From Heterotrichella gracilis (Eukaryota > Sar > Xanthophyceae > Tribonematales > Xanthonemataceae): DNA of 64,000 nucleotides. Every line of letters starts with the position of its first letter. Within the stretch, counting starts at the first letter, position 1. The DNA is taken from the NCBI GenBank assembly GCA_032358255.1, contig JAULBX010022187.1, positions 186,001-250,000 on the forward strand, given 5' to 3'. Shown here one piece after another: positions 1 through 64,000 of the stretch. Under the pieces are notes generated by a model. That model ran no database searches and was not told where the DNA came from. It saw only the letters and a program-made list of their open reading frames with translations. Both the position numbers and the translations under genes were made by a program.

Positions 1-2867
1 CCAGCAAAGGGCATGCCCAGCGCCACGTGGCAGTAAGACACGTGCAGCACCTGGAGGTGTGGGAAATAAGAAACAGATGAGCATATATTGAGTACATATA
101 TGATACTGTACTTGGTTAGTTACATGAATTCCAGCAGCACAGCAACATCCTTCGGCCAGGGATATACCTTGCCTGGGCCAGCCCTGTTCCGGCACTAAGT
201 ATACCACCTCTGCACCAGGAGTTGTCAACGCAGGTACATCATGTACCGCATGCACGCACACAACGAGAAGCAAAAGGCAAATCAACAGACAACCACGCAT
301 ACACAAGCCAACCAAAAAGCAAAAAAGGTGACCAAGCGGACCTTGAGGGTTGGGGTAGGGTGCAGGTACGTTTCCTCATCGCCCTCCCCGCCGTTCAGCC
401 AGCGCAGCGCCAGCTCAGCAAGGTGCTGCAGCCCCTGCAGGGCTTGCGCCAGACCCTGCACCCTGCCGTGCGCCAGGCCCAGGTAGGTGAGGGGTGAGGG
501 GGGCCAGCAGCGCCACCGCATCCATGCGACCACCGAACGCAAGCTCCAGGCGGCGCAGCTGGGGCGTCACCCAGGCGCCAGCAGTCGCCAGCAGGCTCAA
601 CCTCTGGCATCCAAACAAAAACCAATGAGTTAATTACCAAAGTTAACCTGAAGCGACCAGGAAAGATTACTTGTGTTTTCTTTTCGTTGCTACACAGCCT
701 GTCCTTGTCGGTGGATGCATCCCTCCGGGGGGCACGCATGTAATGTAATGTAAAATTAACATAAAAGAAAGGAAGAATATGATAATGCGTGTGCAATTTA
801 ATACCGAGTAAAATTGTACTCCACTCAGGTGCTCTTACCTGAGAGTCCAACATGGCGACGGACAGTGCGGTGAGCCCTGTCAACGACGAAAACACCCCCA
901 GAACCTCGGCAGGCGGTGCCTCCCACTTGCTGCCTGCTGCGCTGTTCAGCCTCACGGGGCTAAAAGAGCCCCGCCAACTTGAGCTCCCTTAGGCCAGTCA
1001 TCTGCCGGATCTGCTCGGCACCATCAAGGGGCATCGCAGGAGGCGCAATCAAGATGTTCAAATCGGGGTCCCTGGGTCTGTAGCATGACCACCCGCCGCC
1101 CCATATGAAGGTGCGCAGGGCAGGCAGCGGAGGCAGGGGGACCCACAAGGGTAGATTGAGCTTCAGCCTGGTGAGCCCTGGGTGGCATGTTCAGGGTTAG
1201 GGTTGAGCTTCAGCCTGGTCAAACCTGTGTGGCACTGTTTAGGTTTTGAGGTTTAGATTTGAGCTTCATGAAGCTGCAGCCTGGTGAGCCCTGTGTGGCA
1301 TTGTTTAAGGGTTTTTAGGGTTGCGCTTCAGCCTGGTCAGATCTGTGTGCACGGTTTAGGGTTTAAGGTTTTTAGGGTTGGGCTTCAGCCTGGTGAGCTA
1401 TTTGTGGCATTGTTTAAAGTTTAGGGTTTATAGGGTTGGGCTCCAGCCTGGTCACACCTGTGCGGCATTGTTAGGGTTTAGGGTTTCAGCTTTCAGCCTC
1501 AGCCTGGACTGACCTGTGTGGCACGCCAGCTGCTCGCCACAGCACTGGGCCGCTGTGGCACCTGTGTCGTGCGGCAGGTGCGCCGCGAGGTCCAGGTCAG
1601 TCAGCCTGGTGAGTGGCGCCAGGTGCTGCACCAGCTGCTCAAGGTGCGCTGGGCCGCCTGCACCCGTGGTTTGCATGAGCCTGCAGGGTATCTTTGTTGC
1701 CGTATTGACGCCCTTGCTAGCTGGCTCCTAAAGGATACAAATGCCACCTTATTCGCACCTTTAGGAGCCCTTGAAAGTAGCATGGTGTTTCGGTAAATGC
1801 AGCGTAAAAGCGGAGGGAGTGCGACATAGAAGAGGTTTTGTGTGCATGCACTGTCCGTGTTTAGAGTCCACTCTGCCGGGCAGCAGGATCTTCACATGGT
1901 GTTCGGTTTACGGCACAGGGTTTGGGTTTAGGGTTTATGGACATCACAAGGGCATACCTGCAGGTCACAGACTCCACTATACTCGGCAGCAGCGCCTCAA
2001 GGAACGACATGCATTAGGGTTTAGGGTTTCGAATCAGGGTTTGCGGACATCAAAGGGGCACACCTGCAGGTCACAGCCTCCACTATAATCGGCAGCAACG
2101 CCTCAAGGAACGACATGCATTAGGGTTTAGGGTTTCGAATCAGGGTTTGCGGACATCAGAGGGGCACACCTGCAGGTCACCGCTTCCAGTTTATTGGGCA
2201 GCAGCGCCTCCAGGACGGCAGCGCCCTCTCTAGATCGGAGGGGCGTTTCCCCCCGTCATACTTCAACGTCAGGCGCCTGGTGTGGCGCACAAGGGGTGCC
2301 ACTGCCTGGGGCTTGAAGGGCTTGAGCCGCCGCAGGCTGACCGTGACTGTGTCCCATATGAGTGGGGTGGTCACCTGCGCGGGGTTAAGGGTTGGGTTTA
2401 GGGTCTTGAGCCGCCTCAGGCTGACCGTGACTGTGTCCCATACGAGTGAAGTGGTCACCTGCGCGGGGTTTAGGGTTTAGAGTTTAGGGTATTGAGCCGC
2501 CTCATGCTGACCGTGACTGTGTCCCATATGAGTGGGGAGGTCACCTGCGTGGGGTTTAGGGTTTAGGGTTTAGGGTCTTGAGCACCCCTAGCTGGAGGGT
2601 GACACTGTCCCATATGAGTGGGAAAATCTATTCCGCCCCAAGGAGCAGGTTTAGGGTTTAGTGTTAGGGTTGAGGGTCCTGAGCACCCTCAGCCGGAGGG
2701 TAATTGTGTCCCACCTCCGCCCACAGCTTGCACACACACACGACCCTTCGTTTGTCTTTTGGCGGCAGGAGGGAGAGGATGGCGGAGAGCAGGGGCTCGG
2801 GGAGGTCGTGGATGGTGGCGCTGGAGGGCCCGGTGGTGGTGCCACGGTTGCGTTTCCTCTTGCCCAT
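1..2867 (-). CDS. F-box/leucine-rich-repeat protein, 5' part, runs off left edge, several apparent frameshifts
   Basis: Putative substrate-recognition subunit of an SCF ubiquitin ligase. Exon 1 (2867-2715) starts with a basic KRKRNR stretch and carries a clear F-box (IHDLPEPLLSAILSLLPP, then VCKLWAEV). Exon 2 (2374-2170) continues in phase with PLIWDTVTV, the usual sequence after an F-box. Exon 3 (1680-1514), exon 4 (about 1180-839), an exon near 620-370 and a last piece at 1-52 carry LRR units such as LAPLTRLTDLDL, GLTRLKLNLPL, LTGLTALSV and QVLHVSYCHV. Joins E1/E2, E2/E3 and E3/E4 agree in phase at the splice sites. Odd: the LRR frame is broken inside exon 2 (near 2220), in exon 4 at a TTTT run (near 963) and in the 370-620 exon (near 490). 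Either the gene is decaying or the assembly has homopolymer errors. F-box identity is firm, partners unknown. Confidence 0.8.
839..2720 (-). repeat. Exon-edge echo arrays in introns of the F-box/LRR gene
   Basis: Three arrays read on the minus strand. (a) 2370-2720: about four extra copies of the first part of exon 2 (acceptor CAG, then a sequence related to GTGACC...ATATGGGACACAG), each ending in CCCTAAACCC. (b) 1930-2200: three copies, about 120 bp apart, of the last part of exon 2 with its donor. (c) 1150-1520: about six copies of the exon 4 acceptor with the coding sequence for GLTRLKL, each falling into CCCTAAA-type repeats. Copies are diverged but keep the splice dinucleotides. Confidence 0.75.
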
Positions 2868-4060
2868 GGTGCTGCAGGCAGGGACAGGTGGGGTGGGGGA
2901 TGGGGGGCGATGGGTAGCATGTGATGAGGGTCAAAGTTGGGAGACTCTTCAAGGAAGCCGACGCAAATCCAGAAACCACAGTTGATGCTGGATTTCATGG
3001 TGGTTTACTCTATTATGGGAACTTGCCTGAGTCCGGGTGTATGACAGGCGATCGTGCATATGCATGCATGCACGGTTCATCCCATGGGTCCTCGCTGGCT
3101 GGAGGTTTTCAACGGACTGGCATTGGAAGTGCTCGTTACATTAAAACTGCGGATTTGTATAGCCATATAGGTCGTTGCACATCCCGCCTGGGCCGCGCAT
3201 GTAATTGTAAAGATACGTCGCTTAGTATGTGTGTGCATGCATGTTCATTGGCAGAGCAAGTCCTCACCTACCGTGTAGTACAGCGCCACCAGCTGATCCG
3301 TGACCCTTACGAGGTTTTATAGCTCGCGTTTGAAACCCACAAGTACGTGGTGTACAGGGTTGAGGGCCCCTGTCGCGCCCAGGTTTGGCGGTTGACCAAG
3401 CTCCAAGTTTGACCGGCAAGCTCTCTCGCTTTCGCAACCCAATCGAGTTGTCGGTTGACCACGGTGGTATATGCGTATTGGGCAAGTGTTATGTTCTGAG
3501 CCCTGGGTTAATCAACGAACCATGCACCGGCAGCTCGTGATAAAATACCAACGCGTGCACCGCTTTGTATAGGTATTCGATTTAACCCTAGTAAAAACTC
3601 TAGCAGGACCCTCGTGCGCCTTGATGGGGTTCGTCAAATGCCATCGGTAAGAAAGAAAGAAGAAAGAAAGAAAGGGGACGCACAAAGGCGTAGTTGAGGG
3701 GTAACCTAGGTCTGGCTACGGCCTTTGTGACTCCCGTCAACCAGGCCTGCCCTTGCACTGCTTGCACTGCACCAACCTTGCACCATCTTGCACAAGCTCT
3801 ACCGTAGAGTCTACGCAACAAAAAGCCGATTTTAGGGTTTAGGGTTTGACGACTGGCAGTGGTGGCCAAAGGCCAGCTGAATTCCACGCCCCGCCCTGCA
3901 AAATCCTAAACCCAAATCTGCGAAACCTGCTATGCCACCCTTTCTGTAACACCACGCATTGAAGTTCTGGAGTCTAAACCCTTCACCTACATTCCATCTG
4001 AAACGAAAGACCAAAAAGCAAAGGAAGCTGAAATCCAGACTGGCTGTACCCTGGGCAGCT
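2868..4060. other. Intergenic, upstream of F-box gene
   Basis: No supported gene. Holds a GAAA/GAAAG microsatellite at about 3652-3675, ATGCATGC palindromes near 3061 and 3236 and one TTTAGGG pair near 3835. Open frames here are short, overlapping and unlike any family I know. It should contain the F-box gene promoter; no core element is recognisable. Confidence 0.5.
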
Positions 4061-4360
4061 CCACCCGTGTCTGTAAGCTGCCTGCCAATCACTTTTGTGC
4101 ACTCCAGCGGCAAACTTGGCAAACCTGATGGGCGCACTTTACTGCGCCAGTGGGGAGAGGAGCGGGCAGGCCCCAATCAAGCTGCCCAGCAACATCCAAA
4201 TCCAGTTCAAGGGTGCACCAAGGGCAGGTCCCGGTCTGCAAGCTGCGCCCCACTCCCTCAGTAAACTCCATGTAACGCGCACACTGGCAAAGTCAGTGGG
4301 CCTGATGGGCTTTTGCCACGGATTGTTGCCGGAAGACGGGCAGGCAACCACACGCCTGAG
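4060..4360 (-). repeat. Two decayed copies of the oxidoreductase terminal exon downstream of its stop
   Basis: On the minus strand, segments at about 4350-4210 and 4150-4060 resemble the coding stretch for [18 protein letters not shown] and SGARVELP in the true last exon (4640-4435). They share words such as MEFTE and the GTGGAGCTGCC end but have lost the frame. They lie in the 3' flank, so they are 3'-terminal exon echoes, not coding. Confidence 0.7.
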
Positions 4361-4434
4361 CTAACGAATCACAAGGAAAAGGAGTATGAAACAGGCGAAC
4401 GCAAACCCAAGCTTATCAAAGGAGTATGAAACAG

Positions 4435-7400
4435 TCAAGGGTGCACCAATGGCAGCTCCACCCTGGCTCCACTTTGCAGGCTGCGTGCCACTGCCTCAGT
4501 GAACTCCATGTAGCGCACACCCGTGGCAAAGTCGGTGAGCCGGATGGGCTCCTGGCCGCGGATGGCGCCCACAAACTCCTCCTCCACGCGCCAGTGGCCC
4601 CGCTTGCCTAGGGCCACACACACCTCCTTCCACACACCACCTGCAGGGTCGGGGGAGGGAAGGGGTGGAGTTGGCGGTGGCGATGGCGTGGACAGTGTTG
4701 GTTGTGGTAATGGTGGCGCGCAAGCCATTTACAGCAAATGCACACATTTGGCGCCCCCCTGATCTGGTGGAAGCAATATTCAAAGATGACAGATTAGCAT
4801 TGGCAGCGCCCATGTCACGCCCGTCATCCACACCCTACTCCCATATGGTATGCATACCCCTCTTGTGCTACTCCCGCTGCATCCTGCACCTAAATCTGGC
4901 TCCAAACTCTAGCTAGGGTCTCACCTTCCTCTTTGAGCGCCATCCTGAGGCGGGGGGTGTCCAGGTCCAAATGCAGGGTGCCCAGGGTGCCATATATCCA
5001 AAATTCCTTGGTGGGGCCCTGGGGGGAGCCTGGGGAAGGGGCAGGCAGGTTTGTGTATAAATATGTTACCTTTTCAAAATTATTCGAACATGTCCATTGG
5101 GAACCTGCCACTTCCAACTGTGTGAGCATCCACACAAGGACGACTGCTAAAAAGGACAAGGTGGTGCAACAATCAAGATCAGATAAAACCACAACGCCCC
5201 CACCAAATGCGGCACACCGCAAACCCAAAAAAATACAAAAACTCACCCAGCACGGCGCTGAACACCATGTGCGCCTGCGCCCCGCACCACATCTCCGCCA
5301 GGATGTCCAGGTGGTCGGGGATTTGGACCCATGCGGGCTCCCCACTGGCCATGTCCCTGCGCTGCTTCACCACCGTTTTGCCCATGGCCATCACCCCCTT
5401 GGCGTCACCCACCCACCTGGGACAGGGGCACAAATCTGTCACATTTTTCACATTTGATGGTGGAGCAAGCGCCACATTCCCATTGCTACAAGTCCTTTGG
5501 CGCCAACTCACCTGGGACAGGGAGGGCATTTATGAAACCATTTTTCCCCCACTTGTTTGGATGGTAGACTGGGCGGGTAAAGGTGCTAGTAGGGATGTTT
5601 ACTACATCTTTGGTTTAATTGTTCCGGGGTTTCTTGAACCCCCCTGGTACTAGGGCGGGCACCGGCGATGTCCTGTTTGAGGTCCAACAGCATGTCCCTT
5701 GTGTTCTGTGCATGTATATAATCTTGTTGTCTTTTGTCATTTTAAATCCTGATAAGCAATCCTCCAGCAGCCCGCAAAGTAAGCTCTGCATCAGGGGAGT
5801 CAACATGACCCCCATGCCCCCCCTCCCTTGCCTCCTACCTCTGCAGCGCCTCGTAGAATATCCCCATGGTCATCACGTTCATGCCACTCATCTGCCTGTC
5901 GTGGCGCCACGTCATGGGGGCACCTGCAAGATAGAACACAAGCATTACTATTGAAATTGAACAAACAACACATTACATAGCGGGTTATGACGTTCATGCC
6001 ACTCATCTTGCCTGTCGTGCGAAAAAAGGTCGTGGGGGCAATAGATACAGATGAAATAAGATGTATGGATGAAAGACATGAAGGCAGCGTGATGATGACA
6101 GAGGTTAACTGTGAAGTGGAACCAATTCTTGGAGTGGAGCATTCGCCGGTGTAGCTATGCTTTACCCAGGTGGGGAAGCAGTATTAGTGTCCATAAGACA
6201 TCACATATTCTACTCCATAACGCAAACTATTGTTCTTGCCCCTACACGCACCTGAACCTCTGCAAACCCCTAAACCCTAAACCCTAAGCTCCCCACGCAC
6301 CTGCCGCCTCTGCAAATCCCGAGCCAGGCACCCCCTTCACTTTAATGTACACCAGCTCCCCTAGCACCTGCTGAACCTGAAAACCCCGACCCCTAAACCC
6401 TAAGCCCAAAACCCTACACCCTAAGCTCCCCACGCACCTGGCGCCTCTGCAAACCCCGTGCCTGGCACCCCCTTCACTTTGATGTACACCAGCTCCCCTA
6501 GCACCCCCGATGACACCAGATCCTTGATGGTGGAGTCATAGGCAAGCGTGAAAGGGGAGGGAACAATCTGAGCCACCTGGCGGGGGTGCTGGAGGGAAAT
6601 CTGCAGCATTTCGCGCGCCTCCGTTGCATTCATGGCCTGCATGGAGAGGGTGAGGGTGTCAAAACCCTGACTTAGGGTGAGAGTGTTTAGGTGGTAAGGG
6701 CCACATGGCGGGGGTGATGGAGGGAAATCTGCAGCATTTGTGCGCCTCCGTCGCATGCACGGCCTGGGATGCAGGGAGGTTGGAGGGTGTCAGAATCCTG
6801 GGCTTAGGGTGTGAGGGTCCCTAGGGGACGGAAGGGATCCCTGCCTTAGCAAGCGCGCACTGGTGATGGTTTTTCCTTCAATCATGCTGCGCACTAGCAA
6901 GGATCCCCACAGGGTTTGGGGTTCAGCCCCCTCACCATGCGCTTGCCCGGTCTTGGGTTTCCTAAGGTATCCCTAGTTCTTTTAGGACCCATCCATTTAG
7001 GGATCTCTCCCCACGCCCTGCGTGCCTGCGTCATATCATATTTCCCTGCCTCCAGCGCCTGACCCACTAGGGCCTTGCCTAGGGCTTCCTTCAGGTGTTT
7101 AAGGGCTTCTTAGGCTTTCCCTCAAGTTCCCTCCCTCACCATTCGCGCCTCCGTCATGACGTGCTTCCCTGCCTCCAGCGCCTGCCCCACCAGTGTCCTG
7201 TGCATGTAGGGCCAGGTGCCGATCACAATTGCATTAATGGAGGGGTTGCCGATCACATCGTGCCAATTTGAGGTGGCCTGTGTGAGTGGGGTGGGGCAGG
7301 GGTAAACGCAGGGCTGCCGATTCGGCTTGCCATATGCTCAGTGTACTTAGTTACAACCGTCTCAGCATGCAGCATGGGACGTATGCATGCGCATTGCACA

Positions 7401-8012
7401 CCAAAAGCCGCACAATAAACGTTTAAGCAGGACGCCAAACGCCGGCATGCTCAGAACCCCTTCACATTTGTACACAGCCCTAGGTTGGCCCCTGGTTGTT
7501 TACATGTTTTAAGTCCCTCCACCCACCCACCCACAGTTTGGCCCCACCTCTGGGATCCCGAATTCAGCTGCCACCCTCTGCGCCGAATCCAGGGTCCGGT
7601 TGCACACCATCTTCACTGTCACCCCCTTGATGGCCTGGAGCTTGGGGATGTGGTGGGCGCGCGTGTTGCCACCTGGCGCAGGAGGGGAGGGAATGGGGTT
7701 TTGGGGAGGGTGTTTCAGGGTTTAGGGTTCTGGGGAGGGTGTTGCTAGGGTTATTAAGATGTGGCGAGCGTGTTGGTGCCTGGCATATGAGGAAAGGGTG
7801 ATGGGTAGGGTTTGGCGAGGCGTTTTCTAGGGTTTAGGGTTTTGGGATGTGGCGGGGGCACGTGCTGCTGCCTGGCATACGAGGGAGGGCGGTAGGCAGG
7901 GTTTAAAAAGTTGGCGCTGTTCAGGGTTCAGGGTTTAGGGAGATGTTGGCATACCTGCTCCAATGACGCCCACGGTGATAGGCATCAACTCGCCCATCGC
8001 CACGTCAGCCAT
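4435..8012 (-). CDS. Gfo/Idh/MocA-family NAD(P)-dependent oxidoreductase, complete, 8 exons
   Basis: Predicted soluble dehydrogenase acting on a sugar or related polyol; substrate unknown. Exons: 8012-7955, 7672-7548, 7277-7140, 6636-6438, 5923-5839, 5416-5247, 5029-4925, 4640-4435. They sum to 1086 nt with all phases matching: 361 aa, typical for the family. The N-terminal Rossmann fold shows ITVGVIGAG, split by intron 1, then GNTRAHHIP; later come [61 protein letters not shown] and [10 protein letters not shown]. The usual EKP dinucleotide-fold motif is EAR here, as I remember for one bacterial branch of the family. The start is the first ATG in the exon holding the Rossmann strand; an in-frame ATG lies 15 nt inside. 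No targeting peptide is evident. The protein looks bacterial-type, but introns and exon echoes show it is long resident. Confidence 0.93.
5924..6437 (-). repeat. Donor-side echoes of oxidoreductase exon 4
   Basis: After the exon 4 donor (6437) the minus strand runs into TTTAGGG-type repeats, then repeats the exon end (coding for [12 protein letters not shown]...FAEA) with its donor at about 6370-6295, and a shorter copy at about 6265-6245. Reading frame is partly kept in the long copy. Confidence 0.75.
7673..7954 (-). repeat. Acceptor-side echoes in intron 1 of the oxidoreductase
   Basis: Upstream (minus sense) of the exon 2 acceptor at 7673, two further copies of the acceptor plus the first exon bases occur near 7861-7890 and 7775-7800. 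They are separated by CCCTAAACCC-like sequence in the sense strand. Confidence 0.6.
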
Positions 8013-9704
8013 CAGGGACACCTGGGCAGGTGATCTAGCCGGAAGGGCAGCGCTTGCAGCCTGAAATAAGGCACAAGCAGGGGTCAGACCACGTCCCCAC
8101 TGCCACGCGCAAAGGCACACTACCAAAGGTGGTGGGGGCAGGTTTGGGGCACAATTGGTGCAAAGTGGCCTGAGTCACATCATTTTGGGCCTGAGAGCAC
8201 CTGGGCCCTAGGCTGGGGTCAGCTGCTGGGGTGAATACCGACCTGCCTCGAGGACCTTGTCAAGGCCCTTGGTATTTGGGTATATGGGGTACCCCGTGTG
8301 GGTCTGTACGTTGGGCGGGCAAGCAGCGTCGGGTCACCTTGTTGCCGGAAGTGGGGGTTTCGCTGTGCACTGCTGTGGGTGAGGGAGACGACAAGGTTTG
8401 CAGGAAGCTGCAGTTGATATATGTATGGCCACCCCTGGGCACACCTACGTAACCCTTTGCTCTACGTAACCCTACAGTGACGCACCGATACGCATGCATG
8501 CACAGTACATTCGTCAACGGGCACACTTGAAAAGCTACGAATGTACCCAAAAGTACTGCCTAGGTGCGTTTGTATACCCAGTCCAGCGTTATTGTGCGTG
8601 ACGCATGCATGCATGCCACATGCACAGTAAGGGGGAAGGTTTACACCACTCCTGTAGCACCCAAAGTGGATATAACAGGGAAAGGACTCAAATTTGCCAG
8701 ACAGACTGTGCTTTGGTGAGCACTTGAGGGCTTGGATCGTGCGGTATGCTTGGTGTTGTTAACCCTGGAGGTACTACTGTGAGGGTCGCGACTGCCCACC
8801 TGTCCTTATTTTAGGGCAAAGTCATTGACAACGTCAGTTCACAACCCTCTGGACACTCAGATCGGGTGGTATATATTTTCACGTCGACACACCTAGTCTC
8901 AAGCTGGTGTGCTGTCCTTTAGCTTGTGCAGCTGGGTCCAGGTAAAGTGCAGGTGCAACTGGTTGGTGGGTGCAGGTTGACAATGGGGCTTGGGGCAGTC
9001 TGTGCCTGCAAACGTGGATTGGCCTCTGCCTCCACTAGTGCTGTGGGATGTAGGTGTGCACAGTCCCAACACGACTGTCTAAGCCACCAACGAACGGTGC
9101 TCTGAAACTCCCGTTGCAACTTCTGCAACTCGATGTGATAGCTTTAAAAGCCTTTATGAATGCTTGCATGCACGCATATAAATACGGGCACGAACCAATA
9201 TGCTGCTCTGAGTCTTTGAGAAGACAGTTAACCAGATTAGCAAAACCTTTACCCTGAGGATAGTGATCTCAACACACCGGGTTGGCAACCTTTGCCTTCA
9301 AGTTGTTGCTTGAAAGAGTTAGAGCAGCCGGCTCCCTTGCAAGCGAGCGCACAGAACCCTAAGCAGGGGTAATTATCCAGTTTGGTCACAGTGCGCACAA
9401 GCATGCGCAAGCCACAATTGTAAGTGGTGCCTGCCTCAAAAGGCTAATAGTCTGAAGGCGACAAGGCTTGGAAGTGTTGGGCTAATGCCACCGGGTAATA
9501 AAGAGCGAGTGGGGCCAGTTTGTCGGGCCACGTACCACTTGTGGGCCAGGCCTGTCAAGGCAAGTTCACTATTTTATGTCAACGAACGGGGAGCAGTGAT
9601 TAGGCAGCGTCAACAGAGGTTGACAAAGGGGTTCCATCAACATAGGAAATGCAAGATTTGTTTGCACGTTGCACCAACTGGCACGGCAGCTCTACCACAA
9701 CCAG
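8013..9704. other. Intergenic between oxidoreductase start and MYND gene end
   Basis: No gene supported. GC is lower than in exons and the TTTAGGG repeats thin out. ATGCATGC palindromes lie near 8490 and 8600-8616. It must hold the oxidoreductase 5' UTR and promoter and the 3' UTR of the MYND gene; I see no clear TATA box or poly(A) signal. Confidence 0.5.
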
Positions 9705-12700
9705 CTAGCTGTTAGTCCCATCTGTCGCTGGCTGGGGAGGCGCTTTGCCGCACACCTTCTTGTGCACCTTCCAGTGTGCCACCTGGCAGGCGCGGCCGCA
9801 GTAGCGTCGCTGGCGACACACTGTATCAAGGAGCAAGAATCAGAATGCAGCTGGTGCGCATGATAACTCATAAAGCATGCAGCCAAAGGCACAACAGCAC
9901 TACAATGCAAACCACAATGAATGCAGCCTCAAAACTGCCAAATGTGGCAGCATAGGTGTCTGAACTTTGCAAGTGGCAAAGACAGCTCAATAACCCTGTA
10001 CAATCAGGACCCTCGAAATTGCGTCCAGCCTCTATCCCCTTTGCAAATTCATTGCAAAGTCGACCATACAGGGCCATGCATGTGTGCGCATTGACTGTGT
10101 GGGCAGAGGCCATTGCATTGCTTACCTGGGCATAGCTTCAATTTGATCTTCTGAGTCTGGGTTGCAGTGAAGAAATGGTTGTTGAGTCCGCACTGGTCAC
10201 ATATCTTGAGGTCATGCAGATCACAGCACGCCTCCCAATGTGTGTCCCAGGGAGGCTCATCCGGCAGGTCCTTCAGCATTGCTGGAGTCAGAGGTTTGGT
10301 GCCTGATGGATCCAACAAGCGAGCAACAATTTGCGCCTGAGATAAAGGGGAACCCATAACAATCTGAACGGGAGCTACCATGTCAAAAAGGGCATCCCAC
10401 GACCATGTTTGTGCAGGCTAGATGCATCATGGTCTCCATATCTGCACACCAGCCCAGGTTGTCCATGCATAGGTACAAGGCTCACTCCCACAGGGAGTTT
10501 GTATCAACAAGGAACACAGGTTTGGCTCACCTTGAATGGCAGCTCCTTGCACATTGCCACCACATCGTCCCACTCTTCCTGTGAGTATATACTCATGCAG
10601 CCAAGATAGCCTAGGCTCCTGACTGTATATGCAATCACATCCCTGTCCGGGTGCAGGAGGTACTTGCGCAGGCAAGGGACAAGTTGCTCACGCAGCGGTG
10701 CAATTACCGATTCCTCCTGCATTAAGCACACTTGTAAGTCTGACATTTCCACATGCGATGACTTGTAAACACTAAACTCATCAGGTAAGGTTTTCATTCA
10801 CTTGTTGATCAATAGTATCTCCTCCTCTTGGCTGCACCGTCACATTCGTGCATCATCAGGCATAAGATTTTAGGGTTTAGGGTAGGGTTAACCCTCAACC
10901 CCAAACGTATATGCCTGATGATGCACACACAAGCATGACACCTACTGCACCTACTGCAGCTACAAGGCTACCAATGCATGCAGTGAAATTATGACAGGCA
11001 ATGATGGCGCCTCATCACCGCTACGTGCGTATTACCCTTCATGTGCTCATTGGCCATGGTGGAGGTTTACCTGTGTCAGAAGCCTTTCGCCGTGCTGTTT
11101 TCTCGTCAAGCCCCAGAGTGTATCACAGAGTACTTGGCTGGCACCCAAGTACAGATCTTCAGCCACCTGCCAAGAACAGGTGCCTTGATCCACCTCCCCA
11201 ATCTTGTCCGTGCCCCGTAGTATGGCTGGGAGGGCTCCAGCTGCCACCACCGCTGTTCAAAACACCACGGAAACATAGTAACTAATAACCATCTTGTGAA
11301 GCAAAAACATGTGTTCTAATGCTAGCATATAACGGTTTACGGTAGGTATCATCTCACAGCATATTCCAGGGAAGTATGTGTTTGCCCCCTACAAAGTATA
11401 TGCAATGACCCGATTGTGATGTATTAAGAGCTCTTTAGGTTGAAGGCATTCAGGCGGCCATGCTTCCTATAGCCAACACATCCTTTTGCATCATGCAATG
11501 CATGGCAATTTACATGTCGTGAAAATGCCAAAAGAAAACTGCTGGCAGCAAACTGCTTGCAAATGTGATTCCCAGGCAATGAACCTATTGCCAGCAGTTT
11601 ACTGGCGGTGCTGCCAGGACGACCTTCAAGAAGGCAAATAGTGTGAAGAAATTGACCCCAAAACCTCCCGCAAGCCTTACCTGGCGCACAGGGCAGGCAG
11701 CTGGCGGACCAGGTTGGCAATTGTAGACACTGCCTGCAGTGCTCGCCCAGGCCCCATGTCTGCCCAAAACAACTCGCTGCTCGTGTCAAGGTTGGTCATC
11801 AGGTCAGATATGGAGGCCACCCACTCTTCGTTCGCTCCTGCATCACGATGGAAAGAAGTACACTGTAAGTGTACGGAGGAACGGTAAACATGACAGGAAG
11901 TGATTCTCGCTTGCAGCTCAGCGCATGCAGCAGCACAAAATAGGCGACAGACTGGGAGTGTTTATGGTTTCCCAGGCACTGTTCCTGGTCAGAGCAGGCA
12001 TAGGTTGTGTTAAATGAATTAAATGGATTATATGCATTACAAGGATTAAAAGGATACAATAAATGGATAAATGCTTTAAATGGATTAAAAGGATGACTTG
12101 CAGCAGCCGTTGGCTCCCATGTTGATAGAAAGCCCTGTGCATGGTGCCTGAAGGAATGTATCTACCGTCCTTGAAGACAACACATTGCTGGGGCTTAACC
12201 TGCTGGCTCCAGTGTAGCGCTACTCTCTGTTTAATGACTTGCTCCGTCAGGAGCAAGGAAGGCCGTGCCTTTGGGTTACCAGCACTAGGGATACAAATGG
12301 GCACTTTTGATCCCAGGGATGTACCCCATGGGGACGCTATAATCAAGAAACCGCTACTCAGGAATGTGCGGTTCTATTGTACCTATTCCTATGCCGCAGC
12401 CCGTTCAGGCAAGCGGGCAGCGGTCCCCAATACGGCACGTCGAGAAGCTTTGCTAGGTGCTATGCATGATGACCCTGGACCCACGCCCCAGTCCTTCTGG
12501 AGTGTCCATCCCAGTGCCTCACCTGGGCCATGTGAGGCACCGCCACCCGGCCCATGGCCTGGTGCCCTGCCACTGGCTGGCCTGTGATTGCGCAGCACCT
12601 CATGTGGAGCAACGTGCACCATATTGCAGGCAGCCGCGTGCGGAGGAAGCCACCAGGTCCACTGTGCAGGTAGTCACCTGCTTGATCTTTGTGGAGATGC

Positions 12701-15700
12701 CTGCATGAGGTCAGCATATGGACACAGGCTTTGGATGTCAAAGGTGGAAACAAATGGGAACTTGTCGATACGGTGTGTTGCAAATTAAAACAATATACCG
12801 AAAACATATTGTTTTGAGCGAACAAAAAAGCATGTTGAACATAAAATCAAGGGCATGTGTGGCTGTCAGCAGCTGTGACTGTCAGTGTTAGCCTGTACGA
12901 AGGAAAACAAACTTTATGTGGGGGGCACCGGCATCATGTACCACACGTGGGACCACACCTTGCAAGCCCACGTCATAATAGTACGATACTTAGACCAACA
13001 ATATGATTCAGACAAAAGACCTATGATTGCGCTCCATTAAATGATGCTGCCAGGGGCCCCTCTTTACCTGACTGAATGTATTTGTCCTGTAGCCCAGGAT
13101 AATGCGAGCTCGAGAGGAATGTAGTAATTGCGAAGATGCCCCGCTGACAGGCTATATCCTTATGGCCCCTGAACACCGTGTGTGGGTCGCTGCGTACGCA
13201 CTCCACAGCATCTTCCAAAAGCAGGTCGTCGATCTGCACACGTGTCCCCATATCGGCAAGTCAAGACCGTGTCCGCAATTCTAATGTAAGATCACACTTC
13301 TAATTTGAGATCACATCACACTTCTAATGCGAGATCATGAAGCACCCAATCGCACTTGGCACTCGCTGTCCTTGTCACTCTGATCCCCCAACTAAGATAG
13401 GCGAGTACAAATGCACCACCCTCATCACATTTAGGCAACATGCCACCCTGGTAATAAAGCTGCCTCCGACCCACATCAGGTCATTGATACCCTGCTGGTT
13501 ACATCCCCTGGCGTTTGGCTACTGTCGGTGCATGCATCCCCCCGGGCTGCTGGTGCGATGACCCAAGATGCGGTATGCGCAACGTTATGTCAACGACTTT
13601 CTCGGGGATCAATTGCTGAGCAAGTTTCCTAAAACCTAAACTCCAGACCCTAAACCCTAAACATGGTGTATATATGCAAGCCCTGCCAAACCACCTGTGG
13701 GCAGTTTGCCACCTCAATTGCATCCCCCCAGACCAGCAGCACAATGATCGGGAAGAGGCATTGCCAGTCACCAGAGGTTTTGTCGCCTCGAAGCACCAAG
13801 TAGTCGCATCGCATCTGGACATGCAAAGCCAGCATACATTCAGGCCAGCCTTGTAAGAAAGGGGAAAAGACAAATATTACAAAAAATATCCATATCCCTG
13901 CAGCATGATCTCACCCTTGAGACTCATGAGGGCATCTCGACAAAAAAAGTAAATTCAAGTCATCTGGACATGCAAAGCCAGCATATAAAAGTGCAAAGCC
14001 AGCATACATTCAAGCCAGCCATCTTACAAAAAAACAAACACCATTGACAAAGCAATCCATGTCCCTGCAGCATGATCTGACCCTTGAGACTCATTGCATA
14101 CCACAGGTCAAACCACCAGCATACCATATCCCACGTGACCATCGAGCCACCTATAACTTCAATACCACGGCAGCATGTGCCAGGACACAGCTGCTTGGCG
14201 CCGCATGTGCAAGACTGACTGCGAATTTGGCTGTATTGCTGGAATGCACGTACATAACTGACTAACTACGGCAGCACAATAGTATGACATTTCACATGCA
14301 ATGATGCAGGCCACGCCATGACAATCCTGGACCTCCCACCTGATTGACAAACGCTGGTGATGCGTCCATTGCCATCTGCCTGCGTGCCGGGGTGTCTACA
14401 AGGAGTGAAAGCAGCTGCAGGGCAAAGCTGTGCGCTCTTGTCCGCACAGCACTGCCGCCACTGCATCGGGCAATTGCCATTGGGTACCCATGGTGTCCCC
14501 TGAGTCGCCAGCACAAGCAGAAGCAGTCAGCGCTTGGTAGGGATCCTGGGTAATTATAACATGCAAATGCTCGGGCAAGAACCCTACTTACTCCCCCTTC
14601 CTACCACTCCCATCGTAATTGAATAATTATCTGTGCGGTCCTTCTAAAAGCAACGAGAGACGTGTCGACACCCACCTTCTGAGTTCACCCTTGCCGCATG
14701 GGGGATGGCTGTGTAGAATGGCGCCTTGTGGGGATGGGCCACGGCAGCAAGGCCGCAAATCAAATTAATGCTGGCCTTCATCTTTCCAATCAACCTTGCA
14801 AGCTCCTGCCAACAGCAATCCACACACTCAGGCAATGATCACTCGTACTGCAGGGCACAAGTGGTCACAATCTGCCTCTAGAACAGCATTGGGTTCTGCC
14901 TTGCATGGTCCTGCATTTGTCCTTATAATGGCAATGATATTCGATATTGGGTTCATTAGTTGTGGAAAACTTGTGACAGTGAAGGGCGACCCTTCCAGCA
15001 GTTCTGTCACCCTTGAGGACTACATCAGGAGGACTTTAGTACATCAGAGATATACCAAAGTCCTCATGACTACGTACTTGATGCTAGACCTTTGGGAAAT
15101 TAGCATCACGCTGCGCTTCCCAATGCACCTGGATTGCTGAAGGCGTCAAGCACATCACTGTTGAGGCCACGCACCTCGGGACTTGATGGCCACTTGTCGA
15201 CATCCTGAAGAAGAAAGGTGACCAGGATTGGCATTGACAGCAGATCTCCTGTAAGGCTCACGTCGCCAAGGAGCCCCAGTTGTTGAATCCAGGTCAGCAG
15301 CAGCTTCTCGGCAGTATGGCGCTCTGAACCCTGTGTCAAGCAGGATAGGCCTGTGTAGGGTTTGGGGTTTAGGGTTTAGGGTTTAGGGTTTAGGGACCTA
15401 GGTGCAGCCATTATGGCCCCTGTGCCAGGCAGGATGGGGTTGGGGCTTAGGGTTTAGGGTTTAGGGACCTGGGTGCAGCCATTCTGGTCCCTACACCAGG
15501 CAGGATGGTTGGGGTTAAGGGTTTAGGGTTTAGGGTTTAGGGACCTGGGTGCAGCCAATCTGGCCCCTGTGCCAGGCAGGCCAGGCCTGTGTAGGGTTTA
15601 GGGTTTCAACTTTGATATCGTTGAAAACTCATTTCGTTATTTTATATATACTTATATAGGCTATAATGATGCAGGTATTGGGCTGAATGGACTTTGCGCG

Positions 15701-16550
15701 CAGCACAAGCTACTTTTCAAGTAGACACGGCTGTGTACAAAACAATACAGCACAGCGGACAAATGACTACACCACAGCACATGCTGGTTGCCCCTGCAAG
15801 CACCATAGCCTGCTGAGGTGAACGCATGCCAGCAGACCATGCTGCGACGCTGTAGCATTACATATTGTGCTTTGCTACAAGTAAATTAAAGAATACACAT
15901 CTGTGTATTATATTGTGATAATTTACCCAATATAATTATTAAGAAGTAAGTTGATAATTATTCATTACAGCCTGCTGCCATCTCGCACCGTCAGCAGCAC
16001 CACTGCCGCGATTGACTCCGCAAGCGTGGCCAGCTTGGCACCCTTGGGTGGCACCCCAATGAGGCGCAGCTCGCGCCGTGTCATACCCCGTGGACCAGGC
16101 AGCACCCTATTGCTAGCCCCTGAGGGGCCGGTGTGAGCCTGCGCGCGTGCGGAATCTAGGGCGTCTCTGATGGAACACGGGGTAGACAGCCGGAGTGAGG
16201 CTGCGTGCGTGCAGGGAAAAAAATATAAAAAATCTAGGGCCTTTCTAGTGGGATACCTTGTTGTGCAAGTAGGGCGGGGCTAAGCATCGAGCACTGCCTT
16301 GCGCCTCCATAACTGTGTGTGTTTAGGGTTTAGGGTGTAGGGTTTAGGGCAGGAAGGCATGGGTCACCTTGCGCGCAGTACCCCAAGCCCTCCCTGAAAG
16401 TCGCAGCTTGCGTTGCAGGCTTGCTGACACCTGGGTAGGAGTTTGCCTGCTCACCTGTGGTGTCTCCATCTTCTTCCCCCAAGCCTTGGGCCCCAGCGTC
16501 ACCCTTCCGAAGGGTCTAGGGACCTGCCAGAAGAGCGGTCGCCCTGGCTG
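9705..16550 (-). CDS. ARM/HEAT-like repeat protein with C-terminal MYND zinc finger; 5' end unresolved
   Basis: Probable protein-interaction scaffold; no enzyme domain seen. The end is firm: exons 10716-10531, 10417-10126 and 9820-9705 join in phase and finish with a MYND finger. Its pieces are CDQCG, LKLCPVC, RRYCGRACQVAHW and HKKVC, then a stop. The first Cys pair and the second half lie on different exons. Upstream helical exons are recognisable near 11071-11250 (GLTRKQHGERLL), 11683-11840 (ELFWADMGPGRALQAVST), 12530-12680, 13073-13251 (QIDDLLLEDAVECV), 13690-13840, 14340-14520 (SFALQLLSLLVDTPARRQ), 14680-14830, 15110-15310 and 15960-16130 (MTRRELRLIGVPPKGAKL). Two more lie near 16375-16440 and 16465-16555. 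Not every phase was closed and the start codon was not found. ARM/HEAT is inferred from Leu/Ala-rich helix pairs, not a profile match. Similar ARM-MYND proteins are common in green algae. Confidence 0.72.
13860..14110 (-). repeat. Echo copies within the ARM-MYND gene
   Basis: The stretch holding CATGCAAAGCCAGCAT next to the exon at 13690-13840 recurs twice at 13969-14015, and the block CCTGCAGCATGATCT...CCCTTGAGACTCAT recurs at 13900-13930 and 14062-14095. These are short direct repeats of an exon edge and its flank. Confidence 0.6.
14204..14253 (+). repeat. Dispersed ~50-bp element, copy 1
   Basis: Lies in the ARM-MYND gene interval between exons. It differs from copy 2 at only a few positions (CTGACTGCGAATTTGGCTGT in the core). 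Confidence 0.8.
15340..15610 (-). repeat. TTTAGGG-linked tandem array in ARM-MYND intron
   Basis: Four units of about 60-90 bp share GACCTGGGTGCAGCCATT and CAGGCAGGATGG (plus strand), each followed by two to four TTTAGGG heptamers. It is one of the purest telomere-like stretches in the window. In the sense (minus) strand it reads CCCTAAA upstream of an AG. Confidence 0.8.
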
Positions 16551-16599
16551 GTGGATGTTTAGGGTTTAGGGTTTTGGTGTCACCCTAAACCCCCCCAAA

Positions 16600-17385
16600 A
16601 AGCCCTGGCTGTTGGAGGTTCCTAGTGTCAACCCCGGCTATTAGTACTAGTGTGAACACAGGCCCTCTGAGCCTATCTGACCCTGTTCAGCTGACAGGTA
16701 GAGAGGGCCTTTTGCAGTACAACCCCAGCAATAAGTCAAGTGTCAACCTGGGTAACAGGGTATTAAAACCCTCAAACTCCAAGGTGTACTTCGGTGACTG
16801 CAGGAACGCATATGCATGCACGCAAGTAGGTTTTTGGGAATAATGTGGTTCGGAACGATACCTAGGCCACTATGGTGCGATTCATAGCCATCCTACCACT
16901 TCCTTCTTACACCTATGGTGATATTCGTAGCCTCTGAGAGTCATCAGAATTGGCGCCAAGGTTTCGGAGCGGTGGCTGTACGGACAGGGCCGCACAATGC
17001 ATGCATATGCCGCCGCTCAGAACCCTCCGTTCAAAGTGACTTCTTTCCCTCGTTCGCACAAGCCCTGGTAGTATATTGGCATATTCGCAGTGGGTCTAAG
17101 CTTTCAATGCTATCGTAAGCTTTAAGGTTTCGAAGCAGTATCTGTCAGGGCATCATTGGCATGCTCCGGTCCTGGTTTCGTACCACCTCTCATCTGAGGA
17201 GGCACCCACCAGTGACGTGCTCTTCACCAATACACCCATCCCTGCGTATTGCAACAACCAATATCCACCACCCCAACCCACGGTACCCGCCATCTTGTCC
17301 CATACCACCCACCACCCGCCATCGAACCCCCACCCATCACCGCCCACACGCACACAGCCACCACCCTTCATCCCCACAGCACGAG
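16600..17385. other. Probable divergent promoter region between ARM-MYND gene and 3'-phosphatase gene
   Basis: No coding exon could be supported, although the first exon of the minus-strand gene may lie at its left side. The right third, just before the ATG at 17386, is strongly C/A-rich with CCACC repeats, like a 5' UTR in this genome. No TATA box stands out. Confidence 0.4.
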
Positions 17386-20300
17386 ATGGGTGGTAAGCGT
17401 AAGACCGACACGGCCGCCGATGACGCTGCGGGCACCGACGCCGAGGAGCTGCCCCAGAAAAAGCCCAGGGCGAAAAAGAGCGATCCGGTGGATGACAGGT
17501 CCACAGGATGGACGTCCACGCCTTCCCTGATCTACAAGTAAGGAACCCTTATCACATTAATTTTGTTGAACCCTTATTATATGATCTTGTTGTCACTATT
17601 CAGTAACAACCCATTTGGTGTACATACCGCTGCTGCCAGCCCAGCCCAATGCACATGGGTGTGCAACCTTTGTTTCTAAACGTGCACGAAGCATTGTCGC
17701 CACTTTGGTGAGGGTATGGGGGTTCAGGGTCAGCCGATGGGAGGCGTGTAGGCAGGGTGTGCGCTGCAGTGTGCAAGGCCAAGGGGGGCGTGTCAGAGGT
17801 ACGCCATGGGACTAGCAAGTGGTTTGGGAAATAGCCCTGTAGCTGTTTCACTGAAGGTGGGGAGCTTGAAGGGTTTAAGTGGCTCGGGGGGAGCTTGGGT
17901 GCCAAGAGAGTGTGTCTATCACTGGTCATGGATATTTGAGACGTCTGGGGGGGTTGCGATGCCTCAAATACCCTGACTCCGGTGCTGTGCACGGTTACCC
18001 GTAGCGCTCAAGCCCCTGTGTGAGCATCTTGGACCACCCAAGAATAATGGCTTTCCTTCACTCGGGGCAACCCGTCAGGGCAGGCAGCTATGGTCAGGGC
18101 CTTGGTCAGGGTTTAGGGTGAGTGGTGTAGGCATAAGGGTTTAGGGTGGGTGGTGTAGGGTTTGGGGTGACCAAATGTGCGTGCACCCCCAGCTCCCCAC
18201 ACCTTGCCTGCGCATCAAGAGGGCGTGCGTTTGTTTCCTGCAGGGTGCCGAGCGACATCCCGCCCAACAAGAAGATTGCAGCACTCGATTTCGTGAGTAC
18301 CAGCACCCTCCTTGCCTGCCATGCGCCCTTTCTTGCTGCCCCCCCCTCTTATCCCATGCACAGCTGTCAAAACCAACTCGCGTGGTACTTGCCATACCCT
18401 TGCAGGCCTAGCAATTAACAAACTCAAGCTCAAGTTTGCGTGGGTGCCCCAAAGCCCTAAACCCTGAAACCTAAACACTTGGAGAAACTTGACGGGGCTT
18501 GTTGCAGTGCATCTGCACATGCGCCTGTTTGCTGCTGTCTAGTGAATGCAACCAGGTTTGACTGGGATATCCACCCCCAATCCGAATAATAAAATCCACA
18601 GTCCTATCCCTGGGGGCTGTCTCCAGCATGGCCTTCCCAGTTCCCAGTGCCTTGAACCAAGCCGCGCGTAATCCCCAACCCTAAACCTTCATCCTGAAAC
18701 CCTAAACCTTGACCCTTGCAGGAGCGCACCCTTGTGGTCTGAAATGTGCCAAAGCATTTGCCTTTACCAGTCGACCAACACCCTAAACCCTAAACCCAAC
18801 CCTACAATTATCCCCAAGGAAGCATAGCCAAGTACCCCACCACAGCTGACCATTACCCTAAAAACCCCTAACCCTCCCCTCCACACACAGGATGGCACCC
18901 TTGTGACCACCAAGAGCAAGGCCAAGTACTCCACCACGGCTGACCATTACCCTAAACCCTTGGCCTAAACCCTAACCTTCCCCCCACACACAGGATAGCA
19001 CCCTTGTGACCATGAAGAGCAGGGCCAAGCACCCCACCGTTACCCTAAACCCTTGGCCCAAAACCCTACCTTTCTCCTCCCATACACCCAGGACGGCACC
19101 CTTGCGACCATAAAGAGCAAGGCCAGGTTCCCCACCACTGCCGACGACTGGAAGCTGTTTAACAAGGAGGTGCCCGAGGTGGTGCGGGGGTACCACGAGC
19201 AGGGGTACAGGGTGGTCATTTTCAGGTGGGTGAAGAGGGGAGTGAAGGGTGTTGGGTGTGAGGTGTAGGGTTTTGGGTATGTTCAACAACCAGGTGCCCG
19301 AGGTGGTGCGGGGGTACCACGAGCAGGGGTACAGGGTGGTCGTTTTCAGGTGGGTGAAGAGGGGAGTGAAGGGTGTTGGGTGTGAGGTGTAGGGTTTTGG
19401 GTGTACCACGAGGATGGGTACAGGGTGGTCATTTTCAGGTGGGCGAGGAGGGGGGTGAAGGGTTTTGGGTGTGAGGTGAAGGGTTTTGGGTGCAAGGTGT
19501 AGGGTTTTGGGTGTACCACGAGGATGGGTACAGGGTGGTCATATTCAGGTGGGCGAGGAGGGGAGCTAAGGGTTTGGGTGTGAGGCGTAGGGCTTCTGAT
19601 GTGAGGGGGAGGGTGGTGTTCACAGTTTTCAATTCCTTCATGGTGCGTGGTGAATACTGTGCCCTTGATTGCTCACACGCGCACAGGTCTGCATTCGCCG
19701 CGTCCTGATGCACTCATGCCGTGATGCGGTGCAATGCGGAAACCAGACCGCCGTTTTCTTTATTGTTGTACCCTCACCTTGCAGCAACCAGAATGGGATT
19801 AAGAAGGCGACCACTGGCAAGATGGCGGCAAAGGTCAAGATGCGGGTGGAGCAGGTGCTGGATGCGGTGAGACAGATACCCTAAACCCTAATTATGCACC
19901 CGAAACCCTCAGGTGAAGGTGCGGGTGGGGCACGTGCTGAGTTCGGTGAGGTAATAACCCTAAACTGTAAAGTCCAAACCCTAAAGCCCTAAAGCCTTCA
20001 ACCTGGAGCCTCAAGTGCAGCTGGATGCCACGAGGGGACACCGTAAACCTGAAACCAAACCCGTAAGTGGTTTCCCGCATGCTGCAATCCTATCCCCTGA
20101 GACCTCTCCCCGGCTATGTGGCTCCCCGCCTGCCACAGTCTTCTGCAGTCCTTGGCAAAGGGCGAGATGCGCAATCCTTAACCTCATACCTGACACCAGA
20201 AGCCCTGAAACCCTAAACGAACAGGCGGTTTAGGTCGTTTGCCAAACCAAGGGGGTTTCTTGTGACAGTGCCGTACTCCCCAACAGGAATGGGGATAGAT

Positions 20301-23300
20301 CAATGCCAAAACGGTGAAATCCTAAACCCCAAATAAAACCTCCCCACACAGATCGGCGTCCCTGCCACAGTCTTCTACCCCCGGGCTAGGACGCAACGCG
20401 CAACTCAAACCCTTACAGCCCTAAAACCTCGCCCCAGAATCCCTCCCTGTCTTCTGCGCTCCCCACAAAGATGCGCTGCATCCCATGGGCAACCGTAAAC
20501 CCTGGAAACCCTAAACCCTAAATAAACCCTCCCTGTGCAGATCGGCGTGCCTGCCACGGTCTTCCTGGCCCCCCTCGAGGATGGTTTTCGAAAGCCTGCC
20601 ACCGGCATGTGGGACTTCTTTGTGGAGAACTGCAACGGGGGCGTGCAGCCAGGTGGGTGCGTGGGGGGATCCCGGGAAAATGCTGGGACATATATAAGAA
20701 GAGGGTTATTTTTGTTAAGAAATGCAATGGGGGAATGCAGTTAGGTGGGTGGGGTGGGTGGGGGGATTCTGGGGAATGCCGGTAACTTGTGACAAAAGGG
20801 ATTTTTGTTGTTTAGAACTGCAACAGAGGGTGCAGCCATGTGGGTGGGTGGGGTTGGTGCAGGGGGGTTGGTGGGCATCTTCGACAAGAGGGGGGAATGG
20901 CTGTACCTTTAAGACCCAGGTCCTCATTGTAGCACACACACGAACGCTGTGTGTTTTGTTTGTGTATGTGTACATAACATGCTCAAGTCATCCTGGTTTT
21001 GAAATGCTTTTGGAGTTGCCAGATGGGTGGAGCCTGGAGTCCCCACCCAGCGGAACCTGGAGCCCCAACCCAGCTGCCCAGGCGCCCTAAACCCTAAACT
21101 TAAAACCCCCACGACACCACCCCTGCGGAATCGGCCAGCAACCCCCCACTCCTTCCTTCACGTCCTCAACTGCACTCCACTTGGCGCAGTATTCCCCACT
21201 TCCCCTTCCGCCCCGCCAGCGAGCGCAAACCCTAAACCCCCTAAACACCGACCCCCTTCCTCCCGCAGACCTTGCCTCCAGCTTCTATGTGGGTGATGCG
21301 GCAGGGAGGGACACCGACTTCTCTGACAGCGACAAGTAGGTGGCGGAGGGGTAGGGTTTACCAGTAGGGTTTAGGGGATAGGGTGAGGATGGTTTAGAGG
21401 GTTTAGGGTTAAGAGGGAGGGGTACAGGCGCCTCTAACAGCGACAAGTAGGTGGCGGTGGGGTAGGGTTTGAGCTTAGGGTTTAGGGTTCAGGGTGTTGG
21501 CGCAAGGAGGAACACAGATGTCTCTGGTGTCAACAAGTAGCTAGTGGGGGTGAGGAGGGGGGCGGGTGCATTGTGGTATAGGGGACGGAACTGCTCCGCA
21601 GGGTATATGTGGCGCGGGAATGTGGCATTTACCCTGTTTCAGGGTTTGGCAAACAATGTTGGTGCCTCAGACCCTGTGCAGGGTTTTGCAGGCGGCCTGA
21701 GCATCCCAAACCTGTGCAGGAATTTTTGCCAGAGCCTGAGTGTGTAATCCCAACCCTGTGCAGGAAATTCGCAGCCAGCGTGGGCCTCCCCTTCAAGACA
21801 CCAGAGGAGGCGTTTGGGTGAGCAACAGAAACCCTAAACCCTGAACCCTAAACCTTACAACCCTAGAACCCCAATTGCAGCCAGCGTGGACCTCCCCTGC
21901 AAGACACCAGAGGAGGCATTTGGGTGAACTTCATTAAACCCTACACCCTACACCCTGAAACCCTAAATCCTAAAAATGCAATGCAGCTCATGTGAAGCAT
22001 TGCCATCCAGGCATCGGAGGAGGCGCTTAGGTGAGCGGCAGAAAACTTTGAAACCCCACATCCTGCGGTCTACACCCTTAAACCCTGAGCCCTGCTTCCA
22101 GGGCAGGAGACCCTTGACCCTTACCCCTTGATCTACCCCCCAAGGAGGCGTTTATGTGGGTGGTATGAGGCCCGGACATGTATTACCCAGTTGGCTCCGC
22201 GTATGCCCTCCCCTGTTACCCTTACTTCCCCCCCTCTTCTTTGTGCTTCATCTGCCCCATATGGACTTGTGAAGGTGTAGGTGATGCTTCCCAAGGAGGG
22301 CGTCGTCAAAAAGCAAGATGTGGGGCTAACGGGCCCCGAACCTGAACAAATCCCGCCAAAACCCTGCCAAAGCGCTAGCAACACACCCTTGCAAAGCCCT
22401 GGTTCCCCCTTTTTCACGAATACCTGTTATCGGCAAGGGATACTTTGAAACATTTGTGTGATGATCCCCCAGGGAGGGCGTGGCAAAGAAGTCGTTTGTG
22501 GGCCGCAAGGGGGGCGAGAACCAGAACCAGGGGATGTGCGACATGTTTGATGCGCTGGTGGAAAAGTACAAGGAAGAGGGTGAGTGGGTGGGATGGGCCG
22601 TGGGCGCATGTGGGTCCCCACACAATAAGTGGGGATGGGCTCTGGGCGCACGCGGGTCCCCACACAGTACGTGGGGATGGGCTGTGGGCGGATGCGGGTC
22701 CCCACACAGTGTCCACATGAAATGCTACAAGTGATGGGTGAGATTGGACAAGATCTGATTAGATGTTAGGTTTTAGAGGTGGCTGCTGGTGCATGCTCAT
22801 GCGTGTGCCGCATGTGTTGAGGTCAGCTACTAGTCACCTCAAATCATTTGCTCAGGTGATTATTAATCAACATTCTAATCATTTGCCGAGGGCACCTTTA
22901 GATCACTTCCAATGCTCACTCCCAGTATATGCCGCAGGCCTCTGAGAAAAGTGCACATGAGGAACCGTACTATATGCCGTGCAGATGGGCAATCGTAATA
23001 TATGCGCACCTCACCCCACCCCTTTTGCCCACCGCAGGAAAGTTCTTTGAGTCCAATGCCATGAAGAAGGTGTCCGCTGCGCTCGCCACTTACCCAGGAG
23101 TCATCACGTCCAGCAAGGAGGCGGGGACCCTGGCGGGGGTGGGCAAGGGGTCGATGAAGAAGGTGGGAAGGGGAGTGGGAGGGGCCTTGACCCAGCGCTT
23201 GAAACCCTCAAACCCTAAACCCTAAAATCCAGTTCGGAACCCTGGCAGGGGTGGGCAAGGGGTCGGGTGAAAAGGTGGTGAGGAGGGGAGTGGCCTCAAA

Positions 23301-24592
23301 CCAGCACTTGAAACCCTCAAACCCTGGATTGCTGAAGGCCGGGACCCGCCCTATCCCAAGCCCCTGCCACCTGAACTCGTGGGATCCGACTAGCTGCAAG
23401 CATGCTAACCTTGCAGGGTTTTGTGAAAACGGCATGGAAGGGGATCCGGAACCCTACAAAACCCTCATTGATTCCGTAACCCTGCCCTCGCTTAGTCTTG
23501 CAAAGGACGGGGAATTTGTGACAAGCAACTGGGTGGCTTTGGCCACAGGGGAAGAGGAGCCCAAACCAGCCCCCATATAACCCTATAGGGTTGTCCGCAT
23601 GTGCAAGACTGACTGCTAATCTGGCTGTATTGCTGGAATGCATGTAATGAATTAATTAATATAACCCTATACGGTTATCCTGCTGTGTCTCACCCTGGCC
23701 CCTCCCTGTGGGTACATTGAAGAGCCTAGATCCTAAACGTGAATACCAAAACCCTAACCTAACCTAGCCGCCGTTTGCACACCTGGGTGGTTGGTTTCAG
23801 CTGTGCAAACACTAGCAACCTGCAGTATAAGCATGGGGTGTGAGTGAAAAATTACATTGGAATGCTTACCCCTCAGCTGCTCACCCGCACTCACCCTGGT
23901 CCCCCCAAGGTCGACAATCTTCTACCTGCTGTGGTTGAGGAGCGCACTTCCGTATTGCTGCCACTGTAGTCAGCTGCGTGGTGGAGCAGAACATGCCACT
24001 GGCCATGCAGCTGTCCACACTGGCAGCAGTACACGCGTGCGCTCCCCCAACGACCCCTGGTTGAAGATTGTCGACCTTGTGGAGAGCAGGGCGAGTGCGG
24101 GTGAGCAACCTGGTCCAGCCCTTCCTCAAAACCGGGGCTTGAACCCTAGAACCCTGCTCTGATTTTGTCGCGCAGGTTGACGCGTTTGCCATGGACGGCA
24201 CCTAAGTAAACCTAAGGTCGAAGCCTACCGCTAACCCTAAACCCTGCGCTTACCCTGTTGCGCAGATCGACGAGTACCTGCTGACCGGCACATGTTTGGC
24301 CCTATCCACAGAGATAGGGGCGGCGCCCTAAACTAGGCAACGAAATGCCAAAACCCTTAACCCTACCCTCACCCAACCTCCTCCCGGGTGCACACCATTA
24401 CCTTTTTTACCAGCACCAACGCCCGGCAGTCCATGCATCCTGAACCCTAAACCCTGCGCTCACCCTGTTGCGCAGATAGAGGAGTTCCTGGCAACCGGTA
24501 CATGTGTGGCCCTGACGGGTGAGGCTGGCGAGGCGCCTGCCAAGCCCAGGGAGGCCAGTGCGGATCAGAAGATGGCGCTCAACTTCCTGTGA
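17386..24592 (+). CDS. Polynucleotide 3'-phosphatase (PNKP/ZDP-type) with C-terminal helix-hairpin-helix-like module, 10 exons
   Basis: DNA-end repair enzyme expected to remove 3'-phosphates at strand breaks in the nucleus. Exons: 17386-17537, 18244-18292, 19092-19225, 19785-19866, 20541-20652, 21269-21335, 21764-21817, 22473-22579, 23038-23162, 24476-24592. All joins close in phase (999 nt, 332 aa). N-terminus is basic (KRKTD, QKKPRAKK), a likely nuclear signal. HAD motifs are all present: DFDGT with the Asp pair (split by intron 2 between F and D), VVIFSNQNGI, FRKPATGMW, and FYVGDAAGRDTDFSDSDKKF. No kinase, FHA or PARP-type finger domain. After PEEAFG comes MFDALVEKYKEEGKFF, TYPGVITSSKEAGTL, GVGKGSMKK and EEFLATGT, resembling the 8-kDa/HhH region of family X DNA polymerases. 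The stop follows ALNFL; the TGTGAGG there could instead be a donor to an unseen exon. Confidence 0.93.
18715..19091 (+). repeat. Acceptor-side echoes of phosphatase exon 3
   Basis: Before the true acceptor at 19091, near copies of 'CAG + start of exon 3' occur at about 18717, 18889 and 18990. The copy at 18889 would code DGTLVTTKSKAKYSTTAD and the next DSTLVTMKSRAK, against the real DGTLATIKSKARFPTTAD. Each copy breaks into ACCCTAAACCC. All retain the AG, so each is a potential alternative acceptor over the catalytic DGT motif. Confidence 0.85.
19226..19590 (+). repeat. Donor-side echoes of phosphatase exon 3
   Basis: After the true donor (19226) the end of exon 3 (coding for YHEQGYRVVIF) with its GTGGG donor is repeated at about 19285-19355, 19400-19447 and 19510-19558. 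Units are about 110 bp apart and linked by GTGTAGGGTTTTGGGTGT-type sequence. Confidence 0.85.
20090..20540 (+). repeat. Acceptor-side echoes of phosphatase exon 5
   Basis: Copies of ATCGGCGT.CCTGCCAC.GT with a preceding CAG occur at 20350-20378, and more diverged ones near 20128-20165 and 20450-20480. They sit in CCCTAAACC-rich sequence before the real exon 5 at 20541. Confidence 0.65.
21336..22100 (+). repeat. Echoes around phosphatase exons 6 and 7
   Basis: Two copies of the end of exon 6 (AACAGCGACAAGTAGGTGGC-like) follow at about 21430-21460 and 21515-21545. After exon 7, copies of CAGCCAGCGTGG...CACCAGAGGAGGC..TTGGGTGA occur at 21877-21925 and, more decayed, at 22000-22035. Linkers are TTTAGGG after exon 6 and CCCTAAACCCT after exon 7. 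Confidence 0.75.
22575..22720 (+). repeat. Tandem triplet after phosphatase exon 8
   Basis: Three head-to-tail units of about 46 bp (GGGTCCCCACACA.T, then GTGGGGATGGGC) begin at the exon 8 donor. They are much better conserved than most echoes, so they look recent. Confidence 0.75.
23163..24475 (+). repeat. Echoes around phosphatase exons 9 and 10
   Basis: A donor-side copy of the GVGKG coding stretch lies at 23230-23290. Two acceptor-side copies of exon 10 lie at about 24171-24205 (VDAFAMDGT) and 24262-24330 (IDEYLLTGTC), against the true IEEFLATGTC at 24476. The second copy runs for about 60 nt before dissolving. The region 23590-24060 between them has no recognisable exon. Confidence 0.75.
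23595..23647 (+). repeat. Dispersed ~50-bp element, copy 2
   Basis: Shares the core CTGACTGCTAATCTGGCTGT and flanks GCATGTGCAAG and TATTGCTGGAATGCATGT with copies at 14204-14253 (same strand), 31303-31352 and 34008-34064 (both reverse). See findings. Confidence 0.8.
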
Positions 24593-25300
24593 GGACGGAG
24601 GGTATTTGTTTAGGGTTTGTCTAGGATTTGGACATTAGGGTAGTGCGGATCAGAAGATGGCGCTCAGCTTCCTTTGAGGGGCGGGGCGTAATGAGGGCTC
24701 AGGATATTTTGTTTAGGGTTTTGTTTGGGGTTTGGAGTTTAGGTACTGCGGACCACAAGATGGCGCTCAACTTGCTGTGAGGGGAGGGCGTAACGCGGGC
24801 GTAGGGTACTTTGTATAGGGTTTTGTTTGGAGTTGTAAGTTTAGGTATTATGGGCATGGGGATGGCTCTTATTTTCCTGTGAGGGCCAAATGAGGGCCTG
24901 GACGAGGGATGCAGGGGACGGGTTGTAGGGAATTATGTGTAGGGTTTTCGACTTGATGATGGTGCTTACCTTTTGTGAGGGACGGGGCTTGATGGACGTT
25001 TTAGGTTGGCACTCTGTGGAGATTCAGGTACTGCGGACCAAAAGATGGCTATGAGCTTGCTGTGAGGGACGCCAACGTGATATGGTGAGGGTTTTGGGGT
25101 AGTGCATGCATATGGAGATTAGGGTCCTGCAGACTATAAGATGGCGCTTAAATCCCAGTTTGCGGCGCTGCCGGGGCATGTGTGGGGTTTAGGTTGCTGC
25201 GGACCAGGAAATAGTGTGCCATTTTCTGTAGAGGCGGGACTTCGTGTAACGATAGGGAACTGCGGACTAGAAGCTTGGTGCTCAATCTCATTTGAGGGGC
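24593..25300 (+). repeat. Array of about eight decayed copies of the phosphatase terminal exon
   Basis: The last coding stretch (GCGGATCAGAAGATGGCGCT...CTTCCTGTGAGG) recurs downstream near 24640, 24745, 24850, 24955, 25028, 25128, 25195 and 25260, at roughly 70-105-bp spacing. The first two are close to identical; later ones decay. Linkers are GTTTAGGGTTTTGTTTGGGGTTT-like. Each keeps a TGTGAGG- or TTTGAGG-like end. Confidence 0.85.
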
Positions 25301-26927
25301 GGGATAACTGTACCTGCTGCTTGATTGCATCTTTTTGGTGCACCTTGTGTGTTGTACCTGGCTGGTCTCCTGCGGGGGTTCCCACCTGTCTGCTTCCCGT
25401 GCCCAATGCTTGGGCTGGTACACTTACACAAGCTCTGACCCCAAGACTGGGATTCCATCAGCGCTAGCGCCTTTGCAGTGCAGGTGTGTCGCGCGGTATG
25501 CCTCAGCTTCTAGACCAATGGGCAGCTGCGTGTGCGCTCTAGCATCTGAACATCATTTGTCAGTGGCCTGGTCAATGTGCCACTGAAGGGTGCCATGCCA
25601 TGCATGCCCAGCGATTTTGCGGCATCACTGCTGGCACCATGGTGGGGACTATCCAGGCGGGGGCATTCTGACTCTGCCCGTGGCGGTGCACGGGCTAGTC
25701 ATGGGAATGAATGGGCTCGCACGTGATCACGTGACGCGATGTCTGCCACTTGTCGCAACCACCAGAAAACACCCCACTGGTGCACCCTTTCCAGTCGGTC
25801 TGGGAGGCGATATAAAGCTCCAACTTGACGTTGTTTGCCTGGCTTTTCCCCAACACATACTGTTAGGCGTGCTGTTAATAGCAGTGTAGACTTTGTAGGC
25901 GTTTCTGTTGCTGTTGCTGGACACTAGGTCCTAAGGTAGTGGGTGTGCTTCCTGGAGGCAAACGTCGTTCGACAACCAGATGGTCAACCGGCTTTGCAAG
26001 GGATCTCAAGCAGATTGTGACCTGCACGCGTCTTAGCCAAGGTGCGGGGCCCGATGTAAACCTAAATCCTACTGGGTTTACATAGCTAGTGTAAGTGATG
26101 GGCGCTTTGGGAGGAGAACCTTTGTCTCAGAAACGCTGCATGTGAACCCTTGCAACCAGAGTCGATGAGTGTGTCGAAAGTGGTTTAGGCGACATATCTG
26201 TGTCGGAGATGCAGTGACTGTTGTTGTAAGAGACGGTGGGTGTCTTTGGTTGCTGCATAGGGACTGCAGTCTGCGTGAGGGCACGAGTGGCCAAGTGGGT
26301 ACTATCCAAACTTGGCATAGGCGTGAGGCATGACTCATATCTAGAACGACGATAGCAAGATGAACCCCATTCTATTCACATCTGGCCCCAAGGTAGTGCA
26401 AACACGTGTTTGTTGACCGCAGAAAGCATGGTTCACCGGCTTCAAGCGCCAGGCAAGGCCACATGCTCCTACACACGTGTACACGGTGACACTGGTTTTG
26501 CGCCATCACAGTGAGTAAGACAGCGGTGCGTCGATGCACCTTTCATTCCATACCGCGGCCAACACCTGCAATACCACAGAGCTTCTATAGCTGTGTGGTT
26601 TATTTTCCATCTAGATTATGTACTTTTGCGCCCTGAGCATGTCTATCGACACAACTGCATGCATATACCAGCGACGATATGGGTGGGATAAGTCTACAGT
26701 GCACGCGCAGTACGATGGGACGCACACCGCGCCGTAGAAACCTAGCGAAGGCCTCCGCCGGAGCAGGTTGCGGCCCTCGTGCCCCAGTTGCCCATCGTTC
26801 CCAGTCGCATGTGCACTCGTCGCCGGGGAGCAACAGCGCTGTAGGTCTAGACTTGCTAAGGTTAGTACCTTCACGTGCGTGCAGGTGTGCGCCGTCTACA
26901 CAAGAGCCGCCTGGCCGGGTGGTGGCT
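25300..26927. other. Intergenic between phosphatase gene and first RWP-RK gene
   Basis: No supported exon. Several open frames of 80-130 codons on both strands overlap one another and show no family features. The right end (26.68-26.93 kb) may hold 5' UTR or a first exon of the RWP-RK gene. Confidence 0.4.
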
Positions 26928-29900
26928 ATGCACACGCGGAGTACCCCTTGGCACGAGGCCGAAGGAGCGGGTGGCCAGCTGGAACCCATCCAGACCTACC
27001 CCAACCAGATGCACTTCTCTCGGGGACTGAGTCAGGCAGGGGTAAGTTAGCATGAAACCCTGTTAGACCCATGTCCTCCAGCCACAACCATGTAGGCTGC
27101 CAGGCCAGGTGTTGTGGTATCTTTGCAGTGTGTGTAGCCATGCCCTGCTCCCCTTAAAGGGTTTGTCAGCCCACGGCACGGTCCTTTCGTAAAACATGCA
27201 CCCCCGGCTGTTCCACGTGGCAGGCTGACCAGCTGCATGTACCACGGCCTCTGTTCCCCACCTTGTTTTGGGGACCTCCTGCTGTGGCACAGCGCACATA
27301 CCTACCCACACTGGAAAGTGCAGTGCGCTTGCCTTGACACAAGGTGCACCCACAATGCACGTCACGAGGCGCCCCACCCGCCCCTGCGCCCTCTGCACTT
27401 CATCCCTAGGCCAGTCCCACCCCTGCACCTGACGTGGCCCTCATACACACTCTCGCTCACGGTTTTATCTACTAACCAACCCCTACTCATCTGATCGCCC
27501 CCCCTCTCACCCCCCCACGTGTGCAGCTCCAAGGCCCCACCCACTACCACCAAGCGCCACAGGGCCAACCACCCACCGACCCCAGCCCGCCATCCCACTC
27601 CACCACCGCCTTCATCGCCCGCCTGTGTTTCCTGCACTCCGTCGCCAGCAACGCAGTTCTCTCCAACTGCCCAACAGAGCAGTTCCTGGCGGCGCAGGAG
27701 ATGTACGCCGTGGCAGGCGTGTTGCAGGCGCGGGCGCGTGGGCAGCGCCCAGGCCTGCAGCTGGGTAACCAGGGGATGGGGGGTGGCGGGGGTGGGCAAC
27801 CGCGCAGGGTTTGCCGGCAGCAGGCCCCGGGGCTGCAGTATGGGCAGGGGGGCCAGCAGGGGTTCTACACGAGCAGCGGGCCGGGGACTGCGTCGGGAGC
27901 GCACCTCCGCGCCACTCAACAAGCAGGTGGCCAACTGCCTGCGCGCCAACACGCGCCCGGGCCAGCGATGCAGGCGCTCAACCAGCCGCCGCTCTCGCCG
28001 CTCTCGCCGGTCCGAGTGGGCACCGTGCGGGTCACACGCGCCTCCACCAACCAGCAGTGGGGGAGGCCAGCCCTCCACCCCGGAGCCACCCTCGCGCCCC
28101 CCACCATCCCTCAGCTGCAGCCGCTGCGTGTGGCCATTTCAGGCACAGCCAGCCCAAAAAAAACCCTGCCCCGCAGCCGAAGCACCTTCCCTGGGAGCCT
28201 GCCGTCAGCATCTCTGGGCGAGGGGGGTGACGTGGGGAGTGTGGCCAAGGTCCCGTCCTCCGTCCATCATGAAACCCGTCCCTCCCTTGGGGATGACGTC
28301 ACGAGCAGTGCTGGCTTTGGGATTGGCGGCAGGGCTGACTTGTGCAGGGACAGCTTCCCACCAGTGGCCCCAACCAAGGCGGGCAAGGGGAGGGGCAGGA
28401 GGGTTTTGGAGAGGGTTCCGAAGCGCAGCTACCAGGACAGTGGCGAGGGCGGCACCTCAGGCAGTCCAGGCGGTAAGAGGCTGCGCACCGGGGAGCCGAG
28501 CCTCAGGGACCATGCGGCCTCCCAGGGCTTGAGCCAGGTGGGTCTCAGCCCTCCGTTCGATTTGGGATGGTTGGATGGGATTCCAGACCTCCTTGCCCCC
28601 GCCTCCGACGCATCCGGCGCCATCTCCCCCACCAACCACAGCCGCCAGCCTTCACCCCCGCCATCCGCGGGCGCTTCCCCCGCCGGCGGCGCAGTCAGCA
28701 GCGGCGACTCGCAGCCCACCGGCCTGCGGGATGGCTTTTGGGGGTTGGGCATTGCCGACCTTGAGGGGGAGGGGCTGTTGGACCTCCCCGTTGCGGTGAG
28801 TCACGCCACGCGGGGCATGTTGCGAGGGGTTCAGGCCATGGTGTAGGGTAATGATGGTGCCTGCATGACATGTTGGGGTTGCTGCTGGCCACATGCTGCT
28901 GATCCCCACCACCACTTCCCAACCCCACCACCACTTGCCCCCTTACCCCCTCCCCCCCCCTCACCGCACTCCCCCACACCACCTCAGGAGGCATGCGCCC
29001 GGTTGGGGTGTGGGGCAACTAGCCTCAAGAAGCTGCGCAGCAAGCTGCACATACATCGCTGGCCCTACATAAAACGCAGGCGGCTGAGGGCCCTGTGGGT
29101 GGTGTGCATGCGGGTGGCGGTGGTGGCGGGGAGGCGGCGAGGGCAGAGGGGGCAGCCCCACCCACTGAGGCTATGGCCAACATCACTGCAGAGTGCACAG
29201 GCTTGCTGGTGGTCCTTCAGGAGTACATGGCCAACTACGCTACGGTATGTGGTACACCTAGGGTTTCTGCAGGAGTACATGCCAGATCTTGTTAGGGTAA
29301 TTTGGAATGAACAGACTTGGTGGAGTTTGACGGGTACAAGCCAGATCTTGTTAGGGTACGTGGGGCAGGGAAGGGGACGGCGAGACGCAAGCCACATCCT
29401 CCCATTGCAAATATTGCCAATATTCAACTTCAATCAACTGGAAGTTCAATATCTAGTAACGATAGTTCAAAAATTGCCATGAAAAGTCCTCCCCATTGCC
29501 AATATTTCCTACGGAAAATTTTACAAAAATGCATGCTTGCTTCACTTTGAATTTATTATTTAGTCCTCCCGCTGCTGAGGACTGCCCCCACTCCTTGCTG
29601 TAGATGTACGGTGCTGGTGACGACCCACAAGAGATCACCGAGCCTTGGACCCGCATTCTTGCAGTGCGCAACAGCCTAAAGAAGTTACGGGATGCCGCAG
29701 GTACGCACCCCCAAAACACTACATATTACCCTACATATAACCGTAAATATCACTACGCTGCCGCCCGCAGCACATTGATGGTAAACCCTAAACCCTATCA
29801 TGCTCTGCGTGCTCCGTGCCATGCTTGTTGGAACGCGTGCACAGCGCATCAGGCGTGTGGCGCCGCCCCTTGATCGCCCGTGTCAGTGAGGCACCATGCA

Positions 29901-30155
29901 TGTGCACCTGCAGGGTTTGAGATTTGAGGCCAATCCTCCACATGTGTGTACATGGGCTGGTAGGCTCAAGCTTGCACTGCAGCACCCCATTGAACCGCTT
30001 GCGCAACCTTCCCCTGACCTTACCGTAAACCCTAAACAGGCCTCCTGACCGTATCGTCCTGACTTTCCGCAGATGGTGGACCTTTTGGCCCCGAGTATGG
30101 CGACGCTGCAACAGCCGCAGCCCTGCTGGATGCGCTGGAGGGCACGGTGGTTTAG
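26928..30155 (+). CDS. RWP-RK domain protein 1, about 600 aa, one apparent frameshift
   Basis: Putative nuclear DNA-binding regulator of the RWP-RK family (nitrogen or gamete programmes in plants and algae). Exons: tentative 26928-27041, then 27527-28795 (423 codons, Gln/Pro/Gly/Ser-rich, disordered), 28988-29244, 29604-29700, 30073-30155. The domain spans the 28795/28988 intron: GEGLLDLPVA joins EACARLGCGATSLKK, then RSKLHIHRWPYIKRRRL. The diagnostic RWPYIK is present; the final RK is represented by KRRR. After VVCMRVAVVAG the frame must shift by one base (near 29125) to continue as PPTEAMANITAEC, the frame kept in the paralogue at 33.5 kb. The end reads EYGDAATAAALLDAL...VV; the stop TAG lies inside a TTTAGGG heptamer. 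The first exon and ATG are inferred only from a phase-compatible donor (GGG|GTAAGT). Confidence 0.85.
29245..29360 (+). repeat. Donor-side echoes in RWP-RK gene 1
   Basis: After the donor at 29245 the exon end CAGGAGTACATG.CC reappears at 29268-29300, and the shared block ACA.GCCAGATCTTGTTAGGG is repeated again to 29356. Linkers contain TTAGGG. Confidence 0.7.
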
Positions 30156-32927
30156 GGTGAAGGGTGAAGGGTAGAGCAGCCTGGCGCGGGGGTGTGGCAC
30201 TGGTTGGGGTGATGTCAAAACTTTCCATCACCCAAGTGCTCTCTGCTGGGGCAGCGCCAGGGACACGTGGGCAAATCAGAGTTAAGAGGGGATGCCCCAC
30301 ATACCAATTCCAGCCCTGCTCAGCGTAACATGTGGTCAAGATGCGGTCCGCCCTGACCGCTGGTTTAGATCATGGGGTGTAGGGTGTAGGCCTGCAGGGC
30401 AGGTAACACACACGTGGCTATGCATCTGTATATTCTGTTTACAGTGCTTGTATGAATTGTATCATCGGTGAATTGTCATCGTGAATTGTTTCCCATAACA
30501 TTGTCACATATTATATTCACACTGTGGTGCTTGCCCATATTTATTGGCACTGAGGTACTGGTACAAGATTTATTCGCACTGTGTTACCGGCATTAATTGT
30601 ATTCGCACTGTGGTACTGAAACTGTCTCACTGCTGTTTACCACCCTCCTTTTGTAGCAGACTTCCTGTTCCCCCTCTTTTCCACGCTGGGTGCACTGCAC
30701 CCAAACCGTTTCTCCCCCCCCTTTGAGCCATAATCCTTTTCCCCCATTTCGAGCCATCAATACGCACTGAACGAATCTCTGCATGATGCAGATGTATCCT
30801 GATCATCCAGATTAGATCCTGGTCCATTTTCAACCATTACTAGCAGTCTCCAGGAAGGATACTTCTAGGTTCCATGTTGGTAGGAGCTAGAGGACTTCAG
30901 GTACTGTTGCAAGCATCATGCCTCTTAAGCCAAATAGAATAGTTAGTATCAGTCGCCTTGGTAGTATGTAGCGGTATGTAGCCTTGGTAGACACCCATTG
31001 CTTCTTGGCATTTCAAGTTCCCTTGACTGCCTGTTAAAATATTTAGATAGCTTCTTCTAGATAGAAGAATTTAGTGCAAGCCGGCCCCTGGGGCTTTCGT
31101 ATTTTTATCCCGGGTTGCCCTCCAAAATCCCCTTCCATCCTCGTAGCAATGCTGTTTAGGATTTTAACATCTGTTTAGGGTATCAAATAGGTTCCCTGGC
31201 ACGGTGCGGCTTCCCATGTGGGCCAATTATTGTGAATAGCACATGGTAGTGTAGTTTTTATTTATGTTAGATAGGTAGGTAGGTAGGGAGGTAGTGCAGT
31301 GGACATGCGTTGCAGCAATATAGCCAGATTAGCAGTCAGCCGTGCACAAGGGGCGCCATGCGATTTGGTGATTGCGCTCAGCATTTAGACCATTTCGTGC
31401 TCCTGCATGCGCATTGCACCAGGCTGCAATTACGCATGCCTCTGGCCTTTCCTTGCGTTTTTTTTCCTTTTCTTTCCATTGCTAGACTAGCTGATCCACT
31501 GGTTCCCCTGAGGGTTTTACTGACCAGTAGGTTTTACCAACCAGTATGGTGCTTGCTGTTGCACTAAGGTCTAGCCTGGCTACAGCGCCTGTTAGGAAAT
31601 TCAATGTTGTTTGGGCGTTTTGGCAAACACCCCAGCACTGTTTTGTGCTCACCGCTCCACTTGCCAAGGTCACCTGGGAATTGCTCACAGCACGGGGGTC
31701 CATCTATTCCCCCTGAGTGTGGTGCTGCGCCTGCATTGGCGTGCCAGGCCCTTTGGCTAACCATACTGTAATTACATGACGTGGACAACTTTCAAAAAGA
31801 GGCGATGGCTGACTGTACCAAGGCCCTATGCCCTGACCCAGCTAGTGGTGGACTTACCAGGCCTATGCCCTGACCCGCGGATGGTCTTTGTTACAGGAAG
31901 GCTGGGATGTTACTGCTTCCCTGGGATGGCGCAAATACAGCATGTACAAAAAAACCGTATGGGATGATACCGAGTCCCTGGGACGGCAGTCCACAAAAAC
32001 TCGCGTCCCTTTTTGCACCCACTCTGAAAGCAACGAGCATGAACGAAATCTCCTTCGACGTCTGTGTGCTGATGTCTGTGTGCTGAATTTGCCAGGCGCA
32101 TGCTCTGATGGGCTGTTTTCTGACTGGTGGGTATTGTTGAGGACACAGCAACTGTTCACCCTGCACGTTCAACCGGCTGTGCATAAAACCAAGGTACGGA
32201 TGCTTGCCTGGTTCTATACCAAGTGTGCACGGTAGACAAAAGTGATACCCATGATGAAGGAAGCAATTAATCTCTCTGTTCTCGCGTTGCTTTTCTCCAT
32301 GCATGTCTGATCCAATGCTCTGCCCATATATGCATGCATGCCCCGCCAATGCCATCGCCCGGTGCTGACACTTGCACGCACACGTTCACGATACCGAGCG
32401 CTAGTTGTTGGATCACCCAGAAAATGAACCACTGGGCCGCTAGTACCCAGCGCTTGCACTGCCATGTGCACCAGCTGCGCGACGATGTGGAGATCGTCGG
32501 CCGGGCGGTTCCGAGAACTAACGGCATGCCGTTTGCTGTTTGTCCACACGAGCCAATTTCGGGCGTGGACGAATCGCCCAGTAGGACTGCACCACCGCAA
32601 CGCCGTGTGGGTGGCGCAGGGGTTGCCGGCTAGCAACTTGCATGTGCATTTGTTAGGGTTTAGGGTTAAGGGTTTGGGTCCCATCTCATCTGTACTTTAA
32701 TATTTCCACTTTAACCTTTAGGATTTAAAGTCCAGCCTCATGCAAACTGCACGGACCAGGGCTTAGGATTTGAGATCCAGCCTCCCACCTTTGCTTATGC
32801 ATTGCAAAAGTCGGTTCAGCGACAGGGAGCAAATATAGCTCCAGATCTATAGATCTAGATGGCACCTCGCTAACAGCGGTGGTTGCAACGCCTGCATGCC
32901 GCCAGCCCCCTCTATTGACACCTACAG
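30156..32927. other. Long spacer between the two RWP-RK genes
   Basis: About 2.8 kb, relatively AT-rich, with almost no TTTAGGG. I find no exon with clear family features, although 5' exons of RWP-RK gene 2 should lie here or be missing. It contains a GTAG-type microsatellite (31272-31292) and dispersed element copy 3. Confidence 0.45.
31303..31352 (-). repeat. Dispersed ~50-bp element, copy 3 (reverse)
   Basis: Reverse-strand copy containing the core CTGACTGCTAATCTGGCTAT. Confidence 0.8.
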
Positions 32928-34535
32928 GTGCAGTTACCAGTGGCAAAGCAGCACCATGCAGGCAGCGCCCCTGCCCCAAAACCTTTGGGGCATTGCGTTC
33001 AGGACCTTGAGGACGAGGGCCTGTTTGACCTCCCCGTTTCGGTGGGTCGCTTGTGTTCATACCATGCTCCCATACCCGTAACCCTGAACCTGCTCCCATG
33101 CATTAAGGCCACCAATCCCAATTCAGTTTCCATCTGCACTTGGTTCTTGGCCCCCCCTTCCCCCCTCGCCACCCCGCCCATCGATGCGTGCACCCAGCCG
33201 GGTTGTCGTCCAGCCACCCTCCACTTGCTGTGACTCAAGCATGATCCCCACCACTTCCACACACCACTTCCAAACATTCCATTCCAAATCCCACCACTCA
33301 CCCACTCTGGACACTGTGCTCCTCCACTCCCGCTCCACTCTCCCACCTGTCTCTCACCCCTCCTCACCCCCCTCCCCTTCCTCCCACCCTCCTCAGGATG
33401 CATGCGCCCAGCTTGGGTGTAGCCAAACCGCCTTGAAAAACCTGGGCCGCCATTTGGGCATTGCGCGCTGGCCATACCTCAAGCGCAGAGCGATAATGAA
33501 CCTGGTGGTGGTGTGCATGGGGGTGGCGGCGGTGGGGGAGTGGGTTGCGGAGAGGGTGGCGGAGGGGGCTGACCCGCCCACAGAAGCTATAGCGCAGCTG
33601 ACATTGCACTGCAGGGAGCTGCTGGACTTCGTAAAGGGGTACATGGCAGACCCTACTAGGGTACGTGGTAGACCCTGCTAGGGTTCCTGGAGGGGTACAT
33701 AGCAGACCCTGCTATGTTAGTATGGCCTGGGAAGGGTTGCTGCGATGCCCTGAATCCTGAACCCTAAACCCCCCTTGCCGCAGATGTATGGTGATGGCGC
33801 CTTGCCGCAAGAGATTGTCAGCGCTTGCCAGCGCATCTTCAACATCCGCTGCACGCTGCGCATAGCTTGGAAACGGAGTACGTTGCCGCACACCCTAAGC
33901 CCTTGGTTTACACCTTGAAACCCCAAACACCATCTACTGCTGCGGGCAGCTTGGGACGCGGGTGCGTTGCCTTCACACAGCACCCCTGATTTGCAAAGGA
34001 GGGAAATGCATGCACTCCAGCAGTACGGTCAGATTAGCAGTCAGCCTTGCACATGCCTGCGCCACTCATAAATGTCCTCGCATCGCTTGTATCAATTCCT
34101 GGATGTGTATTGTCCTCAAGTCTTTTGTAACAAATGCAGCCCATGTGGCCCTAGGTGCCCCCCAAAAACACAGCACTACGGCCATAATGTGCAAACGCAT
34201 GTTGAATCGCTTGCATGGTGCATCCAGCTTGTACCTCCCCTCCACCACCTGTGTCAGTGCACCGCCAATGCATGCATTTGCATTGGCTGGTTGCCACAGC
34301 AAGGGCAGGCATGCATGTGGTCACTGGAAGGGATGTGTGCTTGCAGACTCTGTGACATGCATGTGCACCCTGCAGGGTGTACGGTTTGTTATTAGCATGT
34401 GTGAACCGTTCACCTAACTTAGGGTTTATAGTGACTATAAACCCTTCCGCAGGGTTCTCCACCTCTGAATACGGTGACGCTGCAACAACCGGAGCCCTGC
34501 TAGACTGGCTGGATCTGTTGGGCATGGTGGACTAG
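32928..34535 (+). CDS. RWP-RK domain protein 2, 3' four exons, paralogue of protein 1
   Basis: Tandem paralogue of the preceding gene. Exons 32928-33041, 33397-33660, 33784-33877 and 34453-34535 join without a remainder into 184 codons plus stop, with intron positions and phases identical to gene 1. RWP-RK pieces are DLEDEGLFDLPVS, then DACAQLGCSQTALKN and GIARWPYLKRRAI. A C-terminal helical region follows (PPTEAIAQLTLHCRELLDF), then MYGDGALPQEIVSACQRI and EYGDAATTGALLDWLDLL. The frame is intact where gene 1 is shifted. The first exon starts at an acceptor (CCTACAG) and has no in-frame ATG, so a 5' part is missing or not recognised. The 423-codon disordered exon of gene 1 has no counterpart; only its last ~20 residues align. 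Either a 5'-truncated duplicate or a gene with small upstream exons. Confidence 0.8.
33661..33725 (+). repeat. Donor-side echoes in RWP-RK gene 2
   Basis: GTACATGGCAGACCCTACTAGG with its donor is followed by copies at 33664-33682 and 33690-33715 (GTACATAGCAGACCCTGCTA). This is the position where gene 1 also has echoes. Confidence 0.75.
34008..34064 (-). repeat. Dispersed ~50-bp element, copy 4 (reverse)
   Basis: Reverse-strand copy inside the last intron of RWP-RK gene 2, with core CTGACTGCTAATCTGACCGT and the same GCATGTGCAAG flank. Confidence 0.8.
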
Positions 34536-35420
34536 GGTTTAGGGTTAGGGTGTAAGCAGGCGGTGATGAGCCGAGCAGATTCTGCACGCAGGCGTCAGAC
34601 TGATTGGGGCAGGGGAGCTAGAATGGGACTAATGAGGAAACCATATTTGAGCCGTATACTGTAGTGACCTTTGCGTGGGTAAGATGCAGCTGGGGCCTGG
34701 TTTGCGATGGGGCTTGGGGATTTTTACATGGTCCGGTTCAGATTTTGTGGGCGGATTGGGCCAGCGTGCTAATGATTTATGGGCGGCTGATGGCCTTTTC
34801 ATTACGGGCGCTGTGAGAACGCAGGCACACGTGCGGCGGGTACTAGCTGTAAATTGCCGCCAGCTGGCGATGGTGCTATACTTCTTCCTTTCCATTTGCC
34901 TATAGGGAGTGTTGATTGGCTGGGCCAGGCAAAGTGCCTGGTATTTGAAGGCCTTTGCTTGTCTCTTTCTGTAGTGCATAGTACGCTCTCTACTATGTGC
35001 TCCCGTGTGTTTGTAACCTTCGTACTAGACAGCATGCGGTTATACTACAACCCCTGCCGGTTGGATACGAGTGGCGCTGGGAATGACCATCAGCCACCGG
35101 TGGACTATATTGATAATCAGCTGCCCTGCCACATGCACAAGGGGGCTGACAAGGCTCTCTATGATAGGGCATACAACAGAACAGTTGCTGCTGCAAAGAG
35201 GACACTGTCAGGGACACAGCCACTCCCTAAAAACTTGTGTCTCACTGGCAGATGGGAGGGCCGCATGGCTGTCACCTACAAAACCATTGGCAGGGTATGC
35301 CCCACACTTAAAGTAGCTGTCCATAATCAAAACAGGTGCTGGCGCATGACATGCTGCAGCACCCTGGCCCTGTATCAGCATCCCTACAAAGCCATGTCAT
35401 ACACCTGGTATGGCCTCTGT
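34536..35420. other. Spacer between RWP-RK gene 2 and the triplicated gene family
   Basis: No firm gene. A plus-strand open frame of 273 codons (34854-35675) crosses into the antisense of the first unit's conserved exon, which speaks against it being coding throughout. The minus strand could hold a short last exon of unit A near 35360-35200. Confidence 0.35.
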
Positions 35421-37716
35421 TCACTCTTTCAGCTCACACCTGATAGCGAGCCTTACTTCCGGGAACTCGCCCAACAGGAGTCTACGAGCAACAATGGCAA
35501 GGAAAATGGACAGCTCGCGGAAAGGAATGAACTCATCATCTTCTCTGATGACAACCAGCAACCGATCCAATTCCCTGACGGTAAAACTGGTCGGGATAGG
35601 GTGTCTCCTTCGGACAAAATTGTCCTCCCGCAATTTCCATGCCTTAATCCCAGCTCTGCACCACTGGCTGATTAGCACCTCCACATCCCGATCCTCTGCC
35701 TGCGCTCCTGATACTTCCTCCACCAAGGATTTGATCGCCCCAACGACCTGCTGCGTGTCGCGCAATGCCGTGTCTTGCCCGCCACAGCGTCTTGCTACAA
35801 GGTGATCCAACATGAGATCCGCCACGAATTCAGCTGGCTCCTGGCCCCCCTGGCAAAGCGTGCGGTTCAAGTTGTACAGCAGCGCCTTGTCTGTCAGCTC
35901 CATGAGGTCTGTCAGCACGAGCATGTGTGACATTGGCATTGGCATCCTGTCATACACTCCGAGCAACGTTGTCAAATGGCTGGTGGCACCCCGTTGTGGG
36001 CACCGGCGATGCCATTGGCCTGAGGTTTGTCACTTCCTGAAGCCTTGTCTCTCATGGCCTGCAACACAACCAACCCAAGCATTTTTCAATTGTAACTCAC
36101 CAATCTGTGGATGAGTTTGGAACAGGTCGTTGGTCTAACTTGGGGGTAAAATGAGAAACGCTCGACTCGTGAAACACGGGTTGACACAGACAAATACCCT
36201 ACACCTCAGACCCTGGGCAGCACATTTAAATAATGCGAGTCGCCTTTTACCATCGCGACGACAAATCCTACTAAATCGTACATTCTTATAGCCCATGCCC
36301 AACGCAGTAATGCACCCAGCGCCAGCATTGTGAAGGTGCATGTGGAAATGGCACAATGTGTAGGTCATTGGGCGCACACGGAGAGCGCCACCAACCACCG
36401 CCAGGCGTCTCTACGCCCCTCCCTACCCACCCTCCCCCGCCTCTTGCAAACCCTGCACCAAACCGAGCCCGCTCCCTGTGCATCCGACCCTAAACCCTAC
36501 ACTTTAAACCCTTATATATGCAAAAACAAATAAACACCTACGCAGCCTGTCCTTGAACAGGTGCCTTAGTGAAGGAAGAGGATTTAGCAGAGAGAAGGGC
36601 ATTGTCCTTCTGCCCACTGCTTCCCCTACCATATTAGTTGGGGTCACTCCTTTATGGTGTGGGAGCACGAGGAGTGCAGGGTGGTAGGTTTAACCTACCC
36701 ACCGTCTCGATGTGTGCTGGTTGTTGCATGCACTTTGAAGCAACCTTAGTGCGCACTTGCCTGTGCTGTAAACCCTAAACAGACACCCCTGGTACGTACC
36801 GCGCGCGCCTCTTGCCCCAGCCCCGCCTGCACCCGCTGGCCCTGGGTGCAGTCATGTAAGTCAGCCTGCTGCTGCGCCAGGCCAGCCAGCGCCACCTCCA
36901 GATGGCCCCGCACCACCCTCTCCTGCTCAGGTAGCTCATGCAGCGCCGCCTGCACATGGCCCCGCACCACCGCCTCCCGCTCAAGGTACTCAACGTTGGC
37001 ACTTCCTGTGAGGTGCTTTGCAGGGACTGCCTGGTGCGCGACTGCCTGCCACAGGTGTGGGGCTGCCAAGTCTGACAGCTTTGCACCAGAAAGTACCAGC
37101 ACATACTGCGGGCCTGCGTTGACGTCGCCTGCTGCAGTTTGTACTGTCTTATACAAGCGCTGCCCAGGCTTCAGCTGCTGTAGGAACTCGTCCCAATCAT
37201 CATTGCGGACCTGGATGGTCTCTCCAGCTGTGTGCTCAACCAATTGAACGCTTCTGCTCTTAGGAGTTTTGGGGAAAGGCTGGTCCGTACTGTTCATCGA
37301 CAGGGCTGTCACAGCAATGCAGGGTCGTGAATAGCAATATAATCGCCGCTGGTACACAGCTTGTCTTAAACATGTTGAGCTCCCTGACAAGACACTTCCC
37401 TGTGCAGCAGTGGGAAGAGCTGTCAACTTGGTGCCTAGCCAGGAAGGTTGGTTAGTTAGTCACATGCATTCCAGGCCTCCATTCCTAGGAAGGTGCCAGT
37501 GACCTACAGCTAGCTGGCCAACAACCGCTTGTCAGTGCAAAGAAGCACATGTCCTTGAGAAAGAGCACGTATCAGGTTTCTGGCCCTGACTTGCAAGTTG
37601 GGGTTGAAAGAGGAAACGCTTACCGAGACAAACACAAGGGGTTGCCCCCGGATCTGTGCAGGCAACTGCCCACAGCCCACCACACCTCCACGAGTGCCGA
37701 CAACTGAGCCAGCCAT
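35421..37716 (-). CDS. Unrecognised tandem family, unit A (frame broken in exon 4)
   Basis: I do not recognise this family. Exon 1 37716-37624 (31 aa, starts MAGSVVGTRGGVVGCGQLPA), exon 2 37399-36800 (200 codons, both ends phase 0). Exon 2 contains TAGETIQVRNDDWDEFLQQL, KPGQRLYKTVQTAAGD, GPQYVLVLSG and a C-terminal helix with heptad-like VRGHVQAAL / VRGHLEVAL repeats. Exon 4 (about 36057-35421) contains MLVLTDLMELTDKALLYNLN, AEDRDVEVLISQWC, FTVRELDRLLVVIREDD and FLAIVARRLLLGEFP. Between GAHNGVPPA and LLGVYDRMPM the frame is broken by a stop, where unit C has about 40 extra codons. The Pro-rich exon 3 of unit B is not found. Predicted soluble, alpha-rich; no signal peptide or membrane segment. 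Probably a decaying copy. Confidence 0.55.
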
Positions 37717-38567
37717 ATGCCACAGATAGGAACCACCTCTGGCAGAAACCCTGACTCAGGGCCTGAGCCGCTGTGCTGACCGTTGTTGGCAGGCGATTAC
37801 CTTGGTGGTTATGTTGGCCAAGAGGGTCATTTGCTACACCTAGGCAAAAACTATAGTGAACTATTGACAAGGCTTGGCATGCAGGCAGCCAGGAGGTGTC
37901 TAACGAGTACTGGTGTGTATCCCGGGTCAGTTGTTGTATACTAGGAGTGTGTGTATGGCTACGATACGACGGCTGGTCATCGCATGTGGGCACAATGCAT
38001 GCATGCATTCATCCAGACTTTTTTGTTGGTTTAAACGGACCCTCGGGGAAAGCATTCAGAGGGAAGAGGAGAGAAACTTGAACAAGATGAGCTTTTGAAG
38101 CCAAGTTTGTGTCGTTGGTGCTTAATTAAGCGCAACCACCCAGCCAAGCCCCAGGGTGCACCACGTGGGTGGAACAACCTCTTAGGGTTTAGGGTTTAGG
38201 GCCTCGAGGTAACGACCAAATGTTCTTTGTGCCACAGTCCACCCCATTGCAACCTTTCACATGGCCGTCTGGTGGCACAGTAACTGTAAACATGTTGCAG
38301 ACTCTGCAATGCCGAGTACTGCCCCTTACTGTGCACTGCCAAGAATCCTATCCTCGCAATGGACCATCACATGGCAGGTCTGGACCAGCCCAGAAAACAC
38401 CCTAGGTGTAGCAACCTATGGGCTGAATCCATCAAAAGGGTAAAATGCAATTCATAAAAGACCTCATGCCTCTTCAATATTTTCTGTCTGTCCAACAATG
38501 TCATATGCAGGGTTTTATGAATTTAAGCCAGATGGCAACAGGTGCTGACGCATGTCAGTGTGCATGC

Positions 38568-40738
38568 TCATGCTGCAGCACCCTTGCCCTGTATCAGCAA
38601 CGCATAAATGTCCTCCCGCAATTTCCACGCCTCATCCCCAGCACCGCACCACTGGCTGATCAGCACCTCCACATCCCGATCCTCTGCCTGCGCTCCTGTT
38701 ACCTCCTCCATCAAGGTTTGGATTGCCCAACGAACTGTTGCGTGTCCCACAATGGCGTGTATTGCACGCCGCGGCGTATTGTTGTAGCGTAATCCACCAT
38801 GAGATCCGTCACGGATTCTGCTGGCTCTTGGCCGCCCTGGCGAAGAGTGCGGTTCACCTTGTACACCAATACCTTGTCTGTCAGCTCCATGAGGTCTGCC
38901 AGCGCGACCATGTGGGACAGTGGCATCGGCATCCTGTCATACATGCTCAGAAGGTCTGTTTGACTTCACACGGCTGTTTGGCACCCCGTCGAGGGCCGGG
39001 GTGATGCCATGGGCTTGAGATTTGTCACTGCCTGAAGCCTTGTCCCTCGCAGCCTGCAGACAATCAACCCTGGCATTTATTCGATTACCGTACACAGGTC
39101 TATGGATGAGTATGGAACAGGTTGTTGGGTCTGACTCAAGGAAAAACGCTCGATTTGTGAAGCACTAGTTGACACAAAAAATACCCAACACCTCAGACCC
39201 TGGGCAGCACATGTCAAAAATGTGCGTCCCTCTTTTACCATCGAGATGGCAAATTTTACTACATTTTTTTAATTTTATACCCCATGCACAATAGCATCAA
39301 TGCACCCAATGCCAGCCTCATCAATAGACATTTCACCCTCACGCCACCCCACTCACCTTCGTTGTCAAGTCCATCAACGGTGCGCCATCCATCGGCGGCT
39401 CAGCCTCGCTCAACGAGCCGCCATTGCCACCTAGGGTGCTGATGCCAGAGGTGGCGCTGTTCTGGTCATCGGGCGTGGCGCTGGCGCAGGGCTGCAGGGG
39501 GGAGGGGGGAGGCAGGCCAGGTGCACCCTGCAACAAGCGGTGGGTCACTGATGGAGATGTTTTTTCACGTGCATTTTAGCAGGACAGCCAGGCATGGACG
39601 TTCAAAAAATATTTAAATATTCTGCAAGGGTTGGGTTGCAGCCACAGATACCTTAAGGAATAACTAATTACCGTATCGATTATAATTAGTTTTATTATAC
39701 TATATTCAAATTATACTATATTATATTAAACAAAATGGTTCAACAATTGAATTACCTGCAGCCGGATTGGGCCGCAGCCTCTGATGAGATACTTACCTGC
39801 ATTTCAAAACCTGCACCTCAACCCTACTGCCCACTTGCAACTCACTGCCCTGTGGTATGACCCCTACCATATCCCCCTTCCGCGCACCGCTTGCGCCCCC
39901 TGCTCCAGCCCCTCCTGCAGCTGGTCCTGTGTCTCCTGGGTGCGGTCAGCCTGCTGCTGCACCCAGCTGGAGCAAGCCAGCGCCGCCTCCAGATGGCCCC
40001 GCACCACCCCATGGTGCTCAGGTGGCCCACGCAGCGCAGCCTGCACATGGTCCCGCACCGTCCCCTCCCACTCATGCTCATCACTTCCAGTGGGGTGGGG
40101 TGCACCGGTACCGCCAGCCTGGTGTGGGACTGTAGGGACTGCCTGCCACAGCTGTGGGGCTGCCAAGTCTGACAGCTGTGCACCACAAAATACCAGCACA
40201 TACTGCGGGCCTGCGTCGCCTGCTGCAGTTGGTACTTTCTTATACAAGCGCTGTCCAGGCTTCAGCTGCTGTAGGAACTCGTTCCAGTCATCATCCAGGA
40301 CCTGGATTGTCTCTCCAGTTTGCTCAAACACTGCAACAGTCCTGATCGTGGGGTGTTTGGGGAAGGGCTGATTCGTACTGATTACTGATCCGGCTGTCAC
40401 AACAGTGCAGGGTCGTGAGGAGCAGTGGAGTTGCCGCTGGGGCACAGCTTGGATCCTGGACCTGACTGAGGTCCCAGACAAGAGACTTCCCTGTGCAGCA
40501 GTAGGAAACTCGTTGGCTAGCCACCAGGAAAGTGCCAGTGGCCTACAGCTAGCTAGTCACCAACCTAGTCAGTGCACAGAAACACAGGCCCTTGTGGAAT
40601 AGTACAGAGCAGGTTGCTGGACTTGAAAGAGGAAACTCTCACCGAGAAAAGCAGGAGTGGCTGCCCCCGGAGACGTACATGTGCAGGCAACTGGGCACAA
40701 CCCAACACACCCTGGGTGCCGACAACTGAGCCAGCCAT
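38568..40738 (-). CDS. Unrecognised tandem family, unit B (frame broken, C-terminus deleted)
   Basis: Same architecture as unit A. Exon 1 40738-40643 (32 codons), exon 2 40500-39898 (201 codons, phase 0 at both ends, DDDWNEFLQQLKPGQRLY), exon 3 39527-39357 (57 codons, Pro-rich, GGNGGSLSEAEPPMDGAP), exon 4 about 39053-38568. Exon 4 keeps ALADLMELTDKVLVYKVN and AEDRDVEVLISQWC. It needs a frame change near 38950, another between its two open halves near 38740, and then jumps from KLREDI straight to a short LLIQGKGAAA tail. That deletes the last ~55 residues shared by A and C. Exon 3 fits in phase between 2 and 4, so it defines the fullest ancestral exon set. Most likely a pseudogene copy. Confidence 0.5.
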
Positions 40739-41697
40739 ATGCCACAGTTGGGAGCCACCGCTGACAGGAACCTGCCTCAAGGCACGAGACGCTGTGCTGA
40801 CCGTTGTTGGCTGGAGGTTAAATTGGTGGTATGCTGGTGAGTGATACCTTTCTGCTGCCACCTTGAGGCCTAAAACTAAGGCTTAAATACAGGCAGCCAG
40901 GAAGTGTGGAACGAGTACTAGTGTGAATTACGGGTCACTTGCTGTGTACATGGAATGTGTATATGGCTACGATATTGCTGGTACCAGTCCATGTGTCTGT
41001 CGGCACATGCATGCATGCATATCACCAAAAACTTTTGTTGGTCGGATCCTCGGGGAAAGCAAGGACAGGGAAGAGCAGATAAACGTGAACAAGATAATTT
41101 TTTAAGCCAAAGTTGTGTCGTTGCTATGTAAAATTTCATAAAGCGCAACCAACACAGACCAACAAGGGGGGGTGGAACAACGTTTAGGGTTTAGGGTTTA
41201 GGGCCTCGAGGTAACGACCAATTGATGTTTTTTGTGCCATGATCCACCTCACTGCAACCTTTTACATGGCCGCCTGGTGGCACAGTGAATTTAAAATGTT
41301 GAAGACTCTGTTGAGTACTGCCCCCTGCCTTTCGTTGCCAAGAATCCTATTCTGGCAAAGGACCATCAACATTGCAAGTCTTGATCAGCCCAGAAAAACA
41401 AGCTATGAGCTTCACCCAATAAGTAGCATCCTGTGGGCTGAACCACTAAAGGGCTAGTATACACTTCATAAATGACCTCATGCTCTTCACTAACGTCTGT
41501 CTGTCAATGTCGACAATGTCATACGCAGCGAATTACAGGATAAAACTGAAGTGCTGACACATGATAGCGCGCATGCTCATGCTGCAGCACCCTTGCCCTG
41601 CATCAGCAGCCCTACCAAGCCGTGTCATACACCTAGTATGCCTTCCGTTCACCCTTTCAGCTCACACTACTCACACCTGCTAGTGAGCCTTACTCAC

Positions 41698-43504
41698 GGG
41701 AACTCGCCCAACAGAAATTTGCGAGCAACAATGGCAAGGAAATTGGACAGCTCGCGGAAAAGAGTGTACTTGTCATCTTCTCTGATGACATCCAGCAGCC
41801 GCTCCAGTTCCTTGATGGTAAAAGTGGTCGGGATAGGGTATCGCTGTCTCACAAATATGATATCCCGCAACCGCCATGCCATGACCCCAGCATCGCACCA
41901 CTGGCTGATCAGCACCTCCACATCCCGATCCTCTGCCTGCTCTCCTGACACCTCCTCCATCAAGGTTATGATTGCCCCAAAGACTTGTTGCGGGTCGCGG
42001 CGTGCTGCTGCCTCGTAATCCAAGACGAGATTCGCCACGTTGTCTGCTGGCTCGTGCCCCCCCTGGTAAAGAGTGCGGTTCAATTTGCACACCCGTGCCT
42101 TGTCTGTCAGATCCATGAGGTCTGTCAGCACCAGCATGTATGGCACTGGCATCTTGAGGAGGCGGTCGATATTGAGGAACTCTTTAAAATGAGTCTTGGA
42201 CTCGCGACCCGATCCAGGGCTGTCACCTCCACTGCTATTGCTGTTGCCACTGTACCCCAATTTGTTGTTGCTGGGCTCGTTGGCATGGCTGTTCGGCAAC
42301 CCGTTGAGGGCTCTGGTAATGCCATTGGCCGGAAATTCGTCACTTCCCGAAGCCTGGTTCAAGGCCGCCTGCAAACAACCACTTCAGACATTAATCAATC
42401 ACACACATCTGTGAATGAGTATGAACAGGTTGTCGGGCCTGCCTTGGGGTTAAAAGGAGAAGCGCTCGATTTGTGAAGCACAGGTCAACACAAACGAAAA
42501 CCCTACCACCTCACACCCTGGGCAGCACATGTCAAAAATGCTCGTCGCCCTTATACCATCGCGATAGCAAACCCAACTGTATTTTCCAGCCGTATACCCC
42601 TTGCCCCAAGCGCACCAATGCACCCAATGGCAGCCTTGCGCCTCATCTATAAACAACCCACCCTCACCCCACCCCACGCACCTTCGTAATCAATTCCATC
42701 CACAGTGCGCCATTCATCAGTGAATCAGCCTCGCTCAATGAGCCGCCATTGCCGCCTCGCATGGTGATGCTTGGAGGGTCCACGCTGCCAGTGAATTGGT
42801 CTGCACAGCCAGCTTGGTGTGGGGCTGCCAAGTCTGGTAGCCCTGCATCAGAAAGTACCAGCACATACTGCGGGCCTGCATCGCCTGCTGCAGTTGGCAC
42901 CCTTGCATACAAGTGCTGTCCCGGCTCCAGCTGCTGTACGAACTCGTCCCATTCATCATCCAGGACCTGGATCGTCTCTTCGGCTGTGTGCTTAAACACT
43001 TGAACGGTTTTGCTTTTGGGGTTTTCGGGAAAGGGCTGGCCCGTACGGTTTCCTGCCAGGGCTCTAACTGTACGGGACAGTCCTTTCCCAAAGACCCAAA
43101 GAGCAGAAGTGTTGAAGTGTTTGAGAACACAGCTGGAGGGTTGTGAGAAGGAATAAAATCGCCGCTGGTACACAGCTTGTCTTGACCTTACTGTACTCCC
43201 TGACAAGAGACTTCCCTGTGCAGCAGTGAGAAGAGCTTCACTAATTCACGAAGAGCAAACAGGCTGTCAACTTGGTGCCTAGGCAGCAAGGTGCCAGTGG
43301 CCTGAAGCTAGCTGGTCAACAACCGCATGTCATGATATCAGTTCACAGAAACACAGGTACTCGGGAAGATTGAGGACAGGGCGCTGGATCTGACTTGGGA
43401 TAAAACGAGGGAAACGCTCACCGAGACAAGCAGAAGGGGTTGCCCCCTGGGAGGTGCAGGCAACTGGCCACAGCCCAACACATCCCGACAACTGAGCCAG
43501 CCAT
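41698..43504 (-). CDS. Unrecognised tandem family, unit C (best exon 4; exon 1 frameshifted)
   Basis: Exon 1 (43504 down to about 43425) has lost 7-10 nt relative to B and A just after MAGSVVG, shifting the frame. Exons 2 and 3 are fused in one open stretch, about 43209-42682. It contains DDEWDEFVQQLEPGQHLY and GPQYVLVLSD, lacks the heptad helix, and runs directly into GGNGGSLSEADSLMNGA. Exon 4 (42368-41698) is fully open for 223 codons. It has a Ser/Gly/Asn-rich linker, MLVLTDLMDLTDKARVCKLN, AEDRDVEVLISQWC and FTIKELERLLDVIREDD, ending at a GTGAGT donor after LLGEF. A further short exon is expected downstream. Exon 2 also holds a 75-bp inverted duplication (42983-43141). No homologue recognised. 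Confidence 0.55.
42983..43141. repeat. Inverted duplication inside exon 2 of unit C
   Basis: About 75 bp at 43066-43141 is the approximate reverse complement of 42983-43060, with only a few bases between. Both arms encode KHFNTSA/KHLNGFA and VFGKGL when read on the appropriate strand. The insertion keeps the minus-strand frame open. Confidence 0.75.
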
Positions 43505-43999
43505 ATGCCACAGATAGGATCCCACCGCTGGCAGAAAGTGCTGAGCCGCTGTGCTGACCGTTGTTGACAAGAGGTTGTGTACGTAATAACCGGTTACCTT
43601 GGTGGTACGCTGGGCATGAGTGCCGTTGCTGCCACCTTGATGCCAAGTTTTCAAAACTAAGCCTTGGAAAGCAGGCAGTTAGGTGTCAAACGAGTACTTG
43701 TGTATAGCCCGGTTCATTTGCTGTGTAGTAGGAGTGTGTATATGGTCACGTTGCTGCTACTGGTCATATGATGCCAGTTCATCCCACGTGGGCACAATGC
43801 ATGCATGCATTCATCCGACCTTTTTGTTGGTGAACGAATCCTCGAAGAGAGCATTCAGAGGAAAGAGTAGAGAAAACGTGAACGTGATGAGCTTTTGAAG
43901 CCAACGTTGTGTCGTTAGTGCTTTATTAAGCGCCACCACCCAGTCCAGCAATGCATGTTGGGGGGCGGAACAGTTTTAGGGTTTAGGGTTTGGCGCCTC

Positions 44000-44793
44000 G
44001 AGATAGCAAACAAATGATGCTGTCTATTTGTGCCATGATCCACCCCGTTGCATCTTTTTGAATGACCGGTGGCCCAGGTGGCAACTTATTGTAAGTTTGT
44101 TGGAGACTTAGCACTGCTGAGTGCTGCCCCTGCTGTGCATTGCCAAGAATCCTTTCGTAATGTGGACCATCAACACTAGGCAGCTCTGGACCAGCCCAGA
44201 AAAACAAGCTCGCTGTAGCAACATTTGGACTGAATCCATAGAAAAAAGGCAGTGTGCTCTTCCCTACGTCTGTCTGCCGACAATGTCTTGCCCACACAAA
44301 AAGTATAAACCCTCGTCTCGTTCTATTTCCAAAACTGAGCGCAGTACACGTACGTGGTGGTCACGCGTGGTCAGGCTAGTACACATGGTTGCCTTCACAG
44401 GTACCACATTGCTCGAGGTACATAAATTGCATTGCATCCCTCGCTCTCTCCCCCTCCCCTACACCCACTGGCCCACAATGGCAACTATTGCAGCCTGCAC
44501 GGGAAAATGCCAGGCACGCATGGGGTGGCCTTCACCCTGACAAACCCTAGCCTAGGCTGTAGTGCAGAGTGCACACAAACCCCCTTCCGCAACGTACTCA
44601 AACCCTCGCTTAGGGCTGCAGGCAGGCATTCCCAGCCAACCTCTCCATGCCTTGCCGTTCTTAGGGTACCAGCCCACTGCATTGTTAGCAGAAATACCCT
44701 CCTTTGGGGTCCTCGTGCAGCCTGCACCCTAGCCCATGGTGCACGCCACCAAAATCCATTTGCTATCCCAGACACATGGCAAAACCCTATACC
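44000..44793. other. Spacer and 3' flank of the channel gene, with terminal-exon echo
   Basis: Contains a decayed copy of the channel's last exon at about 44640-44740 (GGGTACCAGCCC..., then CTAGCCCATGGTGCACG), followed 45 bp later by the true exon end. The remainder has no supported gene. Confidence 0.55.
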
Positions 44794-47700
44794 CTAGCCC
44801 GTGGTGCACGCCGTGTAGCGCACTGCGCATGAGTTCTCCCACGCCTTGCCATACTCAGGGTACCAGCCCGCGGCCCCGTTGCGCAGCGCTGGCGGCAGGT
44901 AGATGGCGGGGTCAAGGAGGGCAGGGGGGGCGATGCGCGCGGACTCGAGGGGGGTGGCGCTGGCTGCGGCGGCAAAGCGGGCTTGGCAGTAGCTGCGGGA
45001 GGGGGTGTGTGTGTGGGGGGGGAGGGCGGTGGTGAGTGGGTGTAGGCTTGTGTGCAAATCGTGGCAAATGTGGTATACTCCAGCTGCCAGCCGCCACCCT
45101 CTGCTCAACTCCCGCGCACGGCACCCGCTTGCCCCCAACCCACACACCCCATCATCCCACACCCACATACACATAGCAGACCCCCCCAGCACTCCCCACC
45201 AGTACCCACTTGTTTAAACAGCACCACTCCCCACCCCCCACACACATTAGACCAGCAACCCACCCCCACCCCCCAGTGCTCACTTGTTGAACAGGACCAC
45301 CCCCACACATTTGACCAGCACCCCCCCCCCGCCACACACACACCCACTCACTTGTTGAACAGCACCACCCCCGGCAGCACCCCCACCAGCAGCACCAGCG
45401 CCTGCAGGTAGGCCTCGTTCACTGTGAACACCATGGCGGAGAAGGCAAGGGCCAGGCCCAGCGCCACCAAGAACTGGCGGAAGAAGGAGTCGAAGGAGCG
45501 GCCGCCAGACTCAAAGGCGCGCTCATACACGTACCTGCGGGGTAAGGGGTGAGTTAGGGTTTTGGGTGGGTTTTGGGCAGGGTTTTGTAGAGATAGGGGG
45601 GTGCGGGCGAGTAGTGTGGAGGGCCTCGTTCACTGTGGAAACCAGGGAGGACCCATTGGGAACACTACAGGGGAGAGACAGGGCAAGGCCCCAGCGCAGG
45701 CACAGTACATAGACCAGTAGCACAACCCAAGACCCTACACTTCAAGCCCCAATCAGGGATAGGACAGGGCAAAGTCCCAGCGCAGGCACAGCATGTCAAC
45801 AACCACGCCACCCGGAGCAACCACAGTAGATGACAGCAAATGCCGCGCTTGGGGGCGGGGCAGTTTTAAATTGTGGCCCAGCATGGTCCAAATTTTGAAA
45901 CTCCGCCACCCGTCACCCCACTCACAGTATGTGGTGCCTCAGCATGAGCCAGTGCGTGACGAAGTACACGAATGACACCGGCAGGATGAGGGGCGACACC
46001 ACCGCGTACGCCAGCGGCATCAGGTACATGCCGAGCACCTCCGCCACCTCCTTGCCGTAGCGCATGCTGATGGCGCCCAGGGACATGATCTCCTGGCGGC
46101 TGGTGCGGGGGACTGCGGGAGAATTGGCGGGGATTAACGATTGCAGAAGGCATGTGGACGCTACGCATGATTTGGTGTTAGGGTTTTGCTAGGTACAAGG
46201 TTTAGGGTTTAGGTTTAGGCCCAACAACATCTCTTTGCCGTATCGCGTGCTGATGGCGCCAAGGGACCTCATGGCGGCTGGTGCGAGGGACTGCGGGGAG
46301 GATCGTGGACTTATTACATGGCATGTAAACGCTCGGCAATCTTGGTGTGGAAGTTCAAGGGGCAAGTTAAGGGTTTGGAGGTATGTGCCCGGCGACTCCA
46401 GAACCTCCTTCCCGTGTCGCATGCTGATGGCGCTCAGGGACTTGATCTCATGGGGTATGAGGGAGTTTCTACCAATTTTTGCACCCCAACCCTCCTCCAG
46501 AATCCTAGGCACTGAGACCTCGGGACCGACATTGATGACTCCTGAACGGCGACCTAACCACAATCTGCAATTTATTATTTTCCTTTTGAATCCCCTGGCA
46601 CTCACCACAGCATGTCCCCGGGACCGACTGCGCCGCCACGCAGATCGTCCCAAAGTGCGGGAACACCAGGCGCAGGAAGTTGTTAAAGAAGCCCTTGAAC
46701 ACAATCAGCTGGATGAAGAAGTTGGCGGACAGGGGCAGGGTGACGCCGATCAGGCGGTAGATCTCCTCGGGGCTGGTGATCACAACCTGCAGATAGGGTG
46801 TGATGATGATTAGGAGGGTGATTCAATGACATTACAGTTGAGGCAGGGTGACGCCGATCAGGCGGTAGATCTCCTCGGGGCTGGTGATCACAACCTGCAG
46901 ATGAGGTGTGATGATGATTAGGAGGGTGATTACAATGATGATTACAATTACAAGGTGGGGGGGCGCCGGTCAGGCGGTAGATCTCCTCCGGGCTGGTGAT
47001 CACAACCTGCAGAAAGAATATATTTACAATCATTACGTTGCAATTCATGAGAGGATAGAATTACCAAGGTAAAAAAAAAAGGTAAAGCCCTACGCGAGAC
47101 GCGTAATTTTGGGACGAACCCGAAAAGGCATCAGCCGCGAAGCTGTGCACCCTTTAGCTAAGCAACCCATCCAGAAAGTGACCCTACATCATTCCCAGGT
47201 GAGCAGTCAAGCGGGTACTAAACCGACTATACCTGAAGGGCCATTTAAATGGCCTTGGTGCTCGTGAACTCCTAAAGTTTCCAATTTGTATTACCGTCAA
47301 CATGACAGGGTGACGATGATGAAGTTTGTGAATACAATTACAGTTACAGCTGCGACACGCTGGGATAATGCGAAACCAATGCAGAGTTCTGCTGGAATGC
47401 ATGTACGCCGTCCACACTTACCGACAGCTGCGAGAATGCCGTCCCCCCCAGCATTGCCCCAATGAACACGTTGAAAATGGTCCAGTAGAAGAAGAGCGCA
47501 CCGATGCGCCGGTCCAGCTTGGACAGGGAGGGGTACTTGGACTCGGCCTGCGGGTGCGGGGTGGGGGTGGGGGATTGGATATCTGAAGCGAGTGAATTGC
47601 ACCTAGAAAAACATTTCACATCTCCTGGTTTCACTGTATCCCTCAACAGCGTGTCGTAGACGAGTGGTGTAAATTGACAACTTATTACAATTAGCAAGGC

Positions 47701-50700
47701 AGCATGACAGCAGGCCTGGTCCACACTCCCCCAGAACCCCTTCCCTAGGGTTCCCAACCCTAAACCCTTCCCTAGGTTTCCCCACCTGCGCCAGGTAGTG
47801 CAGCGCCAGCGGCAGCAGCCAGTTCTGGTACAGCGCAAGTAGCAGAAACCCTGGCCTAAGTTCCACTTCCCTAAACGCTAAACCTTCCCTAGGGTTCCCC
47901 ACTTGCGCCAGGTGGTAGCGTGCCAGCGGCAGCAGCCAGTTCTGGTACAGCGCAAGCAGCAGAACCCTGGCCTAAGTTCCACTTCCCTAAACGCTAAACC
48001 TTCCCTAGGGTTCCCCACTTGTGCCAGGTAGTAGCGTGCCAGAGGCAGCAGCCAGTTCTGGTACAGCATGAGCAGTAGAAACCATAGCATTTCTGCTGGC
48101 CTAACCCCTAAATCCTCTCCTAGGGTTCCCCACCTGCGCCAGGTAGTACAGCGCCAGCGGCAGCAGCCAATTCTGGTACAGCGTGAGCAGCAGCGCGGGT
48201 GCGATGGCTGTGATGAAATTCTTAAACTGGTTGCCCTTGTCGCACCACCACTCGGAGTAGAGGGTGTTGGAGGGGGACGAGTCGCACAGCACCAGGTTGA
48301 GCTGGGTCACCACGCCTGCGGGGAGGTAGGGTTTTGGTCAGGGTTTTGGGGTTGGGGTTGAGTCGCGCAGCACAAGGTTGAATTGAATCACCATGCTTGC
48401 AGTGGCAGGCAAATTTCTAGTAGATTTTGTCCGGCCTTCAACAGCGCCGTGCCCGCCATCACCAATCACACCACAGCAGTCACCACCACCACACCACCAC
48501 CACCACCCACCCACCTGCGGCAAACCCAGTGGGCAGCGCCATGACCGCAATGACAAGGGGCAGCACCCCCAGCGCGCGCATCTCCCGCCCCCACCACCCC
48601 AGCCACAGCACCGACCAGTTGACCTCCTCGGGCCCAGGCGCCTGGATCACGCTGAAGCGGTGGCCGTCCTCCGGGTGGAGGTTGGCTTGCGCGGCGATGG
48701 CGGCGGCCTTCTGGGAGCTGCAGGGGTGGGGTTTGAAAGCTTGTTTAGGGTAGGCTTTAGGGTCTGGAAGCTCGAGGAGATGGAGGTTTGATTAGGGCTT
48801 GGTGGTAGTGCTTGGGGTGTGGCCGTGCTTTGCGTGCACGTTGGCTTTATACAAGCGGCCGATTTTAGGAATCACCAGGAAGCAGTGGCCATCCTCTGGG
48901 TGCAGGTTGGCTTGTGCGGCGATGGCGGCGGCCTTCTGGGAGCTGCGGGGTGGTGTGGGGCAGACAATGGGGCTCAGTGGGTGTGGGTGTGGAAGTTTCA
49001 GTGGGTGGATGGCCGGATGTGTGGTGGAATGCTTCCAGTCCGAGCAGTCAGTCAGTCCCCGTTCAACGAATAACCAGTTCTTCAATTTTCTCAGATCACC
49101 GCGATGCAATGCAGTTTATTATATATTTGCACTATTACTATTAGTCACCCCCAGGTTTCCTCACCTGAACAGCACAAAGTAGGAGGAGGTGGGTGGGCCA
49201 TCCAGGATCTCCTGCCGCTGCCGCACCAGGTCCTCCTCCACCCTGTCGATCTCCCCTTCATACCACTCTACGCTGTCCACCTTGGGCCCGTAGATGGCTG
49301 GCACCCGGTGCTGGGGGCGCACGTTTCCCCCCTTGCGGGTCAGCTTCTCACTGGCTACCTCCAGCTTGGCGCACAGGCTGTCCCACTTGTCAAGGAGCAG
49401 GTCGATGCGCTGCGGGGTGGGGGGAACGGGGAGGAATTAGCCATGGAGGGATGATACCCACCTTGGTACACTTGGACGAAGTAATTGAAAATCAGCTAAG
49501 ACGCCCCACTAGCATGCCCTGATGTGCTGCGGAGGGGTTGCTGATGCGCAATAGGTAGTAGCCATGGTGGGGTCGATGATTACCTTGGTACGCTTTTGGC
49601 CCGAGGTAAATGTGGCAAAACTTCATTTACTTATTCTGGTTTGTTTGTGTGGCATGTTGCTGTGGAGTAGTTGGGATCGCCTCATTACCTTCTTGGAGTG
49701 ATGATGTGGTGTGATGAGATGTGAACCGTGACAATGAGTACAATACTTGAGATTGTCCTCACTCATTGCTGACACCAAAAACCAACACCCAGCCCCAAAC
49801 CCTTTCCAAAACCCTACCTTGTGGTTCCACACAGGCACCACCTGCTGGAATGACTCTGGGAACAGGCACCTGAACGCCTCCTCAACCAACATCTTGGGAG
49901 GCATTCGGGTGGCGCTCAGCAAACCCTCCTCGACACCCTCGTCTTGGGTTTCCGAGCTGTCCCCCCGCTCGGCAGTGGGGGGTGGGGTGCCGCCGGGGGA
50001 GGAGACGGGGGTGGTGGGTATTGTGATGGGGTGCTGGGAGGGGTGGGTGGGGCTGGGGGGGCACACAGCTGCAGGTGGGGGGTGGGGAGGGGGGTGGGAA
50101 AAGGATTTTAATATAATTATATCTAGGGGAGGGGTATTACGGTCTGCCAGCTTTGAAGTGAGATGCAGGATTGCGGTTGTAGGCAACTGTCTAGGGTTTA
50201 GGTGAGAGGCAATGGAAGCTAGGGGGTTGCTGGGGTTTCTGCGCACCTGTCGTGGGTTGGGTGGGTTGGCCGTTGTACATGCACGACGCCATGTGGCGCC
50301 ACATGACGCGGCACCTGCCCATTTGCCCCCACAGCCACTTCACCCCCTGGGACCACCGCCTGCACGCCACGTGGCACACCCCATGACTCAGCAAGAGGGG
50401 GATGAGATAAGAATGTCGCTGTTGGGGTGGATGACATATCAAAGGTGCCTGTGGGGTGGATAATTTATCAAAGGCGGGGGTGAGTATGAGCACCAGTGTG
50501 GATACCATACTGAAGGCGGCAGTGGCATGGATAAGGGGTGGATAACCACGTCGATTGCTATGACAATCCCCCGCAAAAAGCAAGCAACAGTGCAGGCAAG
50601 GGCACACAAAGGTTTGCCCAATGAATGACCTGTGCATCTCACGATGTTGGAAAATAACCCGCCTCCACAACCATGCAGTGCACTACCTTCTCCACCCCAG

Positions 50701-53700
50701 CTTCCCCCCCTTATAACCACAAACATCTGATGATTCCCTGGGTTTTCAAAATAGATGCAATGACAGCGATACCCCTGGCCATACCTTCTCCACCCCAGTT
50801 TCTCCCCCTTCCTCCCGCCCTCCTCCTCCCCCCCTGGCACGTCCATCACCAGCACCGCATACTGCTGCGCAAGCACGCCCACCTCCCTTCCCGCTGCGTT
50901 GACCGTATTGACCAGCTTGCGGAACCTAACGGAGGGTTTTGCAAGTAGGGGAGAGGTCACGCCGTCCCGGGTGGCGGTGGGGGTGTCGGCGGTCCACCAC
51001 CGATGCACGATGGTGCCTGTGGGGTGTGGGGTAGGGGGTGAGGGGATGGCAGGGGGTTGCATGAAAGCGCATTATGGTGTTACCATCTGTGCCATCAGTA
51101 AGTGGTGTCATCATTTGTGGAATGTTCAGCCATCATTACATGGTGTCATCATTTACATTCTCTTCTGTTCTAGAGGCTAATGTCAGTCAGTGCCTGAAAT
51201 GAGCAGAAATTACAATACCCCCTACTTGAACCCTGAACCCTGGATACCCTACACCCCACCTGTTGCCCTGTCCAGCATCAGCTCCACGCTGGTAGCAAAA
51301 ATCCCAAACACCAGTCCCTAAACCCTAAACCCTAAACCCTTAACCCCACCTGTAGCCCTGTCCAGCATCAGCTCCACGCTGGTGGTGGAGCTCTGTATGG
51401 ACAGGGACAGCTCCCCTGATGCCGCAACCTCACTCATTAGAGACCTGCATGGGGGGCAGACAAGATGCATCAGCCACAGTGTCAGGGGATTTTGGGTTCC
51501 CTGGTGATTGGTGGATCCTGGCATTGTTTGCGGGTTGTTTGTGAATGGCATACACGACGTGCACTGCTCCCCGTGATGGGAATTATGTTGAGCACGCACC
51601 TGGTTGGGGATAGCCGCTGCATGCATTGGGGGCTGGGGGGGGCGTCGTTTTCCTTCGCCACCCCCGGTCCCTCCCCTTCCTCCCCCGCACTCTCGCGCCC
51701 CCTCAGCAGCCTCCGCCGGCTCAAGGAAGAGGCAAAATTGGGTGAAATTCCCAGCACCCCCGGGGACCCGGGGTCCAAATTCGACCCCCCCGAAAACGGC
51801 GTCGGGCCACCTGGGGACCCCGCCTCGCCCTGCCTGGTCCCCAGAAATTCCGGGCTGCTGGGCAGCCTGGGAATCTCTATTCCCTCCCCTCCCATGCTGC
51901 TCTCGCTCAACTGCACCTCCCTTGAGGATCGCACCGTCGCCCTCCCCGTGCTTTTCGCGCTCTCGCCCCCCCCCTCCCCATCGTCGCTCCTGTGCATGTG
52001 CTGGAGCAGAGACTCCTCAGCAATGCTGCGCATGTCGGGCCTGGGGGGCCGCCGCGCGCTCCCAATTAGGGCCCTGTTCATGCCCCCCCTGCCAAATGAC
52101 GGGGCGCGCTGGGGCCCCGACCCGGCGGGCGCCGTGGAGGGTCCAAATTGCAGGCTGCTGGGGTCCTCCAGCCCGTATTTGTCGGCGGAATCCTCGTAGG
52201 CCAGCAGGGGGGCGCGCGCCTCGGGGCTCGAGGGAATCACAAGGGGGGTCAGCCCCTGGGCAAATTTGCGGGAAGCCGAGGGCGGCTGCGGCGGAGGGGT
52301 GCCACTCTCCTCTACCCCCTCATCTCTCTCCACCCGCTGCCCCGCCCTTTCCTCCCCTTGCGCTGACAGCTGAGTGATATTATCATCCCCTGGGGGGAGT
52401 GGGAGCTCAGTTGCATTGGCTGGGGATTCCCGCCGCTCCACCCTACCCCCACCCTCCCCGTTTTCTGATTTGAAGATGTTGCCAGATACCACCCGGGCAG
52501 GCGCAGTGGTGGGCCCAAACCGCGAGAAATTCCCGGAATTCCCGTCCCCCTCCCTGCCCCCTCCCCGCCGCCGCATCGACCCCTCCCCATCCCCCCCCCT
52601 GCCCCGCACATAGGAGAAACTGGCACCCCGTAGGGTATTGTCTAGGGACTGCCTGTTTAGGGTTTTCAGGTACTTGGTCATGGGTCCGCCGCTGGGGAGG
52701 GCCTCTCCGGAGAGCCGCTCGTCAAGGCGCAGCATCTGAAGGGGCAAAGGGGGGGGGGGGTAGGTATTTGTTTGTAAGACAATATTGATGTTTAGGTATT
52801 TGGTCAGCCTCGGTGGCAAAAAGGAAGTGGCGGATCCGTGCTGTGATAAATTGTACAATGACGGAAATATTGTCTTACAAACAAGGGTTACAATTAAATT
52901 GGTCAGAGTCGCTGCCAACCCAAAACACAGCACCCTACTACAACCCTAGTAAGGGTTTTACCTCCTTGAACAAGAAGAGTGCTTCAAATCGCTACCGTAA
53001 CCCTAACCCACATCCATACAAAAACCATAACAAAGGGTTTTTACCTCATCGGGGATGAACAGGGTCTTCAGCCGCTGCAGCACGTTTCGCTCCTCGGGGC
53101 TCTTGGAATCGTCCTGCCCATCGTCCTTTTTGGAATCCCCTTCCGGTTTTCCCCCATCCCCGACCTGGTCTGGGCCTGTCCCCGGGATGTACCTCCTCAT
53201 CCACACGTTGATGTCGTCCTCTGTGCCCTGGGTGAGGTGGCGCTGGCGCAGGATGACGTAAGACTGCAGTGGCGTGAAATGGAGAGGTCAGGAGCATGCA
53301 TTAATAGTGTTTGCAGCACTCGCCGGCTGATGCAAGGAATGATATAGACGATGGGTGTGGTGGAAAGCGCCTGGGCTTGGAGGTGTTGCCCCGCCTGCGG
53401 AAGTAACCACAGCCATAGGGAATGGGAAGCTAAAACATGCTTGAACTCCCCACCTTGCGCTATACATACCGCCACCAACACCATCGTAGTGCATGTGCAG
53501 CAGTCAGCACAAACAGACCAGCACCCCCCCCCCACACACACACCTTGTAGTGCATGTACAGCAGCCAGCAGGAGTAGACCACCACCAGAATGAGCACAAG
53601 CAAGGAAACCCTACAAGGGGGGAGTGTAACATGATCAACCACCTGCTTGAGGTCGACAGTATTGGATGGGAGGACATCAGAATTAGCACAGGGACCCCTG

Positions 53701-55815
53701 CATTCTCCAAAGCAAGATCCTTCGATATATGTTCTCCACTGGCGCGAGCCGAGCTCATCTGCCTAGCAGCATGCACATATTTTTCAACAACAGACTACTT
53801 TTGACAAGGCCGCCGCATCTGTATGCATACCAGCGTGTGGCATATTTTATGCAATGCTTTCCTCCCCTCCACCCACCAGTATACTCCCGACCCCTTGCTG
53901 ATGTTGCCCAGCGTGTATTTGACAAAGGCGGAGCTGTCGGCCCCGTTCTGGGTCACCTGGTTGGAGCCCTGGCCATACAGGGGGAGCACTGCGGGATGGG
54001 GGGTGAAGGGGAGGTCACCGCCAGTTGCAGGGTGGGGGGTGCCAAAGGGTGCCTCAAGCATGGGGCCATGTCCCGGGGATGTGCCATGTCATCGTGCAAG
54101 TTAGCGTGCCAGTAATGGGACGAGGTCGTGTGGGAATGCGGTTTGTATTCAGCATGAGATGTTGGCCCATTGCTGAGGTCAGGCATGCAAAGTGGGCCAT
54201 GTTGCATTGCTGTGCCAGGCATGTGGTGTGGTCATGTGGGTCATGTGCGGCAGGGGAAGGATGCCCTAATACCGTATACCCCAAACCCTAAGGGTACTTA
54301 CGCAGCGCCAGCGCGACCACAGACAGCGGCAGGTACAGCTGGATGCCCAAGGCAGTCATGCGCAGGAGCATCTGCGGGAGGGGAATGGGGGCTGTGTTCC
54401 CGTATGGTGTCATTAGGGACCTCTAGGGTTTTCATTAGGATATTTCCTCCCACCCACCAGTGCGTCCAGTCCCGCTGTCAGCAGCACCTCCCTGTCGCTG
54501 GTGGTCAGCACAGGCCACAGGCACCAGGGTATCATAAGGGTTTCATTGGGTTCATCTAGGGTTTTCGTTAGGGTTTTCCTCCCCACCCACCAAAGCGTCC
54601 AGCCCCGCAGTCAGCAGCACCTCCCTGTCGCTGGTGGTGAGCACAGGCCACAGCCACAAGGGTGTCATAAGGGTACCATTACGGACCTCTAAGGTTTTCA
54701 TTAGGGTTTTCCCCACCACCCACCAGTGCGTCCAGCCCCGCTGTCAGCAGCACCTCCCTGTCGCTGGTGGTGAGCACAGGCCACAGCCAGTTCCACAGCT
54801 GGGACACGCAGCGCAGGTGCTGGGCGGGGGGTTTCACCCACACAGTGGGGAGAAGCTGCAAGGAGGGGGGTAAAAACGGTGTGTGTGGTGTGTGTGTGTG
54901 TGCATGGGTAGGCGTGCGGTTGCCAGAGTGTTATTTTGTTCCACCCATGGGCGCATGTTGAATGGCATGGCATGGCATGGCATGGCGCAGACTAATGTCA
55001 GGGCGTGACTATTGTGTACATTGGTGACCCTGGGACGCAGACGACTCTCACTGGGAACCAAGATTCGAGGTGCATTTTGAAGATTTTTGTATGTTGGTTT
55101 GCGGTGAGCATGAACCCTAACCTGGAGCCTGCAAAACCCTTACCAGCCTGGTGCGGTACACCTTGAGGTGGCCCCTGACCACAAAATTCTAAACCCGAGC
55201 CTACAAGACCCTTACCAGTCTGGTGCGGTACACCTTGAGGTGGCCCCTGAGCAGTCCAAACAGCAGCAGGCATGACGCGCCAGCCACGCTGCTCACGATG
55301 AACCTACGCAAGGGTTTGGGCTAGGGTGTTGGATGAGGTTTTGGAACAGGTGTGCATGGCAGATATGGGTCAGGTGAAAATGACAGGCCTGCGGTCGATG
55401 CGGCCCTGTGAATGCGAGTGCATCTGCTAGGGTTTGGGCTAGGGTTTTGGGGAAGGGGTTTGGAGCATGGGTCAGACATCAAAGGTCAGGGGTCAATAAC
55501 AGGTGGGCGGTGCTCCTTTTATTATTACGTGTACAATGCACAAGTCAGGAGGTCTAAGGGCTTGTGAAGTGCAAAATGTGCAGCATACATGGCTTGGTGT
55601 ATGCATGCATGTGCCGATGTGTGCGAGGCCAATGTGGATACTTACGAGGTCCGAAGCTCGCTGCCCGATATGTTTGTGTTGTAGCAGTTCGAGAACAGGA
55701 TCTCGGGGCTGCAGTTTGGCGGCGGTGGCGGTGCGAGGGCGGCCGGGGCGGGGGGCGGATACCCACTGCTGCCATTGCCACCCACCACATCTTGCAATAG
55801 GGTTCGGAACCACAT
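44794..55815 (-). CDS. OSCA/CSC1/TMEM63-type mechanosensitive or osmosensitive cation channel, complete, 20 exons, 1396 aa
   Basis: Predicted Ca2+-permeable membrane channel. Exons: 55815-55646, 55303-55216, 54855-54724, 54371-54302, 53988-53877, 53610-53544, 53263-53045, 52735-51600, 51444-51350, 51016-50785, 50359-50247, 50068-49818, 49409-49165, 48717-48515, 48315-48134, 47547-47422, 46786-46606, 46112-45926, 45534-45352, 44992-44794. The total of 4191 nt closes in phase. Membrane segments include FIVSSVAGASCLLLFGLL, TALGIQLYLPLSVVALAL, VSLLVLILVVVYSCWLLYMH, GVLPLVIAVMALPTGFA, ALLLTLYQNWLLPLALYYLA, ALFFYWTIFNVFIGAMLGGT and FLVALGLALAFSAMVF. Family cues: WNWLWPVLTTSDREVL, FSSQKAAAIAAQANLHPEDG, SLSKLDRRIGALFFYW, LPLSANFFIQLIVFKGFFNN. 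Plant OSCAs are ~770 aa; the excess is mainly exon 8 (378 codons, Ser/Pro/Gly/Arg-rich) in the cytosolic loop after the third membrane segment. Confidence 0.93.
45200..45351 (-). repeat. Donor-side echoes of channel exon 19
   Basis: CACTTGTTGAACAG.ACCAC (plus strand) at the exon end recurs at 45281-45300 and, as CACTTGTTTAAACAGCACCAC, at 45207-45227. C-rich CCCCAC linkers separate the copies, not telomere-like sequence. Confidence 0.7.
46113..46450 (-). repeat. Acceptor-side echoes of channel exon 18
   Basis: The stretch CGCATGCTGATGGCGCCCAG at 46060-46090, inside the exon, recurs at 46236-46275 and 46408-46452, with parts of the acceptor region. One linker holds TTTAGGGTTTAGGTTTAGG. Confidence 0.75.
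46738..47013 (-). repeat. Acceptor-side echoes of channel exon 17
   Basis: About 50 bp (GGTAGATCTCCTCGGGGCTG core) including the acceptor is present three times, ending at 46789, 46899 and 47012. The linker is an AT-rich ATGATGATTAGGAGGGTGAT block, not TTTAGGG, so echoes do not require the heptamer. Confidence 0.85.
47780..48195 (-). repeat. Donor-side echoes of channel exon 15 (four copies)
   Basis: The exon end coding for LYQNWLLPLALYYLAQ plus its GTGGGGAACCC donor is present at 48134-48190 (true) and again near 48017-48075, 47898-47960 and 47783-47850, about 115 bp apart. Residues are almost unchanged (LYQNWLLPLARYYLAQ). Linkers carry GGTTTAG in sense. Confidence 0.9.
48680..48960 (-). 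repeat. Acceptor-side echo of channel exon 14
   Basis: GGCGGCGGCCTTCTGGGAGC with flanking coding sequence (AAAIAAQANLHPEDG) is repeated at 48885-48945, upstream in sense of the true exon start at 48717. Confidence 0.85.
51255..51350 (-). repeat. Donor-side echo of channel exon 9
   Basis: GCCCTGTCCAGCATCAGCTC (plus strand) with the donor occurs at 51265-51292 and in the true exon at 51355-51383. A run of CCCTAAACCC on the plus strand lies between, TTTAGGG in sense. Confidence 0.85.
54455..54800 (-). repeat. Donor-side echoes of channel exon 3 (three copies)
   Basis: The coding block for WPVLTTSDREVLLTAGLDAL with its donor is present at 54724-54795 (true), 54588-54660 and 54459-54520. Here the linkers carry AACCCTAA in sense, opposite to most donor-side arrays. 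Confidence 0.9.
54960..54988. repeat. GGCAT pentanucleotide microsatellite
   Basis: Four to five tandem ATGGC/GGCAT units in a channel intron, next to a GTGTGTG tract at 54880-54902. Confidence 0.8.
55139..55215 (-). repeat. Donor-side echo of channel exon 2
   Basis: CTTACCAG.CTGGTGCGGTAC and the following 20 bp (coding for GHLKVYRTRL) occur at 55139-55180 and again in the true exon from 55211. Confidence 0.85.
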
Positions 55816-56577
55816 CACGCCCGTAGGCGGGCTGCGACGCTGTATACCACCCGCATATCTCAACCCAGGGCTGATGGCATACACCGTATGCGCGGCAGCG
55901 CGTGTTTGGTGGGGTGGTGCGCGGGTGGGCACTTGTGCTTTCGTGTATTCCCTAGTCAGCCGTCCTGGGACTGTTCACAAACTCGGCAGGATCGGCTGCC
56001 TTTGGGCGCGAGTGACTGCAGTAGTAGACGCGTTGTTCAGAAGCTACAGTCTTGCGAACCTTGTTGCAGCTAGGTGCAGCTGGGTTGTGGTGGAGGGTTC
56101 AAAAAATGGCGGGGATACCATGCGTTCACTCGATCCACAGTGCGGCTGCAGGTTGCTGTAAGCCCCCAACTATGTGTCACACTAACTACAGCACTGTTTC
56201 GGCAGGTCACTGCCTGTGCTACCTTTGTTTCAAGATAGAGTTTTTGTGGGTTGATTATGAGTATTTCGCCTCCTCCCCTCCCCGTTGGATTGACCCCCGA
56301 TTGTTTTCAAAAAGCCCACCATTTTCGCAGCTGTCACTTAGTTCTTTGGAGCTGCTATGAGTTATGATACACAACCCCACACACACAACTGAGTCAATCG
56401 CCGCACAAGTACAGTACTCAAACATGGGGCATAGGGCTCGTTACGTATGCAGGCATAGGGCTCGTTTACCCGAATTGACCAGTGCTTTGTTACTCCCACA
56501 CCCCAACATGTGGACCAGCCATCCCATGCACGGGGTGGTCCCCCAGCCCCCATAATCAACCCCCAACCACACCCACG
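55816..56577. promoter_or_regulatory. Divergent promoter interval between channel and lipase genes
   Basis: The two start codons face away from each other across 762 bp that hold no supported exon and no TTTAGGG tract, unlike intronic DNA here. Stop codons occur in all frames. Shared regulation is possible but not shown. The 60 bp before the lipase ATG are C/A-rich like other 5' leaders in this window. Confidence 0.45.
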
Positions 56578-59500
56578 ATGCCGGCCTTCGTGCTCTATAA
56601 GCGCCGGTGGCTGGCGGCGTCCGATGACATGCCGCTGCTGGCGGGGTTTTGGGCCATTTTCCACTCCGTTTGGCTGGCAGTGCTTATCTATGGGTCCGTG
56701 CTTGCCCGCCAATCCGACGATTCCTGTAGCCTGGGGGTGCTGGTGCCGCTGCGGGTGGTGGTGCTGACGTTCGCCGCCGTCATGGCGGCGGCGCTGGGGA
56801 CGGAGGTCACCATCGTGGTGGTGGGGATGCGAGGTGGGTGGGGGGGGGTGACACATGCATGCATGCAAGCCGATGGGCAGACTGAAATCGTGCTGGGACC
56901 AGGAGTTGTCAATGCCGGGTGTGAACTAACACGCCATTGCGTTTTTTGTCGTCTATAGTGGCGCCCCGTGTGTATCCTGGCATATGCATGCATGCAACAT
57001 GGTACATATTTTTTTGCAAATTGCAATGCAATGCAAAGCAATGCACCCTTTCAATTTCAAACCCCTCGCATCCGTTCAGATCCAATGCAGTTCGTGCACG
57101 CACACTCTGCACCACATCCTTGCACCCACACCCGGCCTGCCCCGTTCCCTCCCGTGCCCCTGCTCCGCAGGCACCCCTCTTGAGCCCTCCAAGCGCAAAT
57201 CGATCAGCCAGCTGCTGGGGGCGGTCATAGTGCTCTGGGTGGGCATCGTGGCACTCACAAGTGCGTGGCTAGGGTTGGTTTAGGGTCACGCCGCAGCTAG
57301 GGTTTTGTTAGGGTTCTATGGCCGCGCCAAGGTTTGGGTGGGCATCGTGGCACTCACAAGTGCGCAGTCAGCTAGGGGGGACCGGGTGCGCTGTGTTGGG
57401 GTTCCATTAGGGTTCCATTAGGGTTTCATTAGGGTTTCAACAGCGTTGCAAGAGGGTCACACTAGGGTTGCATCAGGGTTCTACCAATGTGTGTGTGGGC
57501 ATCGTGCGTGCTCACAACAGTGCAGGTAGGGTTTGATTAGGGTTCCACTGCAGCTAGGGTTTTGTTAGGGGTTCTAATACCTCCCCAGTACCCGATTACC
57601 CTTACCACCACCCACTGCAGTACCCACTCCACTGCCCTGTACACGGCCCTCGCCTTTATCCTTGCCATTACCCTATTCCTGACCCTTTCCATCACCGTGC
57701 CCCCACAGTTGCCATGACTTTGCACCAGGCCGGCCCCACCTTCCCCTGCCCTCTCCTTTACCCTAATCCTGACCCCCCACCCCCCACCCCTCCCCCGCAG
57801 TTGCCATGACTGTGTACCAGGCAGGCCTTGTGAAGGGGTGCTTCAGCGACCCCCACGTGGTCACAGTGCTGAGGGTCATCACCTGGGGATCGTGGGTGGT
57901 CATCGGGATTAGCGCGTAAGCAGGGCGGGGGAGGAGGGGGCCTGGCGGCGCAATCCATGCATCACTGTCAAGCATGCATTTCATAGAAGAATGCTCTTCA
58001 ATAAGCAATGGTGACGGTGTCCAACTGACCTGCGACGGTCCACCAATATCCCATCATTGATATGAAAAGCTGTTTCTGTGGTGCCTCTTGCACCTGTGTG
58101 CCTAATCCTCACGCCATGACCGTTCCACCTCATCCCCCGCAGCCTGGTCATGTACCTGCTGTACTCAAAATCCTGAACCCTACTCCGCACACCCTAAACC
58201 CTAAAATAATCCCCCTCCCGCAGCCTGGTCATGTACCTGCTGTACTCAAAACCCTGAACCCTACTCCTCACACCCTAAACCCTAAAATAATCCCCCTCCC
58301 GCAGCCTGGTCATGTACCTGCAGTACTCAAAAGCCCTCAACCCTGACCCCACACCCCAAATCCTAAACCCTGAACCCAAACCCTAAACCCTAAAACAATC
58401 CCCCTCCTGTAGCCTGGTCATGTACCTCCTATACTCCTTCTTCCCCGAGTACCGCGCGGTGGATGCCTGGCAAAAGTGGCTGGAGCAGTGGAGCCAGAGG
58501 CTGTCGTGCGCGGCGCAGCTGCAGACCAAGGGCAAGAAAACAAGGTGAGGAAACGGGGGAGGGGGTGGACTTGGCTGGGGGAGCGCACGTGTGTGCCAGC
58601 TAATGGCAGTGAAAGAGGAAGGAAAGAAAGGATTTGCTGAGAGGTATCCTTATGAAATGAAGGATCGAAAATTCGCTGCCGCACGTACAATATTTACGAG
58701 TGTATAAGGTATAAGTATATAAGTTATAAGTATAAGTTTCAATTCTTAATATTACAGGGTTGAAATTTAGTATTTGCTATTGCACGTATAGCACAAGCAC
58801 CCTCATCAAGTGCTCAGAAGTCTGCTTGTGGCTCTGCTGGCAAAGGGTGTCAATTGGAATACCGCACCTCCTCCCCTGCCCAGCCCTCGCGCCTCAACCC
58901 CTCTCACACACCACCCCCCCACCCTCCACCCCCCTCCCGCAGCAAGACCGCCTCCCAGGAGATTGCCACCTCCCTTGCACACCTGCTGGGCCGCGTGGAC
59001 CTCACCGCCAGCGACCGCCTGCTGGCCATGGCCCTCATGTCTGCAGTGCACAGCGAGAGGAGGCGGAGACTCATGCTGGACAACCTGAATGCATGTGGTG
59101 AGGAGATAGATGTAGTAGGACCCTGAACCCTGCCATAAAACCCTAGACAGGCTCTGGCACAAGCCCTGGCACAAGGTCTAGGTTTGAACTGAGTGCTAGT
59201 GACCGCCTGCTGGCCATGGCCCTCATGTCTGCTGTGCACAGCGAGAGGAGGCGGAGGTTCATGCTGGACAACCTGAACGCATGTGGTGAGGAGATAGATG
59301 TAGTAGGGCCCTGAACCCTGCCATAAAACCCTAGACAGGCTCTGGCACAAGCCCTGGCACAAGGTCTAGGTTTGAACTGAGTGCTNNNNNNNNNNNNNNN
59401 NNNNNNNNNNNNNNNNNNNNNNNNNNNNNNNNNNNNNNNNNNNNNNNNNNNNNNNNNNNNNNNNNNNNNNNNNNNNNNNNNNNNNAGTGACCGCCTGCTG

Positions 59501-62500
59501 GCCATGGCCCTCATGTCTGCTGTGCACAGCAAGAGGAGGCGGAGGTTCATGCTGGACAACCTGAACGCATGTGGTGAGGAGATTGTACTCTAAACCCTAG
59601 AGTGGACCCTAGCGTGGATCCCACCCAAACCCTAGCCCAAACCCTGGCCGCGGCAGGCACATGCATGAGCCTGGGTGGCATTATGACCCACCGCATTTGT
59701 GTGCCAAATGTGCAGGGTACGAATGCCCCAAGGACTCCCCTACTGCCACCCAGCGCTTTGGATGCTTTGGTCCCTCATCACCAAACCCAGGAATCCGCCC
59801 CCCCTCCGGCCCTCGCCCTCGCCCCCGTCCCCACCCCCGGAACCGTCCCCACGTCCGCCTCTCCACTCACCCATCCCCCGGCGCCCAGCCCCCCCAAAAT
59901 CTTGACGAATTGGACCCGAATTCAGTCCCCGCCGAGGAGGCCCACGATGCAATCCAAATTTCGGTGGAATTGGAGGACCACATTTGGCAGCATGGGGATG
60001 TGACCCTGGACATCGGCAAGATTCTGCCCCAAGCCGAGGTGTATGCAATGAGGAAGAAAATGGCAGACGCAGCTGCAGCGATTTCCGTGGGCGCGGGGGA
60101 TCACGTGGGGAACTTGCGGGCGCGGCTACGGCTGGCGGCTGCTCGGATAGTGCTGAGGAGTGGGGACCGGGTGCATGGCGGGGAGGGGGAGCGGGGGGAG
60201 GGAGGAGAAGGGGAAGGGGAGGGGGGGATTGCCAAGTGGGGCGGGGAGGTTCTGAAGGAGGGGAGGGAACGGTGGAAAGCCCTGCGCCAGGTGCTGGTGC
60301 GGGAGCTTGGGGGGAGGGGCGGGGAGGGGGAGGAGGAAGCAGATTCGACCCGCAGCGGTGGCGCAGGGGGGGCACCGCCACCTCCTAATGGGGGTGTCAC
60401 AGGGGAGGAAAGGGACACACTACCCCCCCTTAGCGCCACCTCATTGGCTGGGGAAGGGGGCACTGGGGAGGTCCCTGATGCAGCCCCCCTGGAGAAGCCG
60501 GTTCGCATGTCCAAGAGGGTCAGCTTTGCTGCAGAACCCCAGACCTCCCGCGATGGCGACGCCAATGCACCCGGGACCTCCTCCAGCGCTCAAGCAGCAG
60601 CTACCCAGCATGCAGACCCTGGCGCCATTCCGGAGACCCTACCACAAACCCTAGAACGACCTTCCCTGAAGCCCCTGGCGTCTGGCGCTGGTGTGGACAC
60701 TGCACCTTGCGAGGTGCTGGAGGTGGAGGAGGTGACCCTACGAGAAACCCTAGAAGAACCCTCCCTGGACCCCCTGGCATCCGGCGCCAGCTTCCACACA
60801 GCATACAGTGAGGGACGGGAGGGGGAGGAAGATGATTCAGCAGGGGAGGAAGGGGAAGGTGCTTCAACAGGGGAGGGAAAGGGAGATGACTCAGCAGGGG
60901 AGGAAGGGGAGGGTACTTCATCAGGGGAGGGAAAGGTTGATGGCATCGTGCCAGGGGAGAGTGGGGAAGGTGCTGTGGCAGGGGAGGCATTAGCCGTCGA
61001 CCCCAGCGAGGAGCAGAAGGAGCTTGGGCGTGAGCTTGAGAAGCGCTACAGCTCGCGTGCCCTCCACGTGATCACCCCCTCCTACCGCCTGTGCCAGTCG
61101 CTGAGCGATGCGGTGGGAGTGGACACGGCGGCATCGGACTGCACAGGTACGGGGTGTATTGCTGACCCTAACCTAGGGTTTTGATGGGCTGGGCGCAGGG
61201 TTTTTGTAGGTTTTTGGTGCCCGGGGCCCTGGGCTAGGGTTTGAAGGCTCCTCCATGTGATCTAGCTGTGTCCACCAATCATTACACACGAGGAATTCTG
61301 GAACATAATGAGGAATGGTCCTGGTTCAGTTTATTGTTTGTGATAAATACCCTTAGTAATTTCCCCCTTCCCGTGCAGGTTTCTTTGAGTGCGTCCCCCC
61401 TGAGATCATCAAGGAGACGCACCACTGGCTGAGATACGCGGTGGCAGCATACGGGCTGCAGGACATACTGTGGAACAAATACGAGTAGGGATACCAACCC
61501 CCTGTCCCCCAGGGAAATACCCCTGTCACGAGGGTTTTGCCTGATGTGCATGCTGTTGCCGCATGACGCAAGGGCTGTTGCCACACGATGCAAGGGGCGC
61601 CATCTCTCTGTCATAACTGGTTGTCATAACTGGTCGTACAACATCACCTTTTTCACCCCATTGCTGCACACATCGATGCAAACCCTTCGGTAGGGTTCAC
61701 TTTCTCTTGCACCCTGCTACTCTCCCCTTCCCCCACCTCGTCCCCCCTCCTCCACCCCAACTCCCTGATCCCCTCCTCCCCACCCCCACAGCAACCCCAC
61801 CTGCAACCAGAAGACCCAGAACTGCACCTCAGCCAAATGCAACGCACCCACCCCCAACCAGCTGCGCCAGAAGAACCTACAGGGTATTCACCAGCTGCTG
61901 GGCACCCCCCCCTCCGCCCTCATCCACGCCAGCTATGCCAACACCAGCCGGGGTGTGCTGCCCTACATTGTGGTGGTGGATGAGGTGGGGGTTGGGTGGG
62001 AAAAGGGGGTTGTATCAGTTTGATGCTCTCTTTTCTCCTAGAAAATTAGAAATAAATATATGAATTCCATTTTTCGAATTTCAATTCAATTCCTGTAAGA
62101 CCATGCAGGTGTGTGTGAGATTTCCATACTATGCCACCCTCGCTCCTCTGCATGCAATTCTCGCGCCTTTTGTTCTCTACCCTGTTAGTATCAACAATTT
62201 ACCTCCCCTGGTGCAGCCCCGCCGCAGTGTGGTGGTTGCGCTGCGCGGCACAGTCAGCTTTGATGATGTTGTGACCGACCTACTGGGCACACCTGGCGAG
62301 GTGGATGAGTGGCTGCCGCGAGGGTTTGTGGAGGTGCGTTGTACCCTAAGAATTGCCACAATCACATCTACATGCTGGAGTTGTGCCCTGGCATTGCGCC
62401 CTGAGACCACGTGTGTTTTTATATCTTGTGTAAAATATAATTGACACCAAGGGGTGGTGTGTTACAGCATATGGGGGTGGAGGGTACCCCATGGGCGCAC

Positions 62501-64000
62501 GAGGCGATCGTTGACTCCTGCACAGCAGTCATCATGGACCTCTACTCACACGGTATTGTACTCATCTCCCCCTTCTGCTGACATCTTTCACCCTGTGCAC
62601 TTGCCTCTCATAGCGGTCTCTAGTTGCAAACCCTAGATACAAACTCCAAGCCCCAAACCCTAGGTGCAAACCCTAGATACTCCAAACCCTAAGTGCAAAC
62701 TCTAGATCTATCGATACAAACTCTAAACCCTCAAGCTCATTGTGGATTCTCCCTGCTGGCAACTCCTGCAGGCATTATGCCAAATCAGCCCTGCTCAACC
62801 CCAATGAAACCCTACAGCAGGGTTCACGTTGCCCACCCTCAACCCTGCTAAATCTAAACCCTTCTGAAACCCTCCATCACTGTTCAATCCAATCCAATCC
62901 AATCCAATTCAATCCAATCCAATCCAATCCAATCCAATCCAATCCAGTCCAGTCACCACCCTGCGATCCCCCACTCAGGCTTCATCAGCGAGTCGGTCCT
63001 ACTCAACTCACCCGAGCTGAGCGCCTGCCTGAGTGAGCTGCAAGACGCAAAAGCTGCAGGGGAGGTGGACAGCCGCTGGGACAGGCATGGGGCGCTGGTG
63101 CACGCGCCGTCGCACAACATAGCAGCGCTGGAGGCAAAGGTGGGTGGGTGGGTTGGGGGGTGGGTGGGGTGTATATGCGCTTTTTGCAGAGTGTGGTGGC
63201 GCTGGAGGTTCAGGTGTGTGGGGAAGTGGGGAGGGCGCACGAAATCACAATCCAACATATTCAAAATACTCCCCACAATCAAATCCAGCATCCCCTCCCC
63301 ACCACGAGTATTATCCTCCCCAGCACACCCTTGCTTCCCCTCCCGCTCAAACCGCGGATTCCCCTTCCTGTGCAGGTTGCCAGCGGCGAGTGGCGGCTGG
63401 TGATGACTGGGCACTCCCTGGGGGCAGCGGTGGCAGCGCTGATAGCTGTGCAGATGCGGGGCGTGTACCCAGGTAGGCCTGTTTCTTCCAACAGACTTAC
63501 ACGCATTATTAAGGTTTATTAATGCTATTTATGTTTGCAAGCATTTTTCGATACATTTGTAATAAAAAAGAACAGCGGTGAGGTTTGCACCCAAAAACCA
63601 CCCCTCACACTCCGCCACCCATGCATCCCCGCCTCCTGACCCCCCACCTCACCCCGTAAGAATACATCATTTGTGGCCCAAAGTGAGATTGAAACCCTAC
63701 CAACCCCCACCCCCCAGCCACCGCCTGCTGGGCCTTCTGCCCCCCTGGAGGCACTTGCTCCCTCAACCTTTCCCACGCACTGTCCCCATTCGTCACCGCT
63801 GTGGCTGTGGGGAAGGACCTCATCCCCAGGCTGTCGTACCCCAATGTGCAGCGATTCATGGATGAGGCGGTGGTGGCGCTGGCCAGGTGCAGGTAAGGGT
63901 TTTGGTAGGGGTTTAGGGTAGGGTTTTGGATGGGGTTCTATAGGGCTAATGGACAAGGGGGGAGATGGCGTTGGTTGTGGTCAGCCATTAGTGGTGCTGC
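56578..64000 (+). CDS. Membrane sn-1-specific diacylglycerol lipase (DAGL-type, lipase class 3), runs off right edge
   Basis: Predicted to hydrolyse diacylglycerol to a 2-acylglycerol. Exons: 56578-56833, 57171-57260, 57801-57915, 58413-58544, 58943-59097, 59716-61146, 61379-61484, 61792-61984, 62217-62333, 62468-62552, 62979-63139, 63376-63472, 63718-63892; all phases agree (about 1037 codons so far). Four N-terminal membrane segments: FWAIFHSVWLAVLIYGSVL, LRVVVLTFAAVMAAALGTEV, ISQLLGAVIVLWVGIVAL and VITWGSWVVIGISALVMYLL. Catalytic region: VVVALRGTVSFDDVVTDLLG, nucleophile elbow TGHSLGAAVAAL (Ser), then WAFCPPGG and FVTAVAVGKDLIPRLS, whose GKD Asp matches the catalytic Asp of DAGL-alpha. The next His-bearing part is outside the window. 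Exon 6 inserts 477 codons, Pro-rich then Glu/Gly-rich, between membrane and lipase parts. The 100-N gap lies in intron 5. Confidence 0.93.
57261..57560 (+). repeat. Donor-side echoes of lipase exon 2
   Basis: GTGGGCATCGTGGCACTCAC at the exon end recurs at 57340-57363 and, diverged, at 57491-57518. GTTAGGGTTCTA / ATTAGGGTTCCA linkers separate the copies. Confidence 0.85.
58135..58412 (+). repeat. Acceptor-side echoes of lipase exon 4 (three copies)
   Basis: CCGCAG plus the first ~26 nt of exon 4 (CTGGTCATGTACCT.CT.TA) occurs near 58137, 58222 and 58302 before the true acceptor at 58412. Each copy breaks off after TACTC and continues as AAAACCCTGAACCC...CCCTAAACCCTAAAATAATCC; units are about 83 bp. 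This is the clearest example of exon edge fused to telomere-like sequence. Confidence 0.92.
59098..59580 (+). repeat. Donor-side echoes of lipase exon 5, interrupted by assembly gap
   Basis: The last ~95 bp of exon 5 (AGTGACCGCCTGCTGGCCAT to GCATGTG|GTGAGG) is repeated at 59195-59288 and again at 59486-59577, nearly identical. Linkers between the first two are also identical (AGACAGGCTCTGGCACAAGC). Confidence 0.92.
59386..59485. other. Assembly gap (100 N)
   Basis: Exactly 100 undetermined bases, the conventional size for a gap of unknown length. It falls inside a near-identical tandem array. Confidence 0.99.
62883..62948. repeat. AATCC pentanucleotide microsatellite
   Basis: About 13 tandem AATCC units (some AATTC, AGTCC variants) in the lipase intron before exon 11. 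Confidence 0.95.

Follow-up and report, generated by a model that had tools for sequence, protein, structure and literature searches.

Arrays of exon-edge copies in the introns of Heterotrichella gracilis and their likeness to break-repair duplications

Duplications caused by paired nicks and by patch repair occur in plants, and in tandem exon duplication, including mutually exclusive exons, exon sequence is repeated within an intron. Small tandem duplications in mouse and human cells are described as arising when CST-Pol alpha fills in staggered 3' overhangs (PMC8355091). Tandem duplication is also described as able to supply splice signals and create a new intron (PMC4974935), and interstitial telomeric sequences as inserted at double-strand breaks, with the target duplicated in a minority of the mammalian cases reported (PMC2246262). 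Introners are described in connection with intron evolution in bulk (PMC9860276). How introns grow without transposons is an open question. In the window analyzed here, a stretch of 64,000 nucleotides, introns contain direct copies (echoes) of the adjacent exon edge. A first-pass annotation of the window held that no described element does this, which is too strong, because break repair is already described as producing short tandem duplications, and tandem duplication as a source of new introns.

Compared with tandem exon duplication and mutually exclusive exons, mostly the exon edge alone is copied here, and the frames are broken. The arrays resemble the CST-Pol alpha duplications, as these are described, in being short, local and direct, and telomere-serving factors are involved in that system; they differ in lying at exon edges, in often containing filler and in being amplified to rows. 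As in the intron gain described, the splice signals come from the duplication; however, there the duplicated segment becomes a new intron, whereas here existing introns lengthen and the echo is spare, the predicted intron extending past the echo in 34 two-copy cases. The interstitial telomeric sequences, as reported, share with the arrays the telomere repeats at break sites and some target duplication, whereas the repeats seen in these introns are degenerate and are placed inside long exon-edge duplications or between them. The likeness to introners, so far as their description goes, is limited to the bulk evolution of introns: an introner family was considered and rejected, since only 13 cross-locus similar pairs occur among 393 introns and both of the two tested fillers are single-copy. 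The arrays would extend known break-repair duplications in their exon-edge position, their filler, their rows and their large share of intron length, by a mechanism that we infer below.

Self-comparison of the window by blastn (E<=1e-5) gave 53 direct pairs less than 2.5 kb apart, which merge into 32 arrays, and no inverted pair within that distance; inverted pairs at any distance numbered six. A predicted splice edge lies inside 30 of the 32 arrays (18.9 under the null; 0 of 500 placements reach 30). When 19 further readable stretches of this 68.5-Mb genome are added to the window, the arrays number 81 against one near inverted pair, while order-3 Markov copies of these sequences yielded no array. 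With a laxer threshold and the telomere motifs masked, 178 direct pairs and one inverted pair were found. The arrays that the first-pass annotation had reported at exon edges are therefore confirmed. Within the window, no array was found at about 25.1-45 kb, and the patchiness across the genome had escaped the first reading: copies are present in 13 of the 19 other stretches, 9 of 23 readable stretches are without arrays, and exon density was no predictor of array occurrence across stretches. One stretch, L019, was dropped from the multi-locus loose edge count and from the tests of exon share, codon position, reading frame, filler-flank similarity and intron length because its two arrays resemble coding repeats of ~42 residues, and was kept in the count of 81, the strict edge test, the range of unit spacing, the first motif densities and the splice-dinucleotide comparison. 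The gene models come from an unsupervised hidden-Markov model, not from transcripts; single edges are possibly wrong, and neighboring genes are fused.

Pfam supports a PNKP 3'-phosphatase, a Gfo/Idh/MocA oxidoreductase, an F-box protein, an RSN1/OSCA-type channel and a class 3 lipase among the window genes; ten raw open frames gave a single weak match, below the cut-off. Exon numbers of the lipase, channel and phosphatase are those of the first reading, matched by position, and all the cases named there (lipase exons 4 and 5, channel exons 15, 17 and 3, both sides of phosphatase exon 3, and the F-box gene) were located in the self-comparison. On the minus strand, the F-box gene carries an acceptor-side array with CCCTAAA-rich filler (1156..1525), a donor-side array with period 106 and two echoes (1917..2215) and an acceptor-side array with period 84-86 (2310..2713). 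The oxidoreductase, also on the minus strand, has a donor-side echo in copy-filler-copy layout (4207..4563), an acceptor-side echo of an exon start without telomeric filler (5868..6019), a donor-side echo with TTTAGGG-like filler (6265..6505), an acceptor-side echo (6572..6818) and a donor-side echo (7010..7193). On the same strand, an intronic array starting 14 bp from a donor (7746..7941) and an intronic pair that comes to within 7 bp of an acceptor (13822..14094) do not cross the edge, and a CCCTAAA-rich acceptor-side array lies at 15323..15606.

The plus strand carries the phosphatase, in which exon 3 is flanked by an acceptor-side array (18814..19145) and a donor-side array with period 124 and three echoes (19156..19614); an acceptor-side echo (20316..20564), a donor-side array with two echoes (20619..20869) and a donor-side echo with TTTAGGG-like filler (21303..21496) belong to the same gene. 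Also on the plus strand are an array whose unit includes a whole predicted exon of 54 bp (21766..22065), an intronic array 10 bp after a donor, which has no exon part and does not cross the edge (22590..22708), a donor-side echo with CCCTAAA filler (23124..23325), an acceptor-side echo whose unit starts in CCCTAAACCC (24233..24513) and a donor-side array with five echoes, the edge of which, CTGTGAGG, is alternatively readable as a stop codon (24557..25068). The channel, on the minus strand, has acceptor-side arrays at 46022..46453 and, without telomeric filler, at exon 17 (46734..47016), a donor-side array at exon 15 with period 116 and three echoes (47751..48193), an acceptor-side echo (48646..48956), a donor-side array at exon 3 with period 133 and two echoes (54406..54789) and a donor-side tandem pair with period 72 (55117..55253); a minus-strand donor-side echo with TTTAGGG within the copies lies at 51229..51383. 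In the plus-strand lipase gene, a donor-side array (57236..57576) is accompanied by an acceptor-side echo of the exon preceding exon 4 (57665..57827), an acceptor-side array at exon 4 with period 81, three echoes and CCCTAAA-like filler (58136..58436) and a donor-side array at exon 5 with period 188 (59007..59583).

The arrays are smaller than the two to nine copies first proposed: of the 66 in which the source exon is clear, 36 carry a single echo, 16 carry two, 12 carry three and two carry five, the maximum. A unit spacing of 80-125 bp, first given as usual, is found in 20 of the 32 window arrays, but in only 40 of 81 overall, where spacing ranges from 63 to 228 bp. The layout is copy-filler-copy in 34 of 44 two-copy arrays, in which segments measure 35-117 bp and spacers 13-156 bp.

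Introns with an array have a median length of 508 bp (58 introns) and those without one 295 bp (237 introns); when the array footprint is subtracted, the median of the former falls to 250 bp. The added length in affected introns thus roughly equals that of the array, which supports the earlier proposal that local duplication at exon borders is a route of intron growth. An initial comparison showed no difference (333 versus 297 bp, p 0.49) because decoy exons had been called inside the arrays, and once these were removed the difference was clear. Arrays account for 13% of intron length in the sample, and for a median of ~250 extra bp in each affected intron the source is still legible as the neighboring exon edge and its filler. 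A process that is both common and patchy makes this genome suited to testing break repair, transcription and splicing against one another as determinants of intron growth.

The contig ends that were read carry (TTTAGGG)n, and the arrays thus contain a repeat that matches the telomere of the species. This telomere-repeat component was missed in the first reading. Pieces of TTTAGGG (at least one telomere 7-mer) occur in 52 of 79 arrays when L027, a contig end of telomere repeat labelled non-genic, is left out. The density of these 7-mers is 34.4/kb in arrays and 5.6/kb outside; the inclusion of L027, which inflated the first motif densities, gives 40.5 and 5.5. Array density tracks motif density (rho 0.72, 30 units, without L027), and the regional correlation is weaker when motifs inside arrays are omitted (rho 0.40, p 0.03). 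Telomeric insertion as the sole event was ruled out, the telomere 7-mer being missing from 18 of 34 spacers.

The preferred reading, to which we assign a probability of roughly one half, is that local break repair at exon borders left the arrays as scars, which were tolerated, then amplified and re-copied. A staggered break, or two nearby nicks on opposite strands, would occur near an exon border; both overhangs would be filled in and joined, so that a segment of ~40-120 bp is present twice in direct orientation, in some cases separated by filler. One such filler would be telomere repeats, as if the end-processing machinery that serves telomeres (telomerase, CST/Pol alpha) had acted on the ends. 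A duplication that carries the splice signal could be tolerated because an intact outer splice edge remains: the outermost copy would form the complete exon edge and the other copy would land in the intron. Unequal exchange or slippage between two adjacent copies could then produce rows of up to six. New copies would be drawn repeatedly from the exon, whose sequence selection preserves, whereas older copies and the parts derived from intron would erode. In favor of this mechanism, the almost exclusively direct orientation, the copy-filler-copy layout, the telomere motifs, the added length, the broken frames and third-position bias of the echoes (given below), their absence from solved relatives at two sites, the CST-Pol alpha duplications of mouse and human cells and the eroded intron homology were counted. 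The last is seen in the filler and the far flank, which are more alike than other introns of the locus (31 cases; KS p 1.8e-5 lenient, 0.001 strict), suggesting that the unit once extended into the intron and that this part decayed. No significant increase of divergence away from the exon was seen (17 versus 12 of 30, p 0.27), and the idea that the newest copy adjoins the exon, for which the direction is right in several arrays, was set aside as not significant.

Position speaks against a simple form of this reading. In the loose footprint count, 72 of 75 arrays lie on edges against 51.7 expected (0 of 500 placements gave as many), decoy exon calls being treated as edges in data and null alike; the strict count gives 51 of 77 against 38.1 (0 of 300). 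The copies are therefore commoner at exon edges than random placement predicts, and the refuting check proposed in the first reading does not overturn it. Much of this association is geometry, because randomly placed arrays meet an edge ~50-70% of the time. The edge preference holds overall, but for the youngest arrays (>=90% identity) the two tests disagree: the strict one falls short of significance (12 of 22 versus 9.7; 61 of 300), whereas the loose one is still raised (21 of 22 versus 15.9; 2 of 500). Most of what is copied is exon together with its splice signal. The exon share is 0.70, against 0.26 under a position-free null, 0.77 against 0.28 in the 11 pairs at >=90% identity (0 of 500), and, where the source is clear, 0.82 in the 16 pairs of >=88% identity (KS test for departure from uniform, p 7e-5). 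Exon-free cases make up 6% of the 34 copy-filler-copy arrays and 9% of all 44 two-copy arrays, where 62% is expected. Break-repair duplications would be expected to fall independently of gene structure, and the exon share of 0.70 departs from this. Duplication followed by tolerance predicts evenly spread junctions and many intron-only events, so the share of 0.82 and the 6% that are exon-free count against it. The edge bias beyond geometry is not fully explained.

Survivorship may be the reason for the dependence on position. In its pure form, duplications arise at random, exonic ones are purged, intronic ones fade, and those that span an edge stay recognizable through their one conserved copy, without any preference. 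That 51.7 of 75 arrays would meet an edge by random placement alone, and that the strict count is not significant at >=90% identity, agrees with this account, as does the erosion of the intron-derived parts, where gap runs are about five times as frequent as in the exon parts (26.2/kb versus 5.4/kb). However, the loose count and the exon share remain raised in arrays of that identity, and by our reckoning a free echo next to a constrained exon should remain recognizable for only about double the time of a pair lying wholly in an intron, too little to explain the 6% against 62%. Survivorship as the whole explanation is therefore considered somewhat unlikely.

Edge-directed copying, in which splicing-related structures such as nascent pre-mRNA under exon-definition complexes, or transcription-linked nicks, set the break or the template, would account for the small number of intron-only cases and for the direct orientation. 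The limits of homology coincide with the splice signal in most young pairs; in several, homology runs no further than 1-6 bp beyond the donor or begins 5-24 bp ahead of the acceptor, the exceptions being two young cases that extend 29 and 36 bp past the donor and two acceptor cases that begin within the exon. On the other hand, homology left over in the intron beyond the segment argues in some cases for plain duplication, and no clean spliced exon-exon junction was found in echoes among 338 predicted junctions. The 25 candidate junction rows were judged by eye to be decoy exon calls, coding repeats, a paralogue, and partial or short matches; L025:2206-2311 holds both exon edges, with ~37 bp between them. 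Edge-directed copying is thus unlikely. Equally unlikely is its extension to splicing-linked genome growth, in which the exon-definition footprint (the exon end and ~5 bp of the donor, or the exon start and the 5-24 bp of acceptor tract ahead of it) would set breaks or templates, and the nascent transcript or its hybrid would guide sense-only local copying into the adjoining intron, where telomere-type end processing would be active.

End-joining with templated insertion of the polymerase theta type, in which an intronic break is patched from a nearby exon, could produce the copy-filler-copy layout, and the single-copy state of both tested fillers is as expected of native intron. Such insertions are expected in both orientations, which the 178 direct pairs and one inverted pair contradict; moreover, the copies are long and the template would need to be preferentially exon, making this explanation very unlikely.

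The echoes could also be functional, as alternative exon ends or regulatory decoys under selection. Of the 84 edges compared, 73 retain the splice dinucleotide (at that identity 73% would be expected; the comparison includes L019 and some decoy exon calls), which on sequence grounds supports the earlier suggestion that rows of candidate decoy splice sites are left behind; the system lets one ask how cells handle such rows of near-perfect decoys. Changes between source and echo peak at third codon positions with a ratio of 2.14 (CI 1.73-2.67), which is near the value expected for a free echo and a constrained exon. Coding constraint was suggested by the third-position bias between echoes as well (1.82, CI 1.34-2.51, 30 arrays), which is also consistent with repeated drawing from the exon, and it is ruled out by frame-breaking gaps: in the exon parts of echoes, 21 of the 22 gap runs have lengths not divisible by three. 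Four stops occur there, near neutral, compared with 8.4 expected if all changes hit the echo and ~6 by our own estimate from nonsynonymous changes. Residues derived from one PNKP echo and one channel echo are absent from solved relatives, and together with the frame-breaking gaps this identifies the echoes as non-coding relics; a functional role is highly improbable.

An assembly artefact is hardly credible, since the copies are up to ~30% divergent, have their own indels and fillers and recur in 13 of 19 other stretches, although a gap of 100 N (59386-59485) interrupts the array at lipase exon 5 and, because this falls exactly on the repeat junction, the copy number of that array is not readable. 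The first reading, for which this array was among the clearest cases, had overlooked the gap. Light-harvesting proteins are among the predicted products, indicating a photosynthetic organism.

The first-pass annotation had claimed that introns of the window hold decaying copies of adjacent exon edges, and such arrays are indeed real and common. Self-blastn of the window, which belongs to a 68.5-Mb genome in 903 contigs, gave 53 near direct pairs merging into 32 local arrays, and no near inverted pairs; many window arrays were found independently by Tandem Repeats Finder. Together, the window and 19 other readable stretches of the genome gave 81 arrays, against none in Markov controls. Exon edges were taken from an unsupervised hidden-Markov gene model trained on this set of sequences (237.6 kb in total), which yielded 397 exons, a median intron of 289 bp and sharp splice sites (^, junction: donor [C/A]AG^GTGAG; acceptor GCAG^G after a C-rich tract). 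The spliced window genes match the Pfam families PNK3P, GFO_IDH_MocA, F-box, RSN1_TM/RSN1_7TM and Lipase_3. In the lipase exon 5 array, a 100-N scaffold gap (59386-59485) falls exactly on a junction between repeats. In L019, another stretch of the genome, the repeats at 3204-4628 and 7321-8323 were rejected as echoes; they look like repeated coding sequence with a unit of about 125 bp (42 residues), a length that suggests armadillo-like repeats.

A large share of the association with exon edges is geometry, because randomly placed arrays often meet edges too. Under a loose count, which accepts every predicted exon of at least 30 bp whose splice edge lies inside the array footprint or no more than 10 bp away, 30 of the 32 window arrays lie on an edge (18.9 expected, null maximum 28), as do 72 of 75 in all stretches except L019 (51.7 expected, null maximum 61) and 21 of 22 with at least 90% identity (15.9 expected; 2 of 500 placements as high). 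For the strict count, the exon must extend past the array and the edge must have 10 bp or more of homology to either side. This count gives 51/77 arrays (38.1 expected; 0/300 placements as high), 28/45 at 85% identity or more (20.8 expected; 1/300) and 12/22 at 90% or more (9.7 expected; 61/300). A significant remainder therefore exists; only the youngest arrays, when counted strictly, do not show it.

The copied segment itself is mostly exon. The source exon clearly extends outside the array in 38 of the 44 two-copy arrays, and the mean exon share of the segment is 0.70, rising to 0.82 in the 16 with at least 88% identity. Placing echoes anywhere in introns, while keeping the observed distance to the template, predicts an exon share of 0.26 and 62% of templates lacking any exon; the 34 copy-filler-copy cases show 0.70 and 6%. 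Donor and acceptor sides are balanced (32 and 34). In young donor pairs the segment stops 1-6 bp beyond the donor (L011:7730, L025:1400, L025:2463, L025:3456; L handles denote other stretches of this genome); in young acceptor pairs its limit lies 5-24 bp upstream of the acceptor (L025:1108, at 100% identity; L020:9276, L017:8748, L023:4928, L023:5635, L011:2532 and window 48646). The exceptions are window 6265 and 51229, with 36 and 29 bp of intron beyond the donor, and window 5868 and L022:8574, where the acceptor-side segment begins within the exon. In the intron at L025:2206-2311, about 37 bp separate a copy of the end of the upstream exon from a copy of the start of the downstream one, resembling that intron and its edges in shrunken form; at L021:4705-5579 and window 21766-22065 the array unit apparently takes in a small exon entire, together with its two splice signals.

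The filler is more like the far flank than like mismatched flanks (p 6e-5, or 0.001 when telomere motifs are left out) or other introns of the same locus, and L022:9105 keeps a clear 34-bp remnant. The signal weakens in young pairs (p 0.006 against mismatched flanks, 0.03 against other introns), and some lenient alignments are, by eye, at chance level. The sharp segment edge at the splice signal is thus, at least in part, a product of decay of the intron half.

Telomere motifs accompany the process. Contig ends that were read carry (TTTAGGG)n, and the window holds 946 telomere 7-mers where 173 are expected. Leaving out L027, a contig end made of telomere repeat, their density is 34.4/kb inside arrays versus 5.6/kb outside, and 14.8/kb in introns, 2.2/kb in intergenic sequence and 0.9/kb in exons. 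The lipase exon 4 array has 33 matches at other places in the genome among the best candidates; 31 fall wholly within its telomere-like stretch (query 195-268) and the other two overlap it. Acceptor arrays carry the C-rich strand in 22 cases and the G-rich in 1, donor arrays the G-rich in 13 and the C-rich in 9, and 21 arrays carry neither (p 8e-5); selection on the pyrimidine tract may be the cause. More than half of the spacers (18 of 34) contain no such motif, so it is not required; two of two non-telomeric fillers tested are single-copy in the genome.

Mismatch between source and echo is 8.4, 7.8 and 17.3% at codon positions 1, 2 and 3 (12.8% in the intron-derived part), and between echoes 11.1, 10.5 and 19.7% (14.9%). 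The exon parts of echoes contain four stops and 22 gap runs, of which a single one has a length divisible by three, so the echoes are non-coding. The echo-echo pattern suggests that the exon was copied on separate occasions, an appearance that gene conversion from the exon would also produce. Of 84 compared edges, 73 still have their splice dinucleotide. With echo-derived predicted exons left in, the PNKP phosphatase contains about 10 residues absent from Protein Data Bank relatives, and the channel exon 17 echo adds 13 such residues, in a comparison range that excludes the exon 15 echoes. The PNKP-type 3'-phosphatase gene, which has arrays at several exons (about 17400-22700), encodes a DNA break repair enzyme itself. 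Introns with an array have a median of 508 bp (n=58) against 295 bp without (n=237), and 250 bp once the array is subtracted; array footprints make up 13% of intron sequence.

Plant paired-nick work and rice patch-repair work reportedly concern related duplications. In the open-access literature, judged by titles and abstract starts, no description of exon-edge arrays in introns was found. The arrays are assembled from known ingredients; the closest mechanism is that of PMC8355091, and the closest relatives are PMC2246262 for the telomeric filler and PMC4974935 for splice-signal duplication.

Arrays are patchy. Nine of 23 readable stretches have none (L010, L012, L016, L018, L024, L026, L029, L030, L032), at mostly ordinary exon density, L032 being exon-poor; L016 shares a contig with the window. 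Arrays do not track exon density (rho 0.20, p 0.28) but do track the density of telomere motifs (rho 0.72), more weakly without the motifs inside arrays (rho 0.40, p 0.03, 30 units). This link to telomere-rich territory and the edge bias beyond geometry are the parts that deserve a direct test. Four stretches added after the analysis was fixed held 0, 0, 5 and 0 arrays, the copy being mostly exon in three of the five and not in two. Window 25100-45000 is array-free; its predicted proteins at about 35.4-43.2 kb contain several modules that resemble one another, and they have the look of a local family of genes or repeats. A tandem repeat, (CAATC)13, occupies window 62885-62951.
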